This document shows, piece after piece, positions 1-64,000 of a stretch of 64,000 nt of DNA; within the stretch, counting starts at the first letter, position 1; each line of letters begins with the position of its first letter. The position numbers and the translations under genes were made by a program. This DNA is from Cytidiella melzeri (taxonomy: Eukaryota > Basidiomycota > Agaricomycetes > Polyporales > Irpicaceae), in assembly GCA_022592445.1 (NCBI GenBank), contig JABYQR010000093.1, positions 62,001 through 126,000 on the forward strand, in the 5' to 3' direction. Below the pieces are notes generated by a model. The model saw nothing but the letters and a program-made list of their open reading frames with translations. It did no database searches and was not told where the DNA came from.

Positions 1-1174
1 GCGTTTTGACATATACAATTGCACGCTCGAGAGGTTCGCCCCGGAAGGCTGGTGCTAAGAGGAAGTCGAGCGAGTCACAGCTTCGCGCTGCTGCTGGTAA
101 GCGACATACAATTTGTGTAATGTTGTGACATTGATTACCGAGATTGAGATGAAAGGTTGTTTGCTTAGAGAAGGATAGCTTCTTATACACCATTTCAAGC
201 ATGCCAGGAGATAGCGTCGCAGAAGCAATCATCAAGGGTTTACGCGCTGTGAACAATCGGGCCTGCTCCAGGTCGGTGAACGCCTCACAGAAATCATCAC
301 CCCACTGCGCGACACAATGTGCCTCGTCCACAATAATTCCACCCACATTCTTCATCCAACTCAAGCTCCTCATGAGCTTTGAGAACCGAGGGTGCTTCAA
401 GATCATTTCCGGAGTGGTGATGATGACACGGAAGTGATCAGCTTCGAGTTGCTGGAAACTAAGGTGAGTCTTTGTAATAACATGTGAATCGCGTGAGATA
501 TCACCTGGTGCAGCTCGTGCGAATAGTCCTCGCCATTGACAGCCACAGTGGTCAGCCCCATATCACGGAACCGCGTAGCCTATCAGAGTGAGTGAGTGCA
601 TGGCACATATAGTCAGCTTCGAGTACATTGACAATCCTCATCAGAAACTCACCTGGTCACGTTCGAGAGCATTGAGAGGTGAGACAATGATCACCTTTGA
701 ACTGGACTCCTCGACAAGCAGTGGCATGACAAAGGGGAGTGTTTTCCCAAAGCCTGTTCCCGCCACAATCGCGACGTCCAACTCGAGATGGAAGGCTTCT
801 GCGACGTCTTCTTGATACCAATACGGTACGCGTCCATGACATCTAGCTTCAATCTCGTGTCTGACTCTACTCCGCCATGTCTCGGAACAATACTGGCGAT
901 CTTTCTTTGCCTGTTCTCGGGCCTCTTCGAGTAGCTTGTATGACCGAGCATGGTTGACCGTCTTTGGAGCCAGGGGCTGTAGTTCATCCAGAATAGACTC
1001 ATATGTATTTGCTGCTGAAGGCTGTGATGGAAGGGACGAGGTCGTGCAAGACGCAGTTGTCAAAGATTGGCTACCAGACAGGGCTGCAGTAGCTTCGGGG
1101 CGCGGGCGAGGTGCCATCAGGGCGTCGAGAGGGTCCCATCGCTGCTTGTTGACTCGTGTAATTGTTACTGGCAT
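1..1174 (-). CDS. RecQ-like ATP-dependent DNA helicase, 5' part (runs off left edge)
   Basis: Three exons read on the minus strand: 653-1174, 505-579 and 458 to the window edge. The two introns are 46 and 73 nt with GT..AG ends, and the frame is continuous across both. The first in-frame ATG is at 1174; an upstream in-frame TTG is not a likely start. The N-terminal ~120 residues are low complexity. Then come a Q-motif-like stretch (PYWYQEDVAEAF), Walker A (AGTGFGKT), motif Ia (VSPLNALERDQ) and the DEAH box (DEAHCVAQWGDDF). DEAHC followed by QWG is typical of the RecQ family of 3'-5' helicases, which unwind DNA in recombination and repair. The reading stays open to base 1, so the RQC and C-terminal parts lie outside. 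RecQ-like genes are multicopy in Agaricomycetes and some are subtelomeric. Whether this copy is intact cannot be judged from the part seen. Confidence 0.82.
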
Positions 1175-1204
1175 ATTGTTGAGCAATAAGACATGGAGGG
1201 ACAA

Positions 1205-2651
1205 TGGAATAGCGAGACAGAGACGAAGTAAGTACAGGATCGCGCGTAGTGCTTATAACATAAGCGCCCGCAGTGGACGCGTTGTGGACGTGACACGATT
1301 GCCACGTGGGAGTTCACCTACACCCAGATAGGCCAAAAACACCAGACGTTCGGGTGCCCCCCTCTCTTTTTTTTCGTTCCCCGCTCCCTAAACAGGAAGG
1401 TGCCCGAACGTCTGGGACCAAGACTAGTCGCCAACTGCCCTCGCCCTGCCAAATGCAGCGCGGCTTTGCAGTGCCGGGTAGCTCCGATGACGTACTCCAT
1501 CATGGTCCAACTACGTGTAACTTTTTACAACCTGTTGTTATTTTAGGTTTCTGCCTTATTTTTGTTTGTTTCCGCTTGTTCCCGCCGCCCGCCTTTCATC
1601 ATTCCGCGCGGATTACTTGCTTTGATATTCCCCTTTCGTCCTATCTGCTTTACTAAAATAATATAAAATGCGTGTATTTTTGTAGCTACTCAATAACATT
1701 GTGTTCCTTTGTTTCGAGCCCCCCTCCCGTGCGCGCATCAAAACCCTGCAAAAACAACACAACCCGCCCTTACTTATGGAAGTGGCTGTAAGAATATTGC
1801 CAGGGCTACAGAGTTTGCCATCACGGACCATAGAAGGGAATAGATATTACTATATATGATATATTACGTCAGACATCCATTGCTTTTGCCAGCCACTCCG
1901 GGACTCGACAATGGCGCTGCGGGCAAAGGCCGATTGCACATGATGTGAAATTATTGTGAGAGTTATTTGATATGTTAAAAATCCCGTGGATATCTGGTTA
2001 TGTTTGGGGGGTTAGATTAATATACAATCAAAGAAATTTTTGTGATTTTTCTACAAATTTTCAAGCCTATCTACTGGCAGCCTTTCTGCGCTCCGAAAAT
2101 CTGTGTGAATAATGATTTTTCACGCAGATTTCCGACCGACTGAAAATTGTAAAAACAAATAGATTTCCCACGTGTGTCGGGTGATGGCAAACATAACGTT
2201 GCAAACAACTTTCAAGAACTTTTTGGTAGCACGTGCATGCAATGAGGTAGGCCGCCGGAAATTCTACCCGTCCTTTCCTTTTCTGGATTTTTTCATGCCC
2301 TTTTCCCACGCCCCGCCAAATTCGTGGAAGGCATCTTTTCCACTTGGTTTTCTGAGCCTTGAAAGGTAAATTTTCAATTACATGTGCGTCAAATTTTTAT
2401 ACACCTTCTCAAACACATTACAACGATTCTAGTGCCAGTAACTTTTGCCTGGGACCCCGCCTTCCCCACCTTTCCCGCCACCCCCGCCACCACGCCACCC
2501 CCGTCACCCCTGCCATAACTACTGCCCCCATCTGCCTGCCCCCTCGCCCCTCCCGCAACCCACACACATACCTTAACCACACACCTTGGCAACTCCTACC
2601 CTGACAGCCGATCAAGTACCTTGCGCATTGATACATGTAGAGGCTCGTCAG
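1205..2651. other. intergenic DNA, no gene recognised
   Basis: No convincing coding frame. It contains an imperfect hairpin whose 13-bp perfect arms (CCAGACGTTCGGG) lie at 1342-1354 and 1403-1415. An AT-rich stretch runs from about 1850 to 2160 and a C-rich strand-biased tract from about 2450 to 2550. The open frames here lack codon bias and recognisable motifs. Confidence 0.6.
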
Positions 2652-3136
2652 TGTAACAGTAAGGTTTCTACTCACCAGGTAAGTTGATAAACTGTGGGGA
2701 GTTGATGGAGATAGAGAGTAAGAGATGTGGTGAGCAAAGTACTGTGAGGTACTGAGTAGTCCTAGTTCAACAGAGTGGATAAGACTGAGAGGATTTGCCC
2801 TCAGGAGTGCCTCTATATATACATGAAGGGGAGGACCCCAGGTACTACCCTAAGACCCCTAATACCTACATGAGTAAGCGAAGTAATCTACCTTACTAAG
2901 CATGCCCTATGCCCTAGTGGTGCCACTTCAATAATCAACCAATAGCAATTGTCCCCATGACCTGACCCCATGACCCAGCTCCAAGGCTAGACTGGTTCTA
3001 GCTTGTTCTAAGACAAGGCTAGACTTTTCCAGAAGGTTCTAAGAACTATGACATCATCTAATGGAATGTTCTATACTATGACATCATAGTTCCAGCATGT
3101 TCCACAAGGTTCCAAAGAGTTCTATCATGTGATACA
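2652..3136 (-). repeat. solo-LTR-like unit
   Basis: On the minus strand the unit starts TGTATCAC and ends GTTACA, giving TG..CA ends with a short inverted TGTA/TACA. It is about 485 bp and has a TATATATA box near 2815. Two short internal motifs recur (CTATGACATCAT, GGTTCTA/TAGAACC). Length and ends resemble an LTR of a fungal retroelement. I could not find a clean target-site duplication, and no internal coding region of matching orientation adjoins it. It may be an old solo LTR. Confidence 0.4.
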
Positions 3137-3149
3137 CAGATAAGGAAAG

Positions 3150-3315
3150 GAGCGCATCAGCGCATCAGAGACAGGAGGCGCATCAGCGCATCAATTGATA
3201 GGCACTGAGAATAAGCGCCGGAATAAGCGCCTGATAAGCGCCAGATAAGCGCTGGATAAGCGCCTAAATAGACGCCGGATAAGCACTGGATAAGCGCTTG
3301 ACAAGCGCTTAAATA
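3150..3315. repeat. tandem repeat based on ATAAGCGC
   Basis: Two GCGCATCAGCGCATCA blocks are followed by about ten degenerate 12-14-bp units of the type GGATAAGCGCC/TGATAAGCGCT. The tract starts where the transposase homology of the neighbouring pogo remnant stops, so it marks that breakpoint. Confidence 0.7.
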
Positions 3316-3373
3316 TTCCCAATAATACCGTTGCCTGGTAAGGCAAGTCTTGTAGAAACATTGAAAATCTGTG

Positions 3374-4933
3374 ACACCCGGCAAAATTGTCCTGAAGAAG
3401 GAGGATCTTGCGCTTCTGCCTTCCGAGGTCAGCGTCCCACTGCCGTATCCATGCTTGATACACGACAATTGTCATCCAGGCATTCACATTGCTCGTGTAG
3501 TTGAAGCCAAGTTGCAGGCCTGTCTTATTCTTGAATGGTTGTGGCTTGTGCGCTTTACTGATGACAAACACAGGCAGCTTTTCGGAACCGTCTGCATTAG
3601 CTGTGAAGGCATAGGTAAGTCGAACCTTCCTTCCTTTGACACCTGAATGCTTCTTGTTCGAAAGGCCGCAATCTGGCGGTAGTCTATGATAGAGATGAGA
3701 AATGAAGATACACCCGGAAAATTCAGATACGTTGAGACACTAACATACCCCCCGGACACAAAGGGACCGGGCACAAACACACCTGACCTTGCGAGAGGCA
3801 ATTACATGTGTAAGTAGGGGTTGAGGGTATGCGTGAATGTAGGTTGCGAGTGGGTCCAAGAGTCCTAGGCTGCACCTAGATGAATGTGCTCGCATTTGCT
3901 AGTCCATGCAAATGTGCTCGCATTTGGGCCTGTTGCACATCCAGCGATTTCTGGGCGTATCAACGTACACATAGAAAAGGCCAGTCTAATCTATGTTGAA
4001 GATGTCTCGCAGCTGATACCTGTACCCGGCAATCAACTCCTCAATTTGCTTCCGATCGTTCTCAACACTCTCGAGATCCACCAAACTAGCCTTGCCATGC
4101 TGCTTGGATTCCTTAAGTCCCATGTAGGCTTTGTACCTCGAAAGCCACCCATTGCTGAGGCCCAGTCGCTCATCCTCAGGGATACCAGCCAGCTCTGCAA
4201 AGGCCTTCCACTTCTGCCGCAACACCTCGCCCGTCACAAGAACACCGTGCGCCATTGCCTGAGTCACCCAGAGATCCATCATCTCTGTAATGACTGGGTG
4301 CTGTGTTTGTCTGGACCATTTTGTAGAGTGAGAACGGTCCAAATCCCACTCTTGTTGCCATTGTGCCTCGTTCTTAAGCCAGTCGGAGACTAGAGGCTGC
4401 TTGATCCGTAAGTTGGGATAAATTTTGTCAAAGTGCCTTGCAGTTTTTGACTGATTTTCTCCATTCTTGTGGTGCCAGTTGAGTATTTTGATGCGCTGGT
4501 TCAAGGTTGCATTCTCTTTCTTGGTGAACACAGGCGGCTTTGGCTCCTTTGGTTTGGATGGTACGGTGTTCGGTTCTGGTCCTGAAGGAACGTAAGTAGG
4601 ATTGAAATCATTGTGTCTGAAAAATGGCTAACTCTTCCGTTTATTGTCTACAGCCTCGGGTAAATCATCCGCAGCCTCTCACAGCCACTGTAGAGCCTCT
4701 TGCTGCGGCACATCCAATCTCTTCAAGCCCCGCTTGTAATCGGAAGCAGTCTCTAGCGCATCAATGGCACCTTGTTTGTCAACAAGGTTAGCTTCCCCAT
4801 TGAGCCACTGTTTGTCCTCAGCTGAAATTGATTTCTTTGCCGCTAACAAATCCTTCAGTTTATCCCTTCGGATCTTGACACGGTTTTGCAGGACTTTGTA
4901 TCCTTTCTTCAAGATATCAAGTGGCTTGCCCAT
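3374..4933 (-). pseudogene. pogo/CENP-B type (Tc1-mariner superfamily) transposase, broken
   Basis: Three blocks on the minus strand match the order of fungal pogo-like transposases. Block 4679-4933 is a Lys-rich helical N-terminal region. Block 3986-4531 holds a psq-type HTH followed by a CENP-B/Tc5 HTH (GLSNGWLSRYKAYMGLKE), then the start of the DDE nuclease. Block 3374 to about 3690 carries the later nuclease part (TYAFTANADGSEKLP, then ILLLQDNFAGC with the second catalytic Asp). The first catalytic motif reads NID-stop-TGLFY: the Glu codon after the Asp is TAG. Blocks two and three are separated by about 250 bp of unrelated-looking DNA, either an intron or an insertion. Everything after the LLLQDN block is lost. 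The element cannot encode a working transposase. I did not find terminal inverted repeats. Confidence 0.8.
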
Positions 4934-6551
4934 GCCACCAGCTGGAGTTTGAGCGACTGCGAGAGGTAAGCAAGATTTATTCCTGACGCTATCCCAGTTT
5001 TATTCATCATTGGTATCTTATGTGTGCCCTCAAATTTGTTACAAACGGTCTTCACACCCTATCATTTTCCTTTACTTCTTCGATTATCTTGATAACTAGT
5101 TATCTTCTTCACAAGTACCTTGACGATCCAACTCGTCCTTCCTCCATTATTCCCTGATCCATATCGCCTCCGTTCAACACGGACTATTATGTCATTAGTT
5201 GTCTCCTTGTGTCCATTCAAACCTCGGACCTAACTCCGATTACGATTCCTGAAGAATGAAGAAGAATCGTTCCAGTTTGCGCCAGCGCATTGATGCTTTT
5301 TCAGATGTGACCTTTTTGTCCCCCAAATTGTGGGAATTTGATGGGGTAATACATGCGGTAATAAATTTTGTAACAGTGTGGTGTAATGATTTGATGGTGT
5401 TTCATTTGCTTTGTTATTCACTCTACAAATGTGTGTGATGAGCAGAATCTCCCATCAAAAATCCGTTTTTGTATTTTGTATTGAACACATGTACATGAAT
5501 AGACACAAATTTTACATCATCAGATAGTCCTGCCCTTCAGCAACACACAGACATAAAAATCTTCTTGGATGAACCCAATGTTGGGGATATACAGTCAATA
5601 TAATGATAAAAATTGCTCAGACTCCGTTTGGAACCCCGCTGATCTTTTTCTTGCAGGTTATCACATGATTTTTGGCTATCCGGTTTGTACCAATCACATG
5701 ACTTTCACATGCAAACAACGTGCGTTCATTTCCACTCAGTTTCCCGGTCCAATATTCTCAACTCTGTCTCTTTCTTTCTTTCCACGATGCATGATAGGAT
5801 AGCATGGCGAACCCTAATCAGCTACGCGAATCTTGCACTTCTGGTTTGGCAAATTATATAAGGGAATTACCTGCAAACGAAACATTTCAAGCGGAAGTGG
5901 CAAGGACGGCGAACAATGACAGTGAGACGGGAGTGATGAAAGCGAAAAGGCAAGGCAAATGACGTCAGGGTAACCCGGATGTCATCTACTGAGCCCTGAG
6001 CGTTCCCGGCTGGCGAACGAGATGTGATTCCAGTGCGCACGTACGATCAGCTCTTTACACATACCCGTACTGCCCTTCTTGGTTAAGGCCTCGTCTGCAC
6101 TTGGAGCAGGTTTGAAAGATTGACGACCCCTACTCTTCGTGATCATTGTACCTGTACAACAGTCCATATCACCATTACATGTCTGACATAAAGGCTTCAG
6201 CTGCGGTCATGTTGTTGAGACAGACAGTCAACATCTTGACAGACAACAGTACAACTTGAACAAAATCCAGGCCAATCTTATTTATCTTCAGCTCGTGTAT
6301 AACACACTGCAAACAACTACTGTAGCTACGTGTACATTCACTCCCCGCCTTTTTTCCTACAATGCATAAATAACCCTGCGCGAAAGAAATCGATTCAGCA
6401 CCTGTCTAGCGCGAGTCACTTCTGCAGGTATGATTCTCCTTGTCTTGTGATTTGTAACATCAGAATGTTCTTTCTGCTTTCCAAAAAATCCGAGATCCGA
6501 GGGATGCTATTTGCCATTCGCTGGTTCATCCATCCCAAACAAGACTCACGC
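4934..6551. other. intergenic DNA without a recognised gene
   Basis: AT-rich and without supported coding sequence, apart from a repeat copy near 5231-5345 listed separately. A 61-codon minus-strand frame ending near 5982 has no recognisable motif and I do not call it. Confidence 0.55.
5231..5345 (+). repeat. dispersed repeat with ACGATTC/GAATCGT hairpin, copy 1
   Basis: Similar sequence occurs at 19940-20045 (same strand) and 22300-22412 (opposite strand). It starts with a small hairpin, ACGATTC...GAATCGT here and ACAATTC...GAATTGT in the second copy, so both arms changed together. It continues through a GTCCCCCAAA box to GGGAATTTGATGG. Two copies lie in the satellite/Helitron block, so it is probably a terminal or subterminal part of a transposon. 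Confidence 0.6.
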
Positions 6552-9150
6552 TCAGACGTGGTCACCAGATCCACCCAGGCTCTTCTTGTAGCTGTGTCCA
6601 AACGCGTGCATGCCTTCCTTCTTGGCTCTCTTGAGCACGCGCGCAATGGCGTCGACACCCATATCGAGCACTTCGATGGGTGGACCGAACGAGAGACGGA
6701 TAAAGTGGTGGCAGGGCGAGGAGAACAGGTTGCAGCGGTGCAATGGGTTGATGTCAAAGAAGATTCCAGGGACATCAATACACTTCTCCTTCAGTAGCTC
6801 CTCAAAAAAGGTCTGCAAGGAAGCAAAAATCAGTGTCGCAAGAGAGGGGAGTGGGAAGCTCCTGTACTCACGACACCATTGTTCAAGGGAGCGGGCAGGT
6901 GCTCGAGGTTGAGCCAGATGTAGAAGGTCGCCTGCGGGGGTACAGACACCTTCAAGCCGGGACAAGCGAGACGTTTGAGAACGTGGTCACGCTTGTGCTT
7001 GAAGTGCTTCTGCAGTGCAACCTTCTCGGCGTGAACATGCTCGGGCTCCAGTAGCGGAATCGCCGCGAGTTGCAGGCTAATCGTCCCAAATGAGCTGATG
7101 GCCTCATAAAAGGAAGGAGGGACGACTCACAGATGGTTAGCACCACCGTCGAGGAAGGATCCAGATTGCGATAGAGCAGTGATCAAGTTTTTCGGTCCGA
7201 GCACCCAGCAGACACGGAAGCCAGAAAGACACCAGTTCTATGCGTTGCCTGTCAGACGACGTTGTATGTATTGTTATGAACGAAAAATTCACCTTGGTCA
7301 GTCCATCCACAATGACGACGGAATCGTCATTGACGTCGTCGATGTACTCAGCAGAAGAAACAGACTGTCCAAACTCGGCCTCATTTTCAGGATAGATGTA
7401 CCACAAGTAGAACTGCAATTAGGGTGCAATGTCAGAAAACAGGCTCGGGAGATAGCCCGAAAGACACACACCTCGTCAAGGATCAAATTAGTGCCACTCT
7501 CCCTAGAGAGCTGCACAAGTTCCTTCAATTCTTCGCCTCGGACAACTTGGCCAGTGGGATTACGAGGGTTGGACATGAGGACGACCTCGAGGCCTTGAAT
7601 ACGGATATCCTTGCGGAGTTGGTCCAAGTCTAAGCGGTATTTACTCTAAAAGAACAAGCTTAGAGAAGCACTCAAATATGTTCAACGCGGATGACATACC
7701 TCTGCCTCCAAACTGTTCCGAATATGGAAGCAAAAATTAATAAATTGTCCTCACCTCACTACGAACAGCGCACTCACGAAGTCGGCACAGGAACCAATCT
7801 TTTGAAGGCACCTAGCATTTGATTGTAGGCAGTATAATCGGGAATTTGGTACGACTGATGCAAATGTCAGATAGATGCTGCTCCACTTTTTGCTGCATAT
7901 AATTGTACGCACGCAGTAGACATCTCCAACGACGGCAGCGATCCGTGACAAACTGGCACGGCCACCGGGAACGATACATACATTCTCGTACGTATACTGG
8001 CTCCGCTTACCCTGACGGTAGGTGGTGTTGTAAAGGTGGGCAACGGCCTACCGAAGGTCTGTATATGCAGGTCAGAATATTTTTTGACAGGTCAGGAGAT
8101 TCGCACCTTTGACACCCGTCGTTGGCGCGTATTCGAGGGAATCGGTTGGCAAGGGGATGCTCGTAAGACGCGGAGGTGCGCCCGGGATGTTACCAACCTC
8201 TGGAGCGCCCTGTCCCAAGTTGGACCATTCGTGTGAGGACGCGTAGCTAAAGCCGTTCGCCATGGCACGATCTGAGCAGTAAATGACACCTGTGCTACCC
8301 GGGTGTTCGATACCGGGAACGGTCTCCTCGTCCTGTGCGCACAAGGTAAGGAATGCGGTCTTCAAGGTCACATCAGTGAACTCACCGGGTTGGTGGTCTG
8401 GGGAACGAGACCACCTCTGGCCTTATGACCAGCCTGCTCACGGAAGATCTTGGAGCTTGATCAGCACATATGATTTCATGTCAGGACAACGGGGGAGACT
8501 CACCTGATGCGCCTCGGACTCGTGTTCGTTCTTGAACTGCTTCATGGCATCGTTGACCTGCGGTAGCAGAGACTGTTCAGTCAGCGGTATATTCGTGTGT
8601 GTGTGCACTATTGAGTCCCATGCGAAAAAAGAATGGTCCGCTCTCAGTTGAGCGAAACGCGGACTCCTGGTCTCTCCCTTCCACCTTCAAACCCACCTTC
8701 ATCCACGCCCATGCTGCCTGCGCCACGTTAGGGTTCTCCTGCAATAATTCAGATGGTATGTCGCTGTTATACGCTCGTTGAGCTTCCGACGTGTCTGGGT
8801 ACATCGCAACGTCAATATTCATCTCGTACTCAGCCTTCTCAGGCCAAGCGGAGACGTCCTTGAAGACAAAACGCGTGCTTTCGGGGTTGACACGGGCAGC
8901 TTGGCAACCACGTCGTTGAAGCTCGTACACTTGAAGGTCAGCTGTTAGCCGCGATAAGCTATGTAAAAACAGAGAAGCGTACAATTGAAGACCGCATTAG
9001 CGACTCTTATCCAATCCAACGGTCAGGCTTGTAGTTCTTGGAAATCGCGTCAAGCTGCGCGCTCGAAAGGTTCAGCTGGTCGAGGCCACCGACTTTGGCG
9101 AACAGATTCATGAAGTCGCCATATGGCATCTGGTAGTAGTGAGTGTCCAT
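6552..9150 (-). pseudogene. PLP-dependent fold-type I (ACC-synthase/aspartate-aminotransferase-like) aminotransferase, probably inactivated
   Basis: Exons on the minus strand, with phases agreeing: 8983-9150, 8697-8941, 8504-8557, 8386-8448, 8107-8332, 7913-8058, 7778-7854, a 13-nt microexon 7700-7712, 7472-7645, 7293-7412, 7131-7237, 6872-7094 and 6552-6812. The catalytic core is class I/II aminotransferase: ANGFSYASSHEWSNLGQGAP near its start, PTTGVKDLR, MSNPRNPTGQ, LILDE then FYLWYIYP, DGLTKNW (the K is the expected PLP Schiff-base lysine) and GFRVCW. An N-terminal ~150 residues (from MDTHYYQMPYGDF) was not recognised. Two lesions were seen. A 5-bp tandem duplication (TTGGATTGGAT, near 9010-9022) shifts the frame after KPDRWI. 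An in-frame TAG follows PTTGVKDLR at about 8050. The otherwise tidy exon structure suggests recent inactivation. Confidence 0.72.
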
Positions 9151-9179
9151 CTTGGCAACAGTGATGTTTACAAAAGCTT

Positions 9180-9624
9180 GATCGGGAGAGGTGTTGTTGG
9201 AAATCCAGGCTGCGAGTGGAGGGGCGATGCTGTATGTACCTGGGAGGATGAGGAAGAGTGAGGCGTATCGGGTGTGTGGGTGATTGGCTGAGGCAAGGAA
9301 GAGACAGAAGCCGGCTGTACCGAGGAGGGCAAAGAGGATGATGGTGAGGCCGCGTTTGCGGTATTTGTCCAACAAGTAGGACAATGCAATAGATACTGAA
9401 AAGAAAATACATTGGTAAACTTTCAGGGGAGTAAGAAATTGTACGTACAGACGAAGGAAGCGGCAAACGGCGGGACACTCATCAACTGTGCCTCGTTCGA
9501 CATATATCCGAGTGACGCAACGAATGAAGGCAAAAAGCTGTATAAAAGCGTATTGTTGAGTGGCATAAGAACATGAGCAGAGCGCGCGTAATCACACTTA
9601 CGTCCTCTTTTGAACAAGACGCGC
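9180..9624 (-). pseudogene. MFS transporter remnant (allantoate/nicotinate permease-like)
   Basis: Exonic pieces run in order on the minus strand: 9601-9624, about 9452-9538 (LPSFVASLGYMSNEAQLM) and about 9186-9390 (KRGLTIILFALLGTAG, then LFLILPGTYSIAPPLAAW and SNNTSP). These match the transmembrane 7-10 region of major facilitator transporters of the TNA1/DAL5 type. Both ends are missing. The reading runs directly, in frame, into the initiator region of the aminotransferase gene (about 9150), and the other end stops inside a perfect palindrome at 9597-9658. It is a fragment, possibly transcribed into the aminotransferase 5' end. Confidence 0.7.
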
Positions 9625-9658
9625 GTTTCTGCGCGTCTTGTTCAAAAGAGGACGTAAG
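9597..9658. repeat. perfect palindrome, 28-bp arms, 6-nt loop
   Basis: The arms at 9597-9624 and 9631-9658 are exact reverse complements. The left arm is the end of an MFS exon including its GTAAG splice donor, so the right arm is an inverted copy of coding sequence. It marks the truncation point of the MFS remnant. Confidence 0.95.
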
Positions 9659-9664
9659 CTCTTG

Positions 9665-9755
9665 CCTGTCAGCACCGAGTTACGCTTTGTGGCGCATGAG
9701 GACAGGATCACTTTCTTGTCAGCACCGAGTTACACTTTGTGGTGCATGAGGACAG
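9665..9755 (+). repeat. direct duplication of a ~40-bp unit
   Basis: The unit TGTCAGCACCGAGTTAC followed by CTTTGTGG and GCATGAGGACAG occurs twice, about 51 bp apart, with two substitutions. Confidence 0.85.
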
Positions 9756-10199
9756 TGCTCCCTCCGCTTGCCACTCGCCTCTCACCTCCCTACACTTGAA
9801 CTCTATATCTCACTCATCAATACTCAAGGTCAGCTTTGTACTCGGTCTTGAAATGACAGAACCAGTGAGTACATGTATTTTCCTATTGTTCTATACACGC
9901 AGGGCTGTATTTGGTCATATGATGCGACAGTTGTAGCATTGTGCAATACCGCATTGCTCTTATGGTGTTGTGTAGGCTTGGTGTTGCAGGGCCGACATGT
10001 TTGGTGGTTTGCTGTAGTCATGATTTCATGTATCTCTCTCTTCAATCAAGTGGACAAGAGCATCTATTGGACTGTGCGTCACTCTGTTCCTCGTTTCAAG
10101 TGGCTTTCCTGATATCTCCATGTAGCATTCAGTTTGTTACTTATCAGCACCTTCTATGAGACATTTGTCAGTGTCTTGAACTACCCTTAATGGGGATCA
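9756..10199. other. unannotated stretch upstream of the Helitron helicase
   Basis: No supported gene. Homology to the helicase begins abruptly near 10200, so the Rep (HUH) half of a Helitron protein would be expected here but was not recognised. Confidence 0.5.
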
Positions 10200-13100
10200 G
10201 GCATGTAGACTTTGTAGATGGTATCCTACTGCAAGAAGATAAAGGCAATCAAGAATACTACTGTATGACTATGCTGGCACTTTTCAACTCATGGCACTCA
10301 TGTTTAGAGTTAAAGTCAAAAGACTTGACTTGGAGTGATGAGTTCAACAACTACAAATTTCCCCAGCGATACACATATATTACAAATAGTTTCAATCTGC
10401 AATATGAATGTTATGATGCCAGAGATTATTTTGCAGCACAACAAGAAATAAAAACTCTAGATGTTGTTTCTATGCCACCATACTTTGGTAATGACATGCT
10501 AGATGGAACTGAAGAAGAATTCATTGGTATACTTGATTCAGAACAATGTGGTTTTGATGGGCATAATGTAACAGATATGGGACCTATTGACAGATCAACA
10601 ATATTACAGCTAGAACATATGATGGATACTAAAGACATGCTCAAAAGGAATGGGGTTTTGAATGCAGATGACCACTCTGTTGATATCCAACAGTAGATGA
10701 TACAACACCTAGCTGTTATCATTGGCAAAAATTATTGAACAAGACCAAAGATGAAATTTTGAGCAATCAACAAGGACAGGTAGCTGCATCAAAGGCAATT
10801 AAAAAGCACAAACATTCTATTGATCTTGTAGAAGTCATCGATATTCCATATTGTGAAAAGATATTCGGAGCAGCATCTAAGGAAGATCGCTCCCTTATCA
10901 ATGAAATCTTAAGTAGCTATACATTGAACAATGAACAGGCCAGGGCTTTCAAAATCATAGCAAATCACTCAACACTTGAAAAACCGTCTCAGCTGAAGAT
11001 GTATTTGGGTGGAATGGCTGGTACAGGAAATCTCAAGTTATCAAATCATTGATACATTTTTATACCCGTTACAATTAAGTTTATTGGTTCCTTTGTATGG
11101 CACATACTGGATCAGCTGCATTGCTGATTGGTGGTTCTACTTATCATTTTATGCTAGGTATCAACCCTTATTGTAAAAACTGAACAACTAGGTGCTCTAA
11201 GTGAAATTAAAAGTAACTTGCAGTATGTAGAGTACATATTTATGGATGAGATATGAATGATTGATTGTTTCAACTTATACAATATTAGCAGACAAATGTG
11301 TATGGCCTTGGACAATAAGACTGAACCATTTGGAGGGAAACATATCATCTTTGCGGGAGACTTTGCACAGCTTCCCCCAGTATCAACAGGAAACACCCTC
11401 TATTCAAGTACTGTTCAGTCTGTTATCCATGCAGCACAGTCTCATAAGAATCAGCAAGCTGCTTTAGGTAAAGCAATATGGCATCAGTTTACCACTGTGG
11501 TCATCTTACGCACCAACATGAGACAAAATTCACAGACAGATGAAGATGCACAATTCCGCACTTTGCTAGAAAACTTAAGATACAAGTCTTGTACCAAAGA
11601 AGATATTACTTTTCTGCGAACTAGAATAGCTGGTATTTCAGAAAATTGACGAAAGTGGTCAAATACTGTGTTCTGTAATGTGCCAGCTATAACATCTTAC
11701 AATGCAAGTAGAGATAAATTCAATGACAGAGGAGCAGAACAATTCTCGCAAGAGGTCCATCAAACTCTGAGTTATTCTTACTCTGTAGATTGTTATAGCT
11801 CCAACAATGATGAGACAAAGCTTTCAACAAAGATCCGTAAAACAAAATCAGATCCATCACGGAATACTGACTGCCTTCGTCCACATGATCAAGCTGTGTT
11901 TTGGTCATTGCCTCCAAGCAATACTAGAAACCATCCTGCACTGGGTAACCACAGCCCAATTTCCGGTGAAAAAACATGAGAAATACGTGAGAAAAAATGG
12001 CAATTTTACGGTACCTTTTTGTAGCAGAAATAGTGCCGAAAAACACTGAATATTTCATCTTGTTTTTCTTGTGAGCGAATGGATGAAAAAGTGGCTTTTT
12101 TCTCAATGCGTTTTTCCGGCCTTTTGGTTTCTGTTGAAAATACCATTGAGAAACGCTCCGTTTAGGCATCACCAAAAGGCCGGAAAAACGCATTGAGAAA
12201 AAAGCCACTTTTTCATCCATTTGCTCACAAGAAAAACAAGATGAAATATTCAGTGTTTTTCGGTGCTATTTCTGCTACAAAAAGGTACCGTAAAATCACC
12301 ATTTTTTCTCACGTATTTCTCATGTTTTTCCACCAGAAATTGGGCCGTGGTTACCCAGTGCTGGCAAATTAGGTATTTGTATAGGAATGCCTATTATGAT
12401 TAAGAAGAACAAAGCAACAGAGTGTGGTGTGACTAATGGAGCAAAAGGTGTTGTAGTTGGGTGGAAATCTCAGCCTATAGATGCAAATCACAGCACATTA
12501 GATGTGTTGTTTGTAAAGCTAACTTCACCACCAATACCAATAAAACTAGATGGATTGGAACCTGCTGTGGTGCCTGTTACAGCAGAACCTATAAACATGA
12601 TTTGTAAGCTTCCTGATGGCGTGCGAAGAACTATCAACCGCGTACAAGTGCCAGTAATAGTAAATTTTGGCATGCCGGACTATGCATCCCAAGATTGGAC
12701 AAGGAAGTACAATGTTGTTGACATACACAATTTTTGCAATCACCAGTCTATATATACTTGCTACTCAAGAGGTTCAACATATCAGGGTACTCTTATTGCT
12801 CAAGATTTCTCAGATAAACACATGAAGGGGGGATTGTCTGGATATTTGGACAGGAGTTCCGAGAGTTAGAATTGCTAGATGAGATTACAAGATTGCATTT
12901 CAAAAAGAAATTACCCAAAGTGTAGGCGGCCCAACACGGAACCATCTAATATCATCATATAGATATGCAAGAGGAAGTGACTATGTTCCTAGAACAATGC
13001 CTAGTCCGTTACAATGGGATTCAATCAACACGTATGATATTGGTGATCCATTCCAAGAAGCAGAATGGCAACTACTTGACAAAAAGAAAAGACTGACAAA

Positions 13101-14172
13101 ACAATCTACATCTAAACCTGAAACTAGCAAGAAAAAACCGTTGGGAGTCAATACTGATGCCAAACAATATATTCCTGCTCAGGGTACTGTACAGATCAAT
13201 CAACTGAGTAGGCTAAAAGGTGTTCGTATTCATAATAAGCGTAGACAGGAAGTAACTGAGCATCAGGAAAGTTCCACCCGGCCATGTAAACGGCAGAAAA
13301 CAAATATCAATGACCGTATACCTGTACTCAATGGCCCTATGGGTTTTGTATGGAATGGTCAAAAATATAGCTGTGCATTTGATAGTCTGTTAACTATTAT
13401 ATTGAGCATTATGAGGTATACACCAGAAGAATGGTGTAAATCGACATCAACAACAAATGAATATTTGAAAATATTTTGTGACATGTTTGAAGGTGTAGAT
13501 CTTGACTCAGATGATATAGATAAAACTCGAGACCGTATACAGCTTGCATTTCATTGTAAAGATCCAAGTGTGTTCTCAATCAGTACAACAGGCAATGATG
13601 TTAGAGAGTTATGTGAATTTCTACTAACAGCTGATGTTAGCCATATTGTCAAAGCTGTGTACTGCATTGTATGTTGAAACGAAAAATCTTCTAGCTTATT
13701 TTCCAACTCTCTAATGTGGCGATGTACAAAGTCTGCATGGAGAAATAAAGCAAAACAAGCAGGAACGTGTAATGCTCAAACTACATCTGCTTGGATGACA
13801 GCTCTATTGAGAACAAAGTCTAGAAAGACATGCAGTGACTGTCACAGTGTAATGGATAATATATACAAATTTGATCATGCACCACCCTTCATTGCAATGT
13901 GTATAGAGGAAGATCCAGTTGTCAGGTTCCAACATGTTATTAATGTTAGTGAATACAATTACAAACTGCGTGGCATCATTTACTATGGAAATAATCACTA
14001 TACATCTCGTATAGTCAGTGATAACGGAGATCTGTGGTTCCACAATGGTATAAGTACAGGTAGACATACTGAATATGATGGAAACATGAATGGTGTAAAC
14101 TGCAACATGTTGGCAACAGCAAAACACGGTTGGACCATAACTGTAGCAATTTATACATGTTGTGATGTTTAA
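10200..14172 (+). pseudogene. Helitron Pif1-family helicase with C-terminal cysteine-peptidase-like domain, broken
   Basis: Starting at DKGNQEYYCMTMLALF, the sequence follows Helitron helicases. The region before motif I ends YTLNNEQARAF. Walker A loses one A after GMAGTG, shifting the frame (11,029-11,034). The region to 11,250 has several stops, including TGA for the Ser of the Walker B motif (MDEI-stop-M). Motif III is FAGDFAQLPPV. After a 422-bp MITE insertion the frame resumes at GKLGICIGMPIM, with a late block YSRGSTYQGT. A frameshift near 12,848 precedes QEFRELELLDEIT and another near 12,923 leads into 12,997-13,677. That last segment and 13,714-14,172 hold a peptidase-like domain with a Cys in YSCAFDSL and a His in NNHYTSR. 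Fungal Helitrons are known to carry such C-terminal domains. Not functional. Confidence 0.85.
11939..12360 (+). mobile_element. 422-bp fold-back MITE, CACTA (CMC/EnSpm) type, copy 1
   Basis: A near-perfect inverted repeat of about 190 bp per arm surrounds a loop of about 45 bp. The ends are CACTGGGTAACC...GGTTACCCAGTG. CTG lies on both sides (11936-11938 and 12361-12363) as a 3-bp target duplication. Removing the element and one CTG restores an uninterrupted helicase frame, so the insertion boundaries are certain. CACTA/G ends with 3-bp duplications are the hallmark of the CMC superfamily. It encodes no protein. Confidence 0.93.
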
Positions 14173-14346
14173 GATACCTGCACAATAATGACATCTAATT
14201 TCTTGATATCAATGATATTGTGAGACATGTATAACCTGCGTGATATTGAATTCTGATTTATTGATATTTATGATATTGTGAATTGTGAGAAATTTATCAA
14301 GTCTTCAGGAATCGTACTTGCCACTTGCCGGCCCTGCTAACGCTAG

Positions 14347-15355
14347 TTGGTTACCATTGCCCTGGTGCAACCCTCGGCCTCTCCATATCTCCATTACCAT
14401 TCCATCGGGTCCAACCCCATCTATCCCCTGTTTTGGGTTCAACCCCTTCTCTATTGATCTTTGCCTCATGTTCTACCTTTCTATTGTGCCTTGTTTTTGC
14501 ACCTTGCGGTCTTGTCTCTCATTGGCTTTCCAAAGCAGTGGATGTTCTCTGTGTATTGTTCTTCCTTTCTATTCCTCCAATTCGCTACCAATACTTCGGA
14601 CCGGTCCAAAAGTAGTTAGGTCAACATGTACAAATAGCCGCTAGACATGGGACTAGAACCTCAGTCTATCCACTTCGTATCAATATTCCTTCTATCGAAC
14701 CATCATCTGTCTGCCACTGTGCTTGACAGCGACCGCGCAGCCTAGACCATCATCCAACCTTGTGTGTAGCTACACCAAGGGGTTCTGACTTGACAACTTG
14801 TCCCTTGACGATAGTCGGTCTTAACATTTGGATAGACTCTTCTGGGTCTACCCCGCGCACCAAGAAGATCAACTCAATTGGCAACGACTGCGGTCTTGCT
14901 GCAATCCCTTTTCATCCTCGCTAGCCTTACCCTGGATGGGAAGAAGCAACTAGATACATCAGATATCAGAAGCATATGACAGTGGGAGCTGAAACATCCC
15001 TTCCCTGCTACGGAAAGCCACACCTTTTCTACAAGAAGAAACGAGACGTCTATCTTGACCAAGACAGCAAGTGGGAACATTGCACAGCTGACATTTGTCC
15101 CAATCGTGAACTAGCAAAACAAACAGTAAGACCGCCACACCCAGACTTTGAAGTTGTGGACATTGCCCAAGTTGAACAACACTTGCGAGAAGCCAAAAGA
15201 CGCAACAAGAGACAAGCAGAAGTACCATCTGTCGTGGATGGCCCGACTAGCCCTTATTTTTCGCAATTTACCTCTTGTTTTATCTGTAAAACTCCGGGCT
15301 GCAACCCAGTTGCAACCTTCTCTGCACAAACTCCTTTGCACGTCTATTAAGCGCC
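14347..15355 (+). other. Helitron 3' flank with one unrecognised open frame (14976-15239)
   Basis: From 14976 a frame of about 88 codons (start MTVGAETSLPCYGKPHLFYK) has plausible amino-acid composition with an HCTADICPN motif. It then runs into the start of the gypsy LTR. I do not recognise it; it may be the last exon of a displaced gene or of another transposon. The rest of the interval has no supported feature. Confidence 0.4.
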
Positions 15356-15845
15356 CGTATCACGTGGCTTAGACGCTCCACATAGTCACGTTACTTGCTA
15401 CTACGTCACACTGGCATGTGACTTAGCCTATGTAACACCACATGGCTAAAACCACATGGCTCAGCCCATAGCTAGGGTTTGACGTCATAGATACCATTCA
15501 CATGGACTCCTTTTGTTCTTTCCCTATTGTTCTCTTTATGGAAGGATGTTCTCACAGGTGTGGAATGGAATACAATAGTTGGTCTCCTTTTAGATAGATT
15601 CTCTCACGAGTAGAGTTCTTGGCAAGGTCTAGACAATAGCTATTGTTCTCCTTTAGGTAGTTCTTTTTGTTCTTCGTTCACACGGCTTCTTGCAAAGCCT
15701 GCCCTCAACATGGTCTGTGCGCAGGTCCCTGAAGTCGATATATACTGCTGCATGTACGCTCCTAACCCCCCATCTCGACCTCTTGGTCTTTACTGGGCTA
15801 GATACTTGTATAAAGTCTGATAGCTGGTGAGAGCACTGTGCTACA
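15356..15845 (+). repeat. probable 5' LTR of the gypsy element
   Basis: The interval precedes gag, starts GTATCACGTGG (a TG to CG change is assumed at the first bases) and ends GTGCTACA. It contains a TATA-like ATATATA at about 15739. Its ~490-bp length resembles the LTR-like unit at 2652-3136. There is no second LTR to confirm the ends. Confidence 0.45.
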
Positions 15846-17591
15846 TGCCTGCCATCACCTCCTCGTCGATATCCACTTTGTGTCCCTACTTGTCACGTCG
15901 AGCCCTGTCTCCGTGTCACCATCTGCTAGTAACAAACCACCACTATTGTCAGAAGAACTTACAGTAGCACCAAAGCCAACAATGAGTACCCCTGAGGAAG
16001 CAATACAACCCAAAGGTACTAGGCAAACAGCAGGTACCCAAGCACCAAGGACTGAAAGAGAACAAAGGCCATTTACACCATTCACTACCCCTGAGGACGA
16101 GGACTCTTCAGCCCCAGATCCACATTGACCCCTCTTTCAACCCTATGATAGGGAGGGTCATGAGAAAAGGAGACAATCAGACCCTTTCGACCCCGGGTAC
16201 CCCTTTGACAGATACTCTGACGCCCCAACCAATGACCAAGCACCACCTGAAAGCGAGTGGGAGAAGCTCAAACTCCGTGATCCCCAAGACTTTGATGGCA
16301 TGGCCAAGAAGTTTGACAAATGGTGGACCAACATGTTGATGTACATCAGGATGCAGCCCAAGCGATTTGCTCTAGCCATACACAAGATTGTTTGGGTACT
16401 CAGCTACATGAACGGAGGAACAGCTGGACCATGGGCTGTGCTGAAGAAGAAACAATACCTGATGGAAGAGTTCCCACACTGGAGAGAATTCTGCAATGAA
16501 GTGTTGATGTTCTTCCAGGACAAAGGACTTAGAGAACGAGCATTGGCCAAGCTTGAAAGAGCAACTCAGGGTTCAAGAACTGTCCAAGAATACAACAACG
16601 ATTTTTCCGTATTGCTGGGCCAATATGGCGAAAACCGAGACAAAACAGCGGTAATGACTTGGTACAAGCGCGGACTCAAGTGGAGCCTCCTTAACGCCCT
16701 CCATAACCTACATTATCAACCGGGGAACCTCAGAGAAATGATGATAGAAGCACTCCGGCTAGAAAAAAATCGACAACTCCTGACGCTCGATCTGGCTGCT
16801 CATAATGGCCATGGCAGGAGTGAGGGGGGAAGTCAGTCTAACCGAACCCCCTACTCCAACAACAACCAAGCCACCGCAAGAGTTATGAATGCAGCAGATC
16901 GTGAGTGTCACTTCAGAGACAACCTGTGCTTCAGGTGCCATCAGCCTGGTCACAAAGCTAACAATCTCTCCTTCCATCCCAACTATAGGCCAAACCCACG
17001 CGCGCAACCTCGAGCGCAAAACCCGCCACCTGCACTCCGAGCTGCAACAATGGTTGAAGGAGAAAAAGACCAGGCACCAGCACTTTGGAAGGGAGAGGGA
17101 AGGAGGTTGGTCAGGAGGACGCCGCAGGAATTATACGTTGCATGCGTAGCAGCGTGGCGGGCAATTCAGGCGAGGCATTTGGAGCTTTCGAAGATTTACA
17201 TCGTTGACACAATGGCGGGGGGACCCTGCAAGTTCTGGGGTCCGGCTGAGCACAGGAACGGGGTCTTTATGACCAATCAGGAGGCGGAATGCATGAGGGA
17301 ATGGAGAACCATGGCGTTCGCAGGGCCGGATATGATAGATTGGGCCAACGACTCGTACTGGGTAAGTTGGGCAGCGCACAAACGGGAGGATCTGGGGGTG
17401 ACTCAGGAGGAAGTGGAGAGGTGGCTCAACTTAGAGTAAGTAGGGCCGCCCCTCTTCCGGGTCCAAGAATGGCAGGACGGAATACCAAAACTCGGCCGAA
17501 TTTGGAAATGGTCTATAGGGCTGTAGCGGGGCTACCAGTTGAGGAGAGAGGCCTGTTTTTAGACGAACTCGAAGAAAGAGAGGGTTTTTAG
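15846..17591 (+). pseudogene. Ty3/gypsy gag, broken
   Basis: The frame from about 15846 is interrupted by TGA at 16126 and continues in the same frame to 17439. It contains a retrotransposon gag domain (WWTNMLMYIRMQPKRFALAI, then FPHWREFCNEVLMFFQD) and a zinc knuckle, CFRCHQPGHKANN, in which the final Cys position is Leu. A C-terminal extension follows and its last ~35 codons shift frame (VYRAVAGLPVEERGLFLDEL, ending 17591). The knuckle loss and the stop make it non-functional. Confidence 0.85.
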
Positions 17592-17599
17592 TTAATCCT

Positions 17600-19524
17600 A
17601 CACCCTCGACGTGTGTCAGGATCAAGGCGAACCGTGTAACAGCTAGTGACCTTTCAATATCATTTGCTGGCAAAATCACACACAATTGCGAAATTGTTGA
17701 AGTTCAAGTCTTGGTTGATGGTGGTGCAACGCATTGCTTTATCCATGGAAAAGTCCTCAATCATAACAAGTGGGAGGCAAACCCGTTACCCAAGCCGTTT
17801 GGAGTTCAGAACGTTGATGGTACCATCAATGTGGCAGGACGTATCACTCACGGCATATATTTGCCATTAGTAGTGGGACAAAGAATCCACTATGAACTAT
17901 TTTACACAACCAACCTCGGTAGAGACGACATCATCCTAGGAATGACTTGGTTGAAGAAGCACAATCCCTCTATAGACTGGAAGACCAAGTGCATACAATT
18001 CAAAGATGGCAACAAGGTTCATTGTCAAGATCCCCTCACAATAAAGATCATTCAAGCAATCAAGCAGATGCAGCCGCCGGAGAAACAAATCACAACAGCT
18101 GACAAACCCGCATCAACCTCATTAACAAAGAAATGTTCATTCGTGGTAGAAGAAGTCGAGGAATTTATGAACTATGTCGAAGAAAAGCTTCCTCCAGACG
18201 CCGTCCACATCATGGAACCAATAGCCCAACCCCCAGAGGAAATTGTGGGGGGCCACAGTCCCCCCACGACACATAAGGAAGTGCCTGCAAATACGACACC
18301 CACTGCAGACTATATTACACCTTCAAAGGTATTGGTCACTCCAGAACGGGTAGCTGAACAGGAAGAGTCGCTCTATTGGGCCAAGGACTACCTATGGCAC
18401 GAAGAGACCATTGATGAAGCAATAGCGGGGGGCGAAGATCTCATCTACATCCGGGTCAAACACAAGGTGTCTCAACAAGTGGCCGAAGCGCAGTACAAGG
18501 AGAAAACCAAACAAACTATTGAAGACATCGTACCAGCTGAATTCTTTGGATTCTGATTTGTGTTTGAGAAGCACGCATCAGAACAACTACCAGAACGAAA
18601 GAAATGGGATCACGCGAAAGACCTTGTACAGGGAGCAGAAATGAAGAACTGTAAAGTTTACCCGGTGTCACAACCGGAACAGGTCGAACTCAACAACTTC
18701 ATCACGGAACACCTGCGGAAAGGATACATACGACCCTCAAAATCCCCAATGGCTTCTCCATTCTTCTTTGTCAAGAAGAAGGATGGCTCATTGTGACCAA
18801 TACAAGACTACCGAATTCTGAACACCATGACGAAGAAGAACACGTATCTACTACCGTTGATTCCAGAACTTATGGACAAAGGCAAAGGAGCAAAGATCTT
18901 CACCAAACTGGATGTACAATGGGGATACAACAACGTACACATCAAAGAGGGCGATGAGTGGAAAGCGGCATTCAAGACCAATGTCGGCCTGTTCGAGCCA
19001 ACAGTCATGTTCTTTAGACCTACCAACTCACCAGCAACGTTCCAATCCGTGATGAATGAGATCTTTGCAGATCTTATTGACACAGGGCACGTAGTAGTTT
19101 ATATGGATGACATCCTCATCTTTACCAAAGACCGGGCAACGCACGACATCCTCATCAAACAGGTGTTACAGCAGCTGAAAGACAGCAACTTGTTCCTGAA
19201 ACCGGAGAAATGCATGTTCCAACAATCACGCATCAAATACCTCGGGCTCATTGTGTCTTACAACAACCTAGAGATGGACCCGGGTAAGGTCTCCGCAGTG
19301 GCCGATTGGCCAATACCTCGTAAAGTCAAAGAAGTCCAATCGTTTCTTGGATTTGCCAACTTCTATCAACGGTTTATCCCCAACTTTTCCGACATAGCAC
19401 AACCATTGTACCATCTGACCAAGAAAACAACTGTATGGGACTGGACGCCGGCCTGTCAAACTGCCTTTGACGAATTGAAGAGAGTCTTCTGGAGTGCACC
19501 ACTACTCAAAACAGAGCAACTAGT
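17600..19524 (+). pseudogene. Ty3/gypsy pol (protease and reverse transcriptase), broken and truncated
   Basis: Protease region: VLVDGGATHCFIHGK, where the catalytic D-S/T-G is D-G-G. Reverse transcriptase: KKDGSL-stop-PIQDYR, KLDVQWGYNNVHI, VVYMDDILIFT (YMDD box) and KYLGLIVSYNNLEMDPGKV, then the start of the connection region (SFLGFANFYQRFI). TGA stops lie at 18554-18556 and 18794-18796. Both fall where related proteins usually have Arg, consistent with CGA to TGA. Homology ends at LLKTEQ (about 19524), where satellite sequence begins. RNase H, integrase and the 3' LTR are missing. Confidence 0.9.
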
Positions 19525-19935
19525 GTTTGTGAAACTGTGTGAAAGACTCACAGGCAGTGCTCTATGGTGATGCAACCACACCCTGTTGATGTCTGAACTG
19601 CATCAGCCCCACTGGAACTGCCACAGGCTGTGTTCTGATTGTCACTCCTCCTTAGAGAGCAGCTGATGGTTGTGAAACTTTGTGTAACAATCTGATGCAG
19701 TGCTTGCTGCGGATACAACCATGTACTGTTGATGTCTGAACTGCCTTACCCCTATTGGAACTGCCACATTTGTAACTCCTGCTTAGATAGTAGTGGTTGT
19801 GAATCTTTGTGGACCAATTGAATGCAGCGTTGGCTGCTGATGCAACCACATCCAGTTGATGTCTGCACTGCCTCACCCCGATTGGAGCTGCCAGAGGCTG
19901 GGTTTCTGAGTATAACTCCTGCTTATAGAGCCACT
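19525..19935 (-). repeat. ~142-bp satellite array, minus orientation (about 3 units)
   Basis: Degenerate units contain GGTTGTGAAACT, CAGTGCTCTATGGTGATGCA, TGTTGATGTCTGAACTGC and CTGATTGTAACTCCTGCTTA. The same unit recurs at 20520-21154 in the opposite orientation, and at 21927-22250 and 26588-27304 in this one. Unit length measured between 20703 and 20845 is 142 bp. Confidence 0.85.
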
Positions 19936-19939
19936 GGTT

Positions 19940-20045
19940 ACAATTCCTGAAGAATGAAGAAGAATTGTTCCAGTGTGCTCCAGCACATTGACTCCTTTTC
20001 AGATGTGACCTTTATGTCCCCCAAAGTGTGGGAATTTGATGGCAG
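19940..20045 (+). repeat. dispersed repeat with ACAATTC/GAATTGT hairpin, copy 2
   Basis: Second copy of the unit at 5231-5345. The hairpin arms differ from copy 1 by a matched pair of changes. It sits directly after a satellite array. Confidence 0.6.
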
Positions 20046-20519
20046 AATGCAGAAAGTACCAGTGTCAATAACAAAACAATGAATACAGCTGATGGCATCA
20101 CACTGGCCTTGTTATTAGCCCTTTATAACTTTGTATCAGATCACTTTCGCAATCAAAATGCACTTTTGGTTTTTACAGACTGAAAATGGGTACAAATCTG
20201 TACATATAATACACCATTGGATAGCCCTATCTTGTGGCAACATCCTGGTACAAACATCCTGTCAAATGAAGTGGAATTGAGCAAGTTATGGCCAGTCTAC
20301 TGAACAAGGTCACTCAGACTTAGATTCAAACCCCACTCTTGCTATGATGTCAAATTCTGGTCAGGTACATGTGCAGCAATCCACAGACATTGCTTGCTCT
20401 CTGAACAAGGATTACAATGAGAAGACATGCCACACATAGTATTGGCTCTGAGCAAGAGTTACCAGTACTTTGGAAGCTAACTATCAAATCTCAATCCCTA
20501 CATGCTTGGACAATGTAGA

Positions 20520-21154
20520 TTTGTGGCTGCATTAGTAGTGAGTACTGCATCTGATTGATTCACAAAGTTTCACAACTGTTAGTTGCTCTCTAAGCAGGAT
20601 TTACAATCAGAACATAGCCTGTGGCAGCTCTGATGGGGGTGAGGCAATGCAGACATCAGCTAGACATGGTTTCATCAGCAGCCAGCGCTGCATTCAATTG
20701 GTCCACAAAATTCCACAACCATTAGTTGCTCTCTAAGGAGGAGTTACAATCAGAGCACAGCCTGTGGCAGCTCTAGTGGGGCTGAGGCAGTTCAGACATC
20801 AACAGGACATAGTTGCATCAGCAGCAAGCACTGCATTTGATTGTTCCACAAAGTTTCACCACCAATAGTTGCTCTATAAGCAGGAGTTACAATCAGAACA
20901 CAGCCAATGGCAGTTTCAATGCAGATGAGGCAGTTCATACCTCAGGCAGTTCTGGTGGGGCTGAGGCAGTTCAGATATCAACAGGATGCGGTTGCATCAC
21001 CATAGAGCACTGCCTTTGATTCTTTCACACAGTTTCAGAACCACTAGGGCTCTATCAGCAGGAGTTACAATCAGAACACAGCCTGTGGCAGTTTCAATGT
21101 AGATGAGGCAGTTCATACATCAACAGGACACATATAATTTGCTGTGGGAGTCAA
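20520..21154 (+). repeat. ~142-bp satellite array, plus orientation (about 4.4 units)
   Basis: Units run CCACAAAGTTTCACAACC, AGTTGCTCTCTAAGCAGGAG, TTACAATCAGAACACAGCC, TGAGGCAGTTCAGACATCAA. The array leads without a sharp break into the Helitron-like body at 21155. Confidence 0.85.
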
Positions 21155-21926
21155 TCTAATGAGACACCCTCAAGCCCTTTATTTCGTATGCAAGCAATTT
21201 TCTGTCATCAGCAGTGAACACTGCACTAGATTCATGATAAGATATATGAAGCCCCTTGCCACCATTGGTGACTACCCTCATCAATGTATGGCTTGTTTTC
21301 CTGCAACCAAACTTATCATTTGTAGTACAGTCGCTTTATTACAGATCAAGTTGCCTTTCAACGGTGTCACCAATAGAAAATGCCCGTAATGCAGTCGATA
21401 GTCATGTCCAGATGGCTTGGCAAGGTCCTTTCCAGGAGCAGAGTTGTTTACTCAGGTTCCTTTTGGTAACAAAGTCACAGGTGCAATTAACTATTTCATG
21501 CTATATGATTTATTCAATTTGCTGTCAATAACATAATCACTTGCAACCCTGCTCCTGCAGTTTACCAAATTGTATATAGAATATTCAACATAGTCCAACA
21601 CCATTGAGAAAAAGACGCATGTCAAACAATCTTTATCTCCATGCTTTACTCCACAAGCTTGTACATGTTTCAATTCTGTATTCACACCATTGTTGTGCTT
21701 CAAACAATACAGCACAGTCCCTCTTCTTTCATGAATAATTGTGTGCTCCAGTGGAAAAAAACCACCAACTTACTATACATTACTCATTGAAGAAGCCATT
21801 CCTGGCACAATTACTTGTTCAGGCTGCTACCAGCACCAAGTTTATTTACAAATCTGGCTCAAAAAGTCATATTTCATTCAATCTCCAGGAATTGTACTTG
21901 CCGCTTGCCGGCCTTGCTAATGCTAG
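21155..21926 (+). mobile_element. non-autonomous Helitron-like element, 3' part
   Basis: The 3' end reads GTACTTGCCGCTTGCCGG to GCTAATGCTAG, with the CTAG ending at 21926 followed by T. The body is repeated in reverse at 25825-26587. Both copies share TCTAATGAGACACCCTCAAG at the start, but similarity also extends upstream into the satellite, so this is probably not the true 5' end. It encodes nothing recognisable. Confidence 0.65.
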
Positions 21927-22250
21927 TAGTTGTGAAACTGTATGGAAAAATCAAAGACAGTGCTCTATACTGATGCAACAATGTCTTGTTGATGTCTGAA
22001 CTGCCTCAGCCCCATTGGAACTGCCACAGGCTATGCTCTGATTTTAATTCCTTCTTAAAGAGCAATGCATGGCTGTGAAACTTTGTGCAACAATCTGACA
22101 CAGTGCTTGCTGCTGATGCAACCATGTCCTGTTGATGTCTGAACTGCCTCACCCCCATTGGAACTGCCACAGGCTGTGTTCTGATTGTAACTCCTGCTTA
22201 GAGAGCAACTAACAGTTGTGAAACTTTGTGGAACAATCAGATGCATTAAC
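21927..22250 (-). repeat. ~142-bp satellite array, minus orientation
   Basis: About 2.3 degenerate units directly after the Helitron-like 3' end. Confidence 0.8.
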
Positions 22251-22299
22251 CATCGCTGATAGCGGTAATCATTGTTTTGTTATTGACACTGTTACTGTC

Positions 22300-22412
22300 T
22301 GTATTCTTCCATCAAATTCACACCCTTTGGGGGACAAAAAGTCCACATCTGAAAAGGCATCAATGTGCTGGAGCACACTGGAAAAAGTCTTCCTCATTCT
22401 TCAGGAATTGTG
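22300..22412 (-). repeat. dispersed hairpin repeat, copy 3 (inverted)
   Basis: Reverse complement of the units at 5231 and 19940, including the GGGGGACAAAAAGTCC box and a final CAGGAATTGT. Confidence 0.6.
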
Positions 22413-23705
22413 ACATGTGTCGAAAAATAGATTGTTATCATCTCACACAGCCTCTATCCATGGTTATATAGTTGTTTCATCTGAAACTGTATCCTGTCTA
22501 TCACAAACAAAAGTAGTGTGGGACAAAGAACCTACCCCTCTCCACCCTCTTGCTTCTTTGTCTCCTTTTTCTGCTCTACATTTGACAGGTAAGAGTAGTA
22601 AGATTTGATACTATGTGCTGCAAATTCTGTCTATTATTTGCTTCAATATTGCAATTTTAACATCTGAAACAGCTTCCATAATAGGGGTGTTACAACACTA
22701 ATATTGTCATCAATCACATTAATCACACCTGACATTGCTGACTGATAGATTGCTATAAATTGAAACAGGCTGCTGTCTACCACAAACAAAGTCAAAAAAT
22801 GTCAGGGTTGGCAAACTAACTCCTTTCTATCCTCCTGTTCTTTTTTCTCCTCCCCCCTTTCTGTTGTATACTTGCTAGTTTCCCTAAGCAAGTCACTGGA
22901 TTCAGCAAAGATATACAACTAGACTATCAAATACGGATATGGTGTAGATTCATCTGATATGTTCTGTATACGTGTCTATTGCTAACACCATGTGGGTACT
23001 AGGGGATCTTCTATACCAAACAGGAGAGTGATGAACAGGTATCAAATGATGTTCTAAGATTCTGATGCATTATAGTGGTATTTCTGCACAGCACTAGTCC
23101 CAACTACACATAGACAATGAGATATTCCAAGCCTCGTGGCACTGTACTGTGTTATTGATATATAAATCTCAAAGAAGTTTCATGATTTGTTGAAACATGC
23201 AAATGCACCTCTTCCATGTGCATGCTGTGGTTCTCATCATCAGCACTGCACATTAATTTCAGAAATATATAGCTCCTTGCCATAGTCCTCATATTCTCAG
23301 CACTTGACACTCAACCCCATTTCTTGAAGTTGTGAATTTGTGGCACGCTGGTAGGTCAGTAGTCATTATGTATATTGCACTTGCTTGGGTCACTATTCTG
23401 ACTTCAGTCTTATAGCTAGCAATTCTACTCTTCTTCTCTCAGCACACCTCCATTGCTCCAGGCTTTCTGTTAGCTCAGTACTAGTTGGTAAGCACACTGT
23501 TGTGTACATTACACTTGCAATGGGCTAAAACACTGAGATTGTTCTTGAAGCTAGCTGTGTACCATCCTAAAATTGCCCTTTGATACACCCCTGTTGCTCC
23601 ATTTTCCGCTACTTCAGCATTGGTCAGTCACTACATTTTTGTCTGCATTGCATTCCCCTTGTTTCACAATACTGAACTTGTTTCTCCAGCTGACCATCTG
23701 ACTGA
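22413..23705. other. repeat-derived DNA, nothing coding seen
   Basis: AT-rich, without open frames of coding character. No further repeat family was recognised. Confidence 0.5.
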
Positions 23706-24127
23706 CACTAGGTAACCACGGCTCAATTTCCGGTGGAAAAACATGAGAAATACGTGAGAAAAAATGGTGATTTGACAGTACCTTTTTGTAGCAGAAATAG
23801 CACCGAAAAACACTGAATATTTCATCTTGTTTTTCTTGTGAGCAAATGGATGCAAAAGTGGCTTTTTTCTCAATGCGTTTTTCCGGCCTTTTGGTGATGC
23901 CTAAACGGAGCATTTCTCAATGGTATTTTTAACAGAAACCAAAAGGCCGGAAAAACGCATTGAGAAAAAAGCCACTTTTTCATCCATTCGCTCACAAGAA
24001 AAACAAGATGAAATATTCAGTGTTTTTCGGCACTATTTCTGATACAAAAAGGTACCGTAAAATCACCATTTTTTCTCACGTATTTCTCATGTTTTTCCAC
24101 CAGAAATTGGGCCGTGGTTACCCAGTG
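23706..24127 (-). mobile_element. 422-bp fold-back MITE, CACTA type, copy 2
   Basis: Same length and arms as the copy at 11939. The ends are CACTAGGTAACC...GGTTACCCAGTG and TGA is duplicated on both sides (23703-23705, 24128-24130). The loop is in the opposite orientation relative to copy 1. Confidence 0.93.
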
Positions 24128-24524
24128 TGAACCCTTTACAAACTGCACTTTGACACACCTCCATTGATCCACTGGTTGCATTTGATTGCTCGTATTGCAC
24201 TTGCCTTGGGTCACTTCTCTGATTTCTATTCAGCTGGCATCCTCAAGTTTCCTTTGGCAACATTCAACATTCAACACCATGATGCAGTTATTTACCTCCC
24301 TTATGTTGCTTGCCAGCATTGGCACCATTGTCAACAGCACAAGTAATGCTGCAGCTGTGTCTACCACTCTGCACAGAAATATAGAACCCCGCCTCCCAAA
24401 GGACTCAAGCATCTTCAACACCTTGAGACAACGGGCATCAAATACTCCAATGCCTTACACAGAAGAAGGTTCATTTTAAAGTAACTGTAGATGTTTTAGC
24501 ATAAAGACTGAGTACTGCCTACAG

Positions 24525-24805
24525 CTTATGACAAGGACAAAAAAACCTACATCTTGGCGAAGAAAGAGTGGGACCAGGCTAGCTCCAATTTGGACAATCT
24601 ACGGGTCGCAAAAGATTGGTGGTTACATAGGGCTAACCATCCGCATGAGCCAGAGGACTCCAAGCAAGTCTACAAAACTCTTGCACACATCCATCAAGTC
24701 CGTATTAAAGAGCTTGAGAAACAACGCAAACAAGCTCGTAATAAGCAAAACTACCTGAAAAGAAAATTTGTTAAGAACGGAAAGCTAGTCCCCACAGTAG
24801 ACTAG
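24525..24805 (+). pseudogene. orphan exon-like open frame, unknown
   Basis: After a CTACAG acceptor, the frame reads AYDKDKKTYILAKKEWDQ to KNGKLVPTVD and stops. It is a charged helical segment (IHQVRIKELEKQRKQARNKQ) with consistent codon use. It looks like the last exon of a gene whose upstream part is absent, perhaps carried by a Helitron. Not recognised. Confidence 0.4.
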
Positions 24806-25001
24806 CTACAGTTGGCTTTCTCTTGTCTCATAACCCCTTATTCTCATGTATCTATCCATGTCCTCTACACACAAACATGTAACAAAACCCAAATTGTTGA
24901 AGAGGGCCTGAAGAAGGAACATTTTGTGGATGTATATCATAGCTATCCACGGCATAATCTATGATTCAATCAACCCTGGGTTCAGGAACTGCAACTTTCA
25001 A

Positions 25002-25060
25002 CTAGTGGTAGCAGGGCCAGCACGCGGCAAGTACAATTCCTGAACTTACCAACCTGTATC
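25002..25060 (-). mobile_element. Helitron-like 3' terminus
   Basis: On the minus strand, GTACTTGCCGCGTGCTGGCC leads to GCTACCACTAG with T following. It is related to the termini at 14346 and 21926 but belongs to a different variant. Its body should extend to higher coordinates, and the other end was not found. Confidence 0.55.
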
Positions 25061-25824
25061 TACTGCTTCACCTATGTGAGTTGGCGCAAAGATAGCGTGG
25101 CAGATTTGATTGTGTCATTAAATACTTTTTTGTTCACTGAATCATTGTGCTATATTCACTTCAACAATCAAGCTTTGTCCAAAAACAAGGGGGCATATGC
25201 ACAGCATAACTACAAGAGTTGTGTGAAGACTTAACATATCTGTTAACATTACCTTGTTGTGATCAATGGCACCTAGAAGATACTGTTACATGACAAATGT
25301 GCGTAGAGTCACCTAAAACATCTGTTGTGGTTTAAAACTGTATCAACCTGGGAAATCAACTTCTCTAGTAACTTTCATAAGAAACATTTATGATAGTACT
25401 CAGTCTCTAGACTACCTTTTGATTAGTGATAATTATATGACTAGCTGGATTGCTTGCATTATCTTCTGTTGGTAGCCTGTACTAGAAGGCCTGACTGCAA
25501 AGACAATGTTGTTACTGGTAAACAGTTTCAATTTACTTTGTCTGGAATGCCCACTGCCAAAACGGCCTGCCTAGACCAACACCGTTATAAGTCACTAGCA
25601 AAAGCCTGGAATACTTACTTGTATTGGTATAATTTTGTTATTGGTAAAACCTTCTGTGACTGACAGATTTAAAATCCTTGCTTTTGAATGCAATTTTGTG
25701 ACTGGCAAACCTGTAGTTGCTCAAATGCCCATAATATTTACCTTCAAATGTGATTGTGAACCCTTACCTATACAGGTAACTTTTTTACTGGTGACAGCTT
25801 TTGTTTCTGATTTGCCAGGAAATA

Positions 25825-26587
25825 CTGGCGTTAGCAAGGCCGGCAAGCGGCAAGTACAATTACTGAAGATTAAATGAAATATTGCTTTTTGAGCCAGATT
25901 TGTAAGTAACCTTGGTGCTGGTAGCAGCCTGAACAAATATTTTGTCAGGAATGGCTTCTTCAATGAGTAATGTATGGTACGTTAGTAGTTTGTCTTCACT
26001 GGAGCACATAATCATTCATATAAGAAGAGGGACTGTGCTGGATTGTTTGAAGTACAAGAATGGATGTGAGTACAGGATTAAAACAAGTTTGTGCAGTAGA
26101 GCATGGGGATAAAGATTGTTTGACATGCATCTTCTGCTTGATGGTGTTGAACTATGTTAAAAAATCTAGATAGGATTTGGTAAACTGCAGGAGCAGGACA
26201 AGTGATCATGTCATTGATAGCAAATTGGATAAATCATATAGCATGAAACAGTTTATTGCACCTGTGACTTTGTTACCAAAGAGAACCTGAGTAAACAGCT
26301 CTGTTCCTGGTACAGAACTTGCCAAGCCATCTGGTCATGAATATTGGCCGTATTACGGACATTTGCTGCTGGTGACACCTTTGATAGGCAACTTGATCTG
26401 GGATAAAGTGACTGTAGTACAATTGATAAGTTTGGTTGCGGGAAAAGGAGCCATACATTGATGAAGGTAGTCACCAATGGTGGGAAGGGCCTTCATCTAT
26501 CTTTTCATTATTCTTGTGCAGTATTCACTGCTGATTCTATAAAATTACTTGCTTCAAGGCTGGAGGGCTTGAGGGTGTCTCATTAGA
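25825..26587 (-). mobile_element. non-autonomous Helitron-like element, inverted copy
   Basis: Reverse-oriented counterpart of 21155-21926, diverged throughout and of similar length. The 3' tetranucleotide reads CCAG instead of CTAG. It is followed on its 5' side by satellite units in the matching orientation. Confidence 0.65.
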
Positions 26588-27304
26588 TCAATTGCCAGAA
26601 CATGTTACATGTGTCCTGTTGGTGTCTGCACTGCCTCACCCCCAATGGAATTGCTACAGCCCGTGTTCTGATTGTAACTCCTGCTTATAAAGCAAATAGT
26701 GGTTGTGAAACTGTGTGGAAGAATCAGGGGCAGTGCTCTATGGTGATGCAACCATGTCTTCTTGATGTCTGAGCTGCATCAGCCCCAATAGAAATGTTAA
26801 AGGCTGTGTTCTGATTGTAACTCCTCCTTGTGGAGCAACTAATGGTTGTGAATCTTTGTGGAACAATTTGATGCAGTGCTTTCTGCCGATGCAACCATGT
26901 GATGTTGATGTCTGAGCTGAATCACCCCTATTGGAACTGCCACAGACTGTGATTTAATTGTAACTCCTGCTTAGAGATTGGTGGCTGTGAAACCTTGTGA
27001 ACCAATTGAATGCAGTGCTTGCTGCCAATGCAACCATGCACTGTTGATGTATGAACTGCCTCATACCCATTGGAACTGCCACAGTTGTAACTCCTGCTTA
27101 AAAAGTAGTGGTTGTGAAACTTTGTGGACCAATTGAATGCAGTGCTGGCTGCTGATGAAACCACATCCAGCTGATGTCTGCACTGCCTCACCCCCATCAG
27201 AGCTGCCACAGGCTGTGTTCAGACTGTAACTCCTGCTTATGACGCCACTGGTGGTTATGAAACTGTATGGAAGAGTCAAAGGCAGTGCTCTATCCTGATG
27301 CACA
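26588..27304 (-). repeat. ~142-bp satellite array, minus orientation (about 5 units)
   Basis: Same unit as the other arrays. Ends at about 27304, before a short tract of TAGATACCAGTAGAATCC-like micro-repeats. Confidence 0.85.
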
Positions 27305-27424
27305 TCAGGAAAAAGGGGTTTTCTACCTAATAACCCTAAATCTAGGTAGTGCGCAGGTGTCCTCGTAGATACCAGTAGAATCCCGTAGATATCAGTAGAG
27401 CCCGTAGATGCAGACCGGAAATAT

Positions 27425-28356
27425 TTACACTGTTATTGACCGAGATCTTTGCCAATTATCTACTAGCTGTCGAAATAACACGAAGTCTGAATGTCGTAGG
27501 TACGCATTCACGTAAAATCGGTCACAACGTTGTAGTACATTCTCCGAAGTCCAGTCAGTTCGCGCGACATGTACTCGTTCCCAAGCAGGAATTAGATGGC
27601 AAGTGCGTACAATAGAAGTGATAGGAATGATGGATGCTCGACGACGATGAAGCCTCTGTGACGACGCAACAGAAAACATACCGGTGAGATCGTCGTATCG
27701 GTGGAACGGTGTGTACCACTCGATATATGCCAGCGGATGCTTGCTAACGTGCTCCATGTTGCTCGGAAGTCGAAAAAGAAGCCTAACTTGTCCGACCGTC
27801 ATCCCTAGTATTACAAGTTAGCGTACAGACTCCGAGTCGCGCAACACCATGAAAACTGATACTCACCGTCCAGAGGGTGGCTAGATATTCCGTCTTCTCT
27901 CTCTGAGTCTTGGGTGCTGTCGACCACTCCCTCACGCGCAAGAACGGTCGAAAATTGGGACGGAGTCGCCGGTTGAAGACCTCCCGCGGACTTTGCAGGT
28001 ATTGCGCAAATTGAGTCCATAGCAAGTGTTTTTGACACCTGGCTCATACGCGGGAGCCGCTTCTTGAACTGTTTGTAGACTGAAAATGTTGTGTACATGT
28101 TGACCACACGGAGGAAGGAGTTCGCGTTCGAGGCAGCCTGTATTGGTAGGCTGGGCCGGCTGGCTGATGAGGACGCTACTGTCTTCGTGACGAAGTCCTC
28201 CAAACAACGAATAAAGTCCAGTGCACCAAACTCTTCAGTGATTGTCTTGACTGACGTGCTTGGGAACGCCGGACGTTTTGAGATAGTGTACTCCTCTGAG
28301 TCGACGTCTGCCCGCGCGTGGCTCTCCGGTGCTGTCTCTTGCTCAACCTCCTCGCT
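27425..28356 (-). pseudogene. Plavaka-type (CMC superfamily) transposase, C-terminal fragment
   Basis: Exons 27867-28356 and 27425-27804 are joined by a 62-nt intron with matching phase. The C-terminal block has HPLAYIEWYTPFHRYD, GMFSVASSQRLHRRRASIIP, IVRTCHLIPAWER, RFYVNAYLRHSDFVLFR. I recognise this pattern from the C-termini of Agaricomycete Plavaka transposases, from memory of the family. The open frame continues upstream only because it runs into the neighbouring duplicated module at 28357. The catalytic domain is missing. Confidence 0.6.
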
Positions 28357-28587
28357 ATTATACCTTAAAGAACTACCCTGGTAAGGTTCAGCCTGAGGTT
28401 CAGCCTCTGTTTTTGAGGGCCCGTAGGGCCTCAAAAAGCGACAAACAATATCTTCAGGGTCATGTGCCTTGAAAAAGAGTGTGTCAATATTTGCAGGGGC
28501 AGAGGGCTAATGAAAAATGGGGGTCGGTATTTTCAGTGCCCAGTGATGTAATTGATGTAATTTGAGCAATTTGAACAATTTGAGCAC

Positions 28588-28838
28588 GGAGTGCGAGTCC
28601 GATAAGAAAGTTGTTCACTATCGGATTTGAACAATTTGAGCACGGAGTGCGAGTCCGATAAGAAAGTTGTTCACTATCGGAGTCATGGTGCAGGAAGAGT
28701 CAAGGGGATTCCCCGATAGCGAGAGTCCGCACTATCGGGGAAATGAGTACTTAGGGTTTTCTCCGATAGCAGGCTAAAACGCTATCGGACTGCTGGCAGG
28801 AGGGGTGGTACTCCGATAAGAAAACATTGCGCTATCGG
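28588..28838. repeat. CCGATA palindromes of the module (copy 1)
   Basis: Five members: TCCGATAAGAAAG..TATCGGA twice (in a 58-bp direct duplication), then CCCCGATAGCG.., TCCGATAGCAGG.. and TCCGATAAGAAAAC... Two more lie at 29110-29190. Confidence 0.85.
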
Positions 28839-28857
28839 GGGAGGGGCGAGGGGCAGT

Positions 28858-29021
28858 AGAAAAACATGCTTGCTACAAGCATTACCTGTAACGGGTTACG
28901 TTGCAGGGAATGCTTGAAGCCGGCGAGTATATCGGCGTGTGGCGTGAGTGGGGATCGAACCGAACGCCCTGCACTGGAGGGGGTGCAAGGTCCGGTTCGA
29001 TAACCACTACGCCACTACGCC
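28858..29021 (-). ncRNA. tRNA-like Pol III unit 1a
   Basis: The minus strand holds TGGCGTAGTGG (29004-29014), a perfect A-box, and GGTTCGATCCC (28951-28961), a B-box. It then has a hairpin (AAGCATTCCCTG..CAGGTAATGCTT) and a T5 run at 28860-28864, a typical Pol III terminator. The ends can form an acceptor-like stem. The anticodon region is instead a long stem (CTTGCAC-type arm with GTGCAAG), so it is not a canonical tRNA. Either a tRNA-derived SINE or a small structured RNA. Confidence 0.5.
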
Positions 29022-29207
29022 TTGTGAGGTTAGGCTCGGTTTTGATGTATGTAGTGTATGTGGGTATTGCTTGTGCGCAGTAGTGGTGAAAGATTGGCAG
29101 GCTGGTGATCTCCGATAGCGAATTACTGCACTATCGGGCTGTTGGGAGGAGGGGTGGTACTCCGATAAGAAAACGTTGCGCTATCGGGGAGGGGAGAAGG
29201 GGTGGTA

Positions 29208-29378
29208 GAAAAACATGCTTGCTACAAGCATTACCTGTAACGGGTTACGTTGCAGGGAATGCTTGAAGCCAGCGAGTATATCGGCGTTGTTTGTGTGGCG
29301 TGAGCCGGGATCGAACCGAACGCCTTGCACTGGAGTGGGTGCAAGGTCCGGTGCTGGTACCACTACGCCACCACACCT
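29208..29378 (-). ncRNA. tRNA-like Pol III unit 1b
   Basis: Second tandem copy, ~350 bp downstream in plus coordinates. A-box at 29360-29370, B-box at 29307-29317, T5 at 29209-29213. Here GGTGTGG can pair with TCACGCC as a 7-bp acceptor-like stem. The anticodon-position stem has eight pairs (CCTTGCAC/GTGCAAGG). Confidence 0.5.
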
Positions 29379-29833
29379 TGTGAGGTTAGGCTTGGTTTTG
29401 ATGTATGATGAGTATGTGGGATATCGTTTGTGCGCAGTGTACTGTGATGCCGTTGGCATGCAGGCCAAGCATGTATGGGAGGAAGACATGATGTGATGAG
29501 TGGTGGAATATAAGTAGGGCGACTGTGTTTTTGTGAATAAAACAAGATTTTTGGCATGAAGCGGAGAACTATGATCTGTAACGCAGCGTGGGAATTTGTG
29601 ATATTGTTGCGAGGGGGGTACAAGAGTGTGACACTGTGATGGGGGTGTTATGTAAATAGTATGTCATTTTGAACGGTTTAATGCAACTGTGAAGTTAATC
29701 CATCACGAAGCTGTCAGACTTCTTGAAGAGACCGAGATGAGTTCGCTTAGCATGCAGAAGGGTATATATATGACATTGGTTCGAGTACGGGAGGAATGTA
29801 ACTAGCCCTCTGTCCTCTAACGTGCAGCTCGCG

Positions 29834-30606
29834 ATGAACGGCATGGACGTATCCACGGTTGCGGAGGAGATTGAGCGTCTGTGTGTTGGGACGGACACCA
29901 GCAGTGTGTGGAGTGATGGAAGTGGTGAGTGCTTCTGCATGAGTGAACGGCGATGTGAACTGACATGTGGATTGTGTGCTTAGACGAGACTGTTACACCT
30001 GCGCGGTTGTTTGAGGAGGAGATTGATGATGATGAGGAGAATGAAGATGTGGATGAGGCAGAAGATGGGTACGAGGATGAGGACGAGGAGGAGGAGGAGG
30101 AGGAGGAGGATGACGAAGTTTCTGGATGGGATTCTGAGGAGGAGGAGGAGGAGGAGGAGGAGGACGAGGACGAGGACGGTGAGTTATATTTGGATTGCAT
30201 TGGGACTTCAGTGCTGAGAGGAGTTTGAGGTTCGAAGGAGAACCGACCGCCTGTGCGTTTGGTGTTGCCGCGTCCGAATCTGAGGAAGATCCGGGTGTAT
30301 GTGACGCCTGGACCTGACGGGTACGAGGGGACTGTGAGGCACCTTGAGCGACAGAGGGACCGAGTTGGGAGGACGTGGGTTCCGCGCCCTGATGGTACGG
30401 GGGAGGACCTGTACTATGTTGTGAAGCTTGAGCGATGTGATGGGTACACGCGAGTGTGTCTTCGACCGTCTGTGGGAGGTGAGCCGTTGGTTGGGGTGTA
30501 TTTGTATTGCTCTGAGGAGCCGAAGGTACTTGACCTCCATGAGCGTGCGGAGATGATGAACTGGACGTACGAGCAGTACATAGCCTGTCTTTCTCACTTT
30601 CAGTAG
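29834..30606 (+). CDS. ORF-S: small acidic protein of the module, copy 1
   Basis: Exons 29834-29924, 29984-30178 and 30230-30606, phases agreeing, for 220 codons. The N-terminus MNGMDVSTVAEEIERLCVG is followed by about 55 residues almost entirely Asp/Glu. A basic/aromatic C-terminal domain of about 120 residues follows (PRPNLRKIRVYVTPGP, EDLYYVVKLERCDGYTRVCL, ERAEMMNWTYEQYIACLSHF). A TATATATA box lies at 29762. The duplicate at 49022 is intact and differs mainly in acidic-tract length and the last residue (Q/D). Two intact copies argue for selection. Function unknown; the acidic-plus-compact-domain layout would fit a histone or nucleic-acid-protein mimic or chaperone, but that is speculation. 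Confidence 0.7.
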
Positions 30607-30760
30607 ATTAGTGTATGCGTGTTTGTCATGACAATGTGGAACAGTGGTCTGGAGAGGGAGAACATGAGATGGAAGAATGAGTGGTATTGAGCAATCCACA
30701 AACAGCTGAGTTCACCCCAAGCCTAACCTGGCCCATGAAGGCGAGATAGACGTCCCTTGC

Positions 30761-31096
30761 CCGATAGTGAAATGTATCACTATCGGGCGTATAGTCATGA
30801 CTCCCCAATAGCGCGACGTTTCACTATCGGGCGTATAGTCATGACTCCCCGATAGTGAAACGTTTCACTATCGGGTTCATAGTCATGACTCCCCGATAGT
30901 GAAACGTTTCACTATCGTGTTCATAGTCACGACCCCCGATAGTGAAACGTTTCACTATCGTGTTCATAGTCACGACCCCCCGATAGTGAAACGTTTCACT
31001 ATCGGGTTCATAGTCACGACTCCCCGATAGTGAAACGTTTCACTATCGGGTTCATAGTCACGACTCCCCGATAGTGAAACATTTCACTATCGGGGA
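30761..31096. repeat. eight-palindrome array upstream of ORF-A, copy 1
   Basis: Palindromes of the type CCCGATAGTGAAACGTTTC-ACTATCGGG start at 30761, 30805, 30849, 30893, 30936, 30980, 31024 and 31068, a 43-44-bp period. The spacer is TTCATAGTCATGACTCC or close variants, all in one orientation. The last unit is 194 bp before the ORF-A start. Confidence 0.95.
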
Positions 31097-31261
31097 GTCA
31101 TGCATTGAATAAAACTGAGACGCTCACGTGGGTTAACACGGCGGCAATCAATCTGAGTTTGATTTTGCACGCAGGCAGACGCCAGACGATCAGATTACGC
31201 TCTTTCTCAACCACTACTACTACTACCAACACAAACTCGACTATAACAACAACAACTAGCA

Positions 31262-34200
31262 ATGGCACCTCAAGGGAGCAAGGGAGCTGGGAAGAAGAAG
31301 GAGTTGACGCAGGAGGAGAAGGACGAGATGGAGTTGAAGAAGCTGACGCGTGCGCAGGCGGCGGCCAACCGCAAGCTGAAAAAAGAGGAGAGAGCAAGGC
31401 TTAAGGTGCGCGGCAGTGTATGTGTTACGATAGCAGCTGAAGGATATGTGCTTAGGAAGAGTCCTTGGCTGCGGCTGAAGCCAGTCAGAAGGACTACGCT
31501 GCTGTAGAGGAACGGATCGAGTCCATCGACGCGGAGGACGCATCGGTTGCGATTGGTGTGTCGCAGCAACTGCAGGGAAGCATTGATCGGGCGTTCCTGG
31601 GCTTTGCGTGGCTTGACATCTTGAGCAAACCGGCACTTTCGTTCGGTGCGGTGAACAACCGTGCGATCAACGCGCGGGCTGTGGAGGAACTAAAGGACAG
31701 CATGTGGAATGAGGGCTTGCGACGATTTGACAAGACGACGTTCATCCCGGTGATGATTTCGAAAACGTTGCTGAAGGAGCAGGAGGCTCCGAAGGAAGGC
31801 CAAGGCCAAGGAAAAAGCCAAGGCCAAGGCGCAATTCACCGAAAGCGAGGAGGAGGACGAGGACGAGGAGGGCGGGGGAATGGGCTCGAAGGGAGGGCGG
31901 GGGAAGCAAGGGGGTACACAGCTGGTGAAGGACTTCACGACGAAAATCGACGTGTACCCGTACCTCCTCGACTGCCTGAAGAGCGTGCCGAAACGATTGG
32001 AGGCGTTGGGGGGGCAGCATCGCCATGCTGCTGTCTCCGCGATCAGGGCGTCGATTGACAAGGACACGCTGAAGAAGTCTGCGCAGAAGTTGGTGGAGTT
32101 ACGGGCGCTGGGTGAGCATATCCGGGATGTTATTCGGAAGGCAGACGAGGAGGAGCTGGAGCTTCGGGGCGCGGAGTGGGAGAAGCAGGCTGAAGAGACG
32201 CGGGCGCTTATCGAGGCGGAGGAGGAGAATGTGCGTCGAGTGAAGACGTTTGGTAAGTACAAGGGGAAGTGGCTGATTGGAGTGTATGCGGAAGGTAAGT
32301 TAACAAAACTTGGTTTGGAATTTCACTTTTACTTACATGTGCATGACTTTAATAGAGGATTTGACGGACGAGACGCGGACTGCGCTGGCGGCGAACAAGC
32401 ATGAAGTGCGACTTCGGGAGACGCCTGAGGAGGCGTTGATTACGATCTGCCGGACGTACAAGAAGATGCAGGACACGCACAATGTGCTGAAGCAGGGTGG
32501 TGAGCTCCTGAAGAAGGAGATTGCGTTGGTGAAAGCTGAGCTTATGGCGGCGATGGAGCTTGCTGAGGTTGAGGTTGTTGATGGGGTGCCGCAGTACGAG
32601 GAGATTCCGGAGGTGACGTTTTTGCCGGAGGACTGTGTGGAGGAGGAGCCGATGGAGGTGGATAATGTGGAGCGGTCTCTCTCTGAGCTTCGGAGTGCGC
32701 GTGCTGTGCAGTTTCTAGGGCGAGTCAAGCGGAAGGTTGAGCGGCTTGAAGGTAAGTTGGAAGAGCTGCGGCAGGAGAGGTCGTTGTACGAGGAGAACGA
32801 GAAGCGAAGCAAGAAGGAGCTTGAGAGGGCGTGGCAGGTCCGGATGGTGAAGATCACGAGTACGCAGCCGCCAACGATCCAGAAGCTGGTGGGGCATACG
32901 GTGACGCTTGAGTTCCTGCTGACGTACCTGGCGTATCGCGAGTACTACCCGGCGTTGGACGTGACCTCCTCGAGGTGGATGACGAAGAACATCATGCAGA
33001 CGCCAGGAGAGGTGAGTGACCAACCAGCTGGAGAGGAATAGTTACTGAAGAGGTTGTTTAGCTGTACTGGCGAGCTGCGAAGCACATGTTCGACGTGCAG
33101 GAGCTTATGCTGCGTCCGATAGAGTCGCGATGGACGTACAAGGAGGTGCTGAGCGTGATGCACGAGGAGGAGAAAGCGACGATGGCGGTGGCGAAGACGA
33201 GTGCGAAGCTGCACATGCTTCGGCAGGGGATGACGGAGGAGCAGCGTGTAGCGCTTGGGGAGATCACGGAGATTGACCAGGTGGAGGAGCTTACGAAGCA
33301 CGACCACGCCCGTATTGAGGGGCTGATCAAGGACTACGAGTACACGCATGAGCACAAGGGGTGGAAGAATGTTGTGGAGATGCACAAGGAGGAGGAGGAG
33401 CAGCTTGGGCCCCAGATTGAGGCGATGGCGGCGGCGCGCGCGAAGTTGGCTGAGCTTCTTGCTCTTTGCCGGAGTGCTGTTGGTGTGCCTGCGCGAGATG
33501 CGCTGACGACGAAGATGATGGAGTACGTGGACGATTCGTACAAGAAGACAATCCGGCCCTCGTACTACATCTACGCAGGCACGGTCGGCAACTGGAAGTA
33601 CGACGAGTGCCTGAGGAATTACGCGAAGACGGTTGCGGCGGAGTTTGCGAACGAGGCGAAGCGTTTCCCAAAGGACGACGTGGAGAGTAGGAACCGGTAC
33701 GACACGTATGCGTGGCGGGCGTTGGTCCTGCTCGGCGTGCGTACTGCAGACTACACGCCGTGGCCGATGGCGACGAGGATTCCGCTGGAGGAGGCGTACA
33801 AGAGGTTGTCGAAGAGCAAGGAAGGGCTCCAGGAGGTAAGCAGCCACCCACGTATTTCCCGATAACAATTCGTTTTGTTATCGGGCAATGCGTCCTCTGC
33901 TACGTTGGTGTGTTGGGCGATAGGTTGGGTGGCGAGTGACCCGATAGCGAAACGTCTCGCTATCGGGCACTCGCCCACAACAAGCATACCCCGATAGCGA
34001 AACGTCCCGCTATCGGGGAAGGCGGCGAATACCTCTACCCGATAACAAAACGTTTTGTTATCGGGGGAGGTGGTGAACCCCTCTACCCGATAGCGAAACG
34101 TTCTGTTATCGGGGGAGGTGGTGAACCCCTCTACCCGATAGCGAGACGTTTTGTTATCGGGTAGAGGTATTCGCCGCCTCCCCCGATAGCGGGACGTTTC

Positions 34201-37200
34201 GCTATCGGGGAACGCGCCCCCAGCCTTTAGCTTCCGACTGATGCACATATGGATCGACGCTGACGAATGGGTGCAGGTCGTCATGTGGTTCGCGCCGTTG
34301 ATGCTGTATTCGCACCACAACACCAGAGGACATGGTGTGAAGGACCTCACACTTGCCTTGTTCAAGTCGTTGACGCTGCGTGGGTCGTGCATCGCGAGGT
34401 CAAAGATTGAGGAGGCTCAGGACAAGCTGTTCGAGCGACTATGGGGATGGCCGGAGGTGCTGGACACTCTGCAGAGGAATGTGGGCCCTGGCTGTCGGTA
34501 CACACCACCACAGCGCATGCTGAAGAATACCGATATCACGCAATGCGCGTTGGCAAACGTCATCAACTCGGCGTTGGAGGAGGATGACCCAGACACTGTC
34601 GACCCGGAGGTTTGGGCTCGTTCAATCAACAGACGCCCTGCGCCGACGGGGGACGACTTCATCAACGACGAGGGTGTCGACGATCCCGAGGCGGACGACG
34701 AGGAGTTTGGCACAACTCAACGTCCAAGGGTCATCACGGCGGCGCCGTCCAGGGCTGCGCGACGCAGTCAGACATCAGCCCAGGCGGAGGAGGAGGAAAA
34801 GACGAAATCGAAGCAGCCGAAGCAGCCTTTCGACATCGCGCCGTACGTAGAGATCCTCAAGCGTTTCGAGCAGCCATACCCGCTGGTGGTGTTCTGGGCA
34901 GGGAGTGTCCGCAGTGAAATCAACACGATGCTGAACACTGCGAGGCAGGCGCGTGCACAAATCGTTGCGACGAGCGATACGTACATTCTGAACCTCATTG
35001 CTCGCAATCTGATCGACTGGCAGGCATACACGAGCAAGAGCTGGGGGAACATCTCTGGTCAATGGCTCGGGTACGCGCTCCTGGAGGAGCAGGTCATACG
35101 CATGTACCGGCCCCAACTGCTCGCCTCGAGGGAAGGCGCATATGTTCGGCACGTCCTTGGGGAAGCTCTCAAGGAATATCTCAAGAAGGGTGTCGACGCG
35201 TTTCCCTGGGCGGACGGTATCGAGAGCACTTGGGAGGACACGACGATCTTGATGCCCTCGTCGCAGCTCGCGATTATCCAGCGAGATGTGATCAACTACC
35301 GGCGGGAGGCTCGGAAGGAGGTGGAGGATGCGCTGAATCGTGTGCAGAATCTGGCCGCTGCGTCAGCAGACACGTCGGACGGGCGCCTACCAACAAAACC
35401 GGAGGGCAATGCGCCCATTTCGCCCGAGGTGGGGTATGCCCTTCAGGTACTCCGAAGGGTATGTATTTATTGTGTTGTGGTGTGAACGAGATTCTGACTT
35501 ATTCTGCCCATAAGGCTTTGCACTTCAATGTGGAGCGGAACATCTGGTGGCATGAGCACGCACAAATGGAGAAGCTCCCGGACCACGAATTCGACGACTT
35601 GCTGGAAGAGAGGCCTAGCCATGCCGACGACTTCTTTTCGGCTGAGATAAACGATCCAGGAGTTGGCTCGGTTGTGGAAGGACCTGCATTCCGGATGCGT
35701 CATATGAAGGATGGTGTGCCGACGTACGGAGAGCTGCCTTTTGTGAGCCTCTTGCGTGGTTATCGGCAGTTTGTAGTGGAGAACCGTAAGGAGTCCCCGG
35801 CGGCAGCAGCAGAGCGGGAGAAAAGACGTGAGATTCGGAGGGAGATGGTGAGCGTGTTATAGCTGGATGAACTTGTGTGCTGACCACAGGCTATGTATGC
35901 TTCAGAAGGCGAAGGAACGTGAGTCGAGATTGGTGCAGCCGGAGGAGCCAGCGGAGGCAGAGCCGTCAGGGCCGCCAGAAGCGCGGTCTCCACAACGAGC
36001 TACGAGGCGGAGGCAGCCGTCCCCAGTGCAACTGCAATCTGAGGAGCCAGAACCCGCATTGCCCGTGAAGCAGGCGAAACCGAGGCCCAGGCCAGTAGCG
36101 CAGGGAGCTGTGCGGAAGTCGCCCAGTGCGCCGAAGACGCCACCGCGTCGCAAGTCTCGCAGCTCGAGCGAGAAGACGCCGCGGCACAAGAAAAAGCGCA
36201 CCCATTCGGAGTCTGAGCGCGAGAGTGGTGATCCGTCGACCACGACGGATGACGGCCAGGTGAGCAACGTGGAGGAGCAGCGGACGCTGAAGAGACACCG
36301 TGCTTCGACGGTGACGTCGCAAAGCAACCCCTCTGGGGCACAGGAAGCACCGGCAGGCCCTGGGTCAGAGGACGAGTATGACAGTGCGGCCGACCGCTTA
36401 GCAATGGTGCAACTTGCTGAGGCGCTGGAGAAGGGAGATGGGCGAGCTGACGGGATGGACCTGGACGAGCCTGACGCGGACGAGATTGAGCGGCGTGATC
36501 TGGAGGAGGCGAAAAGACGGTCTCTGCAGGATGCGCGTATCAATGCGCAAGGGGCGCTGTCCACACCGGGGGCATCTGGGAGTAGGGACCGCTCTGGAAC
36601 TGTTACGCAACAGAGAAGATCAGAGCGGCCTTCGACGGAAGCAGGTACAGGCACGACCAGTGGCAAGCCGACTTCGCGTGCGCCTTCGACGCCACGGAGG
36701 GCAAATCCTGCTGTCCGAGGGAGCACTGCTGCACCTCCGTCACGGTCAGGATCGGTCTCCCAGCCTGCGCACCCAGGTCGTCGAGAGCACTCTATCGCAC
36801 CTATGTCGCGCTCTGGTTCAATCGCTCCTAGACAAGGGTCTGCGTCGCGCGCAGGCTCGACGGCTCCTGTAGAGGCACCCTTGCGACACCCTGGCCACAT
36901 GCGTGACCCCCCAGAGCCCATTAGCGAACATGCTGATGAGGACCAGGATGCCGACGGAGAACAAGACGAGGAAGAGGACGGGAGGGATGCCGCTGGGCAA
37001 GTCACAACGGACGACGAGGAGGATCGCGTTGCCTCATCTTCACTGACCTCCATTGGCGACGAGGACCAAGGCAGCACGCACGACGATGCGGACCAAGGCA
37101 TGACGCTCGATGACACAGAGCTTGTTGGTACGTTATCATTGGACTCACTACACCGCTACGAGTGCCGGGGCCACCCCGATAGCGAAACAGAACGCTATCG

Positions 37201-38029
37201 GGGTATGGCACTCACAGTGTACCATTGCATGGTACCCCGATAGCGTCCCGTTTTGCTATCGGGCAATGGAGTTACACAGACCAGCACTACTGGGTACCCC
37301 GATAGTGAAACAGAACGCTATCGGGGTACCATGCAATGGTACACTGTGAGTGCCATACCCCGATAGCGTTCTGTTTCGCTATCGGGGTACCCAGTAGTGC
37401 TGGTCTGCGTAACTGGCATTGCCCGATAGCGAAACAGAACGCTATCGGGGTACCACGCAATGGTGCGCTGTGGCACCCATTGCCCGATAGCGTTCTGTTT
37501 CGCTATCGGGCAATGCCAGTTACGCAGACCAGCACTACTGGGTACCCCGATAGCGAAACAGAACGCTATCGGGGTATGCTTTGTGATCGCCTGACTTCGT
37601 GAACGTGTCGCAATCCATTTCTGACAGCTCACACCCATTGCAGATAACTCTCATCAACAGAATGACGATCAACCTGGTAGGTGGACGAGGCCTAACCTGT
37701 GCCTAACTACGCATCTCTGACAACCATCTCTAGTGTCCAACGCTGCTGCTGAGCAGTCGACTGAGCTTGTGGGCGTAAGTCACCTCCATGCTGTGTGTAC
37801 TATTCCTTCTCACGTGTAACAGCCCCGACGCAGTCCTCGTAAGCGGGGGCAGGGCTTGCGCGGACTCGTTGAGGTGAGTCCGTTCCGCTCATGTGGCTCG
37901 CTCTGCTATGGAACTCACATTTGATCGGTCAAGAACGCAACTGGTGTACCTCCTTCCGCCAACATGACCAGTTCAACACCTTCGCAAGCACGCACCGACA
38001 GGGACTACGTTGACAAGAAGTGGGTCTAA
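31262..38029 (+). CDS. ORF-A: large coiled-coil, charged protein of the unrecognised element (copy 1; one frameshift)
   Basis: Eleven exons: 31262-31405, 31456-32294, 32356-33011, 33062-33835, 34277-35458, 35515-35847, 35906-37127, 37644-37676, 37734-37774, 37823-37873, 37934-38029. All joints are in phase, but exon 2 changes frame near 31,780, so the total (5371 nt, ~1,790 codons) is off by one: a real lesion or a base error. The N-terminus is Lys-rich, followed by an acidic stretch (TESEEEDEDEEGGG) and heptad-rich segments around 32.4-32.9 and 33.1-33.4 kb. The middle part (34.3-35.8 kb) is globular, with WF/WW-rich blocks (RNIWWHEHAQMEKL). Exon 7 encodes a long disordered S/P/R/E region with basic nuclear-targeting-like clusters (PRHKKKRTHS). 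Introns 4 (441 bp) and 7 (516 bp) are enlarged by palindromes; the others are about 50 nt. A second copy starts at 63702. No known family recognised. Confidence 0.72.
33859..34210. repeat. seven palindromes inside ORF-A intron 4
   Basis: Members vary in the inner stem in matched pairs (ATAACA/TGTTAT, ATAGCG/CGCTAT). The spacer GGAGGTGGTGAACCCCTCTA or GGCGGCGAATACCTCTA appears forward three times and once reversed (34158-34184). Confidence 0.93.
37177..37575. repeat. seven palindromes inside ORF-A intron 7 with inverted spacers
   Basis: Inner sequences GCGAAACAGAACGC and GCGTTCTGTTTCGC alternate. One spacer (TATGGCACTCACAGTGTACC...) appears at 37202 and reversed at 37323. A second (CCAGTTACGCAGACCAGC...) appears near 37265 and 37512, and reversed near 37388. 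Confidence 0.95.
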
Positions 38030-38820
38030 TACATGTTCTCCCCGTTCATGATTCGCCGTCGCTTCTCTCGCCTCCCCGCTGCTCGCGTTCTTGCCTCCTC
38101 CAACGCCTTTGTTCCTCACCACACGCACGCACGTTTCGTCCGCCGCCTTGCATGGCCACATTTCTACATTACTCGCTACCCATCTCGCATAACATACTCG
38201 TCTCTTTATAATACGCACGCACTTTATCTCTTACTGTATCTTAATGCCAATGTGTTCGCATCATGATGTCCCCAATTCATCGACGCCGCTCTGAGACTAA
38301 AGCCCGTGCAATTTGTGTCCCTGAACTTCGAATTCGGTTGTAAGGCACATCTGCTCCTTGCTCGCTCCAACCCTTCACCCATGTTTCAGGAAATTGATCC
38401 GATGTCCGCTCGCTAATCCTCAATACACCAATCACAGTGAACGCGCCAAGCACCCGGTGTTCGTTCTCATCCATCCCTTTCTTACTATTCGTCTGCTACA
38501 CTCCGCGCGTGTCTGTAACTTTGCGAAATCCAGTTATAGCTGCATCTCGCTTGGCTCTCATGTTCCTGTCAACTAGCCTCATCGCTTGTAGGTAGCCGAT
38601 ATTCTTACTGGCGGCGCATGCATAAATTCAGACTGCATCCCGACAGTCATCCCTTTCGTCTTCGCCGCCTTCACAATCCTCTCATACCCTTCCACACCTC
38701 GCAGACTCTCTTGCTTTGCCACCTCGCTTTGTCCAGCAACTCGCCCAATCTCGCATCAAATGGAACAGTTAGTGTCTCATTACACCCACTTCCCACCAAG
38801 CAATCTACTCAACATTGTAT
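38030..38820 (+). other. intergenic/promoter region between ORF-A and ORF-B
   Basis: No coding unit supported. A TTTATAATA box lies near 38205. An ATG at 38760 opens a 22-codon frame (MEQLVSHYTHFPPSNLLNIV) that would join ORF-B only with a frame change, so it may be the true start with a lesion or an unrecognised junction. Confidence 0.4.
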
Positions 38821-41800
38821 ATGCATAGCCCCTCAGAGTACCTCGCCGACGCTTTCCCCGACTTAGGTGACATCGTCGAACCATTCCTGACCGATGACAC
38901 CTATAGTCAGGACGACGTTCTTTGCGGCCTGACACAGGAACCTGGCGCTCGCGAGAATCACGTCGCAGCACTTAAGGCGCAGAGAATGTCCAGCATCAAG
39001 CTCTCACAGCTCGAACGCTGGTACACCACCCAAGCCGCCAATAAGGCAATGCATTCGATGCATTCCTTGCAACAGGTTCAGATCGACGACCAGTACATGT
39101 TTCCTCACGACGAGCCTAGTCTCAGGTTTCAGGCAAATGACTCGTACCTCGACGCGCTGGTATTGGTTCCGAACACGTTCGGTCTCGACGCTCTCCTCCC
39201 TCGTCTTCCACCGGACGCAGGCTTCGCCCTTGAGTTGGATCTCCTTCGCAGAGCAAAGTCGTTCCGCTACAAGCACGGTAGACTTGGCTTCGCACCCAAG
39301 GACTCCATGCTGTACCTCGGTCGCTGCCGTCAGGAAGAGATCTGGCTCGTTTGGACAAGCGTCCTCCCAGTAAACGTTATTGGACAGCCAGACCGCACTA
39401 CTCCACGCAAGGTTGACACAACACTTCCACACGACCTGTACATCATCACGCTGATGTTTCTCGTGCTTACTATGCACGAGGCAGGTATTCAGGACATTGC
39501 CGTCAATGGTGCAAGGTACCCAGAGGACCTCCAAAGCATCGACGCGGTTAAAAACAGCACAAATCTTCTGTAAGTCGAGCCTTTAAATTTGTCTGTTTAT
39601 TCCCTTATTGGCCCCAAATGGCACTATGCATACCGGTTAGGTCTGCTCAAGCGCCCTCCCGATAGCAATACGGATTGCTATCGGGTTCGCGCTTAGCCCC
39701 GGTTCACTCGTTCTCCCGATAATGAAATGTTTCGTTATCGGGGAAACGCCCGATAATGAAACATTTTGTTATCGGGACACCAGCCTTATTGGTTCAGTAT
39801 GCAATATGAAAATCGCGCTATGTCCCCAGCCATGTCGCCCCCGATAACAGAACAAATCGCTATCGGGAGAACGAGTGAACCGGGGCTAAGCCTGAACCCG
39901 ATAGCAATTCGTATTGCTATCGGGCCATGGCGTAATTCTGCCTACCTCAGGCATCACAACAGTGGTGGCAGAATACTATCAGGCTTGCATTGTTCTTCTT
40001 CGCCCCTTCTACCTCAATTTGATACTGCTTCTCAGCTAACAATTACTTACCCATTCAGTAATCGTCTCAACGTTGCGCTTGGATACCAGGATCTGCGCAA
40101 ACTTCATAATACTATACAGCGCCGCTTCGACTCATGGCTCGACCAAGCACCCGCCTCATGGAAGAATATCATAGAAGGCCGTTATCCAATCGTTATCTCG
40201 GCGGCATGCGGTCAAAACTGGCATTTCCACGCAAACGTTCCCGATGCAAACAGCGATTTGCTTGGTGCGGAGATAGGGACTTCAGAGAAATCCGCTTCAT
40301 GAGCGTAGCCTTCGCCACAGAACTCGCGTACGTTCCTCACTGCCACACGTCTTCAGTAGCTAACATTCATCTTCCTCATCACAATCTTTCAGAATCTATC
40401 GCTGCGAAAACTTCCAACCCATCCCAATCGACGACCTCATCGAACTCCAAATGTACGCTAACGATCAGCCAATCTACGACCACTGGGATCCAGAACTTCG
40501 CGAACAGGTCAACCTAGAACACTTCCCCCTCTATCACGAGGCTACAGGCGACGAAATTCCAGTATACCGCACTAACGGTACCCGCCTCCATCGCCACTCC
40601 TTCAACATCATCCACGACGAAGACCCCTGCCCCTCCCTGTTCAACCTCCGCACAGTAAACGAATTCCTCCAAGGCTTCGCAGAAGAAGACGACATGGATG
40701 TAGACAACAATCTCGCTCCAACCTCTGCTGGCGTCCAGTTCTTCCCACAGGCTTCCTCGGTTCCGTCGGCCACTACCAGGCAGAAAAACTTCCAGTCCCA
40801 TTCTACCCAATCCTACGCAAAATATCTCGCACTATGGTCTCAACAACAACAACAACAACAACTTCGACAACAATGCTCCAATCACTCAGCCCGTCATTGG
40901 CTGCTCCAGTCAAGCTTACAACACCGCTTTCCATCGCATCCGCTTCCGCACTTCTTCACACGACGCTCAGCTCGCTCAGGTAACCGCTTTCGGCGCTGCT
41001 CCATTCGCAACATCCACCAAGGAAAAAGAAAAGTCCGCAAAACTGCGCAACGGCTAGAAGATTACGGTCTCCCTTTCACAAGGCTAAAGGCAAAACTCGC
41101 TGACGCTGCCCTCAACACAAACATTCGCTTGGAAAACGTCTACCACGTCGATCTCGCAGCAATTCACGACAACTCCCGTACCGCTGAGTACGCTCCTTCA
41201 ATGCCTCCCATTCACATGTCCTCCGTCTCAACTCATCCGCTTACTTCATCTAGGGGTCTCTTCAACCAACTCGTCCTGCCACTCTGCAACGCTTGGGGCC
41301 ATCCCTCCGTTATAACAGAGCTGACAAAACATCTCGTCATCCTTCGTCCAGCCGTACTCATCTCTCTCCTCATCCCTGACATCCTGCATTTGCTCATCAC
41401 ATATTCTTACAGGCTTATCCAAACCTCTACCTCTGGACCTCTTATCCAATCGCTTCAGCCATGGAAGCCCTTTTCCGCCAAATGAGATCAGCCATTGCTG
41501 ACATTCCACCACCAGGCGCACACCAGGACCTCGACGACGACGACGAAAACGCAAGAGCTCAACAAGCTGTTCTCGCAGATCTAAGCATGAAACATTGCTA
41601 CCTCGTAGAGATGACCGCAATGCTCGAGCGCTGCGCAAACTACGGTCAAACCGGCAACGTCCGCGTCATCACTCGCACTCTCATGGACTACTTCGGCCTC
41701 TCCGCCGTCATCCTCCGTGGCTCGTTGCCTTACCTCAACAACCTCGTCAACTTTGGAATTCAGGATAAGCGCTCAGTCGTCGTTATTAATCTGACTCAGT

Positions 41801-43926
41801 GGCCTAGGGACAAGTTCAAGCAGCTCCTCACATCCGCCAGCGCCTCCATCCAGTTCCACTACGGACCAAAAATGTCGGAGGTAGGTACAATCCTCATTAC
41901 AAACTTCTCCCAATGTGTCCGCAACACCACTTCGCTCGCTTTCCCTATAACGATTCGTTTTGCTATCGGGCAATGTAGCTTCTTGTCAACGCTGTCGCAG
42001 TGATTCCCGATAGCGAAACAACTGCTTATCGGGAAATCACTGCGACAACGTTGGCGAGAGGCTGCATTGCCCGATAGCAAAACGATTGCTTATCGGGGAA
42101 ACACGAACTGCCACCTCGAGCCCAACCCATGCTCGCGTCGCCCGTCCCGATAGTGTTTCCTTCCACTATCGGGCATTTCCTGATTCTCATCCTAATACTA
42201 ATTTCGCATTCTGTCTTCAGTACTATATCTCGGTGTTTCGCATATACCACGCCTACTTGCACACAAACCCAGTGGACTATCCAAACTACACAAACAATCA
42301 ACTCTTTCGATCAATCCTATCCATATTCGACGCCTGCGTCTCGCAGTTCATAGAAGACACCGTCAGCTTCGTCCACGACAGGCTCAAGCCTGAGCTCAAA
42401 AGGCAACGTCGGTCCCAAAGGCGCCCCATCCAGCAATTGGCAGAATTGCGCAACAAGCACCTCAAGATCTGGGTTGCAAGTCCAAACCCCCTCAGCCTCG
42501 CAGACGTAGAGGCAGGCTCTCACCTCACAGTCGCTGTTCGCGCAGACGGTCTCACAGACAAAGGCCTTCCTCTCGTCATCCTCGACAGGTATTCCTACAC
42601 AGCAATGGCACAGGACTTCCTCAAGTTCGCAAAGACAACAAACAACCGCGGAATGGCTCCTCCATTCACCTCAGGCCATCAGTCGCTGAAACTCCTCAGA
42701 GTCGCTTACGCAGTTGTAAAGGGCTCCCTCTCAAATCACAACCAGGCAGTACGCGATAAAATGGTCATAGAGGCCATCAAGACAGTCCTCATCAAGCAAC
42801 ACGTCCACTTCATCCCATGGAGCCCAGACGCTAACGGTGTAGAACAGCCATCCAGAACAATCTCCCCCTCCGCCTGGCGCCTCGTAGAGGCAGACCTCAC
42901 TGTCACAACTCCCGCCGCAACTCGCCCTCTTCTCATAGCTGACAACTCCCCAGTCGGTCGCGCAAGGAACGCAATTACACTCGCACGCCGCACTTCAACA
43001 ACTGCACCTTGGTCCGCCATCGGTATCAAAATGTCAAACTTCAAGGAAATAATCGGAAAGCGCTCCCGCCCGTCGGACTTGGCATACGCAGCTTCCGTCT
43101 TCCCTGAATCCACTAAAAACAAAGACAACAACGCTTGGGTCAAGCAACAGTACGATTGGACAATCGCAAACCTCGACATGTCAAAGCCCTCTCACCGTGT
43201 CATCCTTTACGCAGCTCGCATCTGCATCGCCACACTCCCTGACATATTCATCGACGCAGATCACACTTTCCCAAAGAAAACCTCTTGGCACGAAGACGAC
43301 GCCCTACAGGCTATGCGCAACGCTCCAATCCTCAACAAAGACGACAGAAAGGGTCACAAAAACCCTGATTTCGTCTTCACTCCAATCATCGCCATGGCCA
43401 TCGGCCTCCTCGAACCTGCTTCTCCACTCGGCACCACTTACGCAGTATCAGGCAATCTCAGCAGTTCTTGGTCAAAAAAGCACGGTACAACTCCACCCAC
43501 TACTCCGCCCATCATAACACTTACTGACTCCGCTCCAAAGGTCACAAGGGCGTATGCGCCGACTTACTCACTCGCTTCGGCCTCTGCACTCCGAGAAGAC
43601 CATTCAAAGGTTCCCCAAAGGGAAGCTGGAAAATGAAGTCACACAACGAGCTCGAGGTCCTCTGTCGCCAGTTCGAACGTCTCATCAACACAGACTCCGC
43701 TTACGGCGTGCAAAGAGCCGTCGCAGCGTTGTGCGGGCCTCAAATCCTCTCACGCATCGTCGCAAAAGGCTTGTTGGGCGCATGGGTCAGTATGCCTGTA
43801 CCAGTAAACTCCGGTCAGAAACGTCCACGTGTAGACTGCAATCAGAGCAGCGATATAGAGATGGACGACGAACCCCAGAAGAGGCCTCGCCAAGGATCCC
43901 CCGACGTAATCGACTTGGATGACTGA
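38821..43926 (+). CDS. ORF-B: second large protein of the unrecognised element
   Basis: Clear exons: 38821-39569, from 40059, 40393 to about 40700, 41413-41880, 42221-43484 and 43541-43926. Phases agree at the flanks of the two long introns and at the last intron. Joints between 40.15-40.30 and 40.70-41.41 kb are unresolved because coding-like sequence changes frame, by small introns or lesions. Roughly 1,400 codons in all. The protein has no motif I recognise. The 42.2-43.5 kb exon is a long, well-folded-looking segment (e.g. SHRVILYAARICIATLPDIF, FVFTPIIAMAIGLLEPASPL). The C-terminus has two KRPR clusters and ends SPDVIDLDD, which closely resembles a SUMO-interacting motif. Two introns (489 and 340 bp) hold palindromes. 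A decayed inverted relative lies at 44600-45400. Confidence 0.65.
39657..39925. repeat. five palindromes inside the first ORF-B intron
   Basis: Members include CCCGATAGCAATACGG..GCTATCGGG and CCCGATAATGAAACAT..TTATCGGG. The spacer GCGCTTAGCCCCGGTTCACT at 39689 reappears reversed at 39868. Confidence 0.93.
41942..42172. repeat. four palindromes inside the fourth recognised ORF-B intron
   Basis: Starts near 41942, 42006, 42070 and 42147. Around 42006 the symmetry extends into both flanks (CGCTGTCGCAGTGATT against AAATCACTGCGACAACG), giving a ~60-bp imperfect palindrome. Confidence 0.9.
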
Positions 43927-44599
43927 ACCCTCATACGTTCAACGCCACCGCCCTCTTCACCACACAAATGTCATGCTCATACAAATGTCTGTATAATCTG
44001 TAATCTTTACATGTAATTCATTCCTTCATCCACAACATCAATCTGCTCGTACCTCTGTGCCCGCTGTGCATGTTCTCCTCTGAAAGTCCCAATGCTCATT
44101 GCTGCCCGATGACTAAATCTCCCACTATAACGAAAACCGGCTGATCTTATATCACTGCGTGCAGCCCGGAAAGCACTCCATCATTCCTGATATATCCACT
44201 ATACTTCCATATCATTGCTGTCGCTGTGTTATTGCTCGTCTGGTGTTTTCCCTTATCCCCCGATAACGTGTTCGTTCGCTATCGGGCTACTCTGCAATGT
44301 TATCAGTCTGCGGAACGTTACTCAGCTCATATCCCGAAACCTTCCTCAACAGCTCGTCTCATAAAACATAGCCAACAACGATAACCCGTTCCCCCGATAA
44401 CGCGCTGTTCACTATCGGGAAATTGCTCCGTGTTGCAAAAATGCATTACTCTCATACACCTGCCATTCACCTCCTCACCCCACATCACTCTCACCAATAT
44501 GGTCTTCAGTCCTTCACAACTCATAGTGAACAACTCCCTACATATCCGCATTTCAAAAAGGATTTTCACATCACTCACTACATGTCGTCGCTTTTATTA
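43927..44599. other. ORF-B 3' flank with two palindromes
   Basis: Palindromes at about 44258-44287 and 44391-44419. No coding sequence supported. Confidence 0.6.
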
Positions 44600-45400
44600 C
44601 TACTCGGGTGGCAAGATAACAGGCCCAAGCGCCCCCGTCGCAATCAGTTGCGCAAGCACAGATGGACCACAAAGCTCCCCAATCGCCTGGTGCGCTCCAT
44701 TCACAATATCATTAGCCAACGCGTCCTCAAACACCTCCCCACTATGCCTAAGCTCCTCGCGGCTCTTCATCCGCCACTTTCCAGGCCCCCTATAAGAAAC
44801 GGCGCAGTAGCGTGGCAAAGTCCAAACGCACAAGCAGCGACGCAACCACCCCCTTCGGCCCTGTTCATCACACATAAAACGTAAGCACTCTTCTCCCCCC
44901 CTATAACACTTATCACTCACCGTGGCATCTAATCCAATCATTAGGAACAATTGTCCCCTGCATGCTTCGCTCTCCAAGAGGCGAATCCCAGTGCAGTAGC
45001 CCAAGCCCCATCGCAACAACGCCCAGAAAAACTGACCGCGCCCTAATCCTCCGCGGTAACTCAACAACAGGCGCAGCCTGCATTGCTGCCAACGCCTCCT
45101 GCTCCGTCCATGCTTCACGCGCCTCAAACTGGTGCCCCTGTCCATGAAATGCCTCGGCATCGTCGCAACGCACAACCTCGCAGCGTACAACACAGCTCGG
45201 TGCGCGCCATCCCTCATGCTGAAGTTCCCAAGCACCCACAGGTAGTGCTCCTGCACCCATGCCGCGTGCCGCCACGGATGCCGCAAAAGCATAACCCCCT
45301 CGTACGCCAGCTCAACAGGCATCGTCCCTTCCCCACAATCTCCCGCATCTCCTCAACCGGCACCGAAAAAATCTCCCACAGGTCGTTATTCATGTTCCTG
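44600..45400 (-). pseudogene. decayed inverted relative of the ORF-B C-terminal region
   Basis: The minus strand reads AHRAVLYAARLCVATMPRHF, REAWTEQEALAAMQAAPVV, FLGVVAMGLGLLHWDSPLG and, after an intron-like GTGAGT..ACAG gap, KWRMKSREELRHSGEVFED to GELCGPSVLAQLIATGALG. These align in order with ORF-B. Frame changes occur between blocks and a TAG interrupts the third. The protein similarity is moderate, so this is an older, divergent family member. Confidence 0.7.
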
Positions 45401-45979
45401 CACTAACCGTCATTTCCATCGCACACAGTGAGTACACGTCCTCAACTCACCAAGACGCTGCAACAATCCTTCCAGATTCTCCAGGGTAGACGCGGGGAAT
45501 CACAACACAATCCCCCCCGAACTCTCACCGTCTTATACTGTTTCTGACATTACACATTCCTTAGTCATCCATACCAACTCGGCTACTTGACACCTCCGAG
45601 AAACCACGCCCTACAACAATGACCCTCGCCAAGCACCTCGTGCTCCCCTACGTGGGAATAACACACCTATTCACGCACGTACATGCACACTACACTCTAC
45701 ACGCATTCCACATCCGTACATACCAATCTCACAATTACCTGTCATCGCCAGTCACTATCCACACGCCCCTATTTACACATGCCTCTGATGACACAGCCAT
45801 CCGTCAATAGTGTTCATGTTCTTTGCACTTGTACATAACACTTACGTATGTAAGTATCTATCCCTGTATACGTAACACTCTACACCGTATCCCGCTGTCA
45901 CAGCATTCCAGCTCAGCACTGCCCTTTATTTCCCACGTGACCTACGTACTCCACGTCATTAGTTTCACCATGTTACTGG
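45401..45979. other. no feature recognised
   Basis: C-rich on the plus strand, without a supported gene. Possibly the rest of the decayed inverted element. Confidence 0.4.
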
Positions 45980-46435
45980 TCCCCGATAACGTTCTCTCCC
46001 GCTATCGGGGAAGCCCATACTCTTCCTCAAGGCGCGTTGTCATCTCGTCGCTCAGACTCTTCCCACCCCGATAACGTTTCTCTTGTTATCGGGGAAACCC
46101 ATACTCTTCCATAAGGCGCGTTGTCATTCGTCGCTCAGACTCTTCCTCACCCCGATAACGTTCTCTCCGCTATCGGGGAAGCCCATACTCTTCCATAAGG
46201 GTGTTGTCTTGTCGTCGCTCAGACTCTTCCTCACCCCGATAATGTTCTCTCTTGTTATCGGGAAACCCATACTCTTCCTAAGGCCCGTTGTCTTGTCGTC
46301 GCTCAGACTCTTCCTCACCCCGATAACGTTTCTTTCGTTATCGGGGAACCCATACTCTTCCTTAAGGCGCGTTGTCTGTCGTCGCTCAGACTCTTCCTCA
46401 CCCCGATAACGTTCTGTCTCGTTATCGGGGTAACT
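45980..46435. repeat. tandem palindrome array with ~83-bp period
   Basis: Six CCCCGATAACGTTCTCTC..TATCGGGG-type palindromes are separated by a conserved spacer (CCCATACTCTTCC..AAGGCGCGTTGTC..CGTCGCTCAGACTCTTCC). All are in one orientation, unlike the intronic clusters. Confidence 0.92.
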
Positions 46436-47441
46436 CGTAGTGTTGCTTAACGCACATTGTCTTGTTGTTGCACAGACCATTTCCTTACCCCCATAACATT
46501 CTCTCTCGTTCTCAGGTGATGACCACCCAGTTTTGCCACTTGCAGCACGCCGCTGCTTGTGCTTGACCAACTCTTTCTCTGCTGGAGCAAAGCCCTTATA
46601 CCTCAAACACACGTCCTACCACACTCTCACATCTCTGTCAAGGTATTACACATCAAACTCAACACCTCCTCCATTCCACCGTCTCCATTTCCCCTTCCTC
46701 TTTTCAGTCCTTTCTCTCGTCGTTCGCTGTTACGTGCTGCAGCATAGTGCCTCGCGCACTTATCGTCTGCAACTCTCTTCAAAACATGTCATGCATCAAA
46801 CATGACATCCCTAAATGAGGCCCTCAGAAATCAGCATCACAGAGCGTGGGAAAGGCGGCTACACTGATTACGTAAGCACAAATAAACACCATCTCACTGT
46901 GCTCAACATAGCACTTCTCACATCTTCACCATTCCTTCTCTTCCATCACATCACCGGCATTCAGCCACTCCACACAGCAACAGTTCATTCCTCCACCACT
47001 GGTCAGCGGTCTGAATGTAAGCAATATTTCAATTCCTCAATCTCGTGCTCTCCTCCATTCACTCTTGCCCCAAACCTGTTCTATGGGAACAGCTCTTTGC
47101 ACAGTGCACAGGCTTCACCAATGCCACATAAATCAGGTTGGCTGCGGCCTCAAATCAGTGCATGAAGCTCAAGCATCAACACAGCTGCACCTGCTTTACG
47201 TGGCATTGGCTGTTCGTGGAATTGCCCTTTTAATGTCGTTCGCCTGTGGTCTTGGAATGTTGAAGACAGCAGGAATCTCCTCCAACTGTCTCATCAGCCG
47301 CTCATGGTTGCAATGAATGTCCTCAAATACCGAAATTATGTAGCTATGCTGAAAGGGTTGTACTCAGTTATGGTGCTTGCTACAACTTGATGATGCTTAC
47401 AGTTGTGTGGTGTCCTACATGCTGAGCGCTCAGCTCTATGA
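46436..47441. other. no gene recognised
   Basis: Low-similarity repeat-like DNA. Open frames are short and lack coding character. Confidence 0.45.
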
Positions 47442-47606
47442 CTATTATTCTTCGAGGAACTGGCCATTCCATCAAAGCTGAGGCTTACAGTGGCAGCCTA
47501 CCTGCTGAGCACCCAGCTCTTTGCCTATTATTCCTCAGGAACTGGCCATTCCATCAAAGCTGAGGCTGACAGTGGCAGCCTACCTGCTCAGCACCCAGCT
47601 CTTTGC
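47442..47606 (+). repeat. 83-bp tandem duplication abutting the module
   Basis: Two units beginning CTATTATTC(T/C)TC.GGAACTGGCC (47442, 47525). A third unit would start at 47607, where the module instead begins CTATTATACC. Confidence 0.9.
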
Positions 47607-48056
47607 CTATTATACCTTAAAGAACTACCCTGGTAAGGTTCAGCCTGAGGTTCAGCCTGTGTTTTTGAGGGTCCAGAGGGCCTCAAAAAGCGACGAGCAA
47701 TATTTTCAGGGTCAGGTGCCTTGAAAAAGAGAGTGTCAATATTTGGAGGGGCTGAGGGCTATGAAAAATGGAGGTCAGTATTTTCAGTGCCCAGTGATGT
47801 AATTTGATGTAATTTGAGCAATTTGAATAATTTGAGCACGGAGTGCTAGTCCGATAAGAAAGTTGTTCACTATCGGAGGCATGGTGCAGGGAGTGTCAAG
47901 GGCATTCCCCGATAGCGAAAGTCCACACTATCGGAGAAAAGAGTACTTAGGGTTTTCTCCGATAGCGGGCTACAGCGCTATCGGACTACTGGCAGGAGGG
48001 GCAGTACTCCGATAAGAAAACGTTGCGCTATCGGGGGAGGGGCGAGGGCTGGTAGG

Positions 48057-48221
48057 AAAAACATGCTTGCTACAAGCATTACCTGTAACGGGATACGTTG
48101 CAGGGAATGCTTGAAGCCAGCGGGTATATCGGCGTGTGGCGTGAGTGGGGATCGAACCGAACGGCCTGCACTGGAGGGGGTGCAAGGTCCGGTGCGATAA
48201 CCACTACGCCACTACGCCTTG
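48057..48221 (-). ncRNA. tRNA-like Pol III unit 2a
   Basis: Counterpart of 28858-29021. A-box at 48201-48211, B-box at 48148-48158, T5 at the end. Both boxes are unchanged. Confidence 0.5.
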
Positions 48222-48409
48222 TGAGGTTAGGCTTGGTTTTGATGTATGTAGTGTATGTGTGGTATTGCTTGTGAGCAGTGGTGTTGAAAGATGGCAGGTT
48301 GGTGATCCCCGATAGCGAATTACCGCACTATCGGGCTGTTGGCAGGAGGGGTGGTACTCCGATAAGAAAACGTTGCGCTATCGGAGGAGGGGCGAGGGGT
48401 GGTAGGAAA

Positions 48410-48580
48410 AACATGCTTGCTACAAGCATTACCTGTAACGGGTTACGTTGCAGGGAATGCTTGAAGCCAGCGAGTATATCGGCGTTGTTTGTGTGGCGTG
48501 AGCCGGGATCGAACCGAACGCCTTGCACTGGAGTGGGTGCAAGGTCTGGTGCTGGTACCACTACGCCACCACACCTTGTG
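48410..48580 (-). ncRNA. tRNA-like Pol III unit 2b
   Basis: Counterpart of 29208-29378, with A-box, B-box and T-run conserved. Confidence 0.5.
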
Positions 48581-48950
48581 AGGTTAGGCTTGGTTTTGCT
48601 GTATGATGTGTATGTGGGATATCGTTTGTGCGCAGTGTACTGTGGTGCCGTTGGCATGCAGGCCAAGCATGTATGGGAGGGAGACATAATGTGATGAGTG
48701 GTGGAATATAAGTAGGGCGACTGTGTTTTTGGGAATAAAACGAGATTTTGCACATGAACCGGTGAACTATGATCTGTAATGCAGCGTGGGAATTTGTGAT
48801 ATTGTTGCGAGGGGGGTACAAGTGTGTGACACTGTGATGGGGGTGTTATGTAAATAATATGTCATTTTGAGCAGTTTAATGCAACTGTGAAATCACGAAG
48901 CTGTCAGAATTCTTCAAGAGGCCGAGATGAGTTCGCTTAGCATGCAGAGG

Positions 48951-48960
48951 GGTATATATA
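48951..48960 (+). promoter_or_regulatory. TATA box of ORF-S copy 2
   Basis: GGTATATATA lies about 60 bp before the ORF-S start. Copy 1 has the same box at 29762. Confidence 0.5.
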
Positions 48961-49021
48961 ACATTGGTTCGAGTACGCGAGGAATGTAACTAGCCCTCTG
49001 TCCTCTAACGTGCAGCTCGCG

Positions 49022-49779
49022 ATGAACGGCATGGACGTATCCACGGTTGCGGAGGAGATTGAGCGTCTGTGTGTTGGGACGGACGCCAGCAGTGTGTGGA
49101 GTGATGGAAGTGGTGAGTGCTTCTGCATGAGTGAACGGCGATGGGAACTGACATGTGGATTGTGTGCTTAGACGAGACTGTTACACCTGCGCGGTTGTTT
49201 GAGGAGGAGATTGATGATGATGAGGAGAATGAAGATGTGGATGAGGAAGAAGATGGGTACGAGGATGAGGATGAGGATGAGGAGGAGGATGAGGATGACG
49301 AAGTTTCTGGATGGGATTCTGAGGAGGAGGAGGAGGACGAGGACGAGGACAGTGAGTTATATTTGGATTGCATTGGGACTTCAGTGCTGAGAAGAGTTTG
49401 AGGTTCGAAGGAGAACCGACCGCCGGTGCGTTTGGTGTTGCCGCGTCCGAATCTTAGGAAGATCCGGGTGTATGTGACGCCTGGACCTGACGGGTACGAG
49501 GGGACTGTGAGGCACCTTGAGCGACAGAGGGACCGAGTTGGGAGGACGTGGGTTCCGCGCCCTGATGGTACGGGGGAGGACCTGTACTATGTTGTGAAGC
49601 TTGAGCGATGTGATGGGTACACGCGAGTGTGTCTTCGACCGTCTGTGGGAGGTGAGCCGTTGGTTGGGGTGTATTTGTATTGCTCTGAGGAGCCAAAGGT
49701 ACTTGACATCCATGAGCGTGCGGAGATGATGAACTGGACGTACGAGCAGTACATAGCGTGTCTATCGCACTTTGATTAA
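49022..49779 (+). CDS. ORF-S: small acidic protein, copy 2
   Basis: Exons 49022-49112, 49172-49351 and 49403-49779 give 215 codons, in phase throughout. It is almost identical to the copy at 29834 outside the Asp/Glu tract. The first intron carries the same GTGAGTGCTTCTGC donor, and the last uses GTGAGTTATA..TTTGAG. Reading frames are intact in both copies. Unknown function. Confidence 0.7.
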
Positions 49780-49931
49780 TTAGTATTAGTTGTAGCTGAG
49801 TGCGATATGTGATGTTTGCTGTGAGGTGATTGCAAAGTGTGAATTTTGAGGTGTGGCCGAAGCGTGTAAGCCAGCAAGCCTAACCGTTCCTAATGTGGTC
49901 TGCATTGCTGTGTGCAGCGAGGTTGTACAGT

Positions 49932-50047
49932 CCGATAACAGCTTCTTGTGTTATCGGAGCATGCATTAGCATAGTCCGATAACAGCTTCTTGCGTTATCG
50001 GAGCATGCATTAGCATAGTCCGATAACAGCTTCTTGCGTTATCGGAG
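49932..50047. repeat. three-palindrome array after module copy 2
   Basis: Palindromes start at 49932, 49976 and 50020 (44-bp period), TCCGATAACAGCTTCTTG..TTATCGGA. The entry sequence GCTGTGTGCAGCGAGGTTGT is repeated exactly before the array at 63195. Confidence 0.95.
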
Positions 50048-50709
50048 CATGCAGTAGTCTTCCTGACTGCTTTCTCATGTATCTGGGGCTGTAGGGCTTC
50101 AATCCCCTTCAAATAAAATAATGTACATACTGAATCATGTATGCTAAACATCATTATGAATGAATTCTACAGTCCCCCAGCCTGTAGGGACCTCCACAAG
50201 CAGATATGTGCTTGGGAGCATGTAAATTTCGCCTTTTCTCACCTTTGTAGCATCTTAGAAGCGTCGGATTTAGCGGCGGGGGAGATGTATTACCTTGTAC
50301 TATTGCTTTTTAGGGTGCTCTACACGACTGGATAGGTGCGCCGAGCCCGCGCTCAATGGTTACACGGTGGGAGGGCGCTTTGTAACTTTTGGGAGGCAGG
50401 AGGGGAGCAGGTGCACTACAATCGGCCCAGCCGCTATTCCACCAATCGGGCACATTATTTTACGTCCATATACATAGGAAAACACTTTCAATCATCACTG
50501 CACATCAGGGTCGATTATTATTGAAAGATAGGCGCTGAATATATGAGATATTATTTACATATTGTGCGAATATCCTTGGTGCCCAATATTGGTGAGATAT
50601 TCTGTAAGGAAATGTGCGGGACGTCAACAGCTAGCGCTGCGCGCGCGCTGTATACTATATGATTGACATACTTGAATTCGAACGAATACATCGCACCAAG
50701 ACACTCACA
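50048..50709. other. no gene recognised
   Basis: Mixed-composition DNA, without supported features apart from a possible TATACTATAT box near 50650. Confidence 0.4.
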
Positions 50710-51498
50710 ATGTCAGAAGCACCACTGGAATCAAGGCTCGCATGGAAGAAGGTCGAGCCAGTCATTCAGGGCGATCCGGACTCGCACGCTGCCCTTAAGC
50801 AAGTGATTTCGTTGGCGGAATCTTTCGTCGCGCTCAAAGACGGCTTCAATGGCGACGATAACATGTCCGCCAACATTGTCGATTTCGCCTGCACGGTAGA
50901 GATGTGTATCACTCAGGCATGCATGGTAACCAGTGCGCAAGAGCTTTCCTTTGCATGCCGCAAGCTTGTGAAGTCTGTCGAGCTTCTTTGGCAGCGGCGC
51001 ACCGAGCATATATGCATGCAATCGTAAGTACAAATGTATCTGCAGTTAACGCAATAACTGATGTTCGTCTTGTTAATGTCAAGAACCTCCCTGGCTCTGC
51101 CGGAAACTGTCAATATCTGTGGTTCGCCTGCGCAGCGCTCTCTCGCTCGCTACAAGTGAGTATCATGAATTTAATATGCGCTCTCATGTCTGAAGATCAA
51201 TAGACAAACTACTCTCGATGACTACTTTACTGTGACACAAAAACTGGCCCATAATCAGCGCCGTGCCATTTATCCGCAGGCTCAACGGTCAGTCTCTCAC
51301 CTCCAAAACTGCACGGTATGAACAGCTCTCACACATTCATTCAGACTCCCATCGTTTCGCCAACTCCCAATTGACATTTACTTTTACATTGTCGCTCCAG
51401 TTTCGAGATCCAAGTATCCGGCCTTGGACGTGTTGTCGGCGCCGTCTGGATATCATACGAGCACGCGAGCTGGAATGTATGATCTCAAATCACTGTAA
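50710..51498 (+). CDS. small unrecognised gene
   Basis: The first exon 50710-51023 is convincing: MSEAPLESRLAWKKVEP, ALKQVISLAESFVALKDGF, QELSFACRKLVKSVELLWQ, ending at a GTAAGT donor. Downstream exon candidates lie at about 51084-51155 (ending GTGAGT), about 51259-51291 (ending GTCAGT) and from about 51402. Two alternative frames are possible, one ending GLGRVVGAVWISYEHASWNV, so the 3' half is tentative. The N-terminal part is helical. It resembles N-terminal domains of fungal NACHT/NLR-type proteins only loosely and I do not claim that. Confidence 0.5.
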
Positions 51499-51828
51499 TA
51501 GACATTATACGCACAACAAAGTATAGCATGATTTTGAGCGCACTCTGTTGTGGCGGAGGACTTGAAAATTGGCTCACCAGGCATCGAATAAGTTCCATTT
51601 TACGTATACACTCTGCGCGTGACTGGATAGAATGGGCACGTACCAATAGCGACAGTCAGCAAAGACCATATTGCCATGTCTGAACAGAGTGCGAAGCCCC
51701 ACTGCACTCAGCGTACCAGCGCGCAATCCTGACATTCCAGTCTACTGGTTAGCATACGTTTCCGAAATATATAACAGTCCCAGCGTAGAAAAGAGACAAC
51801 ATGGAGGACATGACGATGAAGCGCGAAG

Positions 51829-54800
51829 TTACATTGCAGCGGGTAAGGCACGACCTGAGAGTTCACCAATGTTCGTCAGCACGTTCGTCTTTGCAGCCTT
51901 CCTATGAGGCAACGTCCGGCGCCATTCTTGAGCGGTTTTGGGCTGGACTTTACCGTCCAGTATCGCCTTGCGATGGTTCACGAAGAACTGCTCATTCCTG
52001 GCACTCCAGTAGTCGAGGTCCACCCCCGATTGCGACCATGTTGTTACAGTTGGCCACCACGACCGATACGCAGTACCCGAAGGGCCATTCTCGGGGTGTT
52101 CTGAGATATAATCAGCATTGTAATTTGTCCAAGAAACATGGTACTTACCCGGCATGACCCTGTACACTCCGCAGATCACATCCTCTTGATGTGGCGATAA
52201 TACATCGTCCACATAGTCCAAGCCGTCTAGTATACGATGGTTACACTGTGTTTGGAACCCACTCGGACCGTCGTATACCGCTGAATCGTCTGCATAGGCG
52301 TCACGGGCCAGTCGCCACAGCAAGCCGCCCCGTAACAAGGCAGCGCGACCCTGAACACTTTTGATGACCTCCTCTCGATATTCGAGGTAGTCCTCATAGT
52401 CCGCAATCGTGAACTTGTGACGATGCTCGATGAGTCCGAGCCCTAACGGTACCAGGTTGAAATAAGAGGGCATCGGGGGAGTTGGCTGAAGCACCGTTGG
52501 GTCCGCAATTGACTGCAGTGTGTTGAAGGGCACTCCCCATCTGAGCAATGCGCCAGTCACATCATCCAACGAGGGACCAACCCCGGATCGTAGGAGGTGG
52601 TTCACGGTGACAGGGTCGGCCAGGCAAAGGGAGTATGACACATCGTTGGCCTGTGGATCCCGAGCGTACACAAAGTACCGATGGTGTTGCTCGTTGTCCA
52701 TTACAGTCCGAACAATCAGGTTGTTCTGACGGTGCAGCGGATGTCCTAGGGCAGTACCGGGCACAAGATCTGTGAGCGTGGGTGGCGGCATTACAAAGTC
52801 GCTCGGTTTGGCCTCGAGGTATGCAAAGAGTTCACACATTGGTGTGCGATACCCAGGACCGACCTTCTCGTTGATGATCCCCATGAACTTGTAGATCTCT
52901 TTTTCTCGCGGCGTTGCCTCTTCATCCACGTCGACCGTCACCGCTGCGGATGTGAGTATGCCGTAGCGATAGCTCAGAGCCTGGTCGAATGCAATGCCTT
53001 TCCTCTGCAACAACTCGGGTGCACCAGACTGGGGCATTTGAGTGGATGAGGATGTACTTCCACTGGTGGAAGCAATCGGCTGCGGAGCCAGGGGTGGGGT
53101 GCGAGGTCGACGTCGAGGAGAGCGCGAGCGACGTGGAGGAGAGCGAGAGCGACGTGGAGCAGAGTGGGAACGACGTCGAGGAGAGCGAGAGCGAGAGCGA
53201 CGTCGAGGAGAGCGCGAGCGACGTCGAGGAGAGCGCGAGCGAGAGCGACGTCGAGGTGAGCGAGAGCGACGTGCAGCAGAGCGAGAACGACGAGGAGGAG
53301 AGCGAGAACGACGAGGAGGAGAGCGAGAACGACGAGGAGGAGAGCGAGAACGACGAGGAGGAGAGCGAGAACGACGTCGAGGAGAGCAAGGGCGACGAGG
53401 AGGAGAGCGAGGGCGACGAGGAGGAGAGCGAGGGCGACGAGGAGGAGAGCGAGAAGGCAACTCAGGCAATGTCTCAGCCTGAGGACTCGCAGCCGTGCGC
53501 AGATTCTGTAATCGCGGTGCGTCGTCAAAGTAGTCCCAACTTTCCACCAATTCCTGATCCTCGGTCGTAGCAGATGGGTCCAGCTCCTCCCAAATGTCGA
53601 ATTCGTTGAACACCGCATTGTACCTGCGTTGCGACCGAGCAGTGTCGGCCCACAAGTCGCGCCAGCGAGGCTTTCCGACAAGAACTCTGTTCCAGGCGCC
53701 GCTACTGTCGTCTGACTCTTCCCATCTGAAGACTTGGCAGTTGTGGCTCTTGTTTGGGAGTTCGAGATTGGCATGCAGCACCTCCCTTGCTTGCACACGA
53801 GCCTTCTGCGCCGGATTCATTTGGGCGAGTTTCGCTGCACTAACCTTCTCTCTCCTCGCAAAGAACTGCTGGGGTGTTTCACCCGGTGCCTGACCAGTGG
53901 TTGAACTTTGCCCTCGCGTGGCGACATAAAGAGGGCCAGGTGGACGTGTCACGTTGCTCACTTGCGACGAGGTGGCACGGGGCACATGGACAATGTTTGT
54001 GCCTTCTACAGAGGACGGCCAATGAGTGTCGAGTGAGCCCCAAGCAGAAGACGAGGATGGTGCTGAAGACGACGAGGGGCCGCCCATGGACTCCACACCT
54101 ACAACATCACGAGCCTCTGCGACTTCTTCGTCCCATTCGTCCCAAGCGAAACGCGTTGCAGGCTGTCGAAGTGAGGCTTCCAACTCAACTGCTGAGGGCA
54201 GATACTCGGTGGACCAAGGGTGCTCAGAAACTGCTGGGCGCGGGCCGAAGTACAGCCAGACAGGCAATTGAAAGTGGTTTATGAGATCCTTGAGGTTCTC
54301 AAGTGTTGACCCCATTGCTCCGACGGTGACGTCGACGACAAGCCCCAATCTATCAGTGGTTGACTGGTCAGCCTTGTCGCCGACCAGGCAAATTGTAGAC
54401 CTGCGCAACATGCGTGCCTCGTGTTCCGAAACCAGCTTCCTATGTTGCAATGTGTCCAACCAATGTTTAGGCAATACATGTCCCGCGTATGTCACCTTCG
54501 AAACGTTAATCCTGAAGACTCCTCGCACAAGGCCCAGGAACGATTTGGCTTGTTTTTTCGTTGGCCAGCTGCGATCGTAGTTATAATCTTGTGGCCAGGG
54601 AAACGTGTTACGATCTATCTGGACGAGGAGAGGCGTATACGATCCTAAGGGGAAAGTTCGCTTCATCGCGTCGAGGACTCTGCGCAGGAAAGCCTCCAAG
54701 TCGCGCCACTCTTGTACATTCTCCAGCCTCCACTGGTTGTCGTTGCCTTGGACTACCTTTATTCCCGCCAGCGGTTGCAGCAGACCGGTATACTGTGTCT

Positions 54801-55026
54801 CTCTCGGCGTGACCGCGGTCCAATAGTGTAATTGGTTGGCCAGTCTCGTGTAGAGCCATGGCCAGGGCAGCGGAAGGCGACCAATGTTTTTTGTGAGGTT
54901 TTCCGGCGCAAGCTTCGGGAGAGTGGACATGTTGGGAGAGACATAGAGGCCAGGGTAGCGGGGGATATCGGTGTCAGAAGCCCATAATACCGAGGGCTTG
55001 GGCAGGGTTTGGGGGAGGGTCGACAT
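51829..55026 (-). CDS. single-exon 1065-codon protein with an RS-repeat domain
   Basis: An uninterrupted frame from ATG 55026. The N-terminal ~300 residues are globular (YPGLYVSPNMSTLPKLAPEN, LPLPWPWLYTRLANQLHYW). Then come a Ser-rich linker and about 35 imperfect SPPRRSR/SPRRRSR units around residues 525-645 (about 53,090-53,460). The C-terminal ~370 residues are also globular (LFAYLEAKPSDFVMPPPTL, ...HHRYFVYARDPQ). I recall similar multicopy hypothetical proteins in Agaricomycetes but know no function. RS repeats occur in splicing and nuclear-speckle proteins, so a nuclear or RNA-linked role is possible. The intact frame suggests a live or recent gene. Confidence 0.7.
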   Translation of the reverse strand: MSTLPQTLPKPSVLWASDTDIPRYPGLYVSPNMSTLPKLAPENLTKNIGRLPLPWPWLYTRLANQLHYWTAVTPRETQYTGLLQPLAGIKVVQGNDNQWRLENVQEWRDLEAFLRRVLDAMKRTFPLGSYTPLLVQIDRNTFPWPQDYNYDRSWPTKKQAKSFLGLVRGVFRINVSKVTYAGHVLPKHWLDTLQHRKLVSEHEARMLRRSTICLVGDKADQSTTDRLGLVVDVTVGAMGSTLENLKDLINHFQLPVWLYFGPRPAVSEHPWSTEYLPSAVELEASLRQPATRFAWDEWDEEVAEARDVVGVESMGGPSSSSAPSSSSAWGSLDTHWPSSVEGTNIVHVPRATSSQVSNVTRPPGPLYVATRGQSSTTGQAPGETPQQFFARREKVSAAKLAQMNPAQKARVQAREVLHANLELPNKSHNCQVFRWEESDDSSGAWNRVLVGKPRWRDLWADTARSQRRYNAVFNEFDIWEELDPSATTEDQELVESWDYFDDAPRLQNLRTAASPQAETLPELPSRSPPRRPRSPPRRPRSPPRRPCSPRRRSRSPPRRSRSPPRRSRSPPRRSRSPPRRSRSAARRSRSPRRRSRSRSPRRRSRSPRRRSRSRSPRRRSHSAPRRSRSPPRRSRSPRRRPRTPPLAPQPIASTSGSTSSSTQMPQSGAPELLQRKGIAFDQALSYRYGILTSAAVTVDVDEEATPREKEIYKFMGIINEKVGPGYRTPMCELFAYLEAKPSDFVMPPPTLTDLVPGTALGHPLHRQNNLIVRTVMDNEQHHRYFVYARDPQANDVSYSLCLADPVTVNHLLRSGVGPSLDDVTGALLRWGVPFNTLQSIADPTVLQPTPPMPSYFNLVPLGLGLIEHRHKFTIADYEDYLEYREEVIKSVQGRAALLRGGLLWRLARDAYADDSAVYDGPSGFQTQCNHRILDGLDYVDDVLSPHQEDVICGVYRVMPGKYHVSWTNYNADYISEHPENGPSGTAYRSWWPTVTTWSQSGVDLDYWSARNEQFFVNHRKAILDGKVQPKTAQEWRRTLPHRKAAKTNVLTNIGELSGRALPAAM

Positions 55027-55381
55027 ATCGGCGCTGCAGGGATATTAGTTTGGAGGCACAACCTGATCAGGGTAGGACACTTACGAGTTGTGATGGGGTC
55101 GGTGAGTGGCGAGTGTCTACGGCACAGGATGTAGGGGGAACTTGGCGACTATCAGCAACGAGCGAAAGCGTAGCGAAAATTTGTACTTACGAGCAGAACA
55201 GTTTACGAAAAGACCTTTTCAAATGTTGGCCTTCTCCAAGAGGCGGCGCGTCCTTGCGAAAGCTTGGCTGTCGCGAGCAGACAAGTCCAGGCAGAAACTT
55301 GGCTGCAGGCTCTGATGCTACGGTGGTGACGAGTGACGTGGACAGACAGATGCTCCGCTGTCTAGACAGTCAAGGGTGAAG

Positions 55382-56800
55382 ACTCCGGTAGCAGATACTC
55401 CGCTACCGTGAGTTTATGGAGAGGAGGAAGTGGTACAGCTGGTGGTGGTGGACTCCGGTAGCAGATGCTCCGCTACTGTGTCTGAGGACGTGTGTTGAAG
55501 GTCGTCGTCGAGATGTAGGTGCTGGGCGAAGACTCCGGTAGCAGATTCTCCGCTACCGTGAGTGTATGGACGGGAGGAGGAGGTACAGCTGGCGTGAAGG
55601 ACTCCGGTAGCAGATGCTCCGCTACCGAAAGTTGGAATGTGGGTGGTGGTTGTGGTGGTGAAGGAGAACTCCGGTAGCAGATGCTCCGCTACCGAGAGTT
55701 GGAATGGGGGTGGTGGATGGTGGTGGTGGTTGCGGTGGCGAAGGACGATGTGGTGGTGGTGAGCTCGAGGAGGACTCAGGTAGCAGATACTCCGCTACCG
55801 AGAGTTGGAATGGGGGTGGTGAATGGTGGTGGTGGTTGCGGTGGCGAAGGACGATGTGGTGGTGGTTGCGGTGGCGAAGGACGTAGTCGTGGTGGTGGCG
55901 GTGGTGAGCGACGAAGTCGTGTGAGTTGTAGTGATAGCGAGAGTGATGGGAGCGAAGAAATAGATTGTGAGAGTAGTGGTGGTGGTGGTGGTGGTGGTGG
56001 GGGCGTTGCAGGAGGAGGAGGAGGAGGTGTGGTCGCCGTGGTACGTGGTGGTGGCAGTGAGAGTGGCTTGGGCGCCTGAGAAATGTTGGGCGCTCCTGAC
56101 TTTGCAGCGTCGCGTCGCGTCGACCAAGTCCAGCCAGACTTCGCACACAGCCAATACCACCACCCCCAAGACCACCTCCACCTCCACCTTCAACGTTGTC
56201 ACTGCCACCACCACCACCACCTCCTTCTTCTTTGCTCTCACCACCACCAATATCACCACCCACACGTCTTCACCACCACAACCACCACCCACATTCCAAC
56301 TCTCGGTAGCGGAGTATCTGCTACCGGAGTCCTCCTCCTTCTGCTTTGCTCTCACCACCACCGATATCACCACCACCCATACGACTTCGTCCTTCACCAC
56401 GCCAACTGCTCTCACCACCACCCACACGACTTCGACCTTCACCACCCCAACCACCACGACCATCAACCACCCACATTCCAACTCACGGCAGCGGAGCATC
56501 TGCTGCCGGAGTCCTCCTCCTTCTTCTTTGCTCTCACCACCACCGATATCACCACCACCAATATCACCACCACCGATTCGTCCTTCACCACCCCAACCAC
56601 CACCCACATTCCAACTCTCGGTAGCGGAGCATCTGCTGCCGGAGTCCTCCAACTTCTTCTTTGCCCTCACTACTACCAATATCGCTACTACCTATACGAC
56701 TTCGTCCTTCACTACGCTAACTACTACGACTATGAACTACCTACATTCCAACTCACGGCAGCGGAGCATCTGCTGCCGGAGTCCTCCACCACCAGCTGTA
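55382..56800. repeat. GGTAGC/GCTACC palindrome cluster with mirrored halves
   Basis: About six CTCCGGTAGCAGATGCTCCG-CTACCG units in 55382-55805 and about four reversed units (CGGTAGCGGAGCATCTGCTACCG-type) in 56309-56790. They are separated by GGTGGT/ACCACC-rich simple sequence that changes strand near 56,100. One unit family has the paired change GGCAGC..GCTGCC. The whole is a loose ~1.4-kb inverted repeat just upstream of the 1065-codon gene. Confidence 0.88.
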
Positions 56801-57096
56801 CCTCCTCCTCCCCTCCATACACTCACAGCCAGACAATTCGCAATCATCAATGCCCGACTCTTCTACCCTATAGGGATACGCGTGGCCTTTCATGTGATCT
56901 AATGATGCGCCTCTGCGCTGTCTTCTCTTCTTCGACGACACCGCCTTCTCATTCCCTGTCTCTTTATTCGCTTCCTCCTCTCTCTCCTCGCTTCCTCCTC
57001 TCTCTCCTCGCTTCCTTCTGCCTACTCATCACCTTCTCCCTCTCCATCACCGAAGGTGACCGCCGCGACCGACGCTGCTACTACGATCCGCACGGT

Positions 57097-57158
57097 ATGA
57101 CGTAGGTTCCTGGCTGTAACTACAGCGCTCTGTAGTTACAGCCAGGAACCTACGTCAT
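57097..57158. repeat. perfect palindrome, 29-bp arms, loop CGCT
   Basis: The arms at 57097-57125 and 57130-57158 are exact reverse complements (ATGACGTAGG...CCTACGTCAT). It lies in a ~229-bp unit that is directly duplicated downstream. Confidence 0.97.
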
Positions 57159-57325
57159 TGGTACTGTGGTGGCGCAATCACGACCGTCCCGGACATGCTC
57201 GCGGTCAATTCTGATTGGTCCATCAAGACCGTCGTCCGAAGCAGCGTTGCTCAGCCAACAAGGTGAAGATCGCTGCAGGATCGCTGTCACGCCGCGACCG
57301 AAGCTGCTACTACGATCCGCACGGT

Positions 57326-57387
57326 ATGACGTAGGTTCCTGGCTGTAACTACAGAGCGCTGTAGTTACAGCCAGGAACCTACGTCAT
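57326..57387. repeat. perfect palindrome, 29-bp arms, loop AGCG
   Basis: Same arms as the copy at 57097 with the loop reverse-complemented, followed by the same flank (TGGTACTGTGGTGGCGCAATC). Direct repeats of AACAAGGTGAGGATCGCTGC and the GTGCTCGGCAGGCGGAATGC block continue to 57670. Confidence 0.97.
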
Positions 57388-57738
57388 TGGTACTGTGGTG
57401 GCGCAATCACGACCGTCCCGGACATGCTCGTGGTCGATTCTGATTGGTTCATCAAGACCGCCGTCCGAAGCAGCGTTGCTCAGCCAACAAGGTGAGGATC
57501 GCTGCAGGATCGCTGCAGGATCGCTGTCCCTTAGTTGCCGACCGTGCTCGGCAGGCGGAATGCTAACTAATTGAGCAACTGACAACAAGGTGAGGATCGC
57601 TGCAGGGTTGCTGTCCCTTAGTTGCTGACCGTGCTCGGCAGGCGGAATGCAAACTAATTGAGCAACCGACGATATATACGATGAGCGGGATAGTTCAAAC
57701 GTTCCCGCCCGCCCATATTTTCCCCTGCCGTCAGTGCC

Positions 57739-60700
57739 ATGCTGCCCTCCGGCCTCGTATATGATGTCCAGCCTACCCTGACAGCTACATTAGGGTTAAT
57801 ACGACCTGCCAATCCTCCTGCAGAAAGACGGTTACCCGAGTTGTGGACTTACGCGGCTCACCATCCCCAACGGCCGCAACTGGGCAGTACGACCGGCCGT
57901 ACTTTTGTTTTTTTTATTGATACCACGCCCAACGGCAAGGCGAAATGGGATGCAATTGCGGATTCACTTGAAATTCCCCACGGTGTCATGGGAGACGTGC
58001 TTCAAAGCCATCCTGGTGAGTCATGCGGTATGTGCATTGTATCCGCCTTACCTAACCTTGAATCGCTGGTTGCCGTAGCCTGGACAAAGCTTGAGGCTGG
58101 CGATTATATATTTGCACGCGACTATGCAGGTATGGGTCGACCAGAGAATGACATACTCATGATATGGGTGGGAAATCCGTGAGTATTCTGTGACCTCTGC
58201 GTCCGCAATTTCAATCTAACTTCCAACCCTTACCCCAGTAACATCCTGGCGGATGCCGCAGAAATGCACGCAGAGCTCAACGCCGCGCGAGAACCCATAT
58301 TGGGCGATCCAAACCTGCGGACATCTACTCAGGTAGCGTACGAGAGGGCCGATTGGCCCAAGGAAGTATCACAAGACGGTCGTTGCTACAGCATTGGCCA
58401 GACAGTCGAGCGTCCTCGTAACTCTGATGCTCCCCCCGCAGCATCCAAAATCTTTGACGGCCAGCCTTCGGAGATGCACCATCATCAAGCGCAATTGTTG
58501 CGTGTAAGTACCCTCCTACCTATTTAAATGCGTGCATACATCTTACACCGGCATCTACTTAGGCGGTTTCTAGATATACGGTCCGCATGTATGAACAGCA
58601 GGCTCCCCAGGCACCGCAGATCGCCCTTCGTCGGTGGCGAGACATGATCAACGTCCCTCGCATTGGCCACGACGATAACTTCTATTTCGATGCGTTCCAG
58701 CTAAACTTAGCCCCAGCATCTGCCACCCACTCTCGTGAGTACCGTTCGCGCACTAATGGTATGCACCGCCTTTCACTCACCAGGACTCAACCAGAGGCCA
58801 CACTTGCAAAGCTGATGGGAGCGCGTTTTGGTGCACCCCATAGAGACCAGGGTGACAGCCCTTTCCACCTGTCCTCCATGACCGTTCTTTCCGATCTACC
58901 GTCTGACTATGACCCAGGACGTTTTTATGTTCTTGCAATCGGGGTCTTTGTAGAGTTGACACCCTTGCTCAACGTTTATTTTTGTGGACGTCTCCGTCAT
59001 GGGGGCACACCTCCTCTGGCACCACACGGGCAGGAGCCAATTTCGTCAGCATACCGTATGGTTGTAATTGCCTATCCCCCAAGTCGTATTGCCTCTGGCG
59101 AGACGCGACACGCATTGGCTGCAATCAATCCCGATGGCGACCCACTTTATTTATCCCCTGAGATGACTGGAGTCTCGTATGTTTTTTTTGTAATTCACGT
59201 TAACCGCCCATCATCTAACCTGCACTGTTCACAGCCTTGACAATCTGGCCCAAAATCAACGTGCCAACGCCGCGGCAGATGGCCTGATGACCATGCACCC
59301 AAAATCGTTATGTCGTTTTTACTTCAGAGCAATGGCGCAGCTGACCGCCACACTGCTCGGTCAGCTCCCAGCTGACTTGAATGTCCACTTTGATCGCGAA
59401 GCGTACTTGAAATCCATCACGGCCCATCTGTCTGACGGAATGTTCAGCGCCGAGGGCTTTGATCTTGGCCCAAACGGATTCCTGCATCAGCCGGATGCTG
59501 CTGTTGTTGCTCAACGGCTGGCGGTTCGCAAGGCAGTCACGGGGGATTTGTTTAATCACCACGCTCCCGCCATTCCGGATGTTGTTACTCCTATACCCAC
59601 TGCACAGGACGATTGCGAACCAGGCCGCATCCAGGGTCGTCCGCGGCGCTCAGGTGTTATTCAGTCATCTGGAATCACAAAGGCCAAAGCTGTGGATCGT
59701 ACCGGTGAGTTCGCAATCAACTAACTACTCACACATCCGGGTATTGACGCTCCTCCAGCTGCAACAAAAACGCAATTACGCAAGCAAGTTCAGACCAGTC
59801 AGCTGTCGCAGTCGTGGGGCATGTCTATGCACACCCCAAACTGCTTGAACGCTGCACAACGTCTGAACACCTCTGCACCGAAGCCTGCCCAGCCCAAGAG
59901 GTGTGTAAAGCAGCCTGCCAGACGCCGCAAGCTTCGGCCGGTTGTACGTTCTCCCGCCCCAGATGGTTACTCGTTTGTGTATGTCATCAATTGCCCAGTG
60001 AATGTGTACTCACCGTCAACACAGCTCAACAGATCATCCAATTGACGGTGCTTTAACACCCTTCTCACGTCTGTCTCCCGCACTCCACGCATATGAGCCT
60101 TCCCAAACTGCCCCTATCAACGCCATGTATGTTGACAGCCCGGACGCCGTGCAGGATGCCATGCAAGTTGACGAAACCGATGTTAACCCACTGTAAGCTC
60201 ATACTTGTCCTATCACCTCCGGCTTATAATCACATCTTACATGTTGTGATGAGCAGATCTATGTTTGGCTCTCCATCGTGGTCTTCCGCACAACCGCTGG
60301 ATATTGCCGCATTGGACCAAGCCCTTGGCCGTGTTGTTGCAAACCCAGTCGCCGGTAGGTTGCATAAGCGTGGCACACCTGAGCGCCGCCGTGCCACTCA
60401 ACGCACCGCGCACTTCCATAACAATGTTGACGATGAGGAAGAAAGTCTACAGGATGTCTCTGACACTGAGGACGATAACCCTGATGACCCCGACTACATG
60501 GACAACCAGTACCTCAACAATACTCGAAGCAATCAGGACCTAGCCAACAACAACGAAGTTGATGACGAGGATGATGGTGAGAGCGATGATGATGGCGACA
60601 GCGATGATGACGACGGAGGGCTGGATGAAATCCTTTGCGGCCACCGTGGTGTTTCCAACAATGCTGACGGACGTGAGCTAAGCCGTAAGCATGTCACGCT

Positions 60701-62680
60701 ACATTCATACTTTCTCTCTAACATCAATTGTTTAGGTCAAAAGTGGTTCCAATGTGTGACGGTATCCAGCGTTCATGCTGCAAACGACGCGGTCATTCAG
60801 GCGCGAGCTGACATGCAGGGTGCTTCAAAGGAGACTCTCGTCGACGTCATCAACCAAATGGACGCGATTGTCAACTCGGTGCCCGCTGTACTATCCGAAT
60901 CCAGCATCGACGACTCGGTCATTGATCGTACCCAGAAATTCGCGGAACACCTTACCCAGCTCCGAGCATTCACCAATCACACTCGCGTATGGTTGACCGC
61001 GTGCCAATCACGCATCATGGTCTCGGAAACCATCCTGTGGATGCATATTGTTGGTGCCTGTAAACAACGTATCAATGTGACGGTCCTCTGCCTTCACGGA
61101 GCGCTAACAGAGCCGCAGGTCAATGCTCATCACGCTACTCAGCCGCCTGTGGTTGAGTCTCAACCCCTTCCCCGCCTTTGCCAGCACGTCCTTGACCGGT
61201 TCATGTCCGCAGGAGGGGGTGTACAAAAACCGGTGGAAATACCATCACGCAGCTTCTTCCCCCAGCTCGAGCCGCAGGTCTTTGTCATGGAGTTTCCCCG
61301 TAGACTTCTGACGGGCACTGATCTCTGCACTCATACGGTGGACACGGTCGTTAATATTTTACGCTCCTGGTTTGGCGTTCCTCGCACCTTTCATACCGAT
61401 GCCCGCTGCGACTTCATGAGCCTGCTGGTCCGCCATGTCGGGTGGGGAATGTGCATGCTGGAGAGCACCTGGGTCATCTACGAGAAAATGCCGTTCTGGC
61501 TGTTCAATGACAAAATCCGACCCGTGCGTAAAGCTGGTAAAGTGGCAAAAGTTGCTTACGTGCCAGGTTCCATGTCGAATTTTGCCGACGCGCTATCTCG
61601 CTCAGTTCTTGCAACACGCACATCACAGGTCTTCCGCCTTCTCTACCACCTTCCCAATCAGTACGAACTCCTCGTCCAAGCTGCATGCGACTTTGTTCAC
61701 CATCCCGCTAAACGAACCGCACACCGGCAAGCACGGTTGGACCTGCTGAATCCGTCGACCGCCAAAACCAATCTCAATGCGCCCACACCCCAGCCACTGC
61801 CTGCTGGTGAAGGAGCTATGCACATGGTCGACTTCCTTCGCAATGCTTATGCTCTGCGCAACGCACACAATAATGATGTCGTGGAGGGGGCTTCACCAGT
61901 CCAGCAGGTCATGCTCAGCAACCTGGACTTTTTCATGCCGCTTCGTGATGACGCACCCACTCGCCGCGCGGTCCTTCGGGGAATACATCCATCAGTTGCC
62001 AGAACAACATCGGGTCTCTTCTCGATGATGTTGGTCCGTCTTGTGACCTTTAACACGGTTCCTCTGACCGACCGCAACAATCCCTGCTTACAGGTGGAAT
62101 TTGCGGATCTGGAAGCCTTTGATACGTGGCTGGCGCGCATGCGCACTCACTACAAAACTAACGACGATTCTTTCTTCTGCAACAAACAAGCATTCAGTCG
62201 GCGTCCTCTCAAGCAGCGTGTATTGGCGAACAAAGCAAAAATCTGGGATGTTGCTCAGAAGTGCAGCTGGGAACACCGTGATGCTGTTGCATTTGGTCCA
62301 ACATGGAGCTGGCTGCTAAAGCTCAAAGGTCTCCCGGGTTTTGGCAAGCTGACCAAGTATTTGCTGCTTGCCGATCTCTGCGGTGCCAGTGCAGTTCATA
62401 GGCCTACGGTGGAGGAAATGGGCAGCGTTATCCACACCCTTAACACAGGCGCAATCGATGGTCTTCGTCGTCTGCAGTACTTAGATCCTACATCTGAACG
62501 TCGACCCCCCCTCCCCCCTTGCCAATTGTCCTCAAGGCCTTCCGTAAATTCTTTGAGGACGTGCACCTTCAACTGGGCAATGACGCTGAGAGCATTGGGT
62601 GGAATACGATTAATGCTGAGCACAGTTTGTGTAAAATTAATCGTGTGGCTCGCAAGAAGTGTTATCCGTCCATAGCCTAA
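57739..62680 (+). CDS. large protein with a possible 2-oxoglutarate/Fe(II) dioxygenase core; one frameshift near the 3' end
   Basis: Exons 57739-58178, 58239-58503, 58563-59176, 59235-59704, 59759-59972, 60025-60192, 60257-60684 and 60736-62680. All phases agree, ~1,515 codons, off by one nucleotide because the frame changes in a C-rich tract (62505-62518) before VLKAFRKFFEDVHLQLGND and the end CYPSIA. Exon 3 has GAPHRDQGDSP (HxD), 53 residues later GRLRHGGTPP (distal His) and 18 residues later AYRMVVIAYP (Arg). This order and spacing fit a double-stranded beta-helix dioxygenase and resemble fungal TET/JBP-like proteins, a family expanded with transposons in basidiomycetes. This is inference. 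The middle (60.4-60.65 kb) is strongly acidic. The C-terminal ~600 residues are unrecognised. A GATATATA box lies at 57670. Confidence 0.6.
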
Positions 62681-63194
62681 TTTTGTCTCACTTTATCCTC
62701 ACAATATGTCTGGCCGAGTGCATCACAATGTTGCCATCACAAGCTAAAGTCTGGACCATCACTTTGATAACAGTTTGGGGTGAAAATAGGGGTTTGTTTC
62801 GGAGCTTGGGACCCACATGGTTACGGGCCTGCAAACAGTTGGTGCCTGGCAGCTGCACAGCTGTTTGCGCACCTGGAGCGGGAGAGTTATACACAACATC
62901 GCAAGCCAGCAGTCATTGCAGTCAATAGACACTCGACCTGGCAAAATGCTCACGAACAACTTGAAGCAGCGTAAGGCTGACAAGGTAATGTGCAGAAGTA
63001 CAATATACAATATACCGATCACAGCCAATTCTGCTTAAGATAAATATTGGTGTGGCGGTGATACGAGCGTGTGCACTGCTTAGACCGCTATTGAGTCTCA
63101 TCGTGAAGGCACCGCCTTATCCATCAGGCAAAAAAAACTTTTCAAAATATGGCCCGGTTTGCAACTATTGCTGTGTGCAGCGAGGTTGTACAGT
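62681..63194. other. 3' flank, no gene recognised
   Basis: No supported coding unit. The last ~30 bp repeat the entry sequence found at 49905. Confidence 0.5.
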
Positions 63195-63545
63195 CCGATA
63201 ACAGCTTCTTGTGTTATCGGAGTATGCAGTAGCATGCTCCGATAACGCAACAGGCTGTTATCGGACTATGCAGTAGCATGCTCCGATAACGCAACAGGCT
63301 GTTATCGGACTATGCTACTGCATACTCCGATAACGCACAGGCTGTTATCGGACTATGCTACTGCATACTCCGATAACACAAGAAGCTGTTATCGGACTAT
63401 GCTAATGCATGCTCCGATAACGCAAGAAGCTGTTATCGGACTATGCTACTGCATACTCCGATAACGCAACAGGCTGTTATCGGACTGTGTAGCTGTAGCC
63501 CAGCATAACCCCTCCCCCGATAACGCAATGTGACGCTATCGGATG
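63195..63545. repeat. eight-palindrome array upstream of ORF-A, copy 2
   Basis: Palindromes start at 63195, 63239, 63283, 63327, 63370, 63413, 63458 and 63517. The inner sequences are AACGCAACAGGCTGTT or AACACAAGAAGCTGTT. Spacers AGTATGCAGTAGCATGC and CTATGCTACTGCATAC are reversals of one another. The last unit is 185 bp before the ORF-A start. Confidence 0.95.
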
Positions 63546-63701
63546 TGGAGGGTCGTCCCCTGTGAAACCCTCACGTGAGATTGCCGGAGCGGCAATCAGT
63601 CTGAGTTTGATTTGCGAGCGGACTGTTGCGATGGAATCGGATTACAATCTTCTCAACCACGACCACCACAGTCTACTTAACGCACTCTTACACAACTCGC
63701 A

Positions 63702-64000
63702 ATGGCACCAAAAGCAAGCAAGGTAAGTGAGAAGAGCAAGGCGACGGAGCAATCGGAGAAGGAGAAGGCGCTCCTGAAGGCGAGAAAGAAGCAGGCGGCG
63801 GATAACCGAAAGTACAAGAAGGAGGAGAGGGAGAGGCAAAAGGTACGTGGTGTTGAACGTATGTATTGACTACGAATGGTGACTATGTACTGTTTATACA
63901 GGAGGAGGCGTTGGCCGCGCAGGAGGCGACCCAGCGTAAGTACGTGGAGGCGGAGCAGAGGATTGAGACGATTGGCGCGGAGGACGTTCACGTCGCGATC
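63702..64000 (+). CDS. ORF-A, copy 2, 5' part (runs off right edge)
   Basis: Exon 63702-63842 and an exon from 63901 align with the ORF-A start: MAPKASK, KKQAADNRKYKKEERERQK, then EEALAAQEATQRKYVEAEQR and IETIGAEDVHVAI. The intron lies at the same place as in copy 1. The 5' flank shares TCTGAGTTTGAT and TTCTCAACCAC with the flank of copy 1. Protein identity is moderate, so the two elements are related but distinct. Confidence 0.78.

Follow-up and report, generated by a model that had tools for sequence, protein, structure and literature searches.

This locus raises the question of what a large family of short palindromes, found in one part of a contig from a wood-decay fungus of the Polyporales, belongs to and what it may do for its host sequence. 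The window (the whole 64,000-nt stretch of Cytidiella melzeri DNA that was analysed) contains 59 exact CCGATA-N13/14-TATCGG palindromes between positions 28599 and 63542, and the exact pattern scan finds none before 28.5 kb, in agreement with an earlier note on this DNA that counted about 60 members at 28.6-63.5 kb and none in the first 28 kb. The palindromes (54 of 26 bp and 5 of 25 bp) are grouped in 11 clusters. Relaxing the scan to two or fewer arm mismatches and lengths of 24-28 bp adds to these 59 only four one-mismatch sites, all within clusters, and two two-mismatch matches, at 7168 and 56543, both outside clusters; the outer arms are thus nearly invariant, as the earlier note had it, and the match at 7168 is the only one of any sort in the first 28.5 kb. 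The same relaxed scan of contig C321 gives 31 exact, 3 one-mismatch and 2 two-mismatch matches, some of these extras being doubtful. The distance from arm to arm is 26 bp (n=54), 25 bp (n=5) or 60 bp (n=1) in the window after 28358, and 26 bp (n=30) or 25 bp (n=1) in 27 kb of C321, so that the spacing is fixed at 26 or 25 bp for 90 of the 91 arm pairs lying within 60 bp in the two regions. Forty-two exact palindromes occur in a single element copy described below (unit A), compared to a total of zero in 300 first-order Markov simulations of that copy. Across the genome (49.7 Mb, 731 contigs), 352 palindromes are found per strand, compared to 14 with a reversed-pattern control.

The palindromes follow a multi-gene repeat of about 19 kb and are not scattered evenly over the genome. 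Unit A, a palindromic multi-gene element of ~19.25 kb (28358-47609, plus strand), is delimited by its left-end matches, by the abutting unit B and by a colinear copy on C321. Its left terminus (28358-28520, plus strand) has a sharp border, with 25 genome matches on 17 contigs, 24 of which begin at the first base of the query. On its right side lie 88-bp tandem repeats (47391-47609, plus strand), which occur at three places genome-wide, this one included. The left end of a second, head-to-tail copy, unit B, directly abuts unit A at 47610; the left part of unit B (47610-50056, plus strand) carries palindromes at 47851-48384 (6) and 49932-50045 (3), and its continuation (63167-64000, plus strand) carries 8 palindromes at 63195-63542 and ~150 bp that resemble 49904-50052. 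An asymmetric subset of the pattern gives 102 genome matches and none in the control, and the 100 of these that were listed all lie on 13 of the 731 contigs; 12 of these contigs bear the left end of the element, and contig C630 bears element genes. All 100 listed matches therefore sit on element contigs, which upholds the earlier note in linking a large palindrome family to an unrecognised element. Element genes are also present on contig C496, which has none of the subset palindromes among the matches listed. The CpG observed/expected ratio is 0.92-1.09 in unit A, compared to 0.17-0.90 across the first 28 kb; KDZ loci are also near 1.0 (median 1.01), so the high CpG of unit A may only mean that the copy is young.

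The range of 28588-63545 given in the earlier note holds real palindromes, but the part from 50057 to 63166 is free of them and lies outside the palindromic element. This 13-kb block within unit B contains a 1065-aa ORF, a Tet_JBP-like ORF and an 860-aa ORF, and, though inside unit B, it is no part of the palindromic element. A link between the palindromes and this TET/JBP-like block was considered and rejected, as the 1065-aa ORF has 73 matches, many of them on contigs without a subset palindrome among the matches listed. KDZ gives 97 genome matches, none of which is on C725 (the contig of the window), C321, C328, C349, C431, C477 or C630.

Two very large orphan genes make up much of unit A, and the palindromes lie around and between their exons. 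Gene X (31262-37127, plus strand; ~1,700 codons, 8 exons modelled) is based on a codon-model splice search and a scan of synonymous and nonsynonymous changes against C321. Gene Y (38821-43926, plus strand; ~1,350 codons) is based on a splice model and on four depositor models for Cytidiella melzeri (P0001-P0004), all without its exon 1. Cluster 1 (7 sites, 28599-29187) adjoins the left end of the element, and cluster 2 (30761-31093; 5 exact and 3 one-mismatch sites in the pattern scans) is upstream of gene X. Cluster 3 (7 sites, 33859-34208) is housed in a 441-bp intron of gene X (33836-34276, plus strand, phase 0/0) whose donor and acceptor are common to C321, while the codon model by itself sets the acceptor at 34189. 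At the 3' end of gene X, a donor-like GTACGT at 37128 precedes cluster 4 (7 sites, 37176-37572), whose palindromes are oriented both ways within the array. Cluster 5 (5 sites, 39659-39923) lies in an inferred 489-bp intron of gene Y (39570-40058, plus strand, phase 2/2) that has a conserved GTAAGT donor and a conserved acceptor; none of the four depositor models joins this intron, and P0003 translates part of the stretch. Cluster 6 (3 exact sites at 42007-42172 and one near site at 41944) lies in the 340-bp intron 6 of gene Y (41881-42220, plus strand, phase 0/0), which has conserved splice sites and is spliced in all four depositor models. Cluster 7 (2 sites, 44260-44419) lies beyond gene Y on its 3' side and adjoins the 3' end of a minus-strand ORF (44600-45322) that sequence comparison relates to the C-terminal part of Y as a paralogue (~35% identity). 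Cluster 8 (45983-46428) has 6 sites with a period of ~84 bp. Neighbouring cluster midpoints in unit A are 1.9-3.3 kb apart, and three of the clusters (3, 5 and 6) are housed in long introns with matched phase. None of the 42 unit-A sites touches a modelled exon of X or Y, and these exons cover 9,123 of the 19,252 bp. The non-coding placement is firm only for X and Y as modelled and less sure at clusters 1 and 8, which have ORFs nearby.

The conserved unit of the palindrome is a half-site, YCCGATARYR, which is mirrored at a fixed spacing about a free 8-bp centre. Among 168 half-sites, a Y is found at column -1 in 167, an R at column 7 in 167, a Y at column 8 in 155 and an R at column 9 in 164; CCGATA itself is imposed by the search pattern, and its near-invariance is judged from the few extra relaxed matches. 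The pairing test covered 84 sites of 26 bp, 72 of them distinct within clusters, with six 25-bp sites excluded. Watson-Crick pairing at columns 7, 8 and 9 occurs in 48, 46 and 44 of the 72 distinct sites. Compared to a global shuffle, pairing is in excess at columns 7 and 8 (0.0045 each) and not at column 9 (0.13). When arms are shuffled within clusters, there is no excess at columns 7 and 8 (0.43 and 0.69), and column 9 gives a marginal value (0.08). Within clusters, pairing is not in excess at columns 10-13, with column 13 reaching 0.04 in the global shuffle. The matched inner-stem changes proposed in the earlier note are therefore seen against the global shuffle at columns 7 and 8 and disappear inside clusters, and the excess of paired over unpaired changes that it set as a test is absent at the level of sites. 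Its claim that symmetry rather than one sequence is conserved fails, since the arm sequence itself is near-invariant. The note had also offered a maintained structure or a dimer-bound site; the near-invariant arms and fixed spacing favour the latter, while the lack of site-level covariation speaks against a maintained hairpin. The palindrome is best read as a DNA site that a protein dimer would bind. Array types A and B have alike arms, and their inner columns differ at 54 of 924 cluster permutations, a weak result on which an inner code specific to cluster or type was set aside. Several arrays, mostly of type A, fold strongly as RNA.

The arrays turn over around a conserved motif. When unit A is compared with C321, exons 3-6 of gene Y match at 92-98% identity, and the three short introns that separate them at 96-98%; one of these introns spans 128 bp and may include a tiny exon. 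The palindrome-bearing intron 6 is unalignable between the two copies (0.54), and so is the gap around cluster 7 (0.55); despite this, both copies hold palindromes in both places. In contrast, clusters 1 and 8 align at 96-99% where both copies have them, although cluster 8 has 6 sites in unit A and 2 at the equivalent place in C321. The period differs between clusters, and some whole clusters are self-complementary.

No known transposase is recognised in the element from its sequence. The element ORFs tested (1306 residues of X, Y and others) contain no DNA-binding domain or enzyme above the Pfam cut-off, and the 1306 residues of gene X submitted have no Pfam match above it. AlphaFold models are unusable for both exons tried, the one that follows intron 3 in gene X (pLDDT 33.5) and the one that follows intron 6 in gene Y (pLDDT 35.1). 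A protein search with the gene Y ORF and a gene X exon, among candidates limited in length, gives no match; one with the whole of gene Y gives four matches, all from Cytidiella melzeri; and PDB sequences have no match for the three queries tried. A virus origin was also considered and rejected: a scan of viral contigs with a stricter pattern (outer C/G required) finds 12 contigs, each with one site only and none with an array, and a search of viral contigs for relatives of a gene Y exon finds none. None of the papers listed by the literature search was seen to describe such a repeat. The element has a fixed left end and carries two very large orphan genes, and it appears to represent a mobile-element family not yet described.

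The likeliest alternative to a dedicated binding protein, which would then not be needed, is that an ordinary host GATA factor drives the element genes through paired inverted CGATAR arms. A purine at column 7 in 167 of 168 half-sites makes each arm a CGATAR, a form of HGATAR, and the fungal factors AreA and NIT2 are described as targeting HGATAR pairs, favouring at least two such motifs within 30 bp (PMC4246892); here, two HGATAR cores lie within 26 bp. GATA-type zinc-finger spacing is absent from the ORF stretches of at least 60 aa at 28358-50060, where only two chance-like C2H2-like matches occur, and this points to a host factor. However, compared to HGATAR, the half-site is longer and stricter (CC before GATA, YR after the purine) and near-invariant, its inverted spacing is fixed, and the arrays are linked to one element and also lie in introns and between 3' ends, besides upstream of gene X. 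We regard this explanation as unlikely, though by no means negligible. It is less probable still that the palindromes act as RNA, with hairpins in the transcripts marking 3' ends between genes and helping splicing by folding long introns into a shorter form. Folded as RNA, the 28-mers of 84 sites reach a median MFE of -13.2 kcal/mol. With palindromes held fixed, the spacers strengthen the fold in 8 of the 17 cluster regions (z <= -3.1) but contribute little in the other 9 (z -1.8 to +0.9). A structural role keeps some weight because the fold of the cluster 3 intron is far better than shuffles (z = -26). Non-Watson-Crick pairs read in the transcript sense are 9 G-U and 2 A-C in the unit-A introns, but 5 G-U and 7 A-C in those of C321, which gives 14 to 9, with 9 others, when pooled. 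The arm sequence is near-invariant, cluster 2 is upstream of gene X, compensatory changes of the kind expected for an RNA family are absent within clusters at columns 7-9, and an Rfam search of 28300-50100 at gathering scores returns zero families. Because the pairing excess vanishes inside clusters and the G-U and A-C deviations have no clear overall skew, a hairpin kept by covariation is set aside as the main reading.

Cre- and Xer-type recombination sites share an arm-core-arm geometry, and the palindromes, with two 10-bp arms and an 8-bp core in both orientations within arrays, could likewise be recombinase or transposase sites that move or shuffle blocks of element genes. The copies are a mosaic of near-identical and divergent blocks that changes close to clusters, but the block borders that were read fall outside palindromes: those at cluster 6 are the intron splice sites and those at cluster 7 are in its flanks, these four being 46-263 bp from the nearest site, and one further border, at ~40.2 kb, falls within exon 2 of gene Y or at its end. 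The unit joints at 28358 and 47609 are also outside palindromes, and no recombinase is recognised, so that we consider this reading very unlikely. Gene-cassette shuffling at the palindromes, suggested by the identity steps, was dropped on the same A/C321 borders. The least probable of the readings is that palindromic DNA spreads passively by slippage and unequal exchange where coding constraint is absent. The copy number in cluster 8 (6 versus 2), the variable periods and the wholly self-complementary clusters fit such spread, but unalignable arrays at equivalent positions, of types A and B, retain the arms and the 25-26-bp spacing; passive drift is disfavoured because drift alone would not keep the same arms and spacing.

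We tentatively favour, at a little short of an even chance, the explanation that the palindromes are docking arrays for a protein, dedicated to the element or hijacked from the GATA type, that keeps the element active. Two 10-bp half-sites facing each other across a free 8-bp centre would be bound by a protein dimer, and such sites, in arrays of 2-8 within the long non-coding stretches of the ~19-kb element at gene borders and in long introns, would let the binder coat it at intervals of ~2-3 kb. The binder would be a sequence-specific protein, either encoded by the element, perhaps as the large gene X or Y, or captured as a host GATA-type factor, and its presence would keep the element transcribed or unsilenced, as VANC does for VANDAL. 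The arrays would expand and be replaced fast, with only site-keeping variants persisting. This docking explanation is weakened by the lack of a DNA-binding domain over the Pfam cut-off in the element ORFs tested. If it is true, the 26-bp palindrome would be a clear probe to fish out the protein, and escape from silencing would become testable in a mushroom-forming fungus.

Several known systems resemble this element in part. The Starship giant transposons of Pezizomycotina are likewise large multi-gene mobile elements of fungi, and they carry a tyrosine recombinase; no tyrosine recombinase is recognised here, the host belongs to another phylum and the element is ~19 kb. The TET/JBP-carrying KDZ (Kyakuja) and Plavaka transposons described from Agaricomycetes are also multi-gene fungal elements (PMC12730594), and a Tet_JBP-like ORF likewise lies in the 13-kb block inside unit B, but the window has no KDZ match, and the palindromes do not track the 1065-aa ORF family. 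The element also resembles the VANDAL transposons of Arabidopsis, for which anti-silencing through motif arrays is documented, with VANC proteins and the target motif YAGTATTAY (PMC5735166, PMC10398659). Unlike the single YAGTATTAY word of VANDAL, the motif of the Cytidiella melzeri element is an inverted pair, and the element lives in a basidiomycete; the ORFs tested (Pfam; 1306 residues of X, Y and others) show no recognised VANC, VANA or Mutator-type transposase, and VANC-like target divergence is not clear because types A and B share their arms. For the element described here, protein binding and demethylation would be predictions. VANDAL motifs are described as tandem arrays that occupy the non-coding DNA of a single element family, in introns, between genes and at the ends; the arrays change fast between related copies, units within an array changing together, while the coding parts stay alike (PMC5735166). 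The palindromes are similarly element-specific and concentrated in non-coding DNA, introns included, with the counter-sign that P0003 translates part of the cluster-5 stretch, and their tandem arrays turn over faster than coding DNA, the units of one array likewise changing in step, though clusters 1 and 8 remain alignable. It is a doubtful but credible extension that a basidiomycete element family without a recognised transposase has independently evolved a VANC-like system, in which a dimeric protein devoted to the element, probably encoded within gene X or Y, would recognise YCCGATARYR-N8-YRYTATCGGR arrays placed every 2-3 kb in introns and gene gaps and shield the whole element from silencing, the arrays being continually rebuilt and the site kept. 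If so, a fungal element with VANDAL-like anatomy (an element-linked motif, arrays in introns and gene gaps, and fast array turnover that leaves the sites frozen) would point to repeated origins of this strategy.

Every CCGATA with a TATCGG at most 60 bp downstream was tabulated. Beyond position 28358 the window contains such pairs with lengths of 26 bp (54 pairs), 25 bp (5) and 60 bp (1), and its 59 palindromes form 11 clusters of 2–8 sites apiece. None occurs in the first 28.5 kb, where the sole loose match has two arm mismatches, so that the large family placed between 28.6 and 63.5 kb by an earlier note is borne out. In 27 kb of contig C321 of the same genome, our colinear comparison copy, there are 30 pairs of 26 bp and one of 25 bp. 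Unit A (28358–47609), the first copy of the multi-gene element, contains 42 palindromes, compared with 0 across 300 Markov simulations of unit A. Genome-wide, 352 palindromes per strand were found versus 14 with a reversed control pattern, and an asymmetric subset of the pattern gave 102 matches versus 0 for its control. The 100 subset matches listed are confined to 13 of 731 contigs, 12 of which have the element left end and the thirteenth, C630, element genes, which supports a tie between the palindromes and the element. The link is less than perfect, because contig C496 carries element genes of a third type yet no palindromes of the asymmetric subset, and two subset matches fall outside these 100.

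Unit A is a single unit, followed head-to-tail by a second, unit B, which starts at 47610. The left border of the element is sharp, as 24 of 25 left-end matches begin at query base 1 and the remaining one is a detached end of one of the other 24. The right end is less clear-cut, and its 88-bp repeats are present at just three genomic places, including the window, against 25 matches for the left end. The pattern suggests that element copies may have a fixed left end and a variable right end. Judging by coordinates, left ends are seemingly joined to differing inner points of other units (e.g., on C431 and C349). Near its right end, the C321 copy has a ~4.9-kb insertion (L067:1954-6878) with a short flanking repeat of ~4–5 bp. 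Pieces of gene X or Y are present on 11 contigs. Within unit B, a 13-kb block (50057–63166) encodes a 1065-aa ORF, a Tet_JBP-like ORF (a weak match at 58587–59240, E = 0.0018, which fails Pfam's cut-off) and an 860-aa orphan ORF. This block is foreign, since it lacks palindromes and is bordered on either side by ~150 bp of unit B, 85% identical to each other. The 1065-aa ORF has 73 genome matches, some on KDZ transposase contigs such as C318 and C549, and the block is perhaps part of a TET-bearing transposon. On C587, the left end is followed by the 1065-aa ORF at a similar distance, as in the window. The TE-rich first 28 kb contains a separate foldback repeat (11935–12364 and 23705–24128, ~425 bp each), the two copies being 97% identical to one another and each 89–90% identical to its own reverse complement.

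Gene models were built by codon comparison of unit A with C321 and with a splice-aware codon model. Two very large genes lie on the forward strand, gene X (31262 to about 37127) and gene Y (38821–43926). A reverse-strand ORF (44600–45322) shares ~35% identity with the C-terminal half of Y and is a predicted inverted partial duplicate of the end of this gene inside the element. Other reading frames, beside clusters 1 and 8, scored low in the splice-aware model and are at most putative genes. None of the element ORFs tested gives a Pfam match above cut-off, and sub-threshold matches, such as LMF1 (0.0038) for 46497–46802, were regarded as chance. All four matches to gene Y among the 7,993 candidates scored come from Cytidiella melzeri (Polyporales, Irpicaceae), the species of this genome, and none from another species. 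The window's gene Y appears damaged, because its depositor model P0001 differs from P0002–P0004 over a stretch of exon 3, as judged by eye.

No unit-A palindrome overlaps a modelled exon of X or Y, though these exons occupy 9,123 of 19,252 bp; the chance of all eight clusters falling outside exons is ~0.6% [(1-0.474)^8]. Within unit A, cluster midpoints are 1.9–3.3 kb apart. Three clusters, with 15 sites, lie within introns that have matching phases and splice sites common to C321: intron 3 (33836–34276, phase 0), intron 5 (39570–40058, phase 2) and intron 6 (41881–42220, phase 0). Intron 6 is spliced in all four depositor models. Intron 5, predicted only from its splice sites and phase, is not joined in any of the four; these models all begin past exon 1, and in P0003 some of the cluster-5 stretch is translated. 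Taken by itself, the codon model prefers an intron-3 acceptor at 34189, within the last palindrome; the comparison with C321 favours 34276. The palindromic introns measure 340–489 bp versus 47–71 bp for the remaining modelled introns, except for a 128-bp stretch containing an uncertain tiny exon.

Turnover was judged by aligning unit A with C321, and for other gene-bearing copies almost entirely by coordinates and identities. In gene X, exons are 62–70% and short introns 44–79% identical. In gene Y, exon 1 and exon 2 are 79% and 78% identical and the palindromic intron 5 scores 0.60; beyond ~40.2 kb, exons are 92–98% identical, and intron identity is 98% at 40265, 98% at 41354 and 96% at 43552. 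Palindromic intron 6 (0.54) and the cluster-7 gap (0.55) are unalignable, with palindromes in both copies. Clusters 1 and 8 are alignable, 96–99% identical where sequence exists in both copies, and differ in site number. The types of gene X and Y exon 1 agree on seven contigs: type A on C725 (unit A), C477 and C630, and type B on C321, C328, C349 and C431, with an additional A-type fragment of gene X at the start of C349. C590 is A-like (86–89%), C496 and C565 form the third type (46–49%), and unit B is B-like (51–62%). The main pieces of the Y exon after intron 6 are 89–100% identical to unit A on the same seven contigs, and smaller C328 and C321 pieces are 75–91% identical. The high identity in Y beside unalignable palindromic gaps, together with the copy types, therefore indicates that parts of the units have been homogenised, and that the same site was kept as arrays were replaced or rebuilt. 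Cassette exchange at the palindromes was also considered; the identity steps between copies are located outside the palindromes, which argues against it.

The consensus of 168 half-sites is Y CCGATA R Y R, its CCGATA core being imposed by the search pattern. Relaxing the arms adds few sites, and the arms are therefore conserved in sequence. The earlier note described the inner-stem changes as matched in pairs. Pairing at columns 7–8 exceeds a global shuffle and does not exceed a within-cluster shuffle, so it stems from the half-site that members of a cluster share rather than from compensatory change. At column 9 the within-cluster result is marginal (0.08), and columns 10–17 show no pairing excess inside clusters. 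Non-Watson-Crick pairs in the introns comprise 14 G-U, 9 A-C and 9 others (unit A 9, 2 and 4; C321 5, 7 and 5). In favour of structure, intron 3 folds strongly (z = -26), and spacers strengthen the fold in 8 of 17 cluster regions; they contribute little in the other 9, and large-scale folding is therefore not shared by all regions. Of the two possibilities raised earlier, a structure or a dimer-bound site, the latter is better supported: the palindromes are putative dimer sites, with binding predicted from sequence.

Protein loading along the whole element fits better than a promoter switch, because the site is element-tied, recurs throughout the long non-coding stretches, among them introns and the interval separating 3' ends, and is kept despite replaced surroundings. 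The main competing explanation is binding by a host GATA factor: every palindrome arm matches the HGATAR motif, two of which within 30 bp are preferred by AreA/NIT2 (PMC4246892). The CpG observed/expected ratio is 0.92–1.09 in unit A versus 0.17–0.90 upstream, which is compatible with a possible escape of unit A from methylation; KDZ loci show the same CpG as unit A, and youth would also explain the high value. At 20001–24000, the ratio is 0.17, a strong depletion, with a TpG/CpA excess of 1.54, the pattern expected where repeats are methylated or have undergone RIP-like mutation.

Among the literature entries listed, none described this palindrome repeat. For whole-element loading, we propose a role like that of VANC, because in Arabidopsis VANDALs such proteins load along the full element; the palindromes would be loading sites from which a protein covers the entire element, and such a role would mean removal of element silencing. 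VANC proteins lift silencing, and their target motifs lie in tandem repeats in introns and in intergenic and terminal non-coding regions and vary greatly among related VANDAL copies (PMC5735166; PMC10398659). The palindrome arrays resemble the VANDAL motifs in that they also sit in introns and gene gaps.
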